Shown in pieces: positions 1 through 64,000 of a DNA stretch of 64,000 bases. Where the stretch lies: the NCBI GenBank assembly GCA_948144175.1, contig CANXME010000038.1, forward strand, positions 62,001 through 126,000. The letters are read 5' to 3'. Both the position numbers and the translations under genes were made by a program. A model generated the notes under the pieces. It saw only the letters and a program-made list of their open reading frames with translations, did no database searches and was not told the origin of the DNA. This DNA is from Closterium sp. NIES-65. Taxonomy: Eukaryota; Streptophyta; Zygnematophyceae; Desmidiales; Closteriaceae. Numbering within the stretch: position 1 is the first letter of the stretch; each line of letters opens with the position of its first letter.

Positions 1-3000
1 CGAGCACGAAGACATAGCCACCTGTGCTGGTCCTGTTCTGCTTGTCCCCTGCATCATCAGCATCGGCGTAGCCCACCAGCTCCAAGGACTCCGGCCCACC
101 ACCAAACTCCAGCGCCACATCCCTGCTCCCCACCAAGTACGTCAAGCACCGGTCCAACTCCTTCCAGTGCTGATCACTCCGCACAGTCTGGCCCGACCCC
201 AGCTTGCTGCAGGCGAACGAGATGTCGGGACGGGTGGTACAGGCCGCGAACTGCAAGGATCCCACCTTCTGCCTGTACTCCTCCTCCTGGCGAGACTGCC
301 ATCCCACATCCTCAAAGGTCTGCACACTGAAAGGGTCAGAGGAAAGAGGGGTGCGAGGCACTCGCAGCGGCTGCTCCCCGTCAAAGAAGCGCCTATGAAC
401 CTTGTCCACATAGGCCCCCTGGTGCAGCCACAGCCTCCTCGTAGGCCTGTCCCGAATCAGTTGCAACCCCAGATACTTCTCCACAGGGCTAATCTCCCGC
501 AGCTGAAACGCACTCTGCAGCAGCTCACGCAGCTCCCCAAGCATGCTCTGACTGCGGCTGGCAGCAAGCAGGTCATCCACATACACCAGCAGCCAGCACA
601 TCTCCCCATCAGCATCAGTTTTGAAGTACAGAGCCTCATCCACCTTGCTCTTCTTCCATCCAGCCCCAAGCAGCACCCCATCCAAGGCCTCATACCATAG
701 CATCGGGCTCTGCTTGAGCCCATACAGACTTTTCACCAACTTACAGACACGAGGAGTCCCATCCTCGTAGTAGCTCGGCTGCTCCATATAAAGGTCTCGG
801 TCCAACACGCCATGGAGGAACGCATTCTTTACATCGAGCTGCATCAGGTCCAAATCAAGTGCAGCTGCAATCGCCAGAAGCACACGCGCCGTCACATAGC
901 TTCCCACAGGGGCGTACGTCTCCTCATAGTCCACCCCTGCCACCTGCGTGAACCCCTTCACCACCAGCCTCGCCTTCTCACGCTCCACTATCCCATCAGG
1001 TCGGAACTTGGTGTTCAAAATCCATCGGTTCTTCATCACATTCACCCCTGGCGGACGCGGAACCAACTCCCACGTCCCCTGCTCAATCAAGCTCCGCATC
1101 TCTTCATCCATCGCCTCCTTCACCTTGTCGCCCTTCCAGCAGCCCAAGGCCTCCTTCACTGTCATTTTCGCTATGTCCCACTCCCTCTCAGGATCAGCTG
1201 CAACGTCCGGGTCCAGGTCAGTCCACTCCTCGTCCTCCTCCTCGTCATCCAAGCCCGCTGGCTCAACCACTACAGCCCAAGCGTATCGAATAGGTGGGAC
1301 ACCATGAGTGATGCGAGTGGAGCGACGCACTGGTGCAGTGGTCGTCCCAGAAACCAACACACGACCACCATCTCTAATTCCCCACATCTCCTGCTCCCCT
1401 GTCTACGGCTCCCCTGTCTACGGCTTCCCTGTCTGCTGCTCCCCTAGCTGCTGGTCCACCATCTGCTGCTCCTCAATCCGCTCCTCCCCTGTCTGCTGCT
1501 CCCCAATCTGCTGCTCCCCTGTCTGCTGTACTCCATCCATACTGCTCTCGTCCTGCAGCTGCTCAGTCTCAAGGCGCTGCCCGTCGGTGATCTCCACAGA
1601 CGGTGGCGCCTCCATCCCCCCCCCACCAACGGGCGGCGCCGTGGAAGACGAAGAGGAGGGCGGAGCAGGTGCAGGAGGGATGGAGGGTGAAAGGGGGGAT
1701 GGAATAACAGGAGGAGGAGGGGAAGGCAAGGGGGGTGAGGAGGAAGAAGGCGGGACAGGGGGAATCACACGAGGGTAGACTGAAGGCGGAGGTGGGGTGG
1801 GGACCGAGGTAGGGACATAGGGCATAGCAGGAGGTGCGACCACCTCCTCCTCCTCCTCCGCCTCCTCGAGAGTGATCGGGAAGAGTGAGGGAAGGGGCTC
1901 ATAGGGCATCGAACGCCCCCCATGCTCCTGCTGATGCCAAGCTTTCCATCCTGCTAGGGACATGGTCTCATAGAACACAGCTTCCACAGTGGTGATGAGG
2001 CGGTTGGACTCCAAGTCCAGCACGGTCCAGCCTTTGCTCGCAGCTGACACACCCAAGTGCAACCCCCAGCGAGCCTTAGGCGCCAGCTTCCCCCCACGCT
2101 GCGACCGTGGTACCATGTACTGCAGCATGCAGCCCCAAACACGCACCATACTGACATCAGGTTTGCGTCGGAAGGCGAGCTCGTACGGCGTCACACCAGA
2201 GGGTAGTGAGGCGTGCTCCACGCGGTTGCGCACCGAGACGGCCTGAGCCAACGACAGGTGCCACCAGTGATGCTGCACACCCATGTGCAGCAACATCGTC
2301 CGCACCGCCTCCACAATGCTGCGCATCTCCCTCTCGGCCATCCCGTTCTGCTCTGGCGTATACGGGCATGTGAGGTCATGGATGATGCCTTTACCGTCGA
2401 GGAAGAGCGTGAAGTCGTGCCCCAGGAACTCGCCACCCCGATCAGTGCGCAGCGCCTGCACCGTGGTCTTGCACTGTCGCTCTGCCATCGGGAGCCACTT
2501 TTGGAACGCCGCCAGCGCATCACTCTTCTGGGCCAAAGGGTAGACCCAGACATATCGCGTCTTGCGATCCTTCAGCACCAAGAAGTAGCGGCTGCCGTCC
2601 TTAGCTGCTTCACGGAAAGGGCCACACAGGTCAGCATGCACCACCCCGAGCAACTCATCCTCCTCCTCTCCCACAGAAGGAAAGGTATGACGAGTGATCT
2701 TTCCCCCAACACAGGAAACACAAGGTATGCCTGACTTGCCCCCCTTCTCCAAATCCAAGCCCTTCACTGATCCGTGAGCCGCTGTGCGCTCGATGGCATC
2801 AATACCAACGTGTGCCATACGCGCATGCCACAGGCCCCCCTTAGACCGCACGCCCGTCGCCAAGGTACGAAGTGCCACCGTTTCGCCTTCCTGCTGCTGC
2901 GTCGAACACGGCTGGAAGTTCGTGCAGAGAACACGCCCCTTGAACTCCGCACGACCAAGGAGCGATCCATCTGGTGCCCGCAGCAAAGTTACATCCCCGG

Positions 3001-4804
3001 CATCCAGCAACTGCACACCACATTCACGCAGCTGCCCAGCAGAGAGAAGACTCGCCTGCACTCCTGGTACGTACAGCACGTCCGGCACCAAGACACGCCT
3101 GCCCCCCTCTCCAAGAAGAGCGACTGTGCCCCGCCCCTGCACCTCCTGAAGCGCGCCGTTGAAGCCAGTAACCTGTTTAATACTGCCGCCGCTGCTCATC
3201 TCCACAAAGGCAGAACGATCTCCCATGAGATGGTGGGAGCATCCGCTATCAAGCAGCACGACGCTCGGGTTCGCCTTCACAGCAGCTGCAACAGCCTGTA
3301 AGGCCTCCCCGCCCTCAGGCTCTAGCACAACGAGAGGAGTCTGCTCCACAACGGGCTTCACCATCGCACATGATGATTGCCCGCTCCCCTTAGAGCCATC
3401 ACCCCCCTTTCCGCTGCTACCTCCAGAACCCTCTCCACCGGTGTCTGCCTCCTTATCCGCCCGCTGCTGACAGTACTTAGCAACATGCCCTATTTGTCCA
3501 CACACATAGCACTTCCCTTTGAAGCCCCCTTTCCCCCCCTTCGGCTGGCCATCCTTACCCCCTTTCCACTTCTCCCCTCCCCCACTAAGCCCACCCCCAT
3601 TCTTCGGTTGTTGCTGCTGTGCCGTAGTGGGAGGGGAAGGGAACGAATTTTGCTGGAATTGGGGCTTACCCTTCTTGGTAAAGACCTGGTTAGCCTGGGG
3701 AAGGAATTGGTCCTTTCGTCCCTCTGACGCCAGCGTACATTCCTCCTCGATGATGTAGCTAGCGAGGGTGTTCTCGTCCAACTCCTTGCGCACCTGCGGC
3801 AACTTCAGCATCCTGCGTAAGAGGTTGTACTGCTGCGGCAACCCCTTCACAACGTGAGTGATGTACGACGCCTGCGAGTAATCTACGCCGGCCATCCTCA
3901 GGTTCACTAGGATCTGCTGCGCACGGTTGCAATAGGACGTAGCGGACTCATGCTCTCCCATCTCGAGGTTAGTGAGCGCCTGCTCTAACTGACCGATGTA
4001 CAGATCGTCCTTCGCCATGTACGTGCGCATAATAAACTGCCATGCCTGATAGCCGGCATCAACCTTCATGCGACACGCCTTAAGGGCGATTTGTACGGTT
4101 GGGGAGCAGCATCGGGAAATAGTGGTGAATGTCAGCAACTGCATCGCGCGGAACTGAGAGAGATGCGCAAGCGCACGCGCTGGTGGAATAGGGGTGGTGC
4201 CATCTATGAATCACTTTAGCTGAGCGATCTCAAGCTGCGGCTCGATTGATTCTGTCCACGTCGACAGGTCGTGACGTCCTTCTAACGGACTAGTGACAAC
4301 GATCTTGTCTGGAGTGAATCTGAAGTAGCCATAGTTGGGGGCTATTCCCTCGTCCCTCGACATCGATCCAATCGGGGTAACGCCCGGCATAGTCTCACTA
4401 TCGAACTCTTCCGCAATTCCTCCCCCAGCAACGCTTCGCCGTCCTACATTCGCATGCTCTCGTGACGCTGCTGCACGATGAACACGCTCCTGTACACCGC
4501 CGACGCTAGCCGTACTAAACCGAGTTGGTCTTCGCAGGACCCCACGCGACATCAACCCATCAAACTCCTCGTCATCGCTATTTCCGCCATCGATAGCCAT
4601 ATCCCACGCACTAGTACCTCCCGCAACTTGCTCAACATTCTCTACACGTGGGGAAGGGTGCTCACGACGCCGACGCGAGCGCAATCCCTCCAACATTAGC
4701 TCGTATTCAATATCACTAATCTCACCACGAGAATGACGAGCCACGAGATCCTCCTCTAGAGTGCGCAAATTACCGGCCTCCACGTTCGCCTCCTCAGTAC
4801 TCAT
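1..4804 (-). pseudogene. Ty1/copia gag-pol of element A, partial, three in-frame stops
   Basis: One reading frame runs from an ATG at 4804 down to the window edge. It encodes, in order: a gag domain; a CCHC zinc knuckle (CYVCGQIGHVAKYC, CX2CX4HX4C); an aspartic protease with DSG (about 3230-3260); a GAG-pre-integrase; an integrase with its D, D and E residues (E in NGMAERE); a low-complexity EQQTG linker; and reverse transcriptase with YVDD at 572-583. RNase H is just starting at the left edge. The frame is broken by TGA at 4211-4213 (just before FIDGTTP of gag) and by TAG at 1418-1420 and 1403-1405. The two TAGs lie in adjacent 15-bp repeats, so one mutation was probably copied by tandem duplication. 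Otherwise I found no stop or frameshift, so this is a recently inactivated copy, unless the stops are read through. The 3' LTR is outside the window. Confidence 0.93.
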
Positions 4805-5580
4805 CCTCTACGACATCTCTATAAGGTACCACAAATTAAAATAAAGTGCCCCTTCCTTAAATCCCTCGTCTCGGGGTCACCTCACAAGGGTCCTCAGACG
4901 AGTGGTAATAAATTACCAAACGCCCTATCCTTGGGTCCGAGAACGTAACTGGAGGGAAATCAAGAGAGGTTCAACTTAGATTAATAAGCGCCCTTCACTA
5001 ACGCCGCACGCCAAGGCGAGTATACGAACGCGAATATCAACGACGACGGAAATCTATGCGTGTTCGTTCCACGCTCACCGCACCATGAAGGAATATATTA
5101 GAGAGCGTAGCAATAACGAGAGAGTTTCTGCTATGGGAATGATGTTGCGCCAGCAACTTGGTAGAGTTTCGGTAGCGTTTACCTCTAAGGACTTGGTGAG
5201 AATTGAAGTAGCATTTTGGACTTCACTAGGAAAATAGAAAAATATATATCAAACACACAAGCAACACAAACATATATAGGCAGGCGAGGGTTTCACAAGA
5301 GGTTGCGTGGGCGCTGCGAGTAACCCAACCCCACGAAAGTGGTGTGTGGGTGAGCGAACGCGCCTCGCCAATTTCCCAACCCAACTCAGCATCGACTTCT
5401 CGCTTCCGTGCACACCACTCCACCAACACAGCAAGGAGTGGTGCGACTCTCAAGGAAGCGCCAACGACTCCCACGGACTCTCGCTTCTTCATGCGAACTC
5501 CTGCGCAGTTGCACATAGTCACACGTAGTCACACCCGACCTTCACTGAACTCATTCATCGGTGCCGAGTAGACTCAGTCG
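4805..5580 (-). other. Probable leader/5' LTR region of copia element A
   Basis: This non-coding stretch precedes the gag ATG on the minus strand. It contains a TATATA-like box (about 5271-5280 in minus orientation) and a 20-base AT-rich inverted repeat near 4903-4920. I could not find a clear TG...CA LTR boundary or a tRNA-Met primer-binding site, so the LTR limits are not assigned. The second LTR copy needed for comparison is outside the window. Confidence 0.35.
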
Positions 5581-5982
5581 TTAGGCGTCGACCTGCCAAG
5601 TCAAAGGTGATCGAGGGCCCTTGCTGTTGTAGGGCCCTCTAACAGCGCCATCATCGGTGGCGTATTGGGCAGCGCGACTTCCAGCAGCGTGCTGATTCCA
5701 CCTCGGAGTTGCGTGGGAACCAGCACCAGTAGCACCTCTGGCAGAATCATACACGAGAGGCTCCGAGACCCTCTGCGACACCGGCGAAGCCTTGGCGTGA
5801 ATTCCGCGAGGCGCGCCGCTGGGTCGATTCGAACCTATTGCTGCCACATTCCAAGATACAGCGTCTTCGTCGTTGCCGCGACGGACTAGAGCACGTCGCC
5901 ACGGATGAGCCGCGCTGGATCCGATGAGGAGAGAGAGAAATAGAGAGGCCGCCATGAGCTGTGGTTTCACCAGAGTCCCCAT
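5581..5982 (-). CDS. Small candidate secreted protein, unrecognised
   Basis: An open frame of 133 codons. Its N-terminus looks like a signal peptide: MAASLFLSLLIGSSAA follows a short MGTLVKPQL lead. The rest is Gly, Ala, Ser and Arg rich with no domain I recognise. The frame ends exactly where the presumed LTR region of element A begins, so it may be the 5' end of a host gene cut by that insertion, or a chance ORF. No splice structure is evident. Low confidence. Confidence 0.28.
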   Translation of the reverse strand: MGTLVKPQLMAASLFLSLLIGSSAAHPWRRALVRRGNDEDAVSWNVAAIGSNRPSGAPRGIHAKASPVSQRVSEPLVYDSARGATGAGSHATPRWNQHAAGSRAAQYATDDGAVRGPYNSKGPRSPLTWQVDA

Positions 5983-6724
5983 TGGGCCGCAAGAGATTCA
6001 GACCGAGTAGTGTGGCGAGTAACACGCTGCTAACGGAAGGTGGTTCCTATCAGGGCTGGTGAATACGGGGTTGGAGAGGTGGAGATAGCTGGTTTGTGTT
6101 TTCGAGCAATTCTGGCTGCTCAATTTGAACCTCCAATTCCGCTCCGAAATGCGGTTCGAGAAAAGAGGAGGGCTGCGGTGATGGCGACGGGTTACCCTTT
6201 CTCGCGTGGTGTGCAAGGGACGGAAAGGACGGAGAGTTCGTGAAGACGGGTGAATTTTGGGGTCTGGGCGCTTCGAGGCTGGAGACCAGCCATAATGAAG
6301 TGCTAGGAGCTGTAAAATAATGAATAACATCAATCGTCTGTATTGCAAGTGAAAACCTGCCAAAAGCTCTGGGGGCCCTGGACCTTCTGACACAGACCGG
6401 GGTGGAATTCTGACCAAGACCTAAGGCGACAAGGGGCAGCCTCAAATGGTGAGGTTTAAAGGCTGAGTCATAGACTTCTAAATCTTGGGGTTACAAGATG
6501 TAGTGGGCAACATCTAACACGCTTGTGACATAGATTCCAGTATAGCAATCCTGCTCTGCTTAAGATTGGACCCCACCAGGCCTGCATCACAAGAGCGCCT
6601 GCATTTTAAGAGTAGCTATCAACCAATCCAAATCCTGCATTCCTGCAATGCAACCCAGTCTTCCCATTCTTCCCCTCGTCACGCCCATCTGCTTGCCATG
6701 ATCAGGGCAGGCCTTACTTTTACG
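5983..6724. other. Intergenic, no gene supported
   Basis: Several short overlapping frames occur on both strands, but none has a recognisable motif or convincing coding bias. I see no RNA gene or mobile-element ends here. Confidence 0.5.
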
Positions 6725-7206
6725 ATAAATTTGTTTACGGCCCACCACGTCCCTGCTCCTCCCTTGTGTGCATGTCATGCAGCCCCAGCACCTCGTCGTG
6801 CTCCCACAAACACACATACATACCCTGCACTTTCACCTGCTTGCCTCTGCGTCTTCCCATTCTCCAGCCTACCAGTCAGTCACTCTTGAATCGACTCCAA
6901 ATCACTCTTCTCCTCTGTCACCTTTTCCTCCTGAACATGCTCCTCCCCCACCCGCATGTCATGCAGCCCCAGCTCCTCATCCTGCTCCTCCCACCACCGC
7001 ACATACTCCTCCACCTGCACTTTTACCTTCTTGCCTTCAAGCCTACTGGTCAGTTATTCCTGAATCAAATCAAGCTCGCTTTCCCCCTCCACATGCTGCT
7101 GCTCAGTCCGCATGTCATGCAGCCCCAGCTCCTCGTCCTGCTCCCACCACGGCACATACTCCTCCACTTGCACTTTCGTCTGTTTGCCTTCAAATCTACT
7201 GGACAG
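6725..7206 (-). repeat. Three tandem copies of the ZPR1 terminal coding segment
   Basis: Downstream of the ZPR1 stop, on the same strand, the last coding segment is repeated at about 150-185 bp spacing. Anchors are the GCATGTCATGCAG motif at about 6771, 6955 and 7111, against 7263 in the gene. The copies still encode recognisable tails. The nearest reads EEYVPWWEQDEELGLHDMR and ends with IQE and a stop. The next reads EEYVRWWEEQDEELGLHDMR and ends with SIQE and a stop. The farthest is decayed (LWEHDEVLGLHDMHT). Each has a possible splice acceptor (for example GTGCAG) just before the coding part, so they could act as alternative last exons or simply lie in the 3' UTR. Confidence 0.85.
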
Positions 7207-9159
7207 TCACTCTTGAATCGCCTCCAGCTCAGCTTTGCCCTGCCCATGCTCCTCCCCTGTCCGCATGTCATGCAGTCCCAGCTCCTCATCCTGCTCCCAC
7301 GACCGCACATACTCCTCTACCTGCACCTGCCCATCGTCCTCCAGTCGCTCGCCCACAAACGACACGAACGAGTTCGCCAACGCGTCGTCCAGCACCAAAT
7401 GCCACTCCGTCAACTCCTCCATCTCCTCCCCCTCCGCCTCCTCCACCCCCCCTCCCTCCCCCGATTCTCCCTTCTCGTTCTCCGACTTCCTCTTAGCTCC
7501 TGACTCATTCTCATTCCCAGCACCACTAGCACCAGCACCGGCTCTGTTACGTTTCACGCTCACAGGTTCACCAGCAGCCAGCGCGCGCAGCTGCTTATCC
7601 AAATCCTGCCATTTGCTCCTCTGCCACTCGGGCGCGCTGTCCCCGATCTCAAACGGCCGGATCCGTTTCAAGCTGTCCGCGATTTCCGTTACAAGCCCCT
7701 CCACTGTAGTCACGCGTCCGCCTAGAGTCCCAGCGCCTAGTTCTAATTCAATTTCGGGGATATACACCGCCGCGGATTCGGCTTTAATTATATCGCGGGA
7801 TAGATCCTTCTGGTTGCGGACCGTGAGGGTGATTTTGCGTCCCTTAGGCGCGACGCCGCCGGCCGCTTTAAGTTCGGAGTTCTTATACCCGCACGCGTCG
7901 CATGACGTGGCCATCAGGATGACGTCCTTGAAATACGGAATCCGCGTCGCGAACATGCGCGTCACGCAGACCTCGTCCACGTGTGCTGCTTCTCCCTCCG
8001 CTCCCCCTTCCGCTCCCCCCTCCGCCTTCCCCTCTGCGTCCACCTTTTCCCCATCCTCCTCCCCCCCGTCCCCAGTCGCGCCACTCGACCCGCCACTCGC
8101 CGGATCACTCGCTGCGCCGCTCTTCGCGCTGCCCTCCGCGCCGCTCGCCGGGCCGCTAGCGCCGCACGCGCTGCAGGTGGCGGGGAACACCATCACCTCC
8201 TCGGGCGCGGAGTACCCGCACAGCAGCGCGTTACTCGCCAGGTCCGCGTTATTCCCGCCGGCAATCGCGCGGTACGCCAGCTCAGCACCCACCGACCCGT
8301 GCGGAAGCTTGGTCGGATCCCCCGCTGCGCCTCCCCCTGAACCTTCCCCCGCTTCCCCGTCTTCCCCCGCGCCCGCGGGAGCCGCGAGAAACCCTAGCTT
8401 CTCGTTCTGCTCTGCCGTGCGCTCGTAATGCTCAACTTTCAGGATCGGATCGGGCTCCGGAGCGCGCGGGTTCTCGACGTAACTGTTACCCGACGGATCG
8501 TCTAGCACGAGCGTGAACGCGCGTGAGCCGTCGATGCAGGATTTCAGCTTCGCGAGGAATTCGTCGATTGCGGCGGCGACGGCGGCGTCCGCCGCGCGGC
8601 GCTCCGCTTGCAGCGCGCCGAGCCCGTCGTGCGCGCGGGTCAAGACGCCCTCCACTGTGGTGAGCGTGCCGCGCTGCGACTCGGGCGGAATCTCAAAGTC
8701 GATCTCCGGAATGCGGATCGTCGCCGAATCGGATTTTACCACTTGGCGGTTCATCAGCGCCTCGTGGGAGTCTATGGTTTCCTCGGCTGCTCCTTCCGCG
8801 GAGACCGGTACGGAAAGGGAGAACCGTACGCCGGCGGGTTGTAACGACCCGGCGAACTGTACCTCGTTGTTGGACTCGTTACAATGCGGGCACTCGAACG
8901 CCATGATCACGAGCTCCCGAAAATGCGGGACACGTGTCAGCAGGAGCCGCGTCGTGCCCTGCTCGTGGCACCGCATGCACAGGCTCTCGATCTCGTCCAC
9001 CGCCGGAGGCCCCGCCGCAGCGGACGCAGCGGCGGCGGCGGCTTCCGCGGAGGCGGAATCGGCGGAATCGGCGCCGCCGTTAATCTCCGCGGCGACTCGA
9101 GCGGAGAGATCTTCCACTGCCTGGCCAATGTCTGGAATCGCTGGCGCTGACGTGGCCAT
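7207..9159 (-). CDS. ZPR1: ZPR1 zinc-finger protein
   Basis: Intronless 650-codon frame for ZPR1, the conserved eukaryotic protein that binds elongation factor eEF1A and moves between cytoplasm and nucleus. Both halves of the family's duplicated architecture are visible. Zinc finger 1 has C61/C64 and C90/C93, followed by the beta domain with IPEIDFEIPP and GTLTTVEG. Zinc finger 2 has C329/C332 and C420/C423, followed by IPEIELELG and GGRVTTVEG. Each half ends in a LVLDD motif. The protein is longer than the usual ~460-500 residues because of a low-complexity Gly/Ala/Glu insertion of about 60 residues inside zinc finger 2 (about 336-395) and a Glu-rich insert near 545-580. The ATG at 9159 opens directly into the conserved N-terminus. 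The gene is divergent from the OXA2-like gene. High confidence. Confidence 0.95.
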   Translation of the reverse strand: MATSAPAIPDIGQAVEDLSARVAAEINGGADSADSASAEAAAAAASAAAGPPAVDEIESLCMRCHEQGTTRLLLTRVPHFRELVIMAFECPHCNESNNEVQFAGSLQPAGVRFSLSVPVSAEGAAEETIDSHEALMNRQVVKSDSATIRIPEIDFEIPPESQRGTLTTVEGVLTRAHDGLGALQAERRAADAAVAAAIDEFLAKLKSCIDGSRAFTLVLDDPSGNSYVENPRAPEPDPILKVEHYERTAEQNEKLGFLAAPAGAGEDGEAGEGSGGGAAGDPTKLPHGSVGAELAYRAIAGGNNADLASNALLCGYSAPEEVMVFPATCSACGASGPASGAEGSAKSGAASDPASGGSSGATGDGGEEDGEKVDAEGKAEGGAEGGAEGEAAHVDEVCVTRMFATRIPYFKDVILMATSCDACGYKNSELKAAGGVAPKGRKITLTVRNQKDLSRDIIKAESAAVYIPEIELELGAGTLGGRVTTVEGLVTEIADSLKRIRPFEIGDSAPEWQRSKWQDLDKQLRALAAGEPVSVKRNRAGAGASGAGNENESGAKRKSENEKGESGEGGGVEEAEGEEMEELTEWHLVLDDALANSFVSFVGERLEDDGQVQVEEYVRSWEQDEELGLHDMRTGEEHGQGKAELEAIQE

Positions 9160-10069
9160 TGCGGCGGTTTAGAAGAGGGTAAAAGTTTGAAGGAAAATAT
9201 GGGGTAGTGGAGTAAATTGTGCACGAAAATAAAAGTCTGTGCAGTAGTAGTGGGCCCGCTAATTGTTGCCGAAATTACGTAAAATTTACGTGACAAGGAT
9301 TCTATAATAAGACCTGGAACAGATGATCGCACTGACTTTATAGGCCTCTCTCGTAAGAGTTACGGTGGATCAGAATGCCTCGAGAAGCCTCAAGAAGAGA
9401 GGTTCTAGGCTAGGTTCTAGAATCTAGAATCTAGAACACAGGGAATAGGGTTCTAGAGACCTCGAATAACCAGCTTCGCAATAAGCCCTCGAGCCGAAAT
9501 TGATACACTTCAATGAAATGGCGTATACATCCTGATGTACAGAAAACATCAAGTTGACAGCGTGTTCTTTTTGAGAAGCTCGAAACAGATATTTTCGAAC
9601 CCAAAATTGAAGATTGTCCTACGAGACTGACATTTGCCCTTGACGCGAAATCTCGTGCGTCTTTGTTTCAGACCGATCCGAAATTGATAGGGCTGAGACT
9701 TGGAGAGAATGCGTCCTCGAGCTTCGCATTCAACTTAGTAGGCGGCGACTTGGACCAAGCCTAGTTCCTGTCGCGGAAAGCTCACCATCGAAATAGCCAC
9801 AGTCAGGGGCTGATCTCCAGGGAGCACCCCCCGTTGCATCTCACTTCCCATACTCCGCGTCGCTTCACCTCGCAGCCGTCATTCTCATTTCCGCGTGTCG
9901 CTCGCTTTCACCGATTCATCTCAGCTCTCCACGTTTCAACTTGCGGACTTGACGCGCCTCGACAGCCCTTCCAGTGCTAAACTCGACCAGCGCTGTGAAT
10001 CCGACGCTGCTTCAGTGGCAGGAAGACTCACCCAAACGAGTCATTACAGATTCGAACATCACGAATCCA
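9160..10069. promoter_or_regulatory. Divergent intergenic region between ZPR1 and the OXA2-like gene
   Basis: About 910 bp separate the two divergent start codons, so both promoters should lie here. There is a cluster of short CTAGAA/TTCTAG repeats at about 9408-9460. No clear TATA box or other element could be assigned. Confidence 0.4.
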
Positions 10070-13000
10070 ATGCCGTCACCGCTTCTCCTGCGCCGCCTCT
10101 CCGCCCTTCGCCGCCGTTCCTCTCCCCACTCCCGCCTCCTGCCAGCTTTAATCTCTCACTCACCCTCCTCCGCCTCATCCTCCTCCTCATCCTCCTCCCT
10201 TCGTGCTTCTCACTTCTCCTCTCCCTCCTCTCCCTCCTTTGCTCGACTCACCTCTCCCGAACCTTCCATTTCTCGGATTTCCTCAACCCAATCCCCCTCT
10301 CCCGTGTCTGTCTCTCATTGGCCCTCCGTCTTTCCCTCACCCAACCGGCCACTTGACACGTCAGCAGCAGCCCCGTTGGTCGATTCGCCAATCCCATCCT
10401 CCAGCCAATCAGTGACGTGTCAAAATGCCACTGGTGCTTCCCTGCCAAGCCCATCAGTCATCAGGCCATCGTCGCCGTTCATCGGATCTGCTGAGAACCA
10501 ATCACTGTCCAGCCGAACCATTTTCAACCAATCACCGTCTAGCCAACCCCTGTTAAGCCAAGCACACCTACGGTTACGCTTCAGCTGTCACCTCTTATAC
10601 AACTCCCACTTTGTACGCAGCTATCCGCCACACCACTACCTTCTAAGCACACGAGGATTCGCAAGTGACACGCTCCTGCCACTCCAAATCGAAGCATCTG
10701 ATAACAGATCGTCCCATAGCGAGTCCTCCTATAACGCATCAGAAGCAGCTGGCAACCACAGTATCACCACTCTAAACACCTGGGACCGTGACTCAGAACC
10801 CCAGGAGCGAGGGTCAGGATTTGAAAGGTCTCAAGACTGGGTTCAGTGGAGGGGTGACGAAGCACACGCAGGGTCGTCAGGATCAGATTCTGATGGTTTG
10901 ATAGACGCTGCAGCAGCAGTAGGCGCAGGGAGGGGGGGAGACGCAACAGGAGCAGTGGGAGCAGCAGCGGGGGCAGCAGGGTGGTTGGGTGGCTGGGCGT
11001 GGCTGGGTGTGCCTGTAGACGCTGTGACTCAAATGGTGTCCTCGATACAAGCCACCACAGGAGCCCACTGGTGAGACTCGCATTGCCTGACAGTGTTCGC
11101 TTCTGAGTTGGAAGTTTCAAAACTCACCTGATTGCCCGACAATGCTCGTTCTTTTCTACGAATGAATCGACCGTCTTTTCTTCAGTAATGCCATGTTTTG
11201 AGTCGACTTAAAACTCGACTCAGTAATGCCATGTTTTGAGTCGACTCAAAACTCGACTCAGTAATGCCATGGCTTTTTAACGTTGCAAATTGTCCGTTAT
11301 GTACTTGTATGCTTTCTTTTCTTCTTTGCTCATGCACACACCCGCCACAATTTCTCTCTGTCATGCCAGGTGGCTCACGCTGATTGGCTCCACCCTCGCT
11401 CTCCGCCTGGCGCTCTTCCCCCTCACGTGGCATCAGATGAGCATCAGCTCCCAGCTCGCTGCCCTGGGACCCAAACGTATGTCACGTTCCCCTTTTTATC
11501 CAAGTGCGACTTAGGCACACTCTCTATAACTATAATCACCTGCCTCACTCTCTCCGCCTCTCACTCTTCCCCCTCACGTGGGTGGCATCAAATGAGCTAC
11601 ATCAGCTTGTAGCTCGCCGCCCTGGGACCCAAATGTATGCCGATTCCTCCTTCTATCCAGAAGTTTCTTTGACACACGCTCTTTACTCGCCCCGATTTAC
11701 GCTCTTCCCCCTCACGTGGCATGAGATGAGCATCCGCTCGCAGCTCGCCGCACTGGGGCATACATACATGTACGCCACCCCCTCTTTTGTTTTCTCTTCT
11801 TAAACTGCATAGACACACAACTCTGCATTCCCCCGCCCCTCACACTCTCCCCCTCGCGCTCTTCCCCCTCACACTCTCCCCCTCGCGCTCTTCCCCCTCA
11901 CGCTCTCCCCCTCGCGCTCTTCCCCCTCACGTGGCATCAGATCAGATGAGCATCAGCTCGTGGCTCGATGCCCTGGGACCCAAATGTACGCCGCATCGCT
12001 TTGCTGAATCATGCTTAAGTGAGGAGGAGGCAGGCCATGGCAACAAGCATGAGGTCGTTTTTGAGGCGCCTCAAAAACGACCTCAAGGAGGCAGGACAAA
12101 TTTTGAGTCGACTCAAAAATCGACTTACTACACATGGCAACAAGCATGAGGTCGTTTTTGAGGCGCCTTTTGAGGCTTTTGAGGCGCCTCAAAAACGACC
12201 TCAAGGAGGCAGGGCATGGCAACAAGCATGAGTGCTGAAGCAGAGGCGTGGCGTGGGAGGAGAAGTAGGGCGAGCGAGCCACGTACGAAATTTGAGGCGC
12301 CTCAAAAATCGTCTTAGGAGAAGTAGAGCGAGCCATGTACGAAAAGCCACGGGCGAGCCACCTACAAAAATCTCCTTTTCACGCACTCACGCTCCTATCC
12401 TCCTGCCCCTCTCCCCATCCCCACCACTCTTCACCGCCCCTTCCTCGCCCCAGTGCCCCGCCCTTCCGTCTCCCCGGCAGTAACATGACATGGCAGCAGG
12501 CGTGGGCCATGAGGCAGAGGAGGAGGAGAGTAGGGCAAGCCACGTACGAAAAGCCACGTGTAGAGAGGGTATTTTTGAGACGTGGTATTTTTGACACGTA
12601 CAAAAACACCCTCTCTACACGGAGAGTTGGGCGAGCCACGTACGAAAATTTCCTGCTCACGCACTCTCCCTCCTGTCCCCCTCCCCCTCTCCCCTTCCCC
12701 TCCAGTGCCCCCTCCCTTCCCACTCCCCGGCAGTGGCATGACATGGCAGCAGGCATGGTCGCTGAGGCAGAGGAGGAGAAGGCGGACGAGAGGGGCGGGC
12801 CATGTACTGATCCCAACTCGTGCTGTTTCCCTCCTGTCCTCCTCCCCACCTCCCCGTCTCTCCCAGTGCCCCCGCCCTTCCCTCTCCCTGGCAGTGGCAT
12901 GACATGGCAGCAGGCATGGGCGCTGAGGCAGAGGAGGAGGAAACAGTTGAACGCGCCCTCTGCGCTCTGGCTGCTCGCTGCTCCTGCTGTGCAGGTAGGG

Positions 13001-16000
13001 TGGAAGAAGGGTGAAGTGAGGGGGAGTGAGAGAGTGTGAGTAACGGTTGGTTGGTCCGCAGTGTGTGTGAGGAGAGCATGAGCGCTGAAGCAGAGGAGGA
13101 GAACACAGTTGAATGCGCCCTCCGCACAGCAGGAGCCGCGAGCAGCCATTCAACTGTTTACTCCGCACTCTGGCTGCTCGCGGCTTCTGCTGTGCAGGTA
13201 GGGCGGAAAAGCTGGGGCTGTGCTTTCTGTGGGAAAAATGGGAATATTGGGACAAATGTTGCTTTGAGTCAGTTGCTTCACACCCACCCTGTATGTAATG
13301 CTCTAGAACTGACTCAGTTGTCATCTCTGACCGTTCACTGTAATGGTTTGGTTTGTTTTTTCTTCTTCTTTTTAGGCGTTCAGTTGTCACTATCCTGAGC
13401 AATCATTGTCACTTTCCTACCATAGGTATGCCACAGGATAGCACTCTTTTTCGCCTGGGTCTTCAACATTTGAAGCGCCTTAAGCACTTCTCCACTCCTT
13501 TCCACCCTCCCACTCATACCGCATTCCACCATATCCCACTCTTCTTCACCTGGATCTTCACATGGTCTTCCCTACCCCTTTGGGAAAGTATTCACCCGTT
13601 CCCTCCCTCACTCCCACTGCTACCCCATGCCATGCCATCCCACCGCATCCCACCAGATCCCACTCTTCTTCACCTGGATCTTCACCATGCGTCACATGGC
13701 GCTATCAGCGCACCCAGGATTCGATGTGGTGAGTGGCAGTCTTCCCCATGTGTGTGTTCAAGTAGTAGCTTCAGCCTTCTTGTGGTGGGTGTTATTGTTT
13801 GGATCTTCACCATGCGTCACATGGCGCTATCAGCGCACCCAGGATTCGATGTGGTGAGTGGCAGTCTTCCCCATGTGTGTGTTCAAGTAGTAGCTTCAGC
13901 CTTCATGTGGTGGGTGTTATTGTTTGGATCTTCACCATGCGTCACATGGCGCTATCAGCGCACCCGGGATTCGATGTGGTGAGTGGCAGTGACTCCCATG
14001 TGTACGTTCATAGTTATTCGACTAAAAAATGCACTAGCTTGAGCCTTCATGTGGTGGGTGTTGTTTGGATCATCACCGCGCCGCACATTCCCTCGTGAAG
14101 CGAGGTTGTTTTTGAGACGTCTCAAAAACACTAGCTTGAGCCTTCATGTGGTGGGTGTTGTTTGGATCATCACCGCGCCGCACATTCCCTCGTGAAGCGA
14201 GGTTGTTTTTGAGACGTCTCAAAAACACTAGCTTCAGCCTTCATGTGGTGGGTGTAGTTTGGATCATCACCGCGCGTCACATTCCCTACTCGACACACCC
14301 AGCACTAGCTGGTTCAATCATTATAGCTGTTCAGTTCTCACTGCGGGATTACTTGGCTCACATAACGTATCATCATGGTGGCATCCCGTGTTTTGAGACG
14401 ACTCAAAGCGTGCCTCGCATTACGTGCCATCACGACGGCGGCCCCCTCATTGCCTATTTGCCTTTCAGTCAGGGCGGGGTGTCTCATCTGTGGTACAAGG
14501 ATATCGCATCTCCTATTTGCTTGTTTTCCCTAACAAGGATATCGCATCTCCTATTTGCTTGTTTTCCCTAACAAGGATATCGCATCTCCTATTTGCTTGT
14601 TTTCCCTAACAAGGATATCGCATCTCCTATTTGCTTGTTTTCCCTAACAAGGATATCGCATCTCCTATTTGCTTGTTTTCCCTAACAAGGATATCACATC
14701 TCCTATTTGCTTGTTTTCCCTAACAAGGATATCGCATCTCCTATTTGCTTGTTTTCCCTAACAAGGATATCGCATCTCCTATTTGCTTGTTTTCCCTAAC
14801 AAGGATATCGCATCTCCTATTTGTGGTACAGGGATCTCGGATTTTTAGGACTTCACATCTCCTAACCCCCACAATCATGTGCTCCCTTTGCCCCTACCAG
14901 GGCGGGTGTCTGTGGTTCGAGGACCTCACAGCGTTCCCTCAAGGCGTGCTGGGTTGGGTCTTTCCCCTCTTCATCGCTGGATCATTCTACTCCTCGCTGC
15001 AGGTGCATTTGCTCTCTCTGACTTTCTCTGCTCTCTCTCTGTCTCTGTGCAAGGGCGTGTAATTGATGATGCCAATGCACAGGATGGGAATTGCGAGAAA
15101 GCAACTACAGCCAATTCACAGCCACTTCACTGCTGCTGCTCCCGTTGCCCTCCCTCTACCCTCTTCGTCTCTTCCTGTGCAAGGGCGCGTAAGTTATGAT
15201 GCCGCTGCACAAAATGGGTGTTGCGTGCACCCACAGCAACTTTGCCATCTCATTCCCTGCCCCTTCATCCCCCACCCCGCCTTACGTATCCCTCTCCTTC
15301 TGCTCTCCTTGTCTCTCTCTGAGAAAGGATGCGTAGGTGATGATGCCGTTGCACAAAATGGGTGTTGCGAGCACCCACAGCCCTGCCATCTAACTCCCTA
15401 CTTCACACCCCCCACCTTCCCCCCCACCCTCGCACGTTTCTCTCTCCCTCTCCTCTCCTTGTCTCTCTCTGTGCAAGGGCGTGTAGGTGATGATGCCGCG
15501 GCACAAGATGGGTGCACTCACCACAGCATCACCATCTTACCTTCCCTTCCCCACCTCCGTCTGCGTGCCCTCTCCCTGCTTCCTGTTCCCTCCCTCTGCT
15601 CTCCCTCTCTCTCTCTGTGCAAGGGCGTATAGGTGATGATGCCGCTGCACAAGATGGGTGTGCACACTGCGTCTGACAAGGCCATGCTGGTGAGGGGTGC
15701 TGAGTTGTGCTGAGGAGAGCTGCAGGGTGCTAAGGGGTGCTGGGCTGGGGTGCTGGTGGTGAGTGCTGAGGGGTGCCGGTGGCAGCAGGTGCTTAAGAAT
15801 GACTGAATTATTCTTGTCAATGCTCATGCGTGTATTCTTTTGTGTGTGCTGAGCTTCACTCTTCATCTCCTTCCCCTTCTCTCGATCCACCCCCTCTTTT
15901 CATTCCCCCCCTTCTCCTCTCCTTCCACTTCCGTGACTCCCACAAAGCCTTCTGAAGCCTTCTGTAACTCCTCCTCTCCTCCCCATCCACTCCACCCATC

Positions 16001-19000
16001 TCATTCCCCTCAGTCCCCTTCCCTCCTCTCTCCCTCCCCCACCGTCACTCGGCCCTGCCCACCCACACCAGGCCTACCGAACCTTCCTCGAATTCCTCAC
16101 TCTCCCGACTCTCTATGCTGCACTCAACGTTCCCCAGGTGATTTTAATTTTGAGACGTCTCAAAACTACTCTTTCTACACGTGGTTCCTCCTCTCTCTCC
16201 CAACTCTCTATGCTGCACTCAACGTTCCCCAGCCCAGGTGACTATAGTCTATACCAGGTGATGCCAGCAACAAGTAACTGCAGCTTTCAAACTAGTCTTG
16301 AGGCGCCTCTGAACTAGACTCCTCTTGAATTCCTCACTCTCCCAACTCTCTATGCTGCACTCAACGTTCCCCAGGTAGTTTAGGAAATGACTGTTGGAGG
16401 TGATTGTAGCAGGTGGTTTCAGCAGGCCACTGGTTTGGGATGGTATGTTAGCGCAGGGGCAGCAGGGGCAGTGCGTTGGATTGGGTGTTGTCCAACGCGC
16501 CTGTTAAGCCCCCACTACTGCATTTCAACCGAGGTGACTTTTGAGTCGACTCAAAAGTCATGGCAGGGGCAGCGCCTTGGATGTTTGTCCTGTCATCATT
16601 GCACCCTCTACTGCTGGGATGTTGGATGTTGGGATGTTGGATGTTGGGATGTTGGATGTTGAGATGTTGGAATGTTGGGATGTTGGGATGTTGGGATGTT
16701 GGGATGTTTTTGAGTCGACTCAAAAGCAGACTGCTGGGATGTTGGATGTTGGATGTTGGGATGTTGGGATGTTGGATGTTGGGATGTTGGATGTTGGGAT
16801 GTTGGGATGTTGGGATGTTGGATGTTGGGATGTTGGATGTTGGGATGTTGGGATGTTGGGATGTTTTTGAGTCGACTCAAAAGCAGACTGCTGGGATGTT
16901 GGATGTTGGGATGTTGGGATGTTGGGATGTTGGATGTTGGATGTTAAGCACCCTCTACTGCATTTCAGCCGCTTCAACCTGTTTCACCTCTCTCCACTCC
17001 CCCTTACCCACAAAACCCCAGGCAGTGCACGTGTACTGGCTCACCAACAACACCTTCACTCTCGCTCATCATCATACCTGTTTATCCACCTCCACCTCTT
17101 TCTACCCCTCTTTAACTCGTTTCACTGTTGTCCACTCCTCCTTCCCCACACCCCAGGCAGTGCACGTGTACTGGCTTACCAACAACACCTTCACTCTCGC
17201 TCAGGTGCCCACCCTACCCCTCTGCATCCCTTCCCATCATTTCCTTCACTCCCCCTCCCTTCACTTCCCATCCCTTCACCTCCCATCCCTACCTCTCCTG
17301 CATCTTCCCTTCCCATCCTTCCCATTCCTTCCACCCTTTTCGTCCCTTGCCATCTCTTTCCATCCCTTCTTATCCCATCCAATTCTTTCACCTACCTCGC
17401 CTTCCCATGTCTTATCGTCCCTTCCTTCTCATCCCTTGCCATCTCCTCCCATCCCTTCTCATGCCATGAGATTCCTTCTCCTACCTTCCCTCCCATCCCT
17501 TCTCCTCCCTTCCCGTCCAACTCCTTCATCCCTCTCCATGCCACTGCACGCCCCTGTATCTCTCCTCCGCATGAATCTGTTGTTAAGCCATATAACCACC
17601 ACACTGCACTGTTTTAAACCCCCCCTTATCCCCTGCCGCACCTCTGTATCCCCCCTCGCCCCTTTGCCTTGGCACTCCAGTTCCCTCATCCATTGCCTTC
17701 GCCTTGCCTTGCCTTGCCTCTCAGCTTTTGAGACGTCTCAAAAGTCATCCATTGCCTTCGCCTTGCCTTGCCTCTCAGCCTGCCCCCCATCGCACACCTG
17801 CATGCCATGCAGCATGAAGCCAGAACACCATCGTAGTGCACCGCTTTGAACCACTCTGTCCACACTTCCTTCACTCCACTCTCCGCAGGCCTTGGCACTC
17901 CGGTACCCCACCATCCATCAAGCCGTAGGCCTGCCTGCCCACCATGGCACAGCTACAGGCCATTCAGCATTCAGCCATAGCACCTCGATGATGCACCGCT
18001 CTGAACCACTGTGTCTGTCTCCTGTTTCTCCCTTTTTCTCCCCTTATCCGCAGGCATTGGCTCTGCGATCCCCCACCATCCGTCAAGCCGTAGGTCTGCC
18101 TGCCCACCATGGCACAGCTACAGGCCTTGCACCGCTTGAAACCATTATGTCCCCGCTCTCCCCCTTTTCTCTCTCCCCTGTCTCCCCAGGCATTGGCACT
18201 CAGATCCCCCACCATCCGTCAAGCCTTAGGTCTACCCACCATGGCACAGCTACAAGCCTTGCAGCAGCAGTATCACGCTCGGGCTGCTGCATCCTCTAGC
18301 CCTGCTGCTGCTGCGAATGGTGCTGGGAATGGTGATGCCACCAGTTTTGGAGGCGCGGGGAGTGTGGGGGGGTTGATATCAGAGCAGGAGATTGCGCGGA
18401 TGACAAACCCACATACTTTGCTTCTGGTGAGTCCCTTATGTGATTGGTTTGTAGGGGTCTTAGAAAAACTGTCGGTTGTGGGGTTCCCTTTTCTGAGAAT
18501 TCTCAAAAAACAGTTGTGGGGTTCCCTTTTCTGCACAACTGACAGATCCCCATGGCTGATAGACGTTCCGAATGCACCTTTGCTTGTATAAGTCTGAAAG
18601 TTTGAAACGCCAGGCATGAGACTGTAAGTATTATGGGACTGTATGGCCAAGAGGCCCTTTTAATTCCACTGATACTAATTTAGTCTTGAGAGACGTCTCA
18701 AAGTGACTTATAAGTCGACTCAGAAGTCGCCTAGATTATTAATCATGCGGATGTTTTGTCTTTTAGTTGACTCAAAAGAGGTCGCCTAGATTATTAATCT
18801 CGCGGATGTTTTCTTTTAGACGTCTCAGAACCATAGACATCGTGAGACACGAAACGCAATGCTTGCGACTGTACGGCCACAGTATACCTTACTAATTCTC
18901 TGCAAGATCTGGACTCCTGGTTGTAATTTGTGGAGCACCGCTCCTCCTGGCTGCTCACTTCACTGTTGAGGCGCCTCAAAAGTTATTAAGGGTATCGGGT

Positions 19001-21684
19001 CTTTTGCCAGTAAAGGGTCGTTTATTGTGCTCTTCTGCCGCCGTACTTAGTAACCTTGACTGTAAAATTCTTAACTGCCAGGATATCTTCTCTGTCATTC
19101 CCTTTATAACAGGCTGCAGCACAACTCAAGGCGGCAGGCAGCGTGGATCTAGCTGCTTGCGCTCTGAGGTGTGAAAGTTGGGGAAAATCTTGTCTGGTTT
19201 CCTCCGCTGGTATTATGTTTCCGCTAAAATCGAGGTGGTTTTTGAGATTATATTCCCTCAAAAACCACCTCCGCTGGTATCATGTTTCCGCTAAAATCTT
19301 GAGTGTGCATCCGTTGTTGCTGACAGCAACTTGCTGTCACATGCCCACCTCACCTCACCCATGCCCTTCTTAAGCTGCTTGACGAATGTGTTTTGCAAGA
19401 ATTCTCAAAAGACGCATTCAGCTTGTTGCCGCCACATGCCTACCTGTCTCGTGTCATCCTTAGGCCACTTGTTTCTTTCTCTTGATGGCGTCGAAAGTAC
19501 TTTCTTCCTGGCTTTTTTATCAGTACAAACACGCTTCTATATTTACATATTTTTTATGCCTGACTGACTCCGCTAAAAAATCTGGAGCACCAAAGTCTTT
19601 AAGCAACAAGTGTTTAGTGTCGCGCTTTGCCTTTCTACATCTTCCAACCTCCTCCTTCCCGCCAGGCGTGTTCTGGAGATTGACCAATCAGCATCCTCTG
19701 CATGGCTGGGATTGGGTCAGATGCACAGCGGTGCAGGGCGGTGGGTGGAGGCAGCTGAATGCTTCTCCCAGGCAATAAACCACTCTAAGGTACTTGATTC
19801 CTTCAGAGGTGTTAGCTATCAAGGTTACATGCAATTGGGTCAGACAGACAGCGGTGCAGCGCGGTGGGTGGAGGCAGCTGAATGCTTCTCCCAGGCGATT
19901 AACCACTCCAAGGTACTTGCTTACTTACCCTCACCAGGCTCAGTGCTGAGGTCTATCATCCTCCTCCTCATCCTCATCCTCCTCATCCTCCTGCTCCATT
20001 CCTTTTTTGTGAAGGCCTTCCGCACTGCTTCGCACTTACACCGTTTTCTTCTACCACATTCCCTGCAGGAGCGTGCTGACGTGGCAGTACAGCTGGCAGC
20101 TCACCTGGGCGCGGGTGTGGCATTGGCACAGCAGGTGGGTTGAGGTGAGGTAGGGTAGGGGCATTGGTGCTGCAGTGCAGGTGGGGTAGGTTGTGGGTGC
20201 ATTGGCACAGAATGTGGATTCCAGTGCTGGCACGTTGATTACATCCGGTCCTGTCTGTATGCACATGCACATGCACATGCACATGCACATGCACATGCAC
20301 ATGCAGATTCACATGCACATGCACATGCACATGCAGATGCAGATTCACATGCACATGCACATGCACATGCACATGCACATGCACATGCAGATTCACATGC
20401 ACATGCACATGCACATGCAGATGCAGATTCACATGCACATGCACATGCACATGCACATGCAGATTCACATGCACATGCACATGCACATGCACATGCACAT
20501 GCACATGCACGTGAGAATCACAATTAGATTGATGGGAAGCCCATGAGGCATTCAAAAGTCACTTGGCTTCATTGCTAAGTGAAGAGAGGCCCAAGAGTTA
20601 GTGTTTCCATTGAGCAGAGCAGTCCTGCATTACACTGCCAACCCTCGCTCTCCTGCTCCATCCCTTCACCCCACCCCTCTCTCACACAAAAGCCGTCCGT
20701 CAGAGGCCAAGGCACTGCTCCAGGTGGCAGCAGAGGCGGTGCTGGAGGGGGAGCAGAGGAGAGACCCTCTTGAACGCCACTCTTCTCTCTCCTCTTCACC
20801 TCCTCCCTTGCTTCGCTTCATCCCTCTTCATCCAGAGCCGTCCTTTGGAGGCGAAGGCGTTGCTGCAAGTGGCAGCAGAGGCGGTGCTGGAGGGGGAGCA
20901 GACGAGAGACCCTCCATCCACCCCCTCACCTCTTCCCTCGTTTTGTCGTGACTCCCTTCCCCTCTCCCCCAGAGCCGCCCTTTAGAGGCAAAGGCACTGC
21001 TGCAAGTGGCAGCAGAAACGGTGCTGGAGGGGGAGCAGAGGCGAGACCCTCTGAACCGCCGGCGACACGCACAGGCCATGCTGGCCCTCGCAAGGTAGTG
21101 TGGTAGCAGCTGATAAGAACGTGGAATGGGCTGTTTCTTGGCATAGTGTGACCCGCGGCCATGCTGGCCGTCGCAAGGTAGTGCTGTTGAATTTAATCTT
21201 TACAATCATTGCAATCCCGTGTGATGGATTATTTTTGCGGTAAGTTGTACCGAAATGTTTTTTATGCTCACAGGTCATGCTGAACCTTTCTCTCCTCCCC
21301 CTGCCTCTGACTTCCCCCTTTCCCATCCCATGCCCCTGCTCTCTCCTTTTTCCATCCCCTCCCTCCCCTGCTCCCCCGCCTCATTCCCTGTTCTTCCCCA
21401 GCCTTTTGAGCACAGAGGGAAACCGCAGGGAGGCGAGAAAGTGGGTGGGAGCAGCTGCAGACCATGATCCTTCTGTGCTTTTGTGTTGACTCAAAACACT
21501 TCTACCCCGTTCTCCCTTCTCCCTCAGCCTCTTGAGTGCAGAGGGAAACCGCAGGGAGGCGAGGAAGTGGGTGGTAGCAGCAGCAGACTACGACCCTTCT
21601 GTGCTGGATACATTCGGACAGGAGCTTGAGGGAGAGGGGGAGGAGGAGAAGGGCGTGGTGCAAGGGAAAGGGGGGGTGGTGTAA
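10070..21684 (+). CDS. OXA2-type (ALB3-like) mitochondrial insertase with TPR tail, 14 exons
   Basis: Membrane insertase of the YidC/Oxa1/Alb3 family, plant OXA2 type with a C-terminal TPR region; Arabidopsis OXA2 proteins act in the mitochondrial inner membrane in respiratory-complex biogenesis. Exons by my model: 10070-11070, 11370-11476, 12867-12994, 13657-13728, 14901-15002, 15633-15689, 16072-16137, 17157-17204, 18190-18426, 19113-19168, 19666-19789, 20069-20134, 20973-21094, 21528-21684; all GT-AG, in phase, 780 codons. The start MPSPLLLRRLSALRRRSS resembles a transit peptide; an in-frame upstream ATG lies at 9974. Insertase landmarks: WWLTLIGSTLALRLALFPLT (334 on), LWFEDLTAFPQG (exon 5), VHVYWLTNNTF (exon 8). 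TPR-like pieces include LEIDQSASSAWLGLGQMHSG (exon 11) and LLSAEGNRREARKW (exon 14). Exon 1 has a long Ser/Pro-rich spacer. Almost every intron holds decayed exon copies, so the choice of exons 6, 8, 9, 13 and 14 among copies is a judgement. Confidence 0.86.
11183..11273. repeat. Paired hairpins in a ~38-bp tandem duplication
   Basis: The cores TTTTGAGTCGACTTAAAA (11196-11213) and TTTTGAGTCGACTCAAAA (11234-11251) are each followed by ACTCGACTCAGTAATGCCATG. The unit is therefore repeated with the hairpin at its junction. Lies in intron 1 of the OXA2-like gene. Confidence 0.85.
11553..11985 (+). repeat. Three decayed copies of OXA2 exon 2
   Basis: Copies of the segment coding LALFPLTWHQMSISSQLAAL occur at about 11553-11634, 11698-11765 and 11920-11985, after the intact exon at 11370-11476. 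All keep the CTCTTCCCCCTCACGTGG anchor. All carry small indels or lack a clean donor, so they look like non-functional tandem copies. A CTCTCCCCCTCGCGCTCTTC mini-repeat precedes the last copy. Confidence 0.85.
12051..12084. repeat. Perfect 34-bp palindrome, GGCGCC centre
   Basis: Arms GAGGTCGTTTTTGAG and CTCAAAAACGACCTC surround a GCGC centre. The outer GAGGTCG/CGACCTC part is host-like flank that has been mirrored. A second copy of the same arms is at 12148-12202. Confidence 0.9.
12101..12118. repeat. Hairpin core TTTTGAGTCGACTCAAAA
   Basis: 18-bp palindrome with a SalI-type centre, between the two GAGGTCG-armed hairpins and within a local duplication of a CATGGCAACAAGCATGA segment. Confidence 0.85.
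12148..12202. repeat. Nested hairpin with duplicated core
   Basis: The same outer arms as 12051-12084, but the interior holds TTTTGAGGCGCC, then TTTTGAGGC, then TTTTGAGGCGCCTCAAAA. The core seems to have been partly re-copied inside the hairpin. Confidence 0.85.
12291..12306. repeat. Hairpin core TTTGAGGCGCCTCAAA
   Basis: Palindrome at the junction of a short duplication: GCGAGCCACGTACGAAA before it, GCGAGCCATGTACGAAA after it. Confidence 0.8.
12450..13200 (+). repeat. Copies of OXA2 exon 3 around the intact exon
   Basis: Partial copies lie at about 12450-12523 and 12700-12772 (MTWQQAW coding, each with the same acceptor CCAG/TGCCCC). They precede the intact exon 12867-12994. Two 3'-half fragments follow at about 13078-13123 and 13165-13197, the last still ending in CTGTGCAG/GTAGGG. 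Alternative inclusion cannot be ruled out from sequence. Confidence 0.82.
12557..12621. repeat. Long-arm hairpin with CGTGTAGAGAGGG arms
   Basis: Arms at 12557-12570 and 12608-12621 are reverse complements. The interior contains TTTTTGAGACGTGG and TTTTTGACACGTAC. It belongs to the extended-arm subfamily also seen near 16148, 45590 and 61384. Confidence 0.85.
13436..14300 (+). repeat. Tandem copies of OXA2 exon 4 with hairpins
   Basis: The intact exon is 13657-13728. Fragments of its 5' half occur at about 13436-13470 and 13526-13565. Its 3' half, with the donor, is repeated almost exactly at about 13797-13860 and 13923-13986. A ~98-bp derivative ending in a hairpin (cores at 14107-14126 and 14206-14225, TTTTTGAGACGTCTCAAAAA) is then duplicated twice more. 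Confidence 0.88.
14466..14826. repeat. 38-bp tandem array beside a decayed copy of OXA2 exon 5
   Basis: A degraded copy of the exon 5 start (CAGGGCGGGGTGTC, LWYKD-like) at about 14466-14508 runs into about nine units of AACAAGGATATCGCATCTCC plus TATTTGCTTGTTTTCCCT. One unit has ATCACA in place of ATCGCA; the rest are nearly identical. Confidence 0.92.
15040..15650 (+). repeat. Five tandem copies of OXA2 exon 6, ~145-bp unit
   Basis: A TGTGCAAGGGCGTGTAG acceptor followed by GTGATGATGCCGCTGCACAA recurs at about 15050, 15180, 15325, 15475 and 15620. Only the last copy has an open frame running cleanly to a donor, so I take it as exon 6. The others carry point changes (for example TAATTGATGATG, TAAGTTATGATG). 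Confidence 0.85.
16148..16375. repeat. Two copies of OXA2 exon 7 linked by hairpins
   Basis: Hairpin core TTTTGAGACGTCTCAAAA at 16148-16165 is followed by CTTTCTACACGTGG and a partial copy of exon 7 (about 16193-16233). A degenerate hairpin near 16293-16318 (AGTCTTGAGGCGCCTCTGAACT) is followed by a further copy at about 16326-16373. Each copy ends CAACGTTCCCCAG. Confidence 0.85.
16535..16945. repeat. TGGGATGTTGGATGT minisatellite interrupted by hairpins
   Basis: The array is built from GGGATGTT and GGATGTT words. It is preceded by a perfect 26-bp palindrome at 16535-16560 and broken twice by the same insert, TTTTTGAGTCGACTCAAAA plus GCAGACTGCTGGGATG, at 16707-16725 and 16864-16882. The hairpin has been amplified together with the array. 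It lies in intron 7 of the OXA2-like gene. Confidence 0.92.
17022..17069 (+). repeat. Extra copy of OXA2 exon 8
   Basis: Nearly identical to exon 8 (17157-17204) but it lacks the donor: GCTCATCATC replaces GCTCAGGTGC. It could be read only by skipping to a cryptic site. Confidence 0.85.
17687..17785. repeat. Direct duplication with hairpin at the junction
   Basis: The segment CATTGCCTTCGCCTTGCC...CTCTCAGC is present on both sides of CTTTTGAGACGTCTCAAAAG at 17725-17744. A clear example of copy-hairpin-copy. Confidence 0.88.
17889..18132 (+). repeat. Two copies of the 5' part of OXA2 exon 9
   Basis: Copies at about 17889-17970 and 18054-18132 keep the acceptor (CGCAG/GC) and code LALRSPTIRQAVGLP-like sequence. 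Only the third copy, 18190-18426, continues into a long open exon. Confidence 0.85.
18480..18730. repeat. Hairpins with GAATTC, GACGTC and GTCGAC centres
   Basis: A CTGAGAATTCTCAA core near 18493-18506 separates two copies of TTGTGGGGTTCCCTTTTCTG. Degenerate cores AGAGACGTCTCAAA and AAGTCGACTCAGAAGTCGCC follow near 18685-18730. A segment GTCGCCTAGATTATTAATC is duplicated next to the latter. Confidence 0.75.
18965..18980. repeat. Hairpin core TTGAGGCGCCTCAA
   Basis: Short palindrome of the same family (GCGC centre) in intron 9 of the OXA2-like gene. Confidence 0.7.
19201..19298. repeat. 31-bp direct duplication around a hairpin with an unusual loop
   Basis: CCTCCGCTGGTATTATGTTT... at 19201-19231 is repeated with one change at 19268-19298. 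Between them arms 19232-19246 (GAGGTGGTTTTTGAG) and 19257-19271 (CTCAAAAACCACCTC) flank a non-palindromic 10-base loop instead of the usual NCGN centre. Confidence 0.9.
19829..19911 (+). repeat. Copy of the 3' half of OXA2 exon 11
   Basis: Repeats the TPR-coding stretch ending AECFSQAINHSK with its donor GTACTTGC. The original exon is 19666-19789. Confidence 0.85.
20258..20512. repeat. (ATGCAC)n microsatellite
   Basis: About 42 hexamer units, with interspersed ATGCAGATTCAC and ATGCAG variants, in intron 12 of the OXA2-like gene. Flanking fragments near 20170-20215 look like decayed copies of the exon 12 end (CATTGGCACAG). Confidence 0.95.
20701..20912 (+). repeat. Two copies of the 5' part of OXA2 exon 13
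   Basis: Copies at about 20701-20772 and 20840-20912 code EAKALLQVAAEAVLEGEQ, as in the exon 20973-21094, which alone continues to RRRHAQAMLALAR and a donor. A short copy of the exon end with donor is at about 21155-21179. Confidence 0.87.
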
Positions 21685-22460
21685 GGAAGGTGTGTTTGGC
21701 TCGACTACAAAGCTGGGCAAGGAGGCAGGGAGGCGAGAAAGTGGGTGGTAGCAGCAGCAGACTATGACCCTTCTGTGCTGGACGCGTTTGGTCAGGAGAT
21801 TGAGAGAGAGGGGGAGGAGGAGGGGAAGGGCGTGGTGCAAGGGAAGGGGGGAGTGGTGTAAGGAAGATGCATTTGGCTCGACTTAGGTAAGAGAGTGGGT
21901 GGCAGCCGGTGCAGACTACGGCCCTTCTGTGCTGTACACGTTCACAGGGGAGCTTGAAGGCGAGGAGGAGGAGGGGGCGTGGTGCAATGGAAAGGAGGGG
22001 GTGTGTGAGGGCAACACCCTGGCTCTGAAGTGGGTGGCAGCCGGTGCAGACTACGGCCCTTCTGTGCTGTACACGTTTACAGGGGAGCTTGAAGGCGAGG
22101 AGGAGGAGGAGGAGGAGGAGGAGGAGGAGGAGGAGGAGGAGGAGGAGGAGGAGGAGGAGGAGGAGGAGGAGGAGGAGGAGGAGGAGGAGGAGGAGGAGGA
22201 GGGGTGTGCGGTGCAAGGAAAGAGGGGAGTGGTGTAAGGAAGCTGCTTTCAGCTCGACTATAAACTTGGCGAGGCAAGGAGGCCAGAAAGTGGGTGGCAG
22301 CAGCAGCAGATTACCATGACCCTCTTGTGCTGGACATGTTTTGGTCCGGAGCTGTATTTTGAGGTGCCTCAAAATACACCTCGATGCTCGCGGGTGGCAG
22401 CAGCAGCATGTTACCATGACCCTCTTGGGCTGAACATGTTTTGGTCCGGAGCTTGTGGGA
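21408..22460 (+). repeat. Copies of the OXA2 terminal exon, several with alternative stops
   Basis: KWVVAAADYDPSVL-coding copies occur at about 21408-21476, 21528-21684 (taken as exon 14), 21729-21860, 21890-22010, 22030-22238, 22287-22345 and 22385-22455. Three of them end in GVVQGKGGVV or a close relative plus a stop. They lie before and after the modelled stop, so the true 3' end could differ. A hairpin (22353-22378, TGTATTTTGAGGTGCCTCAA...) separates the last two. Confidence 0.85.
22097..22201. repeat. (GAG)n microsatellite
   Basis: About 35 GAG triplets inside one copy of the OXA2 terminal exon, encoding a Glu run in that copy's frame. Confidence 0.97.
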
Positions 22461-22773
22461 GCGGAGACAGGGGGGCTGGTGCAAGGGAAGTGGGGAGGTC
22501 CTCCCCACACTGAACAAATGCCACTCTCACCACTCCTATCCAAGCAAGCGTTGCTGTCTCTTTAGGCAACTAATCAAATAAAGGACTTTATTTGGCCTTC
22601 TCTTTTGGAGTGAACCAGGTTGTAAAGAATTTCACAGGAAGCAACTGTCAGTTATTTTGCGACTCCCTCCCTATAAGAATCTACGGTGCAAACGTGCTGT
22701 TTCTCCCACCACTTCCGCACGGCCCGTTCCCCTGCCACTCCCTCCCTCCACTCCACTTCTCACAATATCCCCC

Positions 22774-22890
22774 TGTCAGAATCAGAACTACAGCGGAATG
22801 CGTTGTGTTGACAGAATTGGGGTACATCACCTAACCCTAACTAGTTGTACCCCAGATAGCCCAACCCACTACAGGCTATAATATTTGACA
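22774..22890 (-). mobile_element. Solo LTR, relative of element C
   Basis: 117 bp that in minus orientation starts TGTCAAATATTATAGCCTG and ends TTCTGATTCTGACA. It parallels the 110-bp LTR of element C (TGTCAAATGTTGTAGCCTG ... TTCTGACA) through shared blocks (TAGCCTGTAGTG, GTTAGGGTT, TGTACCCCAA). It is flanked by CCCCC on both sides, compatible with a 5-bp target duplication, though in a C-rich context. Confidence 0.8.
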
Positions 22891-22991
22891 CCCCCCCACC
22901 CCCAAGATTGATTTCTCTTGCCGCGTCACACTCATCCACACTAAGTCCCCAAGCCTCACCTCTATGCCCCCCCCCCCCCCCCCGTCCCAAG

Positions 22992-23421
22992 TGTTGGAAA
23001 CAATAAGTCCTAAGTGCGCTTCTGTCGTATCAAAATCCAAGGTACCAAGCGAAGCAGTCCCAATCGAAGCATCGAGTCAACCTCGGAGGTTAGGGTAACC
23101 GCCTGGAGGTTACGAGAAAGTCAAAGGTCGCTGACCTTTGACTCGACAATTACAGCGCGACAGTTAAGGACACACAACTGACTCGTTACAGAGCAGTTGC
23201 CCGAGTCGCGCTATATCGAACCGCAACAGCAATACAGTTATCTATCTATTCCTTGTACTCTTATATAAATCCTTGTATTTGCTTGTTTAATTCAATCAAC
23301 TTTGTTCTCACACACCAGTGCAAGGTCGGTTCAAATTCTTCACTAAACGCTTCCGCTGTTACAACTACTTCACCTAGAGTTATCCCTTGCAAAGATCCTA
23401 AGGGGCTATCTCAGCCCAACA
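22992..23421 (+). repeat. 5' LTR of element B
   Basis: 430 bp, TG...CA ends, with a TATATAA box at about 23263-23269. Flanked on the left by target duplication CCAAG. Confidence 0.96.
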
Positions 23422-23433
23422 TGGTATGAGAGC
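23422..23433 (+). promoter_or_regulatory. Primer-binding site of element B
   Basis: TGGTATGAGAGC lies immediately after the LTR. It differs by one base from the usual plant copia tRNA-Met primer site TGGTATCAGAGC. Confidence 0.9.
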
Positions 23434-23475
23434 AGACAAGGGAAATTCTACTCTTTTTCAATATCATTACAAGAC

Positions 23476-26400
23476 ATGGCAACAAACAAGGAAAGGAGCT
23501 CCCCTAATGGCTCCTCGGGCACTACTCCTACTCCACCGTCAGCCTCTGGCCTGCAGACAGAAGAAGGCACGGCAACAAGACCAAGAGGAACGTCAACCGA
23601 GACCCCCATGAACCACCCTTCGGACTTTGACCAGAACATGATGGAGAAATTTTTCTCCTTCATGTCCTTCTACGAACAACACCAGCAGTCGGGACCTGCA
23701 CAAACACACAACAGCAACAACGGAGCGACACCCATGAGTCTTGATGGGTCGTCATATGCGCGAGGAAACCAGCAGCAGCAACCTACCTTTGCTCCGTACG
23801 AGCGCGGGTCAATCAGCTTCGTGCCCCACCCGCAACCTTCACCTGGACAAGAAAGACCACTGGACGCACTTCAAGTTCAGTCGCAGTTTGCACACGTCTT
23901 AAAACTGCAAACGTCAAGACCCTTCGACGGCAAAGACTTCTTTACCTGGTCCTTTGAATTCGAGCTGATGATGGAGGGCGCGCAGATACTCGGCTTCTTC
24001 GACGGGTCCCTGCAGTATCCAGCCAACGGGACACAATATGAAAAGCAGCAGTATACGTATCAATCAATGATGGCGTATACAATCCTATTGAGGAATGTGA
24101 CACCAACTCAGCAGCAGAACATTCGCTCTTACCGGACCTTCGGCAACTCGGCGGAGCTCGCGTACAGCCATCTGAAGAACCTGTATCAAGCAACAGACAG
24201 TGTGAACCAGAGCAGGTTAATGGCGCAGTTGACGACAGTCGAAATGAAACCAGGAGAAAAAGGACTGGCGTATATCAGCCGATGTCGCGAACTGCGCAAC
24301 AAGCTGCTTCGATGCGGAGGGTCAATCTCTGAAGACGCCTTCGTGACAGTCATCATTGGTGGGCTTGGTCCTCAGTGGCGCGCCACCAAAGCCATTCTTC
24401 GAGCCCACGGAAGAATCTCTGAAGCTGCACTCTGCGCCGAAATACATGCCGAGCAGCAAGATATGGACCTGCAGGAAGAACGACACAGGAAGAAAACGAC
24501 AGTATCAGAGTTCGCATTCCACACTCAACGACGACACAGCAATTATAACAACCGACAGCAGCAACCGAAGATAGTACCTCCCTTCTGCCACATCTGCAAG
24601 ACTTCAGGGCACCCGCGCACACACTGCCCGAATCGTCAGCAATCAACGGCACCACAGCGACAACTTCGACCTTCAAGCTCCCAAATGGCTTCAACACAAG
24701 CAAGTGCGACGACCACTATTCAAGCTTCAACGACTTCACCCGGACAACCTGCACAAGGAGCAAGAAATATAATCAACTGCATGACGAAGATAACCGATTC
24801 ATGTACAACCGAATCACCACCACACTACTCACCGGAAGAAGAGCTTGACAACAGAACGCCTCGCCGTGAGCTACTCCAGCCGAATCCAACGTACGCCGCC
24901 ATCGCTCAAAGTGAACCGTCCGGCCAAGACACCTGGTTCTTGGACAGTTGCTGCGGGCAACACATGTGCTCGTCCGGGCGTTTCGTACAACGCGAACATC
25001 GACTCCAACGGGAAGTGATCATCACGGTTGCCAACAACCAAAACCTGCGCACACGAAGACAAGGAGTGGTACAGCTTCAGTCAAGAGAAACAAATGTCAT
25101 ACTGCACATGTCTAAGGTACTCATCGCTGAAGGACTCGGCTACAACTTACTGAGCGTTAGCCAGTTGATGGCGAAAGGAATTCATCTGGAAGCCGACAGC
25201 ACGACCCAGGAGTTCAAACTTTACCACGGGAGAGGCGGTCTCTACATCGGGAAAGCAGTGCTGAAGAACAACGTCTTCGTCCTCGACTTCGTTCCTGACC
25301 TGGGCACTGCAGACAGCGACGCCATCGTGAATTTCACTGACTGGACACACCCTCCGGATCTCGACCCCGACTTCAGCCCAGGAGGCTTCTGGTACTCGCA
25401 CACCATTCCTGAAGCAGAACGAACACGAGCATTAGCAACAATTCGACAATCGGCAGCAGTAACAACATCGGCAGCAGCAACAACATCAGCAGCAGTAACA
25501 ACATCGGCAGCAGCAACAACATCAGCAGCAGTAACAACATCGGCAGCAGCAACAACATCAGCAGCAGCAGGAACAACGACACCAGTCACAGTCGACGAAG
25601 CACCACCAACACCCGCGAAACAGCTGAATCCGACTCAACGTGAAGTCCACCGAAGCGCCAACCTCGTCGCCAGCTTTTACTCCAACTCCGACGCATATCA
25701 GCGTTCACCTGGACACCGTGCCTCTGAAGAGATCTGGCACGCACGAACAGGACATCCAAGTAACACGGTTTTGAATAACACGATAAGAGCAGGAGTCCTT
25801 GACAAAGATTCTCTACTTCTACCCGATGGCAGAGAACTCCAGAAGGCACGAGGGACTTGCCTTATATGTCCCGAAGCTGACTTACCTCATCGACCGTTTG
25901 CTTCACATCACAACCCGAGCGCTCCAGCGTACGCACCACTCGAAAAAGTCTACAGCGACATCCTCTACAATCGCGAGCCAGGACAAGTCAACTACAACTA
26001 CACCATCACCTTCATCGACGCCGCCACTCGATACGTCTGGCATCGCAACCTACCCAGCCGCGACATGGCGCTCACAGCATTCGCCGCCTGGCTACCGATA
26101 GCAGAGAGAGAGTCTGGAACACAACTGAAAAAATTCCAGTCAGACGGAGGTGGCGAGTACACCTCTCACCGCTTCAAGCAGTTCTTGGCGGAAAGGGGGA
26201 TCAAGCAACTCCTCTCCCTTCCTTACGCACATCAGCAGCAAGGTGTTGCAGAACGACTGAACAGGACCCTGCAGAACAGCATGCGCAAACTATTACGTGG
26301 CATGCGGCTACCCAACCACCAGTGGCCAGCAGCAATGGACCACGCTGTCATGCTACACAACTTGTTGTCGTCGTCGTCACTCCCGAACAACGCATCGCCG

Positions 26401-28341
26401 CATCTGCTGTGGACAGGGAAGCAGGGCAGCACGAAAATGTTACGAGTTTTCGGGTGCATGGTACAGTACAGACCCCCAGAAGCACGAGCGGGAAGATTTT
26501 CGCAACGGGCACAGTGGGGACTACACCTCGGCATCGAGAAAAATTACAACGCATGGAAAATCTTCGACGTCCACACAAAGGAAACAGTAGCAGCACGTGA
26601 CGTGATCTTCTACGAAAGACTCACCCTTCAGACGTACCTCGCCAACTTGCACGAGAATCGGGACCTCACCAGTGGTTTTCGTGGTGACCGAGCCTTCGCG
26701 TCAGCAGCGGACGAAGCAGACTGGGATGAACAGAACGTCGACAACGCCTCAGAAGAAGCCGGACCTCTCCCATACTGCTCCGTCGACGTGCCCATGGATG
26801 AGGATAATCCTCGCGACAGTAACAACGCCGAAATCTTCTACCGTTTCGCCGACGATGGTTACGTAACACCTGTGACAGTCAACACCAACGAAGCAGAAAG
26901 GGTAGGGCCAAATTTCATGCCCGACCCAGAAAAGGGAGACGAAGCAGCTTATCCCGAGGATCCAGAACTCCCTCGATACTCACAGACTGGGCTGCAAATC
27001 CTCGGCCTCGTCACCGCAGTCCACGGGAACACACGCAGCTCGCTTCCTAAGGAGCCTGCAACGGTTCAGCAGGCTCTGGGGGGGGAACACAGGGAGAAAT
27101 GGCGTGAAGCCATGGATAGAGAACTGAAGGCATTAGAGGAACGCAACACTTGGAAGGTTGTTCCCGTAAGCGTGGCACGGAACAAAACCATCCTTACCGG
27201 GAAATGGGTCTTCCGCATCAAGACGAAAGCAGACGGCACGATCGAAAAATTCAAAGCACGCTGGGTCGTACGTGGATTCGACCAAGAGCAAGGACGAGAC
27301 TTCACCGAGACCTTTGCTCCAGTCAGCCGCCACACGTCACTCCGAATTCTCCTCGCCATTGCCGCCATGAAGAAGAAGTTACGGCAGATCGACGTCGCGA
27401 ATGCCTTCCTCTACGCACCTGTGGATGCAGAAATCTACGTCGAGCTCCCGCACGGTTCCCACGGCGAACCCAACCGAATCTGTCAACTACTTAAGTCGCT
27501 CTACGGGATCAAGCAGGCACCGCGACTGTGGCAGCAGTACCTGCACGCCCGTCTCATCCGCATCGGCTTTAGTCAACTACCTCACGACCAAGGCATGTAC
27601 CGCCTCACTAAGGGAAGCGACTACGTTCTCCTGATCGTCTACGTGGACGATCTCCTCTACATTGGGTCAACCGACGGCATCGCCACGTGGTTCGAAGGAG
27701 AGCTCCAGAAAGACCTCACGCTCACGGTCTCCTCCACCGTTACACAGTACCTCGGGCTCAACATCCGCGAAGAAGAAAACGCCATCTATCTAAGCGCCGA
27801 GAAATACGCCGACACCATCGCGAAACGCTTCAGCCTCACACCAAGCGCCATCTCCACGCCCTACCGCTACACATCAGGAACCGAGAAGGAACGAACTACT
27901 CTACTCAAGCCCGCCGGCATACGCGACTATCAGAAGAAGCTCGGATGCCTGCTATTCGCCGCCGTCACCTGCCGTCCTGACTTATCCTACTCCGCAAGTC
28001 AGCTCGCCACCTATCTCAAGAAGCCTGAAGCTGAACACCTGGCGGAACTTGATCGCGCTCTCCACTACTTCGTCAGCACCGCGACGATCGGGCTAACCTA
28101 CCACAAGAGCGCAGCTACACCGACTAAGCTAATCGGCTACGTCGACGCCGATCACGCCGGCGACACCGACAACAGGCGCTCACGCACCGGCTATGTCTAC
28201 CGCCTTGAGCCTATCGGTCCTATCTCCTGGCAGTCGAGCAAGCAGAAGTTCGAATACTGCATGATGCTGACTGGACAAGGCCACGTCACCAGCAGTAACA
28301 CTCCAGAAGCGAAGGGGAGTGTTGGAAACAATAAGTCCTAA
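23476..28341 (+). CDS. Ty1/copia gag-pol polyprotein, intact frame with truncated RNase H
   Basis: A single 1621-codon frame: gag; CCHC knuckle (CHICKTSGHPRTHC); protease motif DSCCGQHM; a GAG-pre-integrase HHCC region starting at HARTGHPS; integrase with SDGGGEY and GVAERLNR; and reverse transcriptase with YVDD at residues 1389-1392. RNase H begins normally (YVDADHAGDTDNRRSRTGY) and then stops short. The usual STAEAEY glutamate and the later TDN and H motifs are absent. The frame instead runs into the 3' LTR, where the stop lies at 28339-28341. The protease has DSC where DSG is normal. An Ala/Thr/Ser repeat (about 25450-25575) sits between protease and integrase. With near-identical LTRs, the element either moves with help or tolerates these changes. 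Confidence 0.95.
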   Translation: MATNKERSSPNGSSGTTPTPPSASGLQTEEGTATRPRGTSTETPMNHPSDFDQNMMEKFFSFMSFYEQHQQSGPAQTHNSNNGATPMSLDGSSYARGNQQQQPTFAPYERGSISFVPHPQPSPGQERPLDALQVQSQFAHVLKLQTSRPFDGKDFFTWSFEFELMMEGAQILGFFDGSLQYPANGTQYEKQQYTYQSMMAYTILLRNVTPTQQQNIRSYRTFGNSAELAYSHLKNLYQATDSVNQSRLMAQLTTVEMKPGEKGLAYISRCRELRNKLLRCGGSISEDAFVTVIIGGLGPQWRATKAILRAHGRISEAALCAEIHAEQQDMDLQEERHRKKTTVSEFAFHTQRRHSNYNNRQQQPKIVPPFCHICKTSGHPRTHCPNRQQSTAPQRQLRPSSSQMASTQASATTTIQASTTSPGQPAQGARNIINCMTKITDSCTTESPPHYSPEEELDNRTPRRELLQPNPTYAAIAQSEPSGQDTWFLDSCCGQHMCSSGRFVQREHRLQREVIITVANNQNLRTRRQGVVQLQSRETNVILHMSKVLIAEGLGYNLLSVSQLMAKGIHLEADSTTQEFKLYHGRGGLYIGKAVLKNNVFVLDFVPDLGTADSDAIVNFTDWTHPPDLDPDFSPGGFWYSHTIPEAERTRALATIRQSAAVTTSAAATTSAAVTTSAAATTSAAVTTSAAATTSAAAGTTTPVTVDEAPPTPAKQLNPTQREVHRSANLVASFYSNSDAYQRSPGHRASEEIWHARTGHPSNTVLNNTIRAGVLDKDSLLLPDGRELQKARGTCLICPEADLPHRPFASHHNPSAPAYAPLEKVYSDILYNREPGQVNYNYTITFIDAATRYVWHRNLPSRDMALTAFAAWLPIAERESGTQLKKFQSDGGGEYTSHRFKQFLAERGIKQLLSLPYAHQQQGVAERLNRTLQNSMRKLLRGMRLPNHQWPAAMDHAVMLHNLLSSSSLPNNASPHLLWTGKQGSTKMLRVFGCMVQYRPPEARAGRFSQRAQWGLHLGIEKNYNAWKIFDVHTKETVAARDVIFYERLTLQTYLANLHENRDLTSGFRGDRAFASAADEADWDEQNVDNASEEAGPLPYCSVDVPMDEDNPRDSNNAEIFYRFADDGYVTPVTVNTNEAERVGPNFMPDPEKGDEAAYPEDPELPRYSQTGLQILGLVTAVHGNTRSSLPKEPATVQQALGGEHREKWREAMDRELKALEERNTWKVVPVSVARNKTILTGKWVFRIKTKADGTIEKFKARWVVRGFDQEQGRDFTETFAPVSRHTSLRILLAIAAMKKKLRQIDVANAFLYAPVDAEIYVELPHGSHGEPNRICQLLKSLYGIKQAPRLWQQYLHARLIRIGFSQLPHDQGMYRLTKGSDYVLLIVYVDDLLYIGSTDGIATWFEGELQKDLTLTVSSTVTQYLGLNIREEENAIYLSAEKYADTIAKRFSLTPSAISTPYRYTSGTEKERTTLLKPAGIRDYQKKLGCLLFAAVTCRPDLSYSASQLATYLKKPEAEHLAELDRALHYFVSTATIGLTYHKSAATPTKLIGYVDADHAGDTDNRRSRTGYVYRLEPIGPISWQSSKQKFEYCMMLTGQGHVTSSNTPEAKGSVGNNKS
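28306..28319 (+). promoter_or_regulatory. Polypurine tract of element B
   Basis: The purine-rich GAAGCGAAGGGGAG sequence directly abuts the 3' LTR. It is inside the gag-pol frame, which shows how tightly the 3' end is packed. Confidence 0.8.
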
Positions 28342-28749
28342 GTGCGCTTCTGTCGTATCAAAATCCAAGGTACCAAGCGAAGCAGTCCCAATCGAAGCAT
28401 CGAGTCAACCTCGGAGGTTAGGGTAACCGCCTGGAGGTTACGAGAAAGTCAAAGGTCGCTGACCTTTGACTCGACAATTACAGCGCGACAGTTAAGGACA
28501 CACAACTGACTCGTTACAGAGCAGTTGCCCGAGTCGCGCTATATCGAACCGCAACAGCAATACAGTTATCTATCTATTCCTTGTACTCTTATATAAATCC
28601 TTGTATTTGCTTGTTTAATTCAATCAACTTTGCTCTCACACACCAGTGCAAGGTCGGTTCAAATTCTTCACTAAACGCTTCCGCTGTTACAACTACTTCA
28701 CCTAGAGTTATCCCTTGCAAAGATCCTAAGGGGCTATCTCAGCCCAACA
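28320..28749 (+). repeat. 3' LTR of element B
   Basis: Matches the 5' LTR throughout with one substitution seen. Followed by target duplication CCAAG. Confidence 0.96.
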
Positions 28750-28871
28750 CCAAGTCCAAATGTTTCTTTGCAACCCCTTCCAGCCCATATTTTTCTACTC
28801 CCTTCATCTCGCTACCCCCCACCCAATGCTCGCCTGTCCCTCCAAAACAAGCCAGTGATTAACACAGTAAC

Positions 28872-28981
28872 TGTCAAATGTTGTAGCCTGTAGTGAGGTT
28901 TGTCTTAGGGGGTACAGAAGTTAGGGTTTGTCATATGTACCCCAACCAACATCAATGCAACATCCATTCCTCATTCTGACA
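28872..28981 (+). repeat. 5' LTR of element C (110 bp)
   Basis: Begins TGTCAAATG and ends TTCTGACA. The primer-binding site TGGTATCAGC starts at 28982. Confidence 0.94.
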
Positions 28982-29423
28982 TGGTATCAGCTAGGTTAGG
29001 ATCCTGTGGGATCCCGTTCCTCCGTTCTCCGTTCGCACCTCCCGAGCCTGATCCTACCTCTCGTTCGTACCAGTTTAGTTGTTACCGCGCCTAGTACCGA
29101 GCCTAGCATCATCTCCCCCGTCGCGTCGCGCCCGTTCCCCCCGTCGCGTCGCGCCCGTTCCCCCCGTCGCGTCGCGCCTGTTCCCCCCGTCGCGTCGCGC
29201 CTCTTTCCCCCGTCGCGTCGCCCTCCCTAGGCCCTAGCCCGTCGCCCTCCCTAGGCCCTGGCCCGTCGCCCTCCCTAGGCTCTGGCCCGTCGCCCTACCC
29301 TAGGCCCTGGCCCGTTGCCCTACCCTACGTTTTGGCCCGTCGCCCTAGCCCGCTCTTCCGCTGCGACTGAGTCCTCTTCCCCCCCGGTTATTACTCGCCT
29401 GTTCGTTCGCGTTGGTTCTCACT

Positions 29424-32400
29424 ATGGCGACTCCGCGAGTTCTTCGTTTCGACGCTGACGGTAGACCCCTTGACTTTTCCGTCTGGCTTCTTCGCGCTCG
29501 CCGTCTGTTAGAGAGTCAGGTCCAGGGGGGCGAGACCCTCTGGTCACACGCTACTGGTGACCTCCCCGAGCCCCCCGAGCCTACCGCTTTAGGCCCTGCT
29601 CCTGACGACGCTGCTACGGCTCGCTTTGCCCGTCAGCGCGCTGACCGGACGGCTTGGACGTCGCGTGACGCTGCGGCCTGCATCGCACTCAGCAGCCTCC
29701 TCCCTGAGTCCGAGGAGGTCCACTTTACTCAGGTTCGCACCGCTGCTGCGTAGCTCACTGCGATTAAGGCCCGCTACTCTACTCCCGCTACTGTCTCTCT
29801 CGGCCGTCTTTTCCTCCCGTTCCTGTTTCCTGATCTTGCCTCGTTTGAGCGCTCTGCTGACTTGATCGCTCACCTCCGCTCGCTCGACGCTAGTTACCGC
29901 GCTGCTTGCACTGAGGCACAGCTTGCACTGCTTCCTCCCCCCATGGCGATTACTGTCTATTTCATCGCCACTAGCCTCCCTGACCGCCTTGCCTCCGTTC
30001 GTGACGCGCTTCTGCTGAAGCACCCTAGTGAGCTGACTATCGAGGTCCTTGAGTCTGCACTCAAGGACGTCGAGAGCAACCTTCGTTCGGTAGCTGCCGC
30101 CTCTGGTACTGTGTCCCCCCCACTCTTCCACGGGTGCACAGTCCCGCAGTTACCCACCTTCACTGCCTCTCTTGCCACTGCCGCTACTGACGCAACTGCG
30201 GCTGCTGTTACGACTGCGTCGCGGTCCCGCGGCAGGGGGGGCAAGAAAGGTGGTTCCGGTGGAGGTGGAGGTGGAGGTAGCGGAGGTAGTGGGGGTGCTG
30301 TTGCGACTGGCGGTGGTGGGAGTGCAGCGTCTGGAGAGACCCCTCGTGCAGCGGCTGGTGACTCCACTGCACCTGCTGGTGGCGGCGACCCTCGAGCTCG
30401 TCAGTCGCCTCCTGTACTGCCGGCCCCGCTAGGTGGAGCAGCGGCGTGGTACCAGGCTCAGCGTCAGCAGCACCTTCAGCAGCAGCAGCAGCCCCTTTCC
30501 TCCCAGCAGCCTCAGCAGCAGCAGCGTCAGCAGCTGGCTTCGGGGTCGGGGCTGCGTCAGCCCCAGCGCGGTGCTGCTTACCCTCCCTGCCCCTACCAGG
30601 TTCAGACAGGTCCTCGTCGGGGCCACCCTTGTGGCCGCTTTCACCCCCCTGGTCAGTGCTTTGCTCAGCTCACTGACACGGTCCGGTTGACCTACGGGGT
30701 TGGCGGTCCTGCTCCTGACTGGCTTCCTCTGGTTCAGCGCCACGGCTCCGCTCTGTGGGGCATGTCTGCTGAGCAGTTAGTTGATCTGATTAGTGCTCCT
30801 CATGCTATGTATGCTGTTGTTGACTCTAGTGTTTCTGACTCTGTTTACTCTGGTGTTGTTAGCTTAGGTGCTAGTCTTGCTCAGTTGCCTGTTGCTAGTG
30901 TAGGTACTTGTGTAGAGTCTAGACCAGCGACTACCTCAGACGACGCTTCGCTGTCGTTCACACTGGACTCTGGAGCCTCCCACTGCTTCTTTCGGGACAG
31001 CACGACACTTACACCACTTCCTGCGCCTGTTTCTGTAGCGTTGGCTGATCCCACTACGGGACCAGTCACTGCACGTCACACTACCACTTTACCGTGTCCT
31101 GCTGCTCCCTCCGGGTCTCTCACTGGGTTTCACGTCCCCTCGTTCTCCCGGAACTTGGTGGGCGTGCGACCCCTCGTGAGTCAGCACGTGGGTGTGTGGT
31201 TTGAGCCTTCTGGAGAGACTGCGGTGTGTGTTGACGGAGACTCTTACCAGCCTCTTGCTACCTTTACTGCTGAGCCGGGCTCGGGTCTCTACACTCTTCA
31301 CACTGGCCCGCGTGCGCCGCAGCAGCAGCCGCAGCAGCAGCAGCAGCCGCAGCAGCAGCAGCAGCAGCAGCAGCAGCACCAGCACCAGCACCAGCGGCCG
31401 CACCAGCAGCCCCCCCTACTGCCACTGCCCCCGGTTCCCCCCCCCGTTCGGGTCCCCGCGTCTCACCAGGTTGCTACGTCCCCCCAGGTGTCTGTGTCGT
31501 GTCAGGTTCCTACGTCTGTTCCAGTCGCTGCGTCGTGCTCCTGCCGGTCGCTTGCCCACCCCACCGTTCTGTGGCACCACCGGATGGGGCACCCGTCCCT
31601 TCCACGTCTGCGCGCTATGTCTAGTCAGCGTCTTGTCCTAGGCCTCCCACGTGTCTTGCCGTCGCTGCCGCCTTCGCCTGCGCCGCCGTGTCGTCCCTGC
31701 GTCGAGGGTAGGCTGCGCGCCACCCCTCACTCCTCCTCCCTTCGTCCGGCCACCGAGCCTTTTGAGACGCTTCACTTGGACGTCTGGGGCCCAGCCCCTC
31801 GTCTAGGCCCTGAGCGTGAGCGTTACTTTCTGGTGGTAGTTGACGACTTCTCCCGCTACACCACAGTGTTCCCTCTGGCGAAGAAGTCTGAGGTGACTTC
31901 TACGCTGATCAGGTGGTTGCTCACCACTGAGGACACTCGTGGTCGTCGTGTCAGCTGTCTCCACTCCGACCGTGGGGGTGAGTCTCGCTCCGGCATTCTC
32001 GCTGGATTCTGTCGCGAGCAGGGCATTCGTCAGTCCTGGACGCTTCCAGAGTCCCCACAGCAGAATGGGGTTGCTGAGCGCCGCATAGGCCTGGTCATGG
32101 AGATCGCCCGCACCTCCCTGACTCACGCCTGTGCCCCCCATTTTCTGTGGCCCTACGCGGTCAGGTACGCCGCGCACCAGCTGAACCTCTAGCCACGTGT
32201 CTCTCGACCAGAGGTTTCACCGACCAGTCTTTGGACAGGGTCCCCTGGTGTTGCGTCGCGGTTTCGTGTCTGGGGGTGCTTGGCTCTTGTCCGCGACACC
32301 TCCGCGGACAAGCTCTCGCCTCGTGCCGTCCCCTGTGTCTTCCTTGGTTTCCCTGAGGACTCCTCTGACTTCACCTTTTACCACCCTCCCTCTCACCGGT

Positions 32401-33157
32401 TCTTTGACTCCCGTGACGTCCGTTTCGAGGAGTCCACTCCGTACTACGTCAGGTAACCCAGTCGAGGTCTCCCGGTTCCTCCTCCCCCCCTCTTCCTGAC
32501 TGCCGTTCCCCCTCCTGCTCCCCCGGTACAGCCTCCCCCCCCTGGTCCAGCCCCGTCAGGTGTGTCCCAGGCTACCCCTCCTCCTTCGGTAGCCCCTCCG
32601 GTACAGCCTCCCTCCCCACAGTCCTCCTCACAGCGTGCCGCTGGTGCTAGCTCTCGAGAGGTTGGTGCGGCGCCTGTTCCTGTACCGGTTTCTGGTTCTG
32701 GGGGTGCTGGAGTTGGAGCTGGAGTTGGAGCTGGAGTTGGCACTGGAGTTTCTGGTTCTGGGGGTACTGGAGTTGGAGCTGGGGTTGGAGCTGGAGTTTC
32801 TGGTTCTGGAGTTGGAGCTGACCCGGTGGGTGCAGAGGACTCTTGTCGTCCGGGAGCTGGTGCTGGCCGCGCGGACACTGGGGGTGCTGCGTCTGGGGGT
32901 GAGGGTGCGCCTCCTTCGGGTTCAGGTGAGCCTGGTTCTGGAGCTGGTGTTAGTGCTGCCTTTGGGGGTGGTGCGCCTAGTTCTTCTGAGGTGGACTCTG
33001 GAGCTGCCGCTGCTTCGGACACTACTCCACCCCCCCACCCCTACCCGACTAGGCACCAGGCTCGAGTTCGCCGTGCCCGTGGCGAGCAGCTGGCGTTGGA
33101 GAGAGAGGAGAGGGAGTTACAGCGGCTTGAGGAGCAGCAGCAGCAGCTGGAGCCGCA

Positions 33158-33189
<32 letters not shown>

Positions 33190-35826
33190 TGGACCCGTAG
33201 GAGCAACAGTCCCAGCAGCAGCCGCGTCCGCAGCAGCAGCAGTCGCAGCCGCAGCAGCAGCAGCCACTTCCTCCTCCTGTCTCGGGTCTTCGGATCCTTG
33301 GTCTCCCCTCCCCTTCTCCTCCCTCCTCCGCCTCTCCTCCTGTCTACGGTCCCACGTTTCCTCCTCCTGACTCCTCCCCCGCTGTTTTCCCCAGTTCTCC
33401 GCCTTTGTCCTCTCCTCCTCCGTCTCGTTCTTGGGCTACTCGTCGCTCCCCTCGTGCTCGTCCCTCGTCTCCTGTTCCCTTCACTGACCTTCGTACTGCC
33501 TTCCTTCTTTCTAGTCCACTTCGTCCGTCTCAGTCTGTGCTTCCGTCTCCTCCTGAGTCGGCCCTCACTGTGTCGCTCCCTACTCCTATCACTGACTACT
33601 ACCGCACGTACCGTCCTGTTCTCTCTCGTGTTCTCGCCTCTCTTGTTACTCACCCTCGTGCCTCTGTGTCCTCTGTGTCCGCTCTTACTGCCGCAGTTAC
33701 TGACTTTGCCTCTACCCGCCGCCTTGACTACGCCACCACGCTTGTGGCTGCTCCTCCTACCAGTCCTCTGGCCGTCGGGGGTGTGTCTGCCCTTGGCTGT
33801 GACGCCCTAGAGGACAGGCAGTTTGAGCTAGAGTTCCTGGCGGCCGCTTCCCCTCATCTCTGTGCCATGCTCCTCGCCCCTGAGGGTGACCCCGACGCCC
33901 TTGACATTCCGACTCCTCGCACTTACGCTGAGGCAGTGTCAGGGCCTTGGGCCTCTCAGTGGAGAGCTGCCATGGACGCAGAGATGGCCTCCTACAGATC
34001 CACAGGCACCTACGTCGATGAGGTTCCCCCCCCTGGGGCGAACGTAGTCGACGGCATGTGGATCTACAGGGTGAAGCGGCCACCGGGATCTCCCCCGGTC
34101 TTCAAGGCGCGCTACGTGGCTAGAGGTTTCAGTCAGCGCGAGGGAGTTGACTTCTTTCAGACCTTCGCACCTACCCCGAAGATGACCACTCTTCGGGTGT
34201 TACTACACGTAGCAGCACAGAGAGACTACGAGTTACACTCTCTCGACTTCTCCACTGCTTTCCTTCAGGGCAGCCTACACGAGGAGGTCTGGTTGCGTCG
34301 TCCCTCGGCCTTCACTGGCACCTTCCCTCCTGGGACCCAGTGGAGGCTGAGGCGACCTGTTTACGGTCTTTGCCAGGCCCCTCGTGAGTGGCACGACACT
34401 CTGCGTTCTACCCTCTCTGACCTTGGGTTCCAGCCGTCTTCTGCCGACCCGTCGCTGTTCGTTCGTCGTGGCTCCACACTGTTCTTTGTTCTGGTCTACG
34501 TCGACGACCTCGTTTTCGCCACTTCGGACAGGGTTGCTTTGGCAGACGTGAAGTCCGAACTGCAGAAGAGACACACGTGCACTGATCTTGGTGAGCTGCG
34601 CCACTACCTTGGCCTGCAGATCACCAGGGACAGAGCCGCTCGCACCATTACACTCTCACAGTCACACATGGTGCAGCAGGTCCTTCAGCGGTTCGGGCTT
34701 CAGCACTCCACCGTACAGCGCACACCTCTAGCTGTTGACCACAGACTCACTGGTCCCTTTCCTGACGAGCCGTTTGAGCCTAGTGGTCCCTACGCAGAGC
34801 TTGTGGGTTGCCTCATGTACCTGATGACTTGTACTCGCCCGGACCTCGCCTTCCCTCTCAGCATCCTTGCGCGCTTTGTTGCGCCAGGGAGACACCGTCC
34901 TGTTCACTGGACGGCAGCTGTGAGGGTGGCGAAGTACCTAGCGACTACATCAGGCGTGGGGCTAGTTCTTGGAGGGCAGTCTCAGAATCCCAACCACTAG
35001 ACCATTGGGATAAAAGGGCTTGTTTAAGTAGCGGGTCAGTGCGCCCATAACCCCCCAGGCAACCGTGCATGTAACCCTTCCCTAGGATCAATCGGGGATC
35101 TCCAGTGGACCTCTGACACCCCCCCTCACTGGGATGCCCGAAGTGCACACACCGGGATTCGAACCCGAGACCTTCGCTCTGATACCATCTCAGAATCCCA
35201 ACCACTAGACCATTGGGATAAAAGGGCTTGTTTAAGTAGCGGGTCAGTGCGCCCATAACCCCCCAGGCAACCGTGCATGTAACCCTTCCCTAGGATCAAT
35301 CGGGGATCTCCAGTGGACCTCTGACAGGCAGCAGTCTGTCGTACTCACTGGTCACTGTGACTCCTCTTACGCTGACGACGGTGAGACTCACGGGTCTACT
35401 CAGGGGTACTGTTTCAGTCTGGGTTCTGGAGCTGTTTCCTGGCGTTCCACGCGCTCCTCTTCTGTCTCGACCTCTACAGCTGAGGCTGAGATTTACGCTG
35501 GTGCCATGGCGGCACAGGAGTTACGGTGGTTGACCTTCTTGCTCGCCGACCTTGGTGAGCGGCCGAGCTCTGCACCGACCTTGTTTACTGACAACAAGGC
35601 GTCGATCCTCCTCTGTCGTGAGCCGCGACTGGAGAGCAGAGTGAAGCACATTCACGTCAGGTACTTTCTTCTGCGAGAGTTGCAGAGGCGTGGACAGGCT
35701 CGCTTCGAGTTTGTAGAGTCCGAGGCCAACACTGCAGACATCTTCACCAAGGCGCTTCCGCCTTGTGACCACCAGAGGTGTTGTGTGCAGTTAGGCCTTG
35801 TTGACACAGGTTCTAGTCATGCGTAG
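29424..35826 (+). pseudogene. Copia gag-pol of element C, four in-frame stops and one nested insertion
   Basis: From the ATG at 29424, one frame encodes gag; a Cys/His cluster (CGRFHPPGQC); protease DSGASH (near 30966); GAG-pre-integrase HHRMGHPS; integrase with SDRGGES and GVAERRIG; a Gly/Val, Pro and Gln-rich linker; and reverse transcriptase with YVDD (near 34498). Complete RNase H follows, including STAEAEIYA, FTDNKAS and KHIHVRYF. The frame is interrupted by TAG 29751-29753, TAG 32190-32192, TAA 32454-32456 and TAG 33198-33200. The 347-bp TRIM then shifts the frame before RNase H. Three of the four stops are explained by C-to-T on one strand at CAG. The element is inactive as written, although its LTRs look newly formed. 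Confidence 0.93.
34980..35326 (-). mobile_element. TRIM (terminal-repeat retrotransposon in miniature) nested in element C
   Basis: Two identical 139-bp terminal repeats (34980-35118, 35188-35326) flank a 69-bp interior. The insertion has the 5-bp target duplication GGCAG (34975-34979, 35327-35331). In minus orientation the repeats run TGTCAGAGG...TTCTGAGA. The interior opens with a perfect primer-binding site TGGTATCAGAGC (35176-35187) and closes with a GGGGGGG purine tract (35119-35125). There is no coding capacity. The repeat end plus interior resembles a tRNA gene: box A-like TGGTCTAGTGG and a perfect box B GGTTCGAATCC (35150-35170 region). Confidence 0.94.
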
Positions 35827-36030
35827 ACTTGAGTTTATTGCCTGCTTCGTCTGTACACTTACTATATATACTTGTGATCTCTTGGACTGGCCTTGTGGCC
35901 ACTGTTGCTTGTGCTCAGAGTGTGTGGTGACGTTGTGATCCACCCTGAGCTTTGTTTTCTTTTGGACTGGTCTTGTGACCGTACTCTTTTTTGTTTTTAC
36001 TAGACACCCCTCACTTAGGCTATGGGGGTG

Positions 36031-36140
36031 TGTCAAATGTTGTAGCCTGTAGTGAGGTTTGTCTTAGGGGGTACAGAAGTTAGGGTTTGTCATATGTACC
36101 CCAACCAACATCAATGCAACATCCATTCCTCATTCTGACA
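36031..36140 (+). repeat. 3' LTR of element C (110 bp)
   Basis: Identical to the 5' LTR and followed by target duplication GTAAC. Confidence 0.94.
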
Positions 36141-36145
36141 GTAAC

Positions 36146-37967
36146 GCAGGAGAAAAAGCAACCTGTCACTGAGTAATCACAACAAGATTGCTACACCATG
36201 GACCACATACAACGTTATTGAGTGTTTTGATTGCACGGGAGGCCGACAGATGTCACTTCAAATAGTCGATCAAAAAGCGCACATGAAAAGAAGAATTGGA
36301 GACTGTTTGCATCATCTCAATTAACGTTGATCGATTCAGAGAGTTCAAGTGTACTATTATGCAGCGGAGTTTCACATCCTGACTTGCCAACGCAAAACGC
36401 TGTTTGCGATTGACAGCTGTCGATTGGGTCTGCAGGTTTCATTTGTGGGCTCGGTGTGCACCAACGGAAATCATACAGGATGGGATGGGATGCAATGCAA
36501 CGGTGGGATGGGATGGGATTCCCCCTGTCACAAGACGGATTCTCACATACTTGTCCTACATTGCTTGAGCAGTCCTTTTGTTTTTTGTTTTGAAGCCACC
36601 CTGTCAGGCAGGTGAAATAATCTTTGATGGGGCAGGGTCTTTTGGGAATTCATTCGAATGATGCTAGGTAGGGTTCCAGCCCAGGGGAGTCCCAAATCCT
36701 ATATCATGTGTTGTTTCTCGCCAAATGTTCTACAACGAGCAACAACATCCCAAGCACCCCCGGTGCTCCTTCCACTGCAAATAAAATGGGTGACGCTCGA
36801 CTGGTCAGAACCCAGGACATCAGTGTCCCCGCCGGGTGATAGCTAGAATGCTCTTCCACTGCCGAAGTACAAAATACCCCCCATATCCGATTGCGCATAA
36901 GGAGTTATTCCGACAGTGGCAGGGTCGGAATTAAACACTTTCAATATCACTCGGCAAATAATGATTGAACCACCATATTATCGAATGGTGGGTATATAGT
37001 TCTGAAGAGAGGCAAAGTTTGTTGCTCCACATCGCCGCCAGTTGCACGGATGCAGGGGTTCGATGATTTGGTCATTTGACGAGGTTTCCCATGATTCTTC
37101 GCACCTGCTTCTCACGGTTGGTCCCGCCAATGGGATTCGAATTGAATGCTAGGCTGCGAACAGCTGTTGCCTGAACACTAATCTCTCACAATCTTGGCCC
37201 ACCAGCATGCTTCTTGGCAGGAAAGGAATGCATGGTCAAGGTTGCTGTCATAAGGCTGGGATGGATAGGACTGATGCTCTACAGTTTACTGTGACCAAGT
37301 GCACAACAGCCTTCTCCTGAGGTACTACCAGCTTGACCTCAGGCGGGAGGCTGTTCTCATATTTCCCATGAACCTCGGACACGTAAACGGATCCCACAAG
37401 GGGTCTGCTGCACTCAGTTTCGGGTCGTTGACCCCCATTTCGGTGCAGAAAATGTGACTGAGAGTGTTGAATACATACTGAGATCCGTTCAAGTAACTAC
37501 GCCCAATTGAATGGCGCGCAGCAATGCCATTCGTGTTCTCTCAGTGGAGATTGGCGGGCAGCCCTGCCACTGCATCAAATCGGTTCCCTGATTTTCTCGA
37601 ACCCAAGCCGATTTTACCAGCCGTTTTCCAGCCATGACGGAACGGTGGTGGTGGAAGTTCCCCCAGTTGTCGTTGCTCTTGCGTGGCCCCACGCTCAGCT
37701 CAAGCCAGAGTCCCTCTCCCTCCTTCCCCCGTTATTTCTCCAGCTTGCCGTTCCAGCCTCTCTCTACCTTTCTCACATTCACCCCCACTCATACCAGTTC
37801 AAGCACACACGCTTCAAACCTACAGTCTCCCTTCTCAGCCCTCACTCCTCGCACTGGTTTCCTCTTCTTACCTGCAGTCTCACTACAAGTAACTTCTCTT
37901 CCCCTTCATTCTAGCCCTCGGTTACCTCTCTAAAGCGTGATAAGCGCAGATTTAACAGAAAGCCATC
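36146..37967. other. Intergenic, no gene supported
   Basis: Only short frames without motifs. A small GGGATGGGAT repeat is near 36480-36520. The last few hundred bases should contain the bZIP promoter, but no element could be assigned. Confidence 0.5.
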
Positions 37968-39332
37968 ATGTGTTTCCCTCCAGAGATCAAGCGTCTGCCC
38001 CTCTCGTCCCCGGTCGCGCCCTCCGCGAACTCGAAACCTCGATCCGATGGGCCCCCTTGCCGTCCTCGTGTCTCGGAAGATTTCGATCGAGCAGTTTCAC
38101 AGTTCATGGCCGGTTTTCAAGCGCAGCAGCCGGTGCAAACACAGCAGAACATCTCAGTCTCTCCACTCGTTGCAGGTCGTCAAACTCTCCAGTCAGCGAA
38201 GCAGAACGGGACCGCGTTTCAGAAGCAGGCGGCGAAGCAGGCTGTGAGTCAAGTCGACCTTCTGGCTCAGCTCCAGAGGCGTGCTGATCTAACGGTCACC
38301 CGTCAGCAGCCGCTGGCAGCCGTAGGATTTCCGTCTGCTGGCAACAATGGAACATCCTTGACTTTCTCTTCCACTGGCCTAACTGATACTTCTGCTTTGT
38401 TATCTGCTGCCCCCCTCCGATCTTCCGCCCCTATTCACCATACGCCTGTTTCCTCCATTCCTGGGATACCCGCGGTTTCACCGCCGTCCGTAGGAATACC
38501 CGCATCCTTTACATTGAGCTGTTTACTGAGTAGCGGACCAGGTGTGACTATACCGGGTGTAAATCCTCTCGATAGCAGCATCATCTCGGCAGTATCCCCT
38601 CTCAGCAACAACATGATATCAGCTGAAAGCCCTCTAAGCGCTCTTGGGATCAACTTCGCCTCGAGCAGCGCGAAACTGGATTCCGACGAAGACGAGGAGA
38701 AGAAAGTCCGCCGGATCATGTCAAACCGGCAGTCGGCGAAGCGGTCGCGGCAGCGGAAGCGCGAGCGACTCGACGAGCTGGAGGAAGAGGTCGCGGCTCT
38801 GACGCAAGCGCGCGAGGAGGCGAATCGGAAGCTGAAAGAGTCTGAGACGAGCGTGGAAGGCCTTCGCGCTGCGAATGAGCGGATGGAGGAGGAGGCAGAG
38901 CGTTTGCGAAGGGAGATGAGCTTGCGCGGAAGGCAGTCGCAGGTCTCTTCGCAGCTTCCCTCGCAAGTGATTTCGCCTGCCGTTCCCGCAGCGGAATTCT
39001 TCGAAGCCGTTCCGGCGTGCGACGAGGCATCGCCTGCGAAGAAGTTGCGAGGGATTGAATACAACGGGGGCGCGGCTGAAGTTATCGTGAACAAGGTTAA
39101 CAACCCGAGCTCGCCGACTAGTGACGTCACGCGGACTTATTATACTTGTTCTGAAGCAAGTCTTAAGGAAGAAGCTGTCGCTGGGGATGGGTTAGGCTTC
39201 TTCGGGGGTGGATTGGGGGCCATGGATGACATGGGATGCTTGCTGGGAGAGGCTCCTCAGGGCTTGAATGTTTTGGATGATGCTCTGGTGAGAGCCATGC
39301 TGGAGTGCATGGGTGGAGGCGAGTTGCTGTAG
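37968..39332 (+). CDS. bZIP transcription factor
   Basis: Intronless 454-codon frame for a basic leucine-zipper factor, which acts as a dimer on DNA in the nucleus. The basic region is VRRIMSNRQSAKRSRQRKRE, with the invariant Asn at residue 253 and Arg at 261 (spacing N-x7-R). It is followed by a heptad zipper and a long coiled coil to about residue 325 (LDELEEEVAALTQ...). The N-terminal half is Ser/Pro/Thr-rich and probably disordered or regulatory. The C-terminus has an acidic-hydrophobic end (LNVLDDALVRAMLECMGGGELL) that could be an activation patch. The SNRQSAKRSR core is plant-like (S/D/G type); I cannot name a subgroup. The first ATG is used, although a later one is possible. Confidence 0.9.
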   Translation: MCFPPEIKRLPLSSPVAPSANSKPRSDGPPCRPRVSEDFDRAVSQFMAGFQAQQPVQTQQNISVSPLVAGRQTLQSAKQNGTAFQKQAAKQAVSQVDLLAQLQRRADLTVTRQQPLAAVGFPSAGNNGTSLTFSSTGLTDTSALLSAAPLRSSAPIHHTPVSSIPGIPAVSPPSVGIPASFTLSCLLSSGPGVTIPGVNPLDSSIISAVSPLSNNMISAESPLSALGINFASSSAKLDSDEDEEKKVRRIMSNRQSAKRSRQRKRERLDELEEEVAALTQAREEANRKLKESETSVEGLRAANERMEEEAERLRREMSLRGRQSQVSSQLPSQVISPAVPAAEFFEAVPACDEASPAKKLRGIEYNGGAAEVIVNKVNNPSSPTSDVTRTYYTCSEASLKEEAVAGDGLGFFGGGLGAMDDMGCLLGEAPQGLNVLDDALVRAMLECMGGGELL

Positions 39333-39398
39333 TACACGAGTGTTGCATGGAAGCGGGGCACTCAGCTGATTGCTAACCAATTGTGCTTGTGATCTTAA

Positions 39399-39774
39399 AG
39401 CCCGCAGCCCAAGTTGTTCAACCTTATTAAGGTTGACCATTGGGTGGTGGGGGAGGTGGAGAAAGAATAGTCGAGGTGTTGGGGGGGTGGGTGTAGTTGG
39501 TTTCGCCCAGATTTTCGCCACGCTTTGTTTTTCTTGCTGACACAGCAAACACCAGGGGCCAGCTCGTGTTCAGTTGCGAGAGTCCCATGTTGCACAGAAT
39601 AATATTGAAAGTTTCCCCCTGCTCACGTTTCGCGAACTCAGTGGAAGTGCGCTGGCCAATCAGATTTCTTCTCACAATCCGTAACCCTAGTTCGTGCAAG
39701 AAAGAAACCCAAAGCAACCCTCGATCAAGAATAGTAAGGTTGACCAGCGCGACCCGCAACTTGGGCCGCAGGCT
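39399..39774. mobile_element. MITE-like element with TTAA target duplication
   Basis: 376 bp flanked by TTAA on both sides (39395-39398, 39775-39778). The terminal inverted repeats are about 20 bp (AGCCCGCAGCCCAAGTTG... against AGCCTGCGGCCCAAGTTG..., two mismatches). An internal GGTTGACC block also sits near both ends. There is no coding capacity. The TTAA duplication suggests a piggyBac-type origin. Lies just after the bZIP stop. Confidence 0.78.
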
Positions 39775-39778
39775 TTAA

Positions 39779-40354
39779 ATGACGATTTCACTTGCGAAGT
39801 GATCAACTAGTGGTGCTCATTGATTTAATCCTCGTTGTCCATTATCGGAGCGGGGGTGATGGGCTTTCTAGTGGTAAATATAAGTTCCCAGCCTTTCATT
39901 TGAAGCATAGTTGAAAAATTACCGCGAGCAGAAATGTTGAGCTGAACTTTCCTAATTAGTTTCTACCGAAACAGTGTAGTTATGTGTTCGATTTTGTTTG
40001 TGTTAACTTGGGTGAAGGAGGCGAAACGGCGCATTTCCCACCACACACGGCGAATTTGATCTCCTTGAAACGCGACTCGGCGTTTCACAACAAGCGGCGC
40101 GTAAATTTGCGAAGACGAAACGGCACAAAATTTCCACCCAACCTTGGTCGCACAGCTCCTGCCTCCACCTCAATGCCACAGAACAGAACCCTCTACTACG
40201 CCTGTGATTCAAATAATCCCCTCTTCATCTTCAGAGTCTAGAGCGTCTGACTGAGAGCGCATAGGAATTTGCGGCATCAATCACTTGCATCGAAGCAGCA
40301 ATACAGAATTATTTCTCCGAATTTAGTCAATTTTCCTGTGATTAGTAGTTCAAT
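39779..40354. promoter_or_regulatory. Region upstream of the AGC kinase gene
   Basis: About 575 bp with no gene. It is AT-richer than its surroundings and should hold the kinase promoter. No definite element recognised. Confidence 0.4.
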
Positions 40355-43300
40355 ATGTCTCAACCTCTGGATTACCCAGTGCACAGGGAGGCACACGAGC
40401 AGTTAGAGAGGCTCTCTCTCGTGCTGCCTCGGAGGCTCCTCGGCGCGCGGTTCTCCACGAAAACGCTCAGCGACGACGGCGAAATTTCGCCGCAGCACCA
40501 AAGCGCCTCACTCATCTCGATTGGAAATCTTATCAGGTCGCTTGGTAAGTTCATCAAATAGAAATTATATAATGTGATTATATCGAGGGTTTGAAATAAT
40601 GTGACAGCCTACACGGCCTTGCTGTTGCACGCCGGCTTTCCAGTAACGACTTGTGATTGCAGGGGGGAGGCCGTCGGAGAAGGACATTCTATCCGGATTC
40701 GTCCAACAGCTCAAGCCCGCAGGCTCCTACCATCCGTCAACTGTTGACGGAATCCGTCAGCCTTTGACGCTGCTGCTGACGTCCCGCGCTCTGTACCTTC
40801 TCGAGGTGATCAGCGGCTCTGAAGAAGAAGACGAAATTGGAACAAAATCCGATGATTTTATCGCATCTCCTACTGCCACCGCCGCTGCAGCTGCTGCTGC
40901 TGCTGCAGCTGCCACGGCTCTGACCACGGTCCCTGTGGAATCGCATCCCAGGACATCCGAAGAGGTTGAGAATTTCGGGGAGGTTACTAGCGCGGATGGA
41001 AAGATGAGCCAGGGATCGCAGAAGGGTGGTAATTGCTCTTCAGGGGACGTGACAAGCGAGGGGGGAGGGACGCAAGGGGTCGTTGGCGGGCCGTGTTCGA
41101 GCAATAATTCGGCAAGGGCAAGCAGAGGGAAGCTGAGGCAGTGCATCCCGGTGCTGTCGGTGGTTAAGCTGCTGCTGTCGTCGAGCAACGACATGCTCTC
41201 CATCGGCATGGTCAACGTGAGTCAATGCAGTCAATGCAGTCAATCAACGCGTGCTTCGGCATTGGGACACGCATGCAAAGAGAGTAGGTACTTCGTCTTT
41301 GCCCTTATCTTCTCTCACCACCCTTGTTTCCCCTCCAAACTCCGTCCTCACCTTTCCCCTTCCCCAGTTCCTCCAGGAGAGGGATGTTGTTCTGTGCACG
41401 CCGCTCGCGCCCACCATATGCCAGATGGTGATGTCAGCATTCGCAGTGGAAGCAGCTATGGCTGTTGAACAACCTTGCTTCCTTCCCCCTTCGCCTGCCT
41501 TCTTTGGCACCCCTCCCCACCACATTCCTTCAGGAGAAAGACGTGGTTTTGTGCACGCTGCTCGCACCCACCATATGCCAGATGGTGATGTCAGCGTTTG
41601 CGGTGGAGGCAGCCATGGCTGTTGAACGCGCCCTGGCCCTTAACTCCGATCGCCCACAGCTGCCAGCGTCAACCAGCATCCACGTGGACGTGGTGGTGCG
41701 TGTTCATACCAAAACATCACCTCCTGTCAGTCCGTACGTGTCTTGGCGGTAGAGAGACAGCTTTTCAAATGACTTGGGGGTCACTAAGTTATTGGGTCAG
41801 GTCAGGATAGAGTGAAAGCAGCACAAGACAGCTCAAAACACCATGAGTGATACGCAGCGAAAGGCAGCACGAGACAGCACAGGACAACAGCACCTGAATG
41901 CTCGGGCACAGCATGTCAAGCTCATGCATGAACTTTTCGCTCCATGTCAAGCAGTCAATGTCTAACGTGTGTGCCATGCATTTGCTCGTTGCCCATTTCC
42001 GCTCTCCTCCCCTCTCCTCCACCTGTGGCAGGATCAAGAGGAGCTGCTGGCCTCGGTGCGCACCAAGATCAAGGTAAGTGGTGCAATCATTTTTCGTGTA
42101 CACCCAGAATATCCAGGTTGCTTGCTTCTGTGCCCTCATCCTCAGTCCATTCGCCCTTTTTGGGCAGCTGAATGAACCTTCCCTCGCTCACCATTGCATG
42201 TGTTGGCAAAATATTTTTTCCTCCTCCTTTACTTCTCCAGGGAATGAGGAGCGAACCCCTTCTCCTTCCTGTTTCGACCTTCATTGTTTTGAGACGTCTC
42301 AAAGAGGGGTTTCCTTCGTACAGCTCAGCTCAGCATCCCAAACTCCTCCTCCGTTCTTCCCCACCCACAACCTCCTCTCTCGCGCTCCTTCGCCCCTCCA
42401 TCCGCCCGTTCTAATCTTCAGACTAAGCTCACATCTTTCTTTGTTCATGAACGCGATTCCCTTGGTGGTTGAGAATTCCATGGCCCCCCCTTCCCGCTCA
42501 CCATCCCCCCCCCCCCCCAGTCCATCCGCCCCTTCTGGGCTGTGGCACCGGCACGCGTGTTCCCCTCGTTCATCCATGCACCTTCTGTTTCCCCTCCGTT
42601 CTACTGCCCCCTCTCCTCCCCGTCTTCTCCCCCCTCCTCCTTTCCCCCTGCCTTCCCCCCCCAGTCCATCCGCCCCTTCTGGGCGGCAGCATCTGCCCGC
42701 GTGTTCCCCTTCTCTGCACCCACCTCCCCCCGTGGAGAAACGGTGGTGGGAGGTGAAGCAGGGGAGGAGGCAGGGATATCACAAGGCTCAGCCGGTGGGG
42801 TCAATGCTGCAACTTTGATGGTGAGAGTGATGAGCGGTCATTGCATAGATTGATGGTGCAATGATGTAATTTGATATATCATATAAGCACAGGAAGACTC
42901 GTTCCATCCCAGTCATTGCACTTGCACCGCTTCCAACCGCTTCCGAACCCACCCCACTTCTCTCCTCCTCCCCCCCATGACCCAGAATGACGTGTCAATG
43001 CAGGATGCTGACATCGTCGCCAGCAGCATCAACGCTGACGTGGCACCTCCTGTGGAGATCACTGATTTTATCCCGCTGAAGGTTCTCGGAAAGGGCAGCT
43101 TCGCCAAGGTAACTGCAACCGCCATCAGCCGTGCTCTATCTATAACAAGGTACCATTTGATTAGATCTTGTCCTGCCAAGGGTTCTGAAGCTTCTGAACG
43201 TCCCTTGGAAGGTTCTCAGAAACGGGAGCTCAGGTTTGAATGACAATTTCTTACCAATTCAATCCCTACTAGCTTAAGCTCAGCCTAGAGGAGATTAGGA

Positions 43301-45042
43301 CGAGTTAAGACCGTTGGATCCAGGTCGAAACTATTTTTCTATGCTACAAGGTAACAGCAACCGCCATCAGCCGTGCTCTATCTATAACAAGGTACCATCT
43401 GATAAGATCTTGTCCTGCCAAGGATTCTGAAGCTTCTGAACGTCCCTCGAAAGGTTCTCAGAAACGGGAGCTTCGCCAAGGTGGCGAGCTTCATCCCAAT
43501 CAAGGTCTTGGAAAGTATTTCTTCAGTGCCAGCTTTGCCATCCCGCCCACCGTCTTTGACTATACTACACCTTCCGCTTTCGAATGTGACTTTTGAGTCG
43601 ACTCAAAAGTCGCCTCCTTCCGCCCACCGTCTTTGACTACTACACCTTCCGCTTTCGGATGTTGTTGGCCCGTCAGGCCCCCAGCGGGCAGGTGCTTGCA
43701 ATGAAGGTGCTGGACAAGGAAGGCAGTGAGTGAGTTGAGTGACGTGCCTGCTGAGGGCGTTGAGATTCCGTCCCTCCCCCACCCCAACGTCCCTCCAGGT
43801 GCTGCCGGTGCGCCATGCCTCCATCGGGCAGGTGTTTGCAATGAAGGTGATGCTGGACAAAGGCGGCAGTGATGCGGCGACAGCAGCAGAGAAGAGACGC
43901 CTTGTGATGCAACCAACACATTGCTGCAACACCATTGCTGCAACACATTGCTGCAACAAAGGTGGTACACCATTGCTGCAACAAAGGTGGTACACCATTG
44001 CTGCAACAAAGGTGGTACACCATTGCTGCAACAAAGGTGGTACACCATTGCTGCAACAAAGGTGGTACACCATTGCTGCAACAAAGGTGGTACACCATTG
44101 CTGCAACAAAGGTGGTACACCATTGCTGCAACAAAGGTGGTACACCATTGCTGCAACAAAGGTGGTACACCATTGCTGCAACAAAGGTGGTACACCATTG
44201 CTGCAACAAAGGTGGTACACCATTGCTGCAACAAAGGTGGTACACCATTGCTGCAACAAAGGTGGTACACCATTGCTGCAACAAAGGTGGTACACCATTG
44301 CTGCAACAAAGGTGGTACACCATTGCTGCACCAAAGGTGGTACACCATTGCTGCAACAAAGGTGGTACACCATTGCTGCACCAAAGGTGGTACACCATTG
44401 CTGCACCACTCCTTTCCGTGCCTCTTCACATGCCCCACCCTTTGTCTCTCCAGGTGCTGCTGGTCCGCCACGCTACCAGTGGCCAGGTGTTTGCGATGAA
44501 GGTGCTGGACAAGACAAGGTGGCAGTGATGCGACGGCAGCAGCAGAGAGACGCCTTGTGCCCACTGCCATACCCTACCCATGCACCCACTCTCATGATCC
44601 CTGGCTCACCCATCCACCCCTCCAGGTGCTGCTGGTGCGCCATGCCCCCAGCGGGCAGGTGTTTGCAATGAAGGTGCTGGACAAGGCGGCAGTGATGCGG
44701 CGGCAGCAGCTGCAGCACACTCTCACTGAGCGACACGTGCTGCAGGTGGGTGCGGTTGGTGGGTGTTTGGAAGGGGAGGTTGGTGCGGATTGGACTCAAT
44801 GTGTATGTGCCTGCAGCAGCTGCAGCACACACTCACACAGCGACATGTGCTGCAGGTGGGTGTGGGTGCGCATGCAAGGAGAGACATGGGTGTGCTGTGT
44901 CAATGGGGTGTGTGTATGTGGCAGTGATGTGCCGGCAGCAGCTGTCTGGGTGAGTGTGTACTTACGGAGTGACATGTGCTGCAGGTGGGTGTGGTTGGTG
45001 GGTGGAGCGCGGGAGGGGGATTCGTGTGTGCATTTGAATGTA

Positions 45043-45115
<73 letters not shown>

Positions 45116-48100
45116 GTGCAATCATATGTTTTTGTGTGTCCTTCCCCACCTTCCCCTTTTCCCCAAATCCCCCCTTTCCCACATCCCGCTTCACCACATT
45201 CAGCCTTCGCCTCATCGCCCCATCCCACGCTCCTCCCCATCCCCCCTTCCCCACCTCCCCCCTTCCCTACATCCCCCTTTCCCCAAAATTCCTCTTTCCC
45301 AAATCCCTCCTCCACTTCCCTCTTCCCCACACCTCCCTTTCAACACATCCCCCCTTCCCCACATTCCCCCTTCCCCGCATTCTCCCCTTCCCCGCATTCC
45401 CCCCTTCCCCACATTCCCTCATCCATTTCTTCATCTCCCCCTCCCGGAGGATGCGTCACCCCTACCTCATTCCACTGATACTGCTGATGATGAATCCGTG
45501 ATCCTCATGCCTCTCTTTCACCCGCACACCGCACATCCGCTTATCCCCTCACATACTCTCCCCCCCTTCCCCCAGGAGGTGCGTCACCCGTTCCTCGTGC
45601 AGAAAGTGAATTCTTGAGACGTCTCAAAAAAACACTTTCTACACGTGGCTCCTCTCCTCGTGCCACGGCGATGGGCCCTCCAGTCCGACACGCGTCTCTT
45701 CCCGATTCTGCCGGGCGGGGAGCTCTTCTTTCACCTCACGCGCGGATGCTTGTCCCCCCACTTCCTCCCCACACTCCCCACTTCTCTTCCCCCACTTCCC
45801 CCGCTCCCCCCTCCTCCCCCCACTTCCCCCTTCCCACACTTCGCTCATCAACTGAGTCTCCCATTTTCCCCGCAGGAGGTGCGGCACCCGTTCCTCGTCC
45901 CTCTAAGATGGGCCTTGCAGTCCGAGACGCGCCTCTTCCTGATACTCAACATCATGAAGGGCGAGGAGCTCTTCTTCCACCTCAAGCGCGGACGGTTGAG
46001 CTTGCCTCCCTTTTACCCACACTCCCCAACCCCCTTCCCACGCTCCTCCCACATCCCCCACCCCCAGGAGGTGCGGCACCCGTTCCTCGTCCCTCTAAGA
46101 TGGGCTCTCCAATCAGAAACTCGCCTGTTTCTCATCCTCGACTTCATGCCGGGCGGGGAGCTCTTCTTTCACCTCAAGCGCGAGCGGCGATTCAAGGACG
46201 ACCGCGCGCGCCTCTACGCCGCGGAGCTGCTGCTGGCTCTCGGGCACCTGCACTCGCTGGGCGTCATTTATCGGTATGCGACGGGTGTGCGACAGCCGTG
46301 CGACTGTATGTGGATGATATGTGAGTGCTGCGGGAAAGGCGCTTCAAGGACGACCGCGCGCGCCTCTACCGCCGCGGAGCTTCTTCTGACGCTGGGGCAT
46401 CTGCACTCGCTGGGCGTCATTTACTGGTATGTGGCTGTGCGAAACGTGTGCGCCCAGTGTGCGCAAGTTGTGCGACTGGCGTGCGACGGGTACTAGGGGG
46501 TGAACGAAAGAGGCGGCGGTTCAAGGACGACCGCGCGCGCCTGTACGCCGCGGAGCTTCTTTTGGCGCTGGGGCACCTGCATTCTCTAGGCGTCATACAT
46601 TAGCATGCGACTGGCATGCGACGGTTGCGCGACTGGTATGTAACGGGTAGGTCGGTCAAGCGCGAGCGCCGCCGACCTACGCCGCGCGGTTGATATCCCT
46701 ATATCTGCCCCTTTCAGCTCAACCCCAGGACCTGAAACTCATCTCTCTCATGTTCTCTTCCCCTCCCCCATCCCCCTTTCCCCACCCTCTGCGCATAACC
46801 CCCCCCCCCCCCCCCCCCCCCCATCGTAATCTCGCTCCCATGGGTCTGCTGTCTGCCGCAGCGACCTGAAGCCGGAGAACATTCTCCTAGACGCTCAAGG
46901 TAAGCCGTCAGCAACAATCAGTTACAACTAACTGGTGAAGCTACTCTTACCTCATTGTCCTGTCATACTGACTCTAGACTTCTGAGCTGAATAATCTGAT
47001 GCTATGCCATTGAATAATGGTGGTGTTATCCGCATTGCACATTCCTGTCCATCCATCTCGTTATCCACTACCGCGCCGCGCCAGGTCACGTGCGCATCGC
47101 GGACTTCGGATTGGCCAAAGAGCACATCGCCGACAACTCATCGGCTTCCACATTTTGCGGCACACCCGAGTATCTAGGTCAGCCTCCAGGACTACGGATG
47201 TTTGTTTATAGATTAACTGTTTTCTGGGTTGACATCGGTTTCGTGGTGTAGTTGGTTATCACGTCAGTCTAACACACTGAAGGTCTCCGGTTCAAGTCCG
47301 GGCGAAGCCACCTCTGAGCCTATTGCATTCGCCCTCACATGGCATGCTTCATTGGCCAACCCAGCCCCCCTGCTTATCACCATCATCACCTTTCATGCCA
47401 ACTCTTATTTCCTGTCGTTTCCCACCTACAAATGCACTTCACCCACCCTCCTCCTCAGTAATCCCACCCCATCCCAAACCCCCAATCCCCCAAACAGCTC
47501 CGGAGGTACTGAGAGGCAAGGGGCATGGTAGGGCTGTGGATTGGTGGAGCCTCGGGATTCTCCTCTTTGAAATGGTGGTCGGTGTGGTGAGTGCATGGAG
47601 TGGTGTGTTTGCTAAGTGGTCAGCTTCCTAGTCGACTCAGAAGTCATCCTCCCATCTACCCTCCCCCCACATTGCATCTGTTCTTATCCAAATTCTTATC
47701 TCCCCTCCCCCCATCCGCCCTTTCATGGTCACAATATTGTGGTGTGTCGTTCCAGAAACTTGCGTCGGTGTTTCTCCCATTTCGCCTCTTCCCTCCACCA
47801 GCCGCCCTTCTACGATCGCAATGTGAACATAATGTACAACAAGATAGTGAACGCGCCTCTCGTCTTCCCCGTTACCGTCACCAATTTTTATCTCCGCGAT
47901 CTCATTTCCAAGGTGAGAGTCCTAGTCTTTCCTGGGAGAAAATCCTTATCTCTGAGGTGCAAAAACTCATCCATGTTTGAGCATTGATTACCACGCAACA
48001 ATATTATAACTACAGTTGCAGATTTTATACAGAAAGTGCATCTTTTATTTGCCCCCTTTGATCATGTTCCCCAAAATATAACCCCAGTATGCATTTAGCT

Positions 48101-50444
48101 CTTCCCATACCTCGCTAAACTCCTCTCCACCGGCTCCCAACTCATCCATCCACATACCCTCCCTACCAACCTTCTTTCCAGCTGCTGATTCGGGAGCCGA
48201 GCCAGAGGCTCGGAGCGGGCCCGACTGACGCTGCGGAGATCATGAGGCACGAGTTCTTTCGAGGCATGGACTGGGACAGGCTGTATGCCAGGGAGGTGCC
48301 TCCCCCGTTTGTACCCAGCAGCAAGGTGAGTGGGGTGAAGTGCAATTTGCTCTTTGTGACGTGATCTATTTGCAGCAGCAAGGTGAGTGCAGTAGAGTGA
48401 TGTGTGCTTCCGAGGCATGGACTGGGACAGGCTGTATGCGAGGGAGGTGCCTCCCCCGTTTGTACCCAGCAGCAAGGTGAGTGGGGTGAAGTGCAATTTG
48501 CTCTTTGTGACGTGATCTATTTGTAGCAGCAAGGTGAGTGCGGTAGAGTGATGTGTGCTTCAGAGGCATGGACTGGGACAGGCTGTATGCCAGGGAGGTG
48601 CCTCCCCCATTCGTGCCCACCAGCAAGGTGAGTGATGTGGAGTGGGATTTTCTTTTTGTGACGTGAGCGATCTGTAGCAGCCAGGTGAGTGGGGTAGAGT
48701 GACAGGTGCTGCAGATTTGGTCCGAAATGTCTCATAGGGAGAGAGGTTTAGTTGGGACCTTCTTATGCTCGCTATTCCTTCTCATGCGCAGCCCTCCATC
48801 CCTCCTCTCCTACCTGTTGCTGTGCTGAAATGTCGACCCAACAGGGCATAGAGGACGTGTCAAACTTCGATAAGAGCTTCACCGGCCTTCACATCAGCGA
48901 TCCCTTGGAGCCACCCTCGTCTGCTGCGCCCGCTGATAGCCACCATGGTAACTGTATGCTGCCCATCTCCTCGTACCCCCACTCCCCCCTCCCTCTTCCC
49001 CCCCCCTCTTTCCCCCACTCCACATCCTTGTCCCTTTTGTCACCTCCTCTGCTGCGCCCACAGACAACCACCAGAGTAACTATAAACTGTCCATCTCCCT
49101 GTAACCCCCTTCACCTCATCTTTCCCCTCAAGCTTTCGCCCTTCCACATCCCTTTTGTCACCTCCTCGCCTTACCCTTCTCTCAACCCCCTCTTACTCTC
49201 TCCTTACCTCCCTGTCCTCCCCTCTCACTCCCTGTATCTGTCTCTCTCCCATTTGATTAGCAACATCTGCCAATGTGTACGCTTGCAGGTGCAATGAAGC
49301 CCACCAACGCCTTTTGAGACGTCTCAAAAGTCTTTTCCTCTCCCTGCATCCGTCTCTCTCCCGTTTGATTTGCAACATCTGCCAATGTGTACGCTTGCAG
49401 GTGCAATGAAGTCCACCAACGCCTTTTGAGACGTCTCAAAAGTCTTTTCCTCTCCCTGCATCCGTCTCTCTCCCGTTTGATTTGCAACATCTGCCAATGT
49501 GTACGCTTGCAGGTGCAATGAAGCCCACCAACGCCTTTTGAGTCGTCTCAAAAGTCTTTTCCTCTCCCTGCATCCGTCTCTCTCTCGTTTGATTTGCAAC
49601 ATCTGCCAATGTGTACGCTTGCAGGTGCAATGAAGTCCACCAACGCCTTTTGAGACGTCGCAAAATTCTTTTCCTCTCCCTGCATCCGTCTCTCTCCCGT
49701 TTGATTTGCAACATCTGCCAATGTGTACGCTTGCAGGTGCAATGAAGCCCACCAACGCCTTTTGCGACGTCTCAAAAGTCTTTTCCTCTCCCTGCATCCG
49801 TCTCTCTCCCGTTTGATTTGCAACATCTGCCAATGTGGATGCTTGCAGGTGCAATGAAGTCCACCAACCCCTTTTGAGACGTCTCAAAAGTCTTTTCCTC
49901 TCCCTGCATCCGTCTCTCTCCCGTTTGATTTGCAACATCTGCCAATGTGTACGCTTGCAGGTGCAATGAAGCCCACCAACGCCTTTTGAGACGTCTCAAA
50001 AGTCTTTTCCTCTCCCTGCATCCGTCTCTCTCCCGTTTGATTTGCAACATCTGCCAATGTATACGCTTGCAGGTGCAATGAAGCCCACCAACGCCTTTTG
50101 AGACGTCTCAAAAGTCTTTTCCTCTCCCTGCATCCGTCTCTCTCCCGTTTGATTTGCAACATCTGCCAATGTGGATGCTTGCAGGTACAGCGAAGCCCAC
50201 CAACGCCCCTGCAAAGACCGGCCAGACCTCCACCAATGATAAAGCTCCAGCTGGCGCTGACAAGGGGCATGCCGGGAAGACTGGAAACACAGGGGGTGGG
50301 GGAAAGGCAGGGGGAGGTGCGAAACCAAACCTGACGATTGATACGCATGCAGCCTTGGGATTGGATCCACTTGACAACTCTCTGTTTGAAGGGTTTGTGT
50401 TCAGCCCGACCAAGAAGCATGGTGCAACTGGTCCTGAGTTGTAG
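40355..50444 (+). CDS. AGC serine/threonine protein kinase with TH1-like N-terminus, 15 exons
   Basis: Exons: 40355-40544, 40663-41216, 41534-41695, 42032-42073, 42665-42820, 42986-43108, 44626-44745, 46068-46273, 46862-46899, 47085-47177, 47498-47586, 47802-47912, 48182-48325, 48845-48947, 50185-50444; all in phase, 796 codons. The kinase domain is complete: Gly loop LGKGSFAKV (402 on), K425, Glu444, YRDLKPEN (517-524), DFG 537-539, activation loop [13 protein letters not shown] (T553, the usual PDK1 target position), APE 562-564. A tail motif [13 protein letters not shown] and a terminal FEGFVF (778-783) match the AGC C-terminal extension. In the hydrophobic motif, Val stands where Ser/Thr is usually phosphorylated. 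Residues ~64-300 resemble a myosin TH1 domain ([29 protein letters not shown]), split by an Ala/Ser-rich loop. Substrates unknown. Exon 3 has an upstream rival at 41368. Confidence 0.9.
41368..41470 (+). repeat. Upstream copy of kinase exon 3
   Basis: Codes [20 protein letters not shown] onward and has a good acceptor (TCCCCAG), but no donor follows. The copy at 41534 has a donor but a less conserved start. A hybrid or alternative use is possible. Confidence 0.82.
42143..42575 (+). repeat. Two copies of the start of kinase exon 5, plus a hairpin
   Basis: SIRPFW-coding fragments with acceptors (CAGTCCATTCGCCC, CAGTCCATCCGCCC) at about 42143 and 42520 precede the intact exon at 42665. Hairpin TTTTGAGACGTCTCAAAG lies at 42287-42304. 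Confidence 0.83.
43109..43670 (+). repeat. Duplicated intron 6 segment and a hairpin-linked duplication
   Basis: The donor-proximal 110 bp of intron 6 (AACTGCAACCGCCATCAGCC...) is repeated from about 43351 to 43470. Farther on, CCGCCCACCGTCTTTGACTA... occurs on both sides of the palindrome GACTTTTGAGTCGACTCAAAAGTC (43588-43611), another copy-hairpin-copy case. Confidence 0.88.
43650..44560 (+). repeat. Copies of kinase exon 7 and a 25-bp minisatellite
   Basis: Decayed copies of the exon coding [17 protein letters not shown] lie at about 43650-43728, 43799-43914 and 44454-44552, before the intact exon 44626-44745. Between the second and third copies, 43950-44405 holds about 18 units of GGTGGTACACCATTGCTGCA plus ACAAA. 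Two further half-copies follow the exon, at about 44806-44857 and 44929-44988. Confidence 0.92.
45039..45118. repeat. (TGTATG)n microsatellite
   Basis: About 13 hexamer units in intron 7 of the kinase gene. Confidence 0.96.
45575..46600 (+). repeat. Copies of kinase exon 8, including a hairpin
   Basis: Fragments of the exon 5' half are at about 45575-45602 and 45884-45999. The 3' half ([20 protein letters not shown] coding) is repeated at about 46332-46430 and 46506-46598, after the intact exon 46068-46273. The long-arm hairpin at 45590-45640 (arms CAGAAAGTG and CACTTTCT around TTGAGACGTCTCAA) follows the first fragment. Confidence 0.88.
46801..46822. repeat. Poly(C) tract
   Basis: About 22 cytosines upstream of kinase exon 9, probably length-variable and hard to sequence. 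Confidence 0.9.
47237..47310 (+). tRNA. tRNA-Val (AAC)
   Basis: 74-nt cloverleaf. The acceptor stem GGTTTCG pairs with CGAAGCC (one G-U) and the discriminator is A. Anticodon stem TCAGT/ACTGA encloses loop CTAACAC with anticodon AAC. T-arm TCCGG-TTCAAGT-CCGGG. Boxes A (TGGTGTAGTTGG) and B (GGTTCAAGTCC) are intact and there is no intron. It lies on the same strand inside intron 10 of the AGC kinase gene, between the exons coding GTPEYL and APEVL. Confidence 0.97.
48406..48628 (+). repeat. Two copies of the 3' half of kinase exon 13
   Basis: GCATGGACTGGGACAGGCTG-coding segments with donor AGCAAGGTGAGT recur at about 48406-48474 and 48563-48628 after the exon 48182-48325. They are nearly identical and in frame, but lack a good acceptor. 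Confidence 0.87.
49240..50184 (+). repeat. Eight-copy 112-bp array: acceptor, exon start, hairpin
   Basis: Each unit contains a pyrimidine tract, TTTGATTTGCAACATCTGCC, the acceptor GCTTGCAG, about 27 bases matching the start of kinase exon 15 (GTGCAATGAAGCCCACCAAC GCC), and then CTTTTGAGACGTCTCAAAAG. Variant cores include GAGTCGTCTC and GCGACGTCTC. The unit boundary is the hairpin. If spliced, every copy would end the reading frame at TTTTGA. The ninth acceptor leads into the real exon 15 at 50185. Confidence 0.95.
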
Positions 50445-50700
50445 ATACCAAGTTAGCAACTCACAGCAGAGAGGACTTTTGAGTCGACTCAAAAGTCACC
50501 TCTGTTTGAAGGGTTTGTGTTCAGCCCGACCAAGAAGAGCACTGCAACAAGCCCTTCTGTGGTGTAGACAACAGAACCTAGCAGCATCAGGGATGGATCC
50601 GCTGGACAACTCTCTGAAGGGTTTGTTGTGTTCAGCCGGACCAAGAAGCACGGTGCAACCGGTCCTGCGTTGTAGACAGCAACTCACAGCAGAGAGGACT
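50445..50700 (+). repeat. Copies of the end of kinase exon 15
   Basis: After the stop, the [17 protein letters not shown] stretch is repeated at about 50503-50545 and, more diverged, at 50593-50674. The first copy is separated from the gene by the palindrome GACTTTTGAGTCGACTCAAAAGTC (50474-50497). Confidence 0.88.
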
Positions 50701-51038
50701 AACAACATCAGGAGATTTTCCATACCGTATTGTATTTAGTTTGTAGTGAGTAGAATACTAGGTACGTCAAACTGTTATGCTATGCATGCTTGATTAATTT
50801 TTTCATGAATGGCAATAATGTACATACAACAGCTGCCATTGTGATACATCGCACTGTACATGTGAAAAACAAACTTTATTATGCACCTGCCGCACTACTG
50901 GCACCCTGGGGTAGCTGGCAGCTAGCCAGGTCTTTAGGGATCTTCCTAGCAGGCAAATAGGCAAAAGATACGCTTGCAGAAGGAAGACCAAGTCATGTGT
51001 ATGACTGGTATAGGAAGCAGAAAAGAAGGAAGCAAGAA

Positions 51039-51084
<46 letters not shown>

Positions 51085-51139
51085 CTTGTGTCAGCAGCTC
51101 TTTGCCAGAGAAAAGTCCCCCAACAAACTGTTCTAAAGC
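50701..51139. other. Convergent 3' region between kinase and transporter genes
   Basis: No gene seen. It contains an (AGC)n run of about 13 triplets at 51040-51078. Both flanking genes end here, so their 3' UTRs should meet. Confidence 0.5.
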
Positions 51140-54100
51140 TTAGAGCTCCTTGCTCTTCTTAGTCGCAGCAGCAGGAGAGGGAGCAGCGGAGGAGGAGTAG
51201 AGGTAGGTGCTAAGGACGGTGAGGGGGAGGGCCAGCCACACAAAGAGGGAGGGAGGTGTGCCGTCGAGAGCATACTGCACTATGGCGGTTACCACCAGAC
51301 CGGCTATCACTGTGAACCCCTGCGAGAGGGAAGGAGCAAGGAGGAAGGAGGGTTGTGGGAGTGAGAAAGGGAGAAGTTTCAAGGTGTTTTGGAGAGAGAG
51401 CAGCAATGGGTGGAAGTGCCATCCAGATGAAGAGAGAGGGAGGCGTGCCGTCGAGAGCATACTGCACTAGAGGTTACCAGCAGATCCGCTATCACTGTGA
51501 AACCCTGTGAGGGAAGGAGTGTGGGTTGAGAGAAGGGACGAGCAGCATGGGGAGAGGAGGGGGTGGGGGGGGGGGAGAGCAGCATGGGGAGAAGAGGGGG
51601 TGGGGGGGGGAGAGCAGCATGGGGAGAAGAGGGGGTGGGGGGGGGGGAGAGCAGCATGGGGAGAAGAGGGGGTGGGGGGGGGGAGAGCAGCATGGGGAGA
51701 AGAGGGGGGTGGGGGGGGGGGAGAGCAGCATGGGGAGAAGAGGGGGTGGGGGGGAGAGAGCAGCATGGGGAGAAGAGGGGGTGGGGGGGGGGGAGAGCAG
51801 CATGGGGAGAAGAGGGGGAGGGGGGGGAAGAGCAGCATGGGGAGAGCGGCATGGGGAGAGCGGCATGGGGAGAGCGGCATGGGGAGAGCGGCATGGGGAG
51901 AGCGGCATGGGGAGAGCGGCATGGGGAGAGCGGCATGGGGAGAGGCGTGCCGGTTACCAGCAGACCGGCGGTTACCAGCAGACCGCCATGCCGTAGAGTC
52001 GAGAGCATACTGCAGTATGGCGGTTACCAGCAGACCGCCATGCCGTAGAGTCGAGAGCATACTGCAGTATGGCGGTTACCAGCAGACCGTCTGGATGGGC
52101 TGGTTCTATGGCTTTGAATGAAAGATCCTAGACTATTATGGTGGCATGAATACAGTAGGAAAGAAATCCCCACAACCCAGTGAACCCTCTTATGACACCC
52201 GCCCCGCCTCCACCACCTATCCCCTCCCCCAGCATACCTTCTTAACGCCCCCTGCATATTTGGTCACAAGCCCCACAAGAATGCCTCCTATGGCGTTTGA
52301 TAGAGCTGGAATCTGGGGGGTGGGGTGGGGCGTGGGGTTGGGGTTGTGGGGGGGGAGAAGGGGGTGTGTGTGGGGGTTGGGGTAGGGGTGAGAAGTAGAA
52401 GGCATATTTGGTCACAAGCCCCACGAGGATGCCCCCTATGGTGTTTGACTGAGCTGGAATCTGGCGGGTGGCGATGAGGTGGGATAGGGATGGGGTTAGA
52501 GCGGAAGCGAGGATAAGGGTAGGGGTGGGCAGGAAAAGGCATGCTTGTGCACAAGGCCTACGAGGGTGCCCTCTATGGCATTTGACCGAGCTGGAATCTG
52601 GGGGGTTGGGGGTATAGCGATATTGAGAATGGGCAGGGTTCAGCTCCCATGCGATCGAAGTTTGAGTTTTGAGGCGCCTCAACAGTTGAAAGTGGGAATG
52701 GGTGGGAATCCACTCGCATGCGAGAGAAGTCCTGGGAGGAGAGGAGGGAGACGGGGAGCAGTGATAGCACCGCACGGCGCACAGTAGTGAGTCAGAGTCG
52801 CGATTGGCATGGCAGGATGAATGCATTGAGGTGTATTTTGAGGCGCCTCAAACTACACAGCGCACGGTAGTGAGTCAGAGTCGCGATTGGCAGGATGAAT
52901 GCATGCTGACTCATTATGGCGAGGGGCGTCCAGGCGTGGAAGAAGCCGGGGCGCAACATGCGAGCAGCAGCGTCTTGGAAGGAGAGGATAGGAACAGTGA
53001 TGTGCATGCATGATGGTGCACGCACAGTGGCAAGAAAGGGGAGCAAGCACGACTTGATGCTTCTTACGATGGTGAGTGGCGTCCATGCGTGGAAGAAGCC
53101 GAGTTGCAACATGCGGGCGCCGTCTTGGGAAGTGAAGAGAGAGACGAGCAGGACGAGGGACGTGAGGGAACACATCTCGATGGTGAATAGATGTGGGCTG
53201 CGCCTCTTGACCTGCACCGAGACAAGACCAGACGAGACAAGGGGAAAGAGCTGAATGATGAGACGCCAGGACAAGACAATACCACCACCCCCCACGCACA
53301 CATGTAATGAGTCGAGTTTTGAGACGGCTCAAAACTCGACTCATTACACACGAGTCGGCTCAAAACTCGACTCATTACACACGATTCGACTCGAAACTCG
53401 ACTCATTACACACGAGTCGGCTCAAAACTCGACTCATTACACACGATTCGACTCGAAACTCGACTCATTACACACGAGTCGACTAAAAACTCGACTCATT
53501 ACACGCAGACGCCAGGACAGGACAATACCACCACCCCCCACGCACACACCTGCACTTGCCACTGGTTGTGCGTTGATCCCAGCCCAGAGGTCACAGACGC
53601 CACCAGCACCGGCACCACTCCCAGCGCCACTCTCTCCCAGGCCACGCCTGCTGCTACAATAGCCGCCGCCGCAGCAGCAGTGGCAGCCGCGCCAGCAGCC
53701 ATAGATGGCGGCGCCTCCCCTGCTGCACTCGCTCCGTGAGTCTGGCCAGGTTTAGGCCCCGGACCAGAAGCAGGGCCTGGGCTGAGGGTGAGTAGCGTGG
53801 CGGCGACGAGCAGCATGCAGAGGGCGACGATCTGCACCCGGGTCTGGCGGATTCTGTGATGAGAAGTGAGACAAGACAGGAGGGGAAAAGGTTCAGAGGA
53901 ATAGGTTGAGAGGGTGGGAAGGAACAACGGTCGTTCGTTTGCTCTCACTCCGTTTCTTCCCTCGCAGCGACGAGCAGCAGGCAGAGAGCGATGCTTTGCA
54001 GTCGGGTCTGGCGGATTATCACCTCTTTCCCACCTTCACTCATTCCTTCTTACCCGAGAAAGAAGTAGTTGGACAGGTCCGAGAAAAGAAGCTTCGTCTG

Positions 54101-57100
54101 GTTCAGCAGGTTGAAGGTCAGGTGGTCCAGATGGCTTAATCTCTCTCTTCTCACCTCTTCTCACATCTTCTCACCTCTTCCCACCTCTTCTCACCTCTTC
54201 CCACCCTTCTTCGTTCCCTCTTACCTGAGTAACAGGTAGTTGAAGAGGGCTGTGAACAGAAGGTTTCTCTGGTTCAGCAGGTCGAACGTGAGATAGTCCA
54301 GATGGCCTATTTCACCTCATTTCCTCCCACCTAAGGAGCAGGTAGTTGGAGAGGGCGGTGAAGAGCAGCTTCGTCTGGTTCAGCAGGTTGAACGTCAGGT
54401 AGTCCAGGTGGTGCAGGGCTACTTGGATGAGCGTGTTCTGAATGAAGTGACTCCCTTTCCACCTCTTTCCCACTGTACTGCATCCTCACTCTTACCTTAG
54501 AAACAGATAGTTGGAGAGAGCGGTGAAGAGGAGTTTCGTCTGGTTCAGCAGGTTGAACGTCAGGTAGTCCAGGTGGCGCAGGGCCACCTGAATGAGCGTG
54601 TTCTGGGCGGCGTACAGCAGGCCTGGTACCGCAGCAGCTTCTAACGAGTCCAGCAGGTGCCAGTTGCGCCAGACGGTGAAGAGAGAGCCGTCCAGGAACA
54701 TGGCTGTGAGGGCTATGAGAACCTGCGTGTGGCGTGGTGGAAGGGTAGTGGGGGACGGGTGATGTCAATGCACGGGTGACTTGTGGTGCCAGTTGCGCCA
54801 AACGGTGAAGAGAGAGAGCCGTCTAGGAAGAAATCGCGGCTATGAGCAGACGTCTGTTGGGGCTATGAGGAGACGTCTGTTGGGGCTATGAGCAGATGTC
54901 TGTTGGGGCTATGAGCAGACGTCTGTTAGGGCTATGAGCAGACGTCTGTTAGGGCTATGAGCAGACGTCTGTGAGGGCTATGAGGACCTGCGTGTGGTGT
55001 GGATGGGAGAGGAAGAAATCGGGGGGAAGGGAAAAGAGGACAGCAGAATGTATGCAGAGGCAATGGGAGCATGTGCGAGCATAAAAAGGTGCACCAGTGG
55101 CGTCAAACGGTGAAGAGAGAGCCGCCGAGAAACATGGCTGGAAAGGGGTGGGTGGGGAAGGGGGAGGCAGGAGGGGGTGGTGGGAGAGGGATGATGATGG
55201 CATTTCACGGGTGGAAAATACAATGATGAACGCCAGGAGGAACTTTAGTACAGTAAATGACCTGTAGGAACTGGGGGGGGGGTTATGGAAAGAGTCTGGC
55301 GGTGCGGAGTGAGGGTGGGTGGCAATGATTGGTCAAGGAGAACGAGGGAATTCAGAATGCGAGGAAGCGAAAGAGTGGCTGTGTGGGGGTGGTACGGGGA
55401 AGAGGTGGGAAAATGTTTTATCGAGTGGGAGAGGGGAAGCCCTTTGAGGAGTGACGGGGGCTCTAGAGGCGGGGGCTCTAGAGGCGGGGGCTCTAGAGGC
55501 GGGGGTGCTCACCTTGAGGACTTCGCAGGTGATGACCTGACTCGATATCAGCACGTCACGACTGTTGGTTTCGGAACGAGGGATGGGAGTTGCACAGCGG
55601 GAGGGATGGGGAGGGAGGGAGAGAGGGATTGAGGGAGAGAGGGAGGGAGAGAGGGAGGGAGGGAGGGAGGGAGGGAGGGAGGGAGAGAGGGAGGGAGGGA
55701 GAGAGGGAGGGAGGGAGGGAGGGAGAGAGGGATTGAGGGAGAGAGGGAGGGAGGGAGAGAGGGAGGGAGGGAGGGAGGGAGGGAGGGAGGGAGGGAGGGA
55801 GGGAGGGAGGGAGGGAGGGAGGGAGGGAGGGAGGGAGGGAGGGAGGGAGGGAGAGAGGGAGGGAGGGAGGGAGAGAGGGAGGGAGGGAGGGAGGGAGGGA
55901 GGGAGGGAGGGAGGGAGGGAGGGAGGGAGGGAGGGAGGGAGGGAGGGAGGGAGGGAGGGAGGGAGGGAGGGAGGGAGGGAGGGAGGGAGGGAGGGAGGGA
56001 GGGGAGGGAGGGAGGGAGGGAGGGAGGAGGGAGGGAGGGAGGAGAGGGAGGGAGGGAGGGAGGGAGGGAGGGAGGGAGGGAGGGAGGGAGGGAGGGAGGG
56101 AGGGAGGGAGGGAGGGAGGGAGAGAGGGAGGGAGGGAGGGAGGGAGGGAGAGAGGGAGGGAGGGAGGGAGAGAGGGAGGGAGGGAGGGAGAGAGGGAGGG
56201 AGGGAGGGAGAGAGGGAGGGAGGGAGGGAGGGAGGGAGGGAGGGAGGGAGGGAGGGAGGGAGGGAGGGAGGGAGGGAGGGAGGGAGGGAGGGAGGGAGGG
56301 AGGGAGGGAGGAGGGAGGGAGGGAGGGAGGGAGGGAGGGAGGGAGGGAGGGAGGGAGGGAGGGAGGGAGGGAGGAGGGAGGAGGGAGGGAGGGAGGAGGG
56401 AGGGAGGAGGGAGGGAGGGAGGGAGGGAGGGAGGGAGGGAGGGAGGGAGGGAGGGGGGGGGGGGATTCAGTTGAGGATAGAACGGACAGAAGAGTTGGGG
56501 AGGAAAGGCAAGGAGATTCGGGGCAGGACCAAGCAACAGACAACGCCGCCTGACGGGGATAAGGAAGGCGGTCCGCATTTGCACGCATCCATCACCTTAG
56601 CAGCTTTCTCGTGAGAATCGGCTGCAGGCCATACTGCAGAGCCAGTAGCGCCATGATGCAAACCATTGAATACACCGGAGAAACACTGTTACATTGTTAC
56701 CCTATCACGCCATTCATCACCTCACTCGCATCGCAAGCATCCATCACCTGAGCAGCTTCCTCGTGAGAATCGGCTGCAAGCCGTACTGCAGAGCCAGCAG
56801 CGCCATGCAAATCAACGCCTTGCTATTAGAAGCACCTCCCGTCCCTCCCCCTCGTCCGTGGATCCCGCTACGATCCGTGAATCGCGCTTTCTCCTTCCCA
56901 TCGGTTCCACGTTTCGTCCCCTCCTTTCCATTCGCAAATCCGTTTTGAGAATTCTCGAAAGACGATTTCCCCTCCGCATTGACGAATTTCACTCTTTCTC
57001 TTCCTTCCTCCGCCGTGCTTCGCGGCTCGTCAAAATCTGGCTCTTGCCGCTCGAGCCGCGGTCGACTTCTGGACGTCGCCGTCACCAAAGCTGGCTCTCG

Positions 57101-57244
57101 CGCACCGCTAACGGCGCGATTTTCCGTGACGGAATCCGTCTCATGTAATGTATCTTGTCGTGTCGCGCTGACAACCGCCGACTTCCTTGCTCGCATTTCC
57201 ATGTCGGGTAATCTAACGACCATTTCTTTCGGTCTAGGTTCCAC
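51140..57244 (-). CDS. Nucleotide-sugar transporter (CMP-sialate/UDP-galactose type), 7 exons
   Basis: Multi-pass Golgi/ER membrane antiporter family that brings nucleotide sugars into the lumen. Exons (-): 57244-56748, 55561-55513, 54722-54496, 53853-53550, 53211-53068, 52312-52238, 51319-51140; all GT-AG and in phase, 491 codons. Family landmarks in order: ALICMALLALQYGLQPILTR (TM1), SSQVITCEVLK, LLYAAQNTLIQVALRHLDYL and LLNQTKLLFTALSNYLFL, VPVLVASVTSGLG, FFHAWTPLTI, and GGILVGLVTKYAGGVKKGFT with the final hydrophobic segments. The ~138-residue hydrophilic N-terminus and an Ala/Gly/Pro-rich loop in exon 4 are unusually long. The C-terminus ends in TKKSKEL, a Lys-rich cytosolic tail. Substrate cannot be told from sequence. 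Every intron carries copies of an adjacent exon. Confidence 0.9.
51420..52092 (-). repeat. Copies of transporter exon 7 and a G-rich minisatellite
   Basis: The exon 7 start (FTVIA...QYALDGTPPSL coding) is copied at about 51420-51505 and, as shorter pieces, several times at 51945-52090. Between them lies a 38-bp G-rich unit (GGGGAGAGCAGCATGGGGAG plus AAGAGGGGGTGGGG) at about 51540-51835, then GAGAGCGGCATGGG units to about 51945. Confidence 0.9.
52405..52601 (-). repeat. Two copies of transporter exon 6
   Basis: Segments coding GGILVGLVTKY-like sequence, with the upstream acceptor context, lie at about 52405-52462 and 52548-52601, upstream of the intact exon 52312-52238. Confidence 0.85.
52630..52990 (-). 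repeat. Hairpin-linked duplications and a copy of transporter exon 5
   Basis: The palindrome GTGTATTTTGAGGCGCC... at 52831-52858 separates two copies of GTAGTGAGTCAGAGTCGCGATTGGCA. Another core, TTTTGAGGCGCCTCAA (52667-52682), lies between CTCCCATGCGATCGAAGT and CACTCGCATGCGAGAGAAGT. A copy of the exon 5 end (FFHAWTPL coding) is at about 52914-52990. Confidence 0.87.
53259..53547. repeat. 46-bp hairpin, five 31-bp units, and a flanking direct duplication
   Basis: AGACGCCAGGACAAGACAAT... at 53259-53301 is repeated at 53506-53547. Between the copies, 53303-53348 is a hairpin with 21-bp arms (TGTAATGAGTCGAGTTTTGAG). It is followed by tandem CACGAGTCGGCTCAAAACTC plus GACTCATTACA units, alternating with CACGATTCGACTCGAAACTC versions. 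Confidence 0.92.
53958..54440 (-). repeat. Copies of transporter exon 4 start and exon 3 end
   Basis: A fragment of the exon 4 start is at about 53958-54018. The exon 3 3' half (TFNLLNQTKLLFTALSNYL coding) is copied at about 54050-54137, 54226-54303 and 54329-54434, each with varying decay. The intact exon is 54722-54496. Confidence 0.88.
54780..55140 (-). repeat. Copies of transporter exon 3 start and a 24-bp tandem repeat
   Basis: Fragments coding GSLFTVW(RNW) are at about 54780-54830 and 55098-55140. Between them are six units of TGTTGGGGCTATGAGCAGACG-type sequence (about 54845-54985), which derive from the exon 3 start (GTTCTCATAGCCCTCACAG on the minus strand). Confidence 0.87.
55610..56457. 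repeat. Long (GGGA)n polypurine tract
   Basis: About 850 bp of GAGG/GGGA repeats with scattered GAGAGGGA variants and a few single-base slips. It is entirely purine on the plus strand and fills most of intron 1 of the transporter gene. Confidence 0.97.
56593..56655 (-). repeat. Copy of the end of transporter exon 1
   Basis: Codes MALLALQYGLQPILTRKLL and keeps the donor AAG/GTGATG, almost identical to the end of exon 1 at 56748-56810. Could be an alternative donor exon. Confidence 0.9.
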
Positions 57245-58080
57245 GTCACCCTACCGAATTTCACAGGTATCTCGAATCAGTGCAAACCTTACGGAATTAG
57301 TACCGATTCCGCTTTGCAGTGATGGATGCGAGTAGATTACAGTCAGTACGTTCATATATTAGTATCAACTGAGTACAGCAGGGTCAGAGGTTACGGTTGG
57401 TAGCTCACAGCCGCTCTTGAAATGCGCCTGGGCGAGCCAGAGCATCAAAGTCGACATCCCAAAACTGCACTGCGATGTCATGCTGTACCAAAGTCTCGTC
57501 GTTCATTTCATCTCCCTTGTTCCCATCCCAGGCTAGCATGTGGAATCGTGGATGCTCCACAACCACAACCACAACACCAACAGGCCTCTCTTGTCATGCC
57601 TCACGCCGGTTCCCTGGGGCCTTCGTGTCCCTTCCCTTCATCTCCTCTTCACAGCCACATCCAGTCTCCCTCCTGTCTGTCACCTCCCATCAGGCGTGTC
57701 ATACGAGTTCGTTTCAGCTCATGAATCACTGTTCAGACTGGTGGGTGACGGTTAAACGCGGTGGAGCAAATCACCGCTCTACAAAGCACATAACCTTTCT
57801 TCACCGCAGTTACTGAACCGAAAGTGAAGAAGTCTGACGCGCCCTTAGACCCTCGGGCCACAGCCACGATACGGCCCTCCGTCGTTGGTGCTGAACCAAC
57901 CAACAACCGTTTTGGGAAATGATCAAAGAGGGGCCGCACAAGTGATCGACCAGGGGCCGAGAGGCCCGAAACTGACCAAACCGCTGGGACAGGGGGGATT
58001 AACAGAGAGGTTCGTCACGGCGTGCATTTTCGCTCACACCTCAATATTCTTAGGATATCGTAAATGAATAATTTTTTCAT

Positions 58081-58137
58081 CCGGTAGCGTCGTTTAGCAA
58101 GCCAGGTAGCGCTACCGGCGGTATCGACGCTACCGGG
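58081..58137. repeat. Foldback CCGGTAGCGTCG ... CGACGCTACCGG
   Basis: 12-bp inverted repeats enclose an inner palindrome AGGTAGCGCTACC, so nearly the whole 57 bp can fold on itself. Unrelated in sequence to the TTTTGAG hairpins. Confidence 0.8.
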
Positions 58138-58201
58138 AAATGTTAGGGCATCCTAAAACAAACTAGAACCAATAGGGAACCTGGACGCATTTCCAGGATG
58201 G

Positions 58202-58244
58202 ATCAACCCTAAACACGGGAACCCGCCTGGTGTTTAGGGTTGAT
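58202..58244. repeat. Inverted repeat with telomere-like arms
   Basis: ATCAACCCTAAACAC (58202-58216) and GTGTTTAGGGTTGAT (58230-58244) form a perfect 15-bp stem with a 13-base loop. The arms contain CCCTAAA/TTTAGGG, the plant telomere word, once each. Confidence 0.85.
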
Positions 58245-59857
58245 GCCTCCCGAGTCGCATCCATTTCCGAACGGGTGTTATTATTTATGTCAGCTAAAGT
58301 GATGTTTTTTTTAACGATTACGCATTTCATTTCCAAAAAAACAAACATGACGAAACCTACTTCCAGAGGAATGTGACGCAAGCTTCGTATTAGGCGGCGA
58401 TCATAACCATGAAAACATTATTGAACCAAGAAAGTTGAGCAAAAAGCAATTTCCTTTTTATCTTGGCTCGGATTCTTGGCCCAACCACTTTGGCAGCCCC
58501 AAGGGGTATATCTGACGGTTGGGATCAACCTGGCCCTAATTCGGTCACCTCCCTGCTATTGTTCGGCCCCTATTTGATATTTTCCCAACCGTTTTTGCCA
58601 AGAGATGGACGGACGGGTGGATCTCTCTCTAAGTCCACGAGGTTCACGAACTTCTGGAAGTTCCACAGCGATTGGGTGCGACGGTAGGGAAGAACTCTCT
58701 ACAGTAACCGTTACGCGCCCCGGCACTGCGATTTGGGCCAAGCGCTTCTCTGCCAATGAGAGAGGGCCGCCGCAATTTCGCATAATAAAAACAGAAATAC
58801 GATTTCCGTGCTGCAAAGGCGTTGCCATAACGCCGCATACAAAACCGGGGATACGGGCCTCAAGCAGGCTGCACTTCCCAGCTTTCCAGGGCGTATATGA
58901 AGCATGAGAAATGTGCACGGTTCTCTAATTATTTTATGTAAGCACTAAACAACAACAGCTTGACACAGCTGCAGCGACACAATCGTGTCACGCGGTCCAC
59001 ATAATCGACACTCTGCATGAACTTGCTGTGCTTGATTGCCTGTCGCCATCTCATTTCAGTGGAGTTTTGCCTTTGAAAATCGCGTCCTGATCAAATTTGA
59101 CTTCAAATCAGCCACATATCAAGGCCGTGGAAATTCAAAAGCACGAAACACGGGAGATAGGGACCCTTGGGATTACGGAACTGAAAGAGGACATATGCTC
59201 CATCGCACAGGACCCGCAACCAATTCGCTCGTATTTGTAGAGAAGTCGTTCTCCTCAATTGAGATGCTGAACGAGCGCGTCTTGGACTGAACGACGTGAA
59301 TTTAGTTTAATTGAGGCGCAGACTGACTCGCTCCATTCGTTTTTCCCCCCACAAACATTCCTTCACTGTACCTCCTCGAGCCGCGCGTTTTTCTCCTGTT
59401 CAGTCCACGAAATTGCCTGAGATTCTAGGAATCGTCACCAAGCTCAGTTGTTTAAATATGGACTACCATAACCAGCGGATAGGGCACTTGAGATTGCGTC
59501 ATCTCGCGGGTTTGAGGATTCGATCGTTCAACGAATCTGACGTTCAGTGGAAACGCCTCTGCGCACCATTTGTTACCATCTCTCGCCGCATTTTACCTCG
59601 TATCACCACTCTTTACCCCGTCACACCAATTGTCACCACTTCTCACTACCCCTTACCGTCAACATGAAGCGCATGGCCTCCTCGTCTCAGCAAGCTATGA
59701 AACGGTACGTTTGTCACTCCATACTTCAAGCCCGTTCCTCGTTTTTCATGGCAGTTTGCAACAGTCTGCTTGCTGAAGGCAATGGTGACGAAATTCCCCC
59801 TTCCTTGCTTGCTTCCTTGCTTCCGTCCTTCAATTGTCAGTATGAAACTCGCTTCTG

Positions 59858-60000
59858 CTTTTGAGACGCTTCAAAACTCACTTCTGCTTCTGAGACGCTT
59901 CAAAACTCGCTTCTGCTTTTGAGACGCTTCAAAACTCGCTTCTGCTTTTGAGACGCTTCAAAACTCGCCTCTGCTTTTGAGACGCTTCAAAACTCGCCTC
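59858..60000. repeat. Five-unit array of imperfect hairpins
   Basis: Units of about 29 bp read CTTCTGCTTTTGAGACGCTT plus CAAAACTCG. The core TTTTGAGACGCTTCAAAA is a one-step variant of the palindrome family. The array sits about 55 bp upstream of the SPARK gene start. Confidence 0.9.
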
Positions 60001-60055
60001 TATGCGAGTGGAAAGAATCGTGGCGATTCCTTGTTCTTCTCTATTTATTGAATTC

Positions 60056-63000
60056 ATGTATAGAAACAAAGTGTATTTCTTTGTTTCTTTCCTTTTTCTG
60101 TGTGTCTTGCATTGTCTTTCTCTGAGCAGCTGCCTCGAGCTGGTCCTCCTGGTGCTGCTCATTCTGCCAGTAATCGCTTCTCTCGCCGATGCAGCGGACA
60201 CGAATGCGACCTCAAGCCGACCTAGAGCCGCTGGTCCTGACGACACTCCCCCCGGCACCACCACTCCCCCCGGCACCACCACTCCCCCCACCACCACTCC
60301 TCCCAGCACCACCACTCCTCCCAGCACCACCACTCCTCCCGGCACCACCACTGATGAAGATGATACCACTGATGGCGGAAGTTTCACCATAAACAGCAGC
60401 AACAACAGCAGCAGCCCAGGTGGCAACAGTGGCAGCAGCAGCAGCAGCAGCAGCAGTGGCAGCAGGGCAAGGGCAAGCCCGGTGCCACCGCCCCCACCAG
60501 CGATTCCGTCCTACGGCTGTAACGTGGACTTCAGTGCCCTCGCCAACGGGAACATCACCTGTACGTTGTCCATCCCCTTTCTGTATGCTCGTAGGATTTT
60601 TTTCCAGCCCTGTTAGCCCTGGCAGCGGCAGCAGCAACAGCAGCGGTGGCAGCAGGGCAAGGGCAAGCCCGGTACCAGCTCCCCTACCAACGATTCCAAC
60701 CTACGGCTGTGACGTGGACTTCACCTGCCTCTCCAACCGGAACATCACATATATGCTTTTAGATTTCTTTGCACCCACAGTTCAAGCATTATCCACGGTG
60801 CTGTTACAATCGGTGCGTGTGATGCCAGTATATTCATTCTTGCACCATTTTAGATGTGAAAAAGACGCATGCATCCACGGGCTGTTCAAGTCGGTGTCTG
60901 AGAATTCTAAAAAAAGTTACACATTCCAGCCGTCCCCCATTTCTTTTCTCTTTCCCTTTCGGTTTTCTCGTCTGCACATGCTCCGCCCATATCGGTCTGC
61001 TCTGGCACCTACTCGGCTTAAACATGTCTCACCTCTGTTTCTCACCTCACCGCCTCGCCTGCCTCTTCATTTCCCCCGTGCCTTTTATCACCTCCAGCTC
61101 TCTCGGCCTGCTCTGGCCCGTCTCCATCCCCAGACGCATGCTGCGGGCCGCTGTTGGCGTTTCAGAGGAGCTTCGCTGTGAGGGAGCCCATGTTCTTCCT
61201 CGCCATCACCACACAGCCCGAGCTCAACACCCCTTGCAGGAAGGTACTGCGAAGCTGGTGCAGGCTAGACATCTCAGAAATCAAGGGCAAACCTCCCAAC
61301 GACCTGCCAGGCTCACCTGTAGCCATCCCTTGTTCCTCCTCACGTCACTGTCGACAAGCCCAACTTTGACTCGTAAGGCTCGTGTAAAAGGTGAAGTTTT
61401 GATCCGTCTCAAAACTTCACTTTCTACACGTGGCTGTTCCTCCTCACGTCACTGTCGACAAGCCCAATTCTGACTCATGAAGCCCACTGACTTCTCCCGT
61501 TTTTTGTGGTATTTCTGCCCCTCTCCCTCTCTCATCCGCTCCCCAGTCCCTCCAGGTGCATCTGCAGGCATCACCTGCTCGGCCTCGCATCACTGCCAAT
61601 GCCCTGATCCCCAACTCTGACAAATAACATGTTGCACTCGTGTGTCTCTCTGCTCCTCAACTCCCACCCTTTTCTGCTCCCAAGTCCCTCCAGGTGCATC
61701 TGCAGGCATCACCTGTCCGCCCGCGCATCACTGCCCATTGACCTGATTCCCAGCTCTGATTTAAAAGGCTTCGACTCTGAGCCTTCCTCCGTTTCGTGTG
61801 GTCTCTCTCCTCTCTCTCTGCCCATCTCCCTCCCCTCATCCGCTACCCAGTCCCTCCAGGCGCATCTGCAGGCGTCCCCTGTGCGCCCGCGCATCACTGC
61901 CAATGTCTTCTCCCTCTGCAACCCTCCCACCAACGCCTCCTCCTCCTCCTCCTCCTCCTCTTCAGCCTCATCTCGTCGCAGTCTGCTCCCTCTGGTGGCG
62001 GTGGATCCGCCAAGCAACAAGTGCCCTGTGGTGTGGGTGCAGGACGTGGATCGACTGTAAGTGTATAAGGCATGTCTGATGAGAACAGCCATGTCTGCAG
62101 AATAAGTGCCTTGTTCTCATGCAGGGCATATTCTCTCAACAACAAGGTATTCTCCTTCTCTCACGTTGCAGTCTGCTGCCTTTGGTGACAGTGGATCCGC
62201 CAAGTTTAAATGCCCAGTATTGTGGGTCCAGGATTTGATCTGACTTTGTCATCTCCTTTCTCCTCCTTCATACCTGCAACTCATCCCAGCTTCCTGCAGG
62301 TCATGTGCCTTTCACATGCATGTGCCTCGCAACAGACAGATACAACCAGCTCCAGATGCGCCTCCCCTCTGTCTGCTCCTATTCATCCCTTCCCTGTCTG
62401 CTCCTGTGTCCCTCCGAACTTCTCCCCTCTTTCCGCTCTCCCTCCCGCCTTCCCGCCCTCCCCTCCTGCTCCCTGCAGTCAGAACGTCACTCGCCTGGCC
62501 AAGGCATGCGCCTCTGCAGATACAGCCTGCCCTAGATGCGCCTCCACGCTTTCTGCCGCAGCTGCCGCCCTGGCCCGCTACAGCCCGGCTGTAGCGGCTC
62601 GCACTGCGGCAAGGGGAAGCGCGGGGAATGCGAGCATGGCTGCTGGGGAACCCACCACTGCACCATCCGAAGCAGTCATGGATGATTGTGCGCGAGTGAC
62701 ATTCGTGAGGGTGGCTCAGGCTCAGGTACGACTCTCTCGTCGTGTGCCCTCCTTCCTGTCCTTGTGTGCTTACCGTGTGGCTTGTAAAACCACCACTGCA
62801 CCGTCTGAAGCGGTCATGGATGACTGTGGGCGAGTGACATTCGTGAGGGTGGCTCAGGCTCAGGTACGACTCTATCTCGTCGTCTGCCCCCCTTTGGCCG
62901 TGTATGTTCTACCACTGTGCGCGAGTGCCATTCGTGAGGGTGGCCCAGGCCCAAGTACGTTCCTTCACCTTTATTCGTCCTCCTTTTGTCCGCCCTTTCT

Positions 63001-63184
63001 CGGTGCAGCCCGGCCGTAGAGGCACGCATTTCAGCGAGGGGAAGCAGCGGTACGGTAATAATGCGACAAACACCCTCCTGCCTGACAATTTGCCCCTACT
63101 GCCCTTGTGCTTGCTGTTTGTCTCCAGAGCTGGCGAGCGGCACCAGGGCTTGTAACCCTGCAGCTAGACTGCCCCATTGTCTAG
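60056..63184 (+). CDS. SPARK-domain secreted or GPI-type glycoprotein, 5-exon model
   Basis: Resembles plant At1g61900-like GPI-anchored proteins of unknown function. Model exons: 60056-60560, 61134-61243, 61851-62056, 62479-62725, 63128-63184; in phase, 374 codons. The N-terminus is a signal peptide or anchor (YFFVSFLFLCVLHCLSLSSC and a second hydrophobic stretch). A Thr/Pro-rich PPGTTTPP block and Ser run, typical of cell-wall O-glycosylated linkers, follow. The Cys-rich domain then has CNVDFSALANGNIT, ACCGPLLAF, LCNPPTNASSSS, NKCPVVWVQDVDRL, ACASADTACPRCASTLS and VMDDCARVTFVRVAQ, in the order seen in the family. An in-frame ATG also lies at 60002. The last exon is the weakest call, and no clear GPI signal was found, so the 3' end may be longer or different. 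Confidence 0.62.
60617..60755 (+). repeat. Copy of the 3' part of SPARK-gene exon 1
   Basis: Repeats the segment coding SRARASPVP...YGCDVDFTCLSNRNIT. Its donor is lost: ACATATATGC replaces ACCTGTACGT. Confidence 0.88.
61320..61480. repeat. Direct duplication around a long-arm hairpin
   Basis: GTTCCTCCTCACGTCACTGTCGACAAGCCCAA occurs at about 61331 and 61436. Between them, arms CGTGTAAAAGGTGAAG and CTTCACTTTCTACACG enclose TTTTGATCCGTCTCAAAA (61382-61431). This matches the extended-arm hairpins at 12557, 16148 and 45590. Confidence 0.9.
61547..61760 (+). repeat. Two copies of the start of SPARK-gene exon 3
   Basis: CAGTCCCTCCAGGTGCATCT-type starts coding SLQVHLQASPARPRITAN recur at about 61547 and 61683 before the intact exon 61851-62056. 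A copy of the exon 3 end (LLPLVTVDPPS-like) is at about 62168-62232. Confidence 0.88.
62337..63050 (+). repeat. Copies of parts of SPARK-gene exon 4
   Basis: Fragments of the intact exon (62479-62725) occur at about 62337-62378 (DTTSSRCASPLS coding), 62790-62862 and 62915-62956 (CxRVTFVRVAQAQ coding, the former with its donor), and 63006-63050 (SPAVEARISARGS coding). Confidence 0.86.
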
Positions 63185-63734
63185 CCCTGCCCCCCCGAGG
63201 ATCGACTCACCTCACCTGCATCATTGGCAAATCTTTGAGTCGCCTACTGTATGTGGAGCAGACTCTGCAGCAGCCAGACGTTAGAGAGTGTGGGGACGAT
63301 GGGCTTTTACGATTAGCTAGGACCGCTGCTGGCGTGCAGCCAGTGAACCTAGGTGTGTGCGGCTGTACATTATGTAGAGAGTGCTGTACATGCTTGTGTT
63401 ATGTGTGCGCATGTCATTAATATGTGATTTTGTTTCACCATGTACACCGATATACAAACTGTTACCGGAACAATATAATATCTGTACAAAGGATAGCTTA
63501 GCAAGCCCCTTGCCGGCTCAATGTACACATGCTCGGTACACGTAGCAGGCGAACAGCCCTTGCTCTCACAAACAGCGCTGGAAATGACAGCGACTCGCCC
63601 TGCAACGGTGGGACGGGGAGGGTATAGATGGGAGGGTAATAGTTAGGACAGCAGGGTAACCCCCACTCCCAGGTTCATCGTCAAGGGTAGAGCTAATGCA
63701 TGCATGCCTTATCATGTACAACATATTATGCACG
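63185..63734. other. 3' flank, no gene supported
   Basis: Follows the modelled SPARK-gene stop. An open frame continues to 63420 in another phase, but nothing in it is recognisable. Confidence 0.4.
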
Positions 63735-63950
63735 GCCTACCATCATCCCATGCATAGCCCATAATCCCATGCATAGCCCATCATCCCATGCATAGCCCAT
63801 AATCCCATGCATAGCCCATCATCTCATGCATGGCCCTTCATCGCATGCATAGCCCATCACCCCAAGCATAGCCGTTCATCCCATGCATGGCTCATCCCAT
63901 GCATAGCCCGTCATCCCATGCATGGCCCTTCGTACCATGCATAGCCCATC
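63735..63950. repeat. ~19-bp tandem array, CATCCCATGCATAGCC unit
   Basis: About eleven units with variants (GGCCCTT, CGCATGC, CCCAAGC), each centred on the palindrome ATGCAT. The array ends about 50 bp before the window edge. Confidence 0.93.
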
Positions 63951-64000
63951 ATAGAGCTTAGCAGATGTAGAAGAAGGAAACGAGGGGAGGTAGGGGAGAA

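Follow-up and report, generated by a model that had tools for sequence, protein, structure and literature searches.

Palindromes sharing the core TTTTGAG-NCGN-CTCAAAA constitute a sequence-specific, high-copy family in the Closterium genome. Their loci usually display the organization X-H-X, in which the palindromic unit (H) lies between two direct copies of a duplicated host segment (X), and at five loci this organization arises from a site where X is present in single copy. H is probably a dispersed mobile palindrome that inserts at staggered breaks whose ends are filled in to give X-H-X.

The core palindrome and its copies

The window, the 64-kb stretch of DNA that was analysed, carries 38 core matches with at most two mismatches, while dinucleotide shuffles predict 0.03 (largest shuffle count 1); 20 of the 38 are mismatch-free. 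When the window was scanned for palindromes irrespective of their sequence, 47 rows were returned, 24 of which are H family members. The first-pass annotation had counted about thirty copies; the family is real, and its separate loci number about 25–29 when the arrays at 49228–50207 and 59845–60001 are each counted once. It had also seen no hairpin in the copia elements, in agreement with the lack of core matches before 11,196 and between 22,374 and 42,287, the parts of the window holding the copia reading frames. The whole-genome search that it proposed, carried out on the 874-Mb Closterium assembly containing the window, found 24,964 exact core places versus 0 in the reversed-sequence control.

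The four-base centre is self-complementary in 27 of the 38 window matches, and five of the 11 others belong to a single array (59859–59992). Genome-wide, in counts that take in amplified arrays, three self-complementary tetramers account for the centre at 23,978 of the 24,964 places (96% versus 40% expected). The centre is symmetric in 54 of 59 elements against a permutation mean of 21.3 when only the first member of each cluster is kept, as was also done for the X-age, trimming, arm-register and one-per-cluster X-H-X figures given below. Copy ages are graded (X identity 0.74–1.0) and core symmetry declines with age, X being older at asymmetric than at symmetric cores (0.881 versus 0.946, P 0.018).

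A viral origin was considered and rejected: 11 IMG/VR loci have the core, in contexts unlike the element arms and with no X-H-X seen by eye within 45 bases per side, so that the core is there taken as chance. The search for RNA families in the window gave one tRNA and nothing else at gathering scores.

Host duplications flanking the palindrome

In the window, 17 of 29 loci show X-H-X, compared with 324 of 3000 control sites (Fisher P 7.5e-10); a further count gives 67 of 97 loci against 455 of 3000 control sites. The thresholds (score 14, gap sum 46) were set once the window had been inspected, and stretches outside it serve as an independent test, L030–L037 among them flanking the window on the same contig. 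With one locus per cluster, X-H-X is present at 17 of 23 independent loci from stretches not chosen by the core (299 of 2000 controls) and at 23 of 36 loci of a further set (312 of 2000 controls). The comparison of direct-repeat flanks with control sites suggested by the first-pass annotation thus supports it both inside and outside the window. Control sites keep a distance of 250 bp or more from elements and, within the window, also avoid copia and the long simple repeat; the elements were located via the core, so core-less remnants would be missed. The loci that fail the test (12 of 29, 6 of 23 and 13 of 36) do so in some cases through age or nesting and in others for no visible reason. X has no fixed length: it measures 16–98 bp (median 46) in the 35 clean loci among 58 solitary elements kept from 135 hits, both members of the related pair 16708/16865, 157 bp apart, being retained in this set, and 9 bp at 45592–45663. 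Visual inspection of the X ends revealed no target motif in those clean loci (31 of 35) whose identity is 86% or more.

A single H between two X copies is found at 12258–12333 (GCGC hairpin at 12290), 16094–16232 (X 44 bp; H 16138–16188 with a full right arm, end CTACACGTGG), 17686–17773 (X about 40 bp with a 5-bp indel; ACGT hairpin 17726–17744), 18475–18533 (X 21 bp; AATT-centred H 18496–18512), 19201–19298 (X 31 bp; degenerate H 19232–19267), 21391–21604 (X 88 bp, 88% identical; degenerate H at 21479), 22292–22453 (X 62 bp; H 22354–22391), 43543–43662 (X 45 bp; TCGA-centred H 43588–43619), 52773–52906 (X 52 bp, 87% identical; GCGC hairpin at 52836) and, as an old copy with 74% identity, 52624–52730 (GCGC hairpin at 52667). 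Long H are present at 12525–12648 (X 28 bp; H 12553–12620 with outer arms CCACGTGTAG...CTACACGG and a decayed centre), at 61331–61476 (X 42 bp; H within 61373–61434, palindrome 61381–61430) and at 45592–45663, where the 54-bp H 45601–45654 is bordered on both sides by TCCTCGTGC, a 9-bp repeat recognized by eye, and interrupts copy 1 of a kinase exon that occurs three times in tandem. The copy 12553–12620 had been overlooked in the first-pass annotation.

Several loci have a more complex organization. X-H-X-H-X is found at 11182–11271, with three 14-bp X (11182–11195, 11220–11233, 11258–11271) separated by two 24-bp TCGA-centred H (11196–11219, 11234–11257), and at 14032–14287, with a 97-bp period, ACGT hairpins at 14110 and 14207 and a partial third X (63 bp aligned). 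The array at 49228–50207 has a 112-bp period, 8.8 units, 8 hairpins and X at both outer ends. The nested cluster at 12036–12232 comprises three copies of an 18–28 bp host segment, GCGC hairpins at 12059 and 12177 and, within one of the host copies, a TCGA hairpin at 12101; the nesting was recognized by eye. The TCGA hairpins at 16708 and 16865, which are mutually non-independent, lie in a minisatellite (16610–16945), and a 29-bp array with a degenerate core (ACGC) occupies 59845–60001. The ten X-H-X sites named in the first-pass annotation are all present, those at 50474 and 53303 in a looser form. The former, at 50380–50537, has a 38-bp exact repeat whose left copy lies 59 bp from the core of a TCGA hairpin (50477). 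The latter (53261–53548) comprises a 42-bp X (53261–53302), a 46-bp palindrome (53303–53348), a 31-bp array that has grown from the palindrome and holds a hairpin arm, and the second X (53507–53548); these outer X were recognized by eye and missed by the flank test.

The core occupies the spacer of 10 of 31 spaced direct repeats in the window, 14 of 55 in unchosen stretches and 19 of 62 in core-chosen stretches. The spacer is other than H in most of them (21, 41 and 43, respectively), in an ungapped repeat scan that counts decayed exon duplications too and in which two of the rows so classified, 19201 and L029:4485, visibly contain a degenerate hairpin. Spacer-bearing duplication therefore needs no H. 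The interpretation in the first-pass annotation is thus partly supported: a dispersed genome-wide family is tied to host duplication, with five empty sites, but a hairpin origin of the genome's duplications in general is not supported.

Empty sites and the inserted unit

Paralogous sites that are empty, with the host segment single, are found for five loci. Four (L033:4744, L043:9164, L029:4898 and window 22357) come from 35 sites tested, hits near the query locus or with more than 20 gap columns not being counted; three spanning rows of the window paralog search (16708, 16865 and 17726) were excluded as long-gapped matches of these loci to themselves. The fifth is window 45601–45654. The empty site of L033:4744 aligns over 180 columns with no gap and the filled site has only the 18-bp core between 46-bp copies; that of L043:9164 aligns over 69 columns, also with no gap. 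The empty sites of L029:4898 and window 22357 are more divergent, the latter being the paralog 21639–21853, in which X is single and H absent. Filled and empty copies are located on the same contig. Since all five empty sites have a single X and no H, palindrome and duplication together represent an insertion.

H varies from 18 to about 56 bp. The full unit is roughly CCACGTGTA-NTGAGGYGAN-TTTTGAG-NCGN-CTCAAAA-NTCRCCTCAN-TACACGTGG, and its outer arm motif TACACGTG is in the same register in 14 of 18 recognised arms. The ends are ragged: H extends beyond the core by 0–46 bp on the left and 0–30 bp on the right, the two surpluses being uncorrelated (rho -0.09), which shows that the sides are trimmed independently, and both measure 0–3 bp in 7 of 35 loci. 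Past half-arm position 17 the sides match on average no more than in permutations (179 of 649 versus 168.2), as expected if arms are mostly short. Half cores number 200 within palindromes and 22 outside, where 6 are expected; inspection by eye of these 22 solitary half cores, found in 265,533 bases, gave no clear case of an autonomous partner with the same ends. The arms had been described as extending into mirrored host sequence. This was rejected, because they lie outside the duplicated segment (e.g. L043:4827, L034:5296) and are missing from the empty sites: the arms are part of the element.

Origin of the insertions

The first-pass annotation had left the choice between a mobile element and template-switch repair. 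Insertion of the palindrome and duplication of the target in one event is favoured, transposition and repair synthesis not being told apart. In the proposed course, new H copies would enter chromosomal breaks with ends staggered by about 10–100 nt, the break possibly being a pair of opposed nicks. H would bridge the two broken ends, and fill-in of their single strands would leave host X on both sides. A resident H may serve as template for the new one, and the tails of the two ends could anneal to each other by virtue of its palindromy. HX units can afterwards multiply in tandem. In mammalian cells, opposed nicks with 43–50 bp overhangs give rise to tandem duplications (PMC8355091). A wider reading is advanced tentatively, with more doubt than confidence: H could be gene-less mobile DNA with no fixed ends, an 18–56 bp self-complementary sequence that spreads as a bridge across staggered chromosome breaks, where both filled-in ends copy a resident palindrome and anneal through it. 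With each event, 10–100 bp of host DNA would be duplicated and a new perfect palindrome left behind; H would parasitize end joining and steadily supply genes with small tandem duplications.

Should this hold, tens of thousands of copies can be reached by a DNA sequence with no transposase-type signature, and symmetry is the feature that keeps H mobile. X length would record the inter-nick distance, and the loci would form a natural archive of staggered breaks, open to dating, in an alga closely related to land plants, as well as a concrete source of small in-gene duplications in Closterium. Genome size varies more than twofold in the Closterium alga complex (PMC10407611).

A non-autonomous transposon with terminal inverted repeats (palindromic MITE or foldback), mobilized by a transposase and with long X due to later local duplication, would account for the palindromic unit, for the common register of the outer motif and for the long copy 45601–45654 with its 9-bp direct repeat. 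It is unlikely given the inconstant length of the target duplication, the ragged and independently trimmed ends, the rarity of half arms alone and the bare core at L033:4744 facing a gap-free empty site. Retroposition of a hairpin RNA by target-primed reverse transcription predicts target duplications of variable length, as is usual for LINEs and SINEs, but H has neither tail nor constant 3' end, both of its sides being trimmed, and nearly all places have a symmetric centre, a feature that RNA pairing would not require of what would be a loop; this origin is improbable. Helitrons leave no target duplication, unlike the X-H-X loci with their empty sites.

Hairpins stall replication forks, and a resident H could in this way cause the adjoining segment to duplicate. 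This order of events is very improbable: the empty sites have X once and no H, and X-H slippage predicts equal numbers of H and X, whereas in each of the arrays at 11182, 14032 and 49228 the number of H falls one short of that of X. Note that H and X numbers are less clear in the array L045:6134–6302, whose last X is only 8 bp. Palindromes are also prone to library artefacts. An artefact of library or assembly is nevertheless the least credible explanation, in view of the graded copy ages with symmetry falling alongside and of the filled and empty copies sharing a contig; a missed hairpin adapter would moreover be expected to yield inverted, not direct, flanks.

The search of the literature found no described family with the signature of H, and words starting with "palindrom" are absent from the main text of the paper on the Closterium genome. 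Small tandem duplications reportedly arise at staggered breaks in plants, rice included. The tandem duplications at opposed nicks resemble H loci by their direct duplication of tens of bp, with stagger-set length and no target motif, but show no recurring junction sequence (PMC8355091), whereas at H loci one family forms the junction. As in filler duplications, the repeats at H loci abut the filler, vary in length and have no target motif by eye; the filler, however, is one sequence family and not of varied origin. Repair-mediated insertions likewise combine filler (1–68 nt) with direct repeats (4–21 nt) at some breakpoints, but their fillers and donors vary per event and their repeats are shorter than most X (PMC2671141).

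H shares with palindromic MITEs and foldbacks, such as the nematode palindromic repeats with TTAA-type sites, a dispersed palindromic nature, but not their constant short target duplication and constant ends. REP/BIME, Rickettsia palindromic elements and organellar double-hairpin elements are short mobile palindromes like H, some with arms that change together; they are bacterial or organellar, and we know of no long direct duplications associated with them. The introner elements of Amoebophrya, which spread in genes, also have inverted repeats (8–20 nt) between direct repeats (3–5 nt, at exon borders), but these inverted repeats do not constitute a family-wide motif (PMC7789003), unlike the fixed core and long X of H loci. 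No GT...AG pair was seen by eye in the 18-bp insert at L033:4744; a splice site could be contributed by X.

H as an insertion between copies of a host segment

The dispersed palindromic repeat H has an 18-bp core (TTTTGAG-NCGN-CTCAAAA) that matches 38 places in the window with at most two mismatches, against 0.03 expected, and its family makes up 24 of the 47 rows of a preset-free palindrome scan. The whole assembly (874,075,685 bases, 2400 contigs) carries the core at 24,964 exact places and the reversed core, used as control, at none. Exact cores average 1.8 per 64 kb in the genome versus 20 in the window. The host is a Closterium: the window codes a bZIP protein with 77% identity to a NIES-54 protein, covering 74% of its length.

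The layout X-H-X, in which a host segment (X) is directly repeated on both sides of H, is found by a fixed test at 17 of 29 window loci (324/3000 control sites). The test thresholds were set after inspection of the window; the stretches outside it, which provide the independent test, have the layout at 67 of 97 loci (455/3000). With one element per cluster, it is present at 17 of 23 loci in stretches fetched regardless of the core (L027–L037; 299/2000) and at 23 of 36 in stretches chosen by the core (312/2000). The test is failed by 12 of the 29 window loci and, outside, by 6 of the 23 and 13 of the 36, respectively. In this DNA short direct duplications are frequent anyway, as the control rates (11–16%) show.

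H together with its duplicated X has been inserted: for five loci, a paralog lacking H lies close by on the same contig. Four of these loci come from 35 sites tested and the fifth is 45601–45654. At L033:4744, where X is 46 bp and H is exactly the 18-bp core, the flanks joined over a single X match the paralog along 180 columns with 0 gaps. The match at L043:9164 (X 16 bp, H 28 bp) spans 69 columns, also with 0 gaps, while L029:4898 (X 35 bp) and window position 22357 (X 62 bp) display the same pattern with more divergence and small gaps. At 45601–45654 a nearly full-length H, with a 9-bp direct repeat, interrupts one of three tandem kinase-exon copies; the split gene has a Pfam Pkinase match and presumably codes an AGC-type kinase.

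The three exon copies lie at 45570, 45867 and 46044 (region 45570–46182). The last matched exon is likewise found three times, in 151-bp units (48179, 48408, 48559), and no hairpin core lies within this triplicate (48179–48702). A tRNA gene (47237–47310) sits between kinase-gene exons. By eye, X crosses an exon–intron border at 16094–16232 and 21391–21604; one splice site would thus remain unbroken after the duplication, which might render the insertion harmless.

Ends, centre and arrays

Among 58 solitary loci, the 35 that are clean have X of 16–98 bp (median 46) whose copies are 74–100% identical (median 0.94), so that the H insertions span many ages. The shortest H, at L029:5218, L033:4744 and in the L045:6176 array, consist of the bare 18-bp core; the longest, at L041:5291 and window 61381–61430, reach about 56 bp. 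What H has beyond the core on the left shows no correlation with what it has on the right (rho -0.09, P 0.60, 35 loci), and both surpluses pile up at 0–3 bp (left 15/35, right 17/35). Of 162 arms, 18 show the outer arm motif TACACGTG, 14 of these in one common register; among control arms the figure is 47 of 1066. Half cores number 200 within palindromes and 22 outside, where 6 are expected; several of these 22 lie in arrays. Note that elements were located via the core, so that core-less remnants would escape detection.

Three self-complementary centres, TCGA (13,080), GCGC (5,851) and ACGT (5,047), account for 23,978 of the 24,964 genome places (96%), compared with 40% expected from independent sides with the same letters; these counts include amplified arrays, and the other 986 places were kept as one group. 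The centre is symmetric in 54 of 59 elements outside the window, taken one per cluster (permutation mean 21.3, maximum 36 in 3000), and in 21 of 25 within it (mean 7.7, maximum 16). Position 10 is matched across arms in 43 of the 59 (mean 22.1, maximum 33). Elements with asymmetric cores have lower X identity than the others (0.881, n=14, versus 0.946, n=21; Spearman P 0.018). As their X copies are older, palindromy looks like a trait of fresh copies that is lost afterwards, rather than one maintained by selection in place.

Arrays X-H-X-H-X at 11182–11271, 14032–14287 (last X partial) and 49228–50207 have one H fewer than X, as expected if X-H-X arises first and the HX unit multiplies afterwards. 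The final X of the L045:6134–6302 array is just 8 bp. Some minisatellites consist of half or whole cores with 20–46 bp periods (L041:6185–6466, L041:7344–7472, L034:2982–3091), so H seeds arrays as well.

Comparison with known kinds and possible origin

Elements moved by a transposase are defined by target duplications of constant length and by constant ends; H has neither. It also lacks the constant 3' end of retroposons. Helitrons leave their target unduplicated, whereas H sits between duplicated X. The nearest known process is filler DNA at duplications, yet our literature search found no description of a single high-copy filler there. H is therefore classed here as a probable mobile palindrome inserted via break repair.

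Staggered ends, once filled in, give duplications of no fixed length, as seen for X. Opposed nicks leaving 43–50 bp overhangs give duplications of this kind in mammalian cells (PMC8355091). We infer that both ends would carry tails copied from a resident H and pairing with each other; this pairing would account for the kept centre, its symmetry and the ragged, independent outer ends.

Duplications without H

Many spaced direct duplications of 50–110 bp in the window and in L027–L045 have no hairpin in the spacer, and these are a second source of local duplication besides H. Of the spaced direct repeats in the window, only 10 of 31 have the core in their spacer; the figure is 14 of 55 for stretches picked regardless of the core and 19 of 62 for core-chosen ones. 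H does not account for the general duplication tendency of the genome. Some of the repeats without the core look like duplicated exons whose introns have diverged; in two rows a degenerate H is visible. The window also carries an 865-bp (GGGA)n array (55599–56463) and, at 58202–58244, a palindrome unrelated in sequence to H (ATCAACCCTAAACAC...GTGTTTAGGGTTGAT, 7-base loop).
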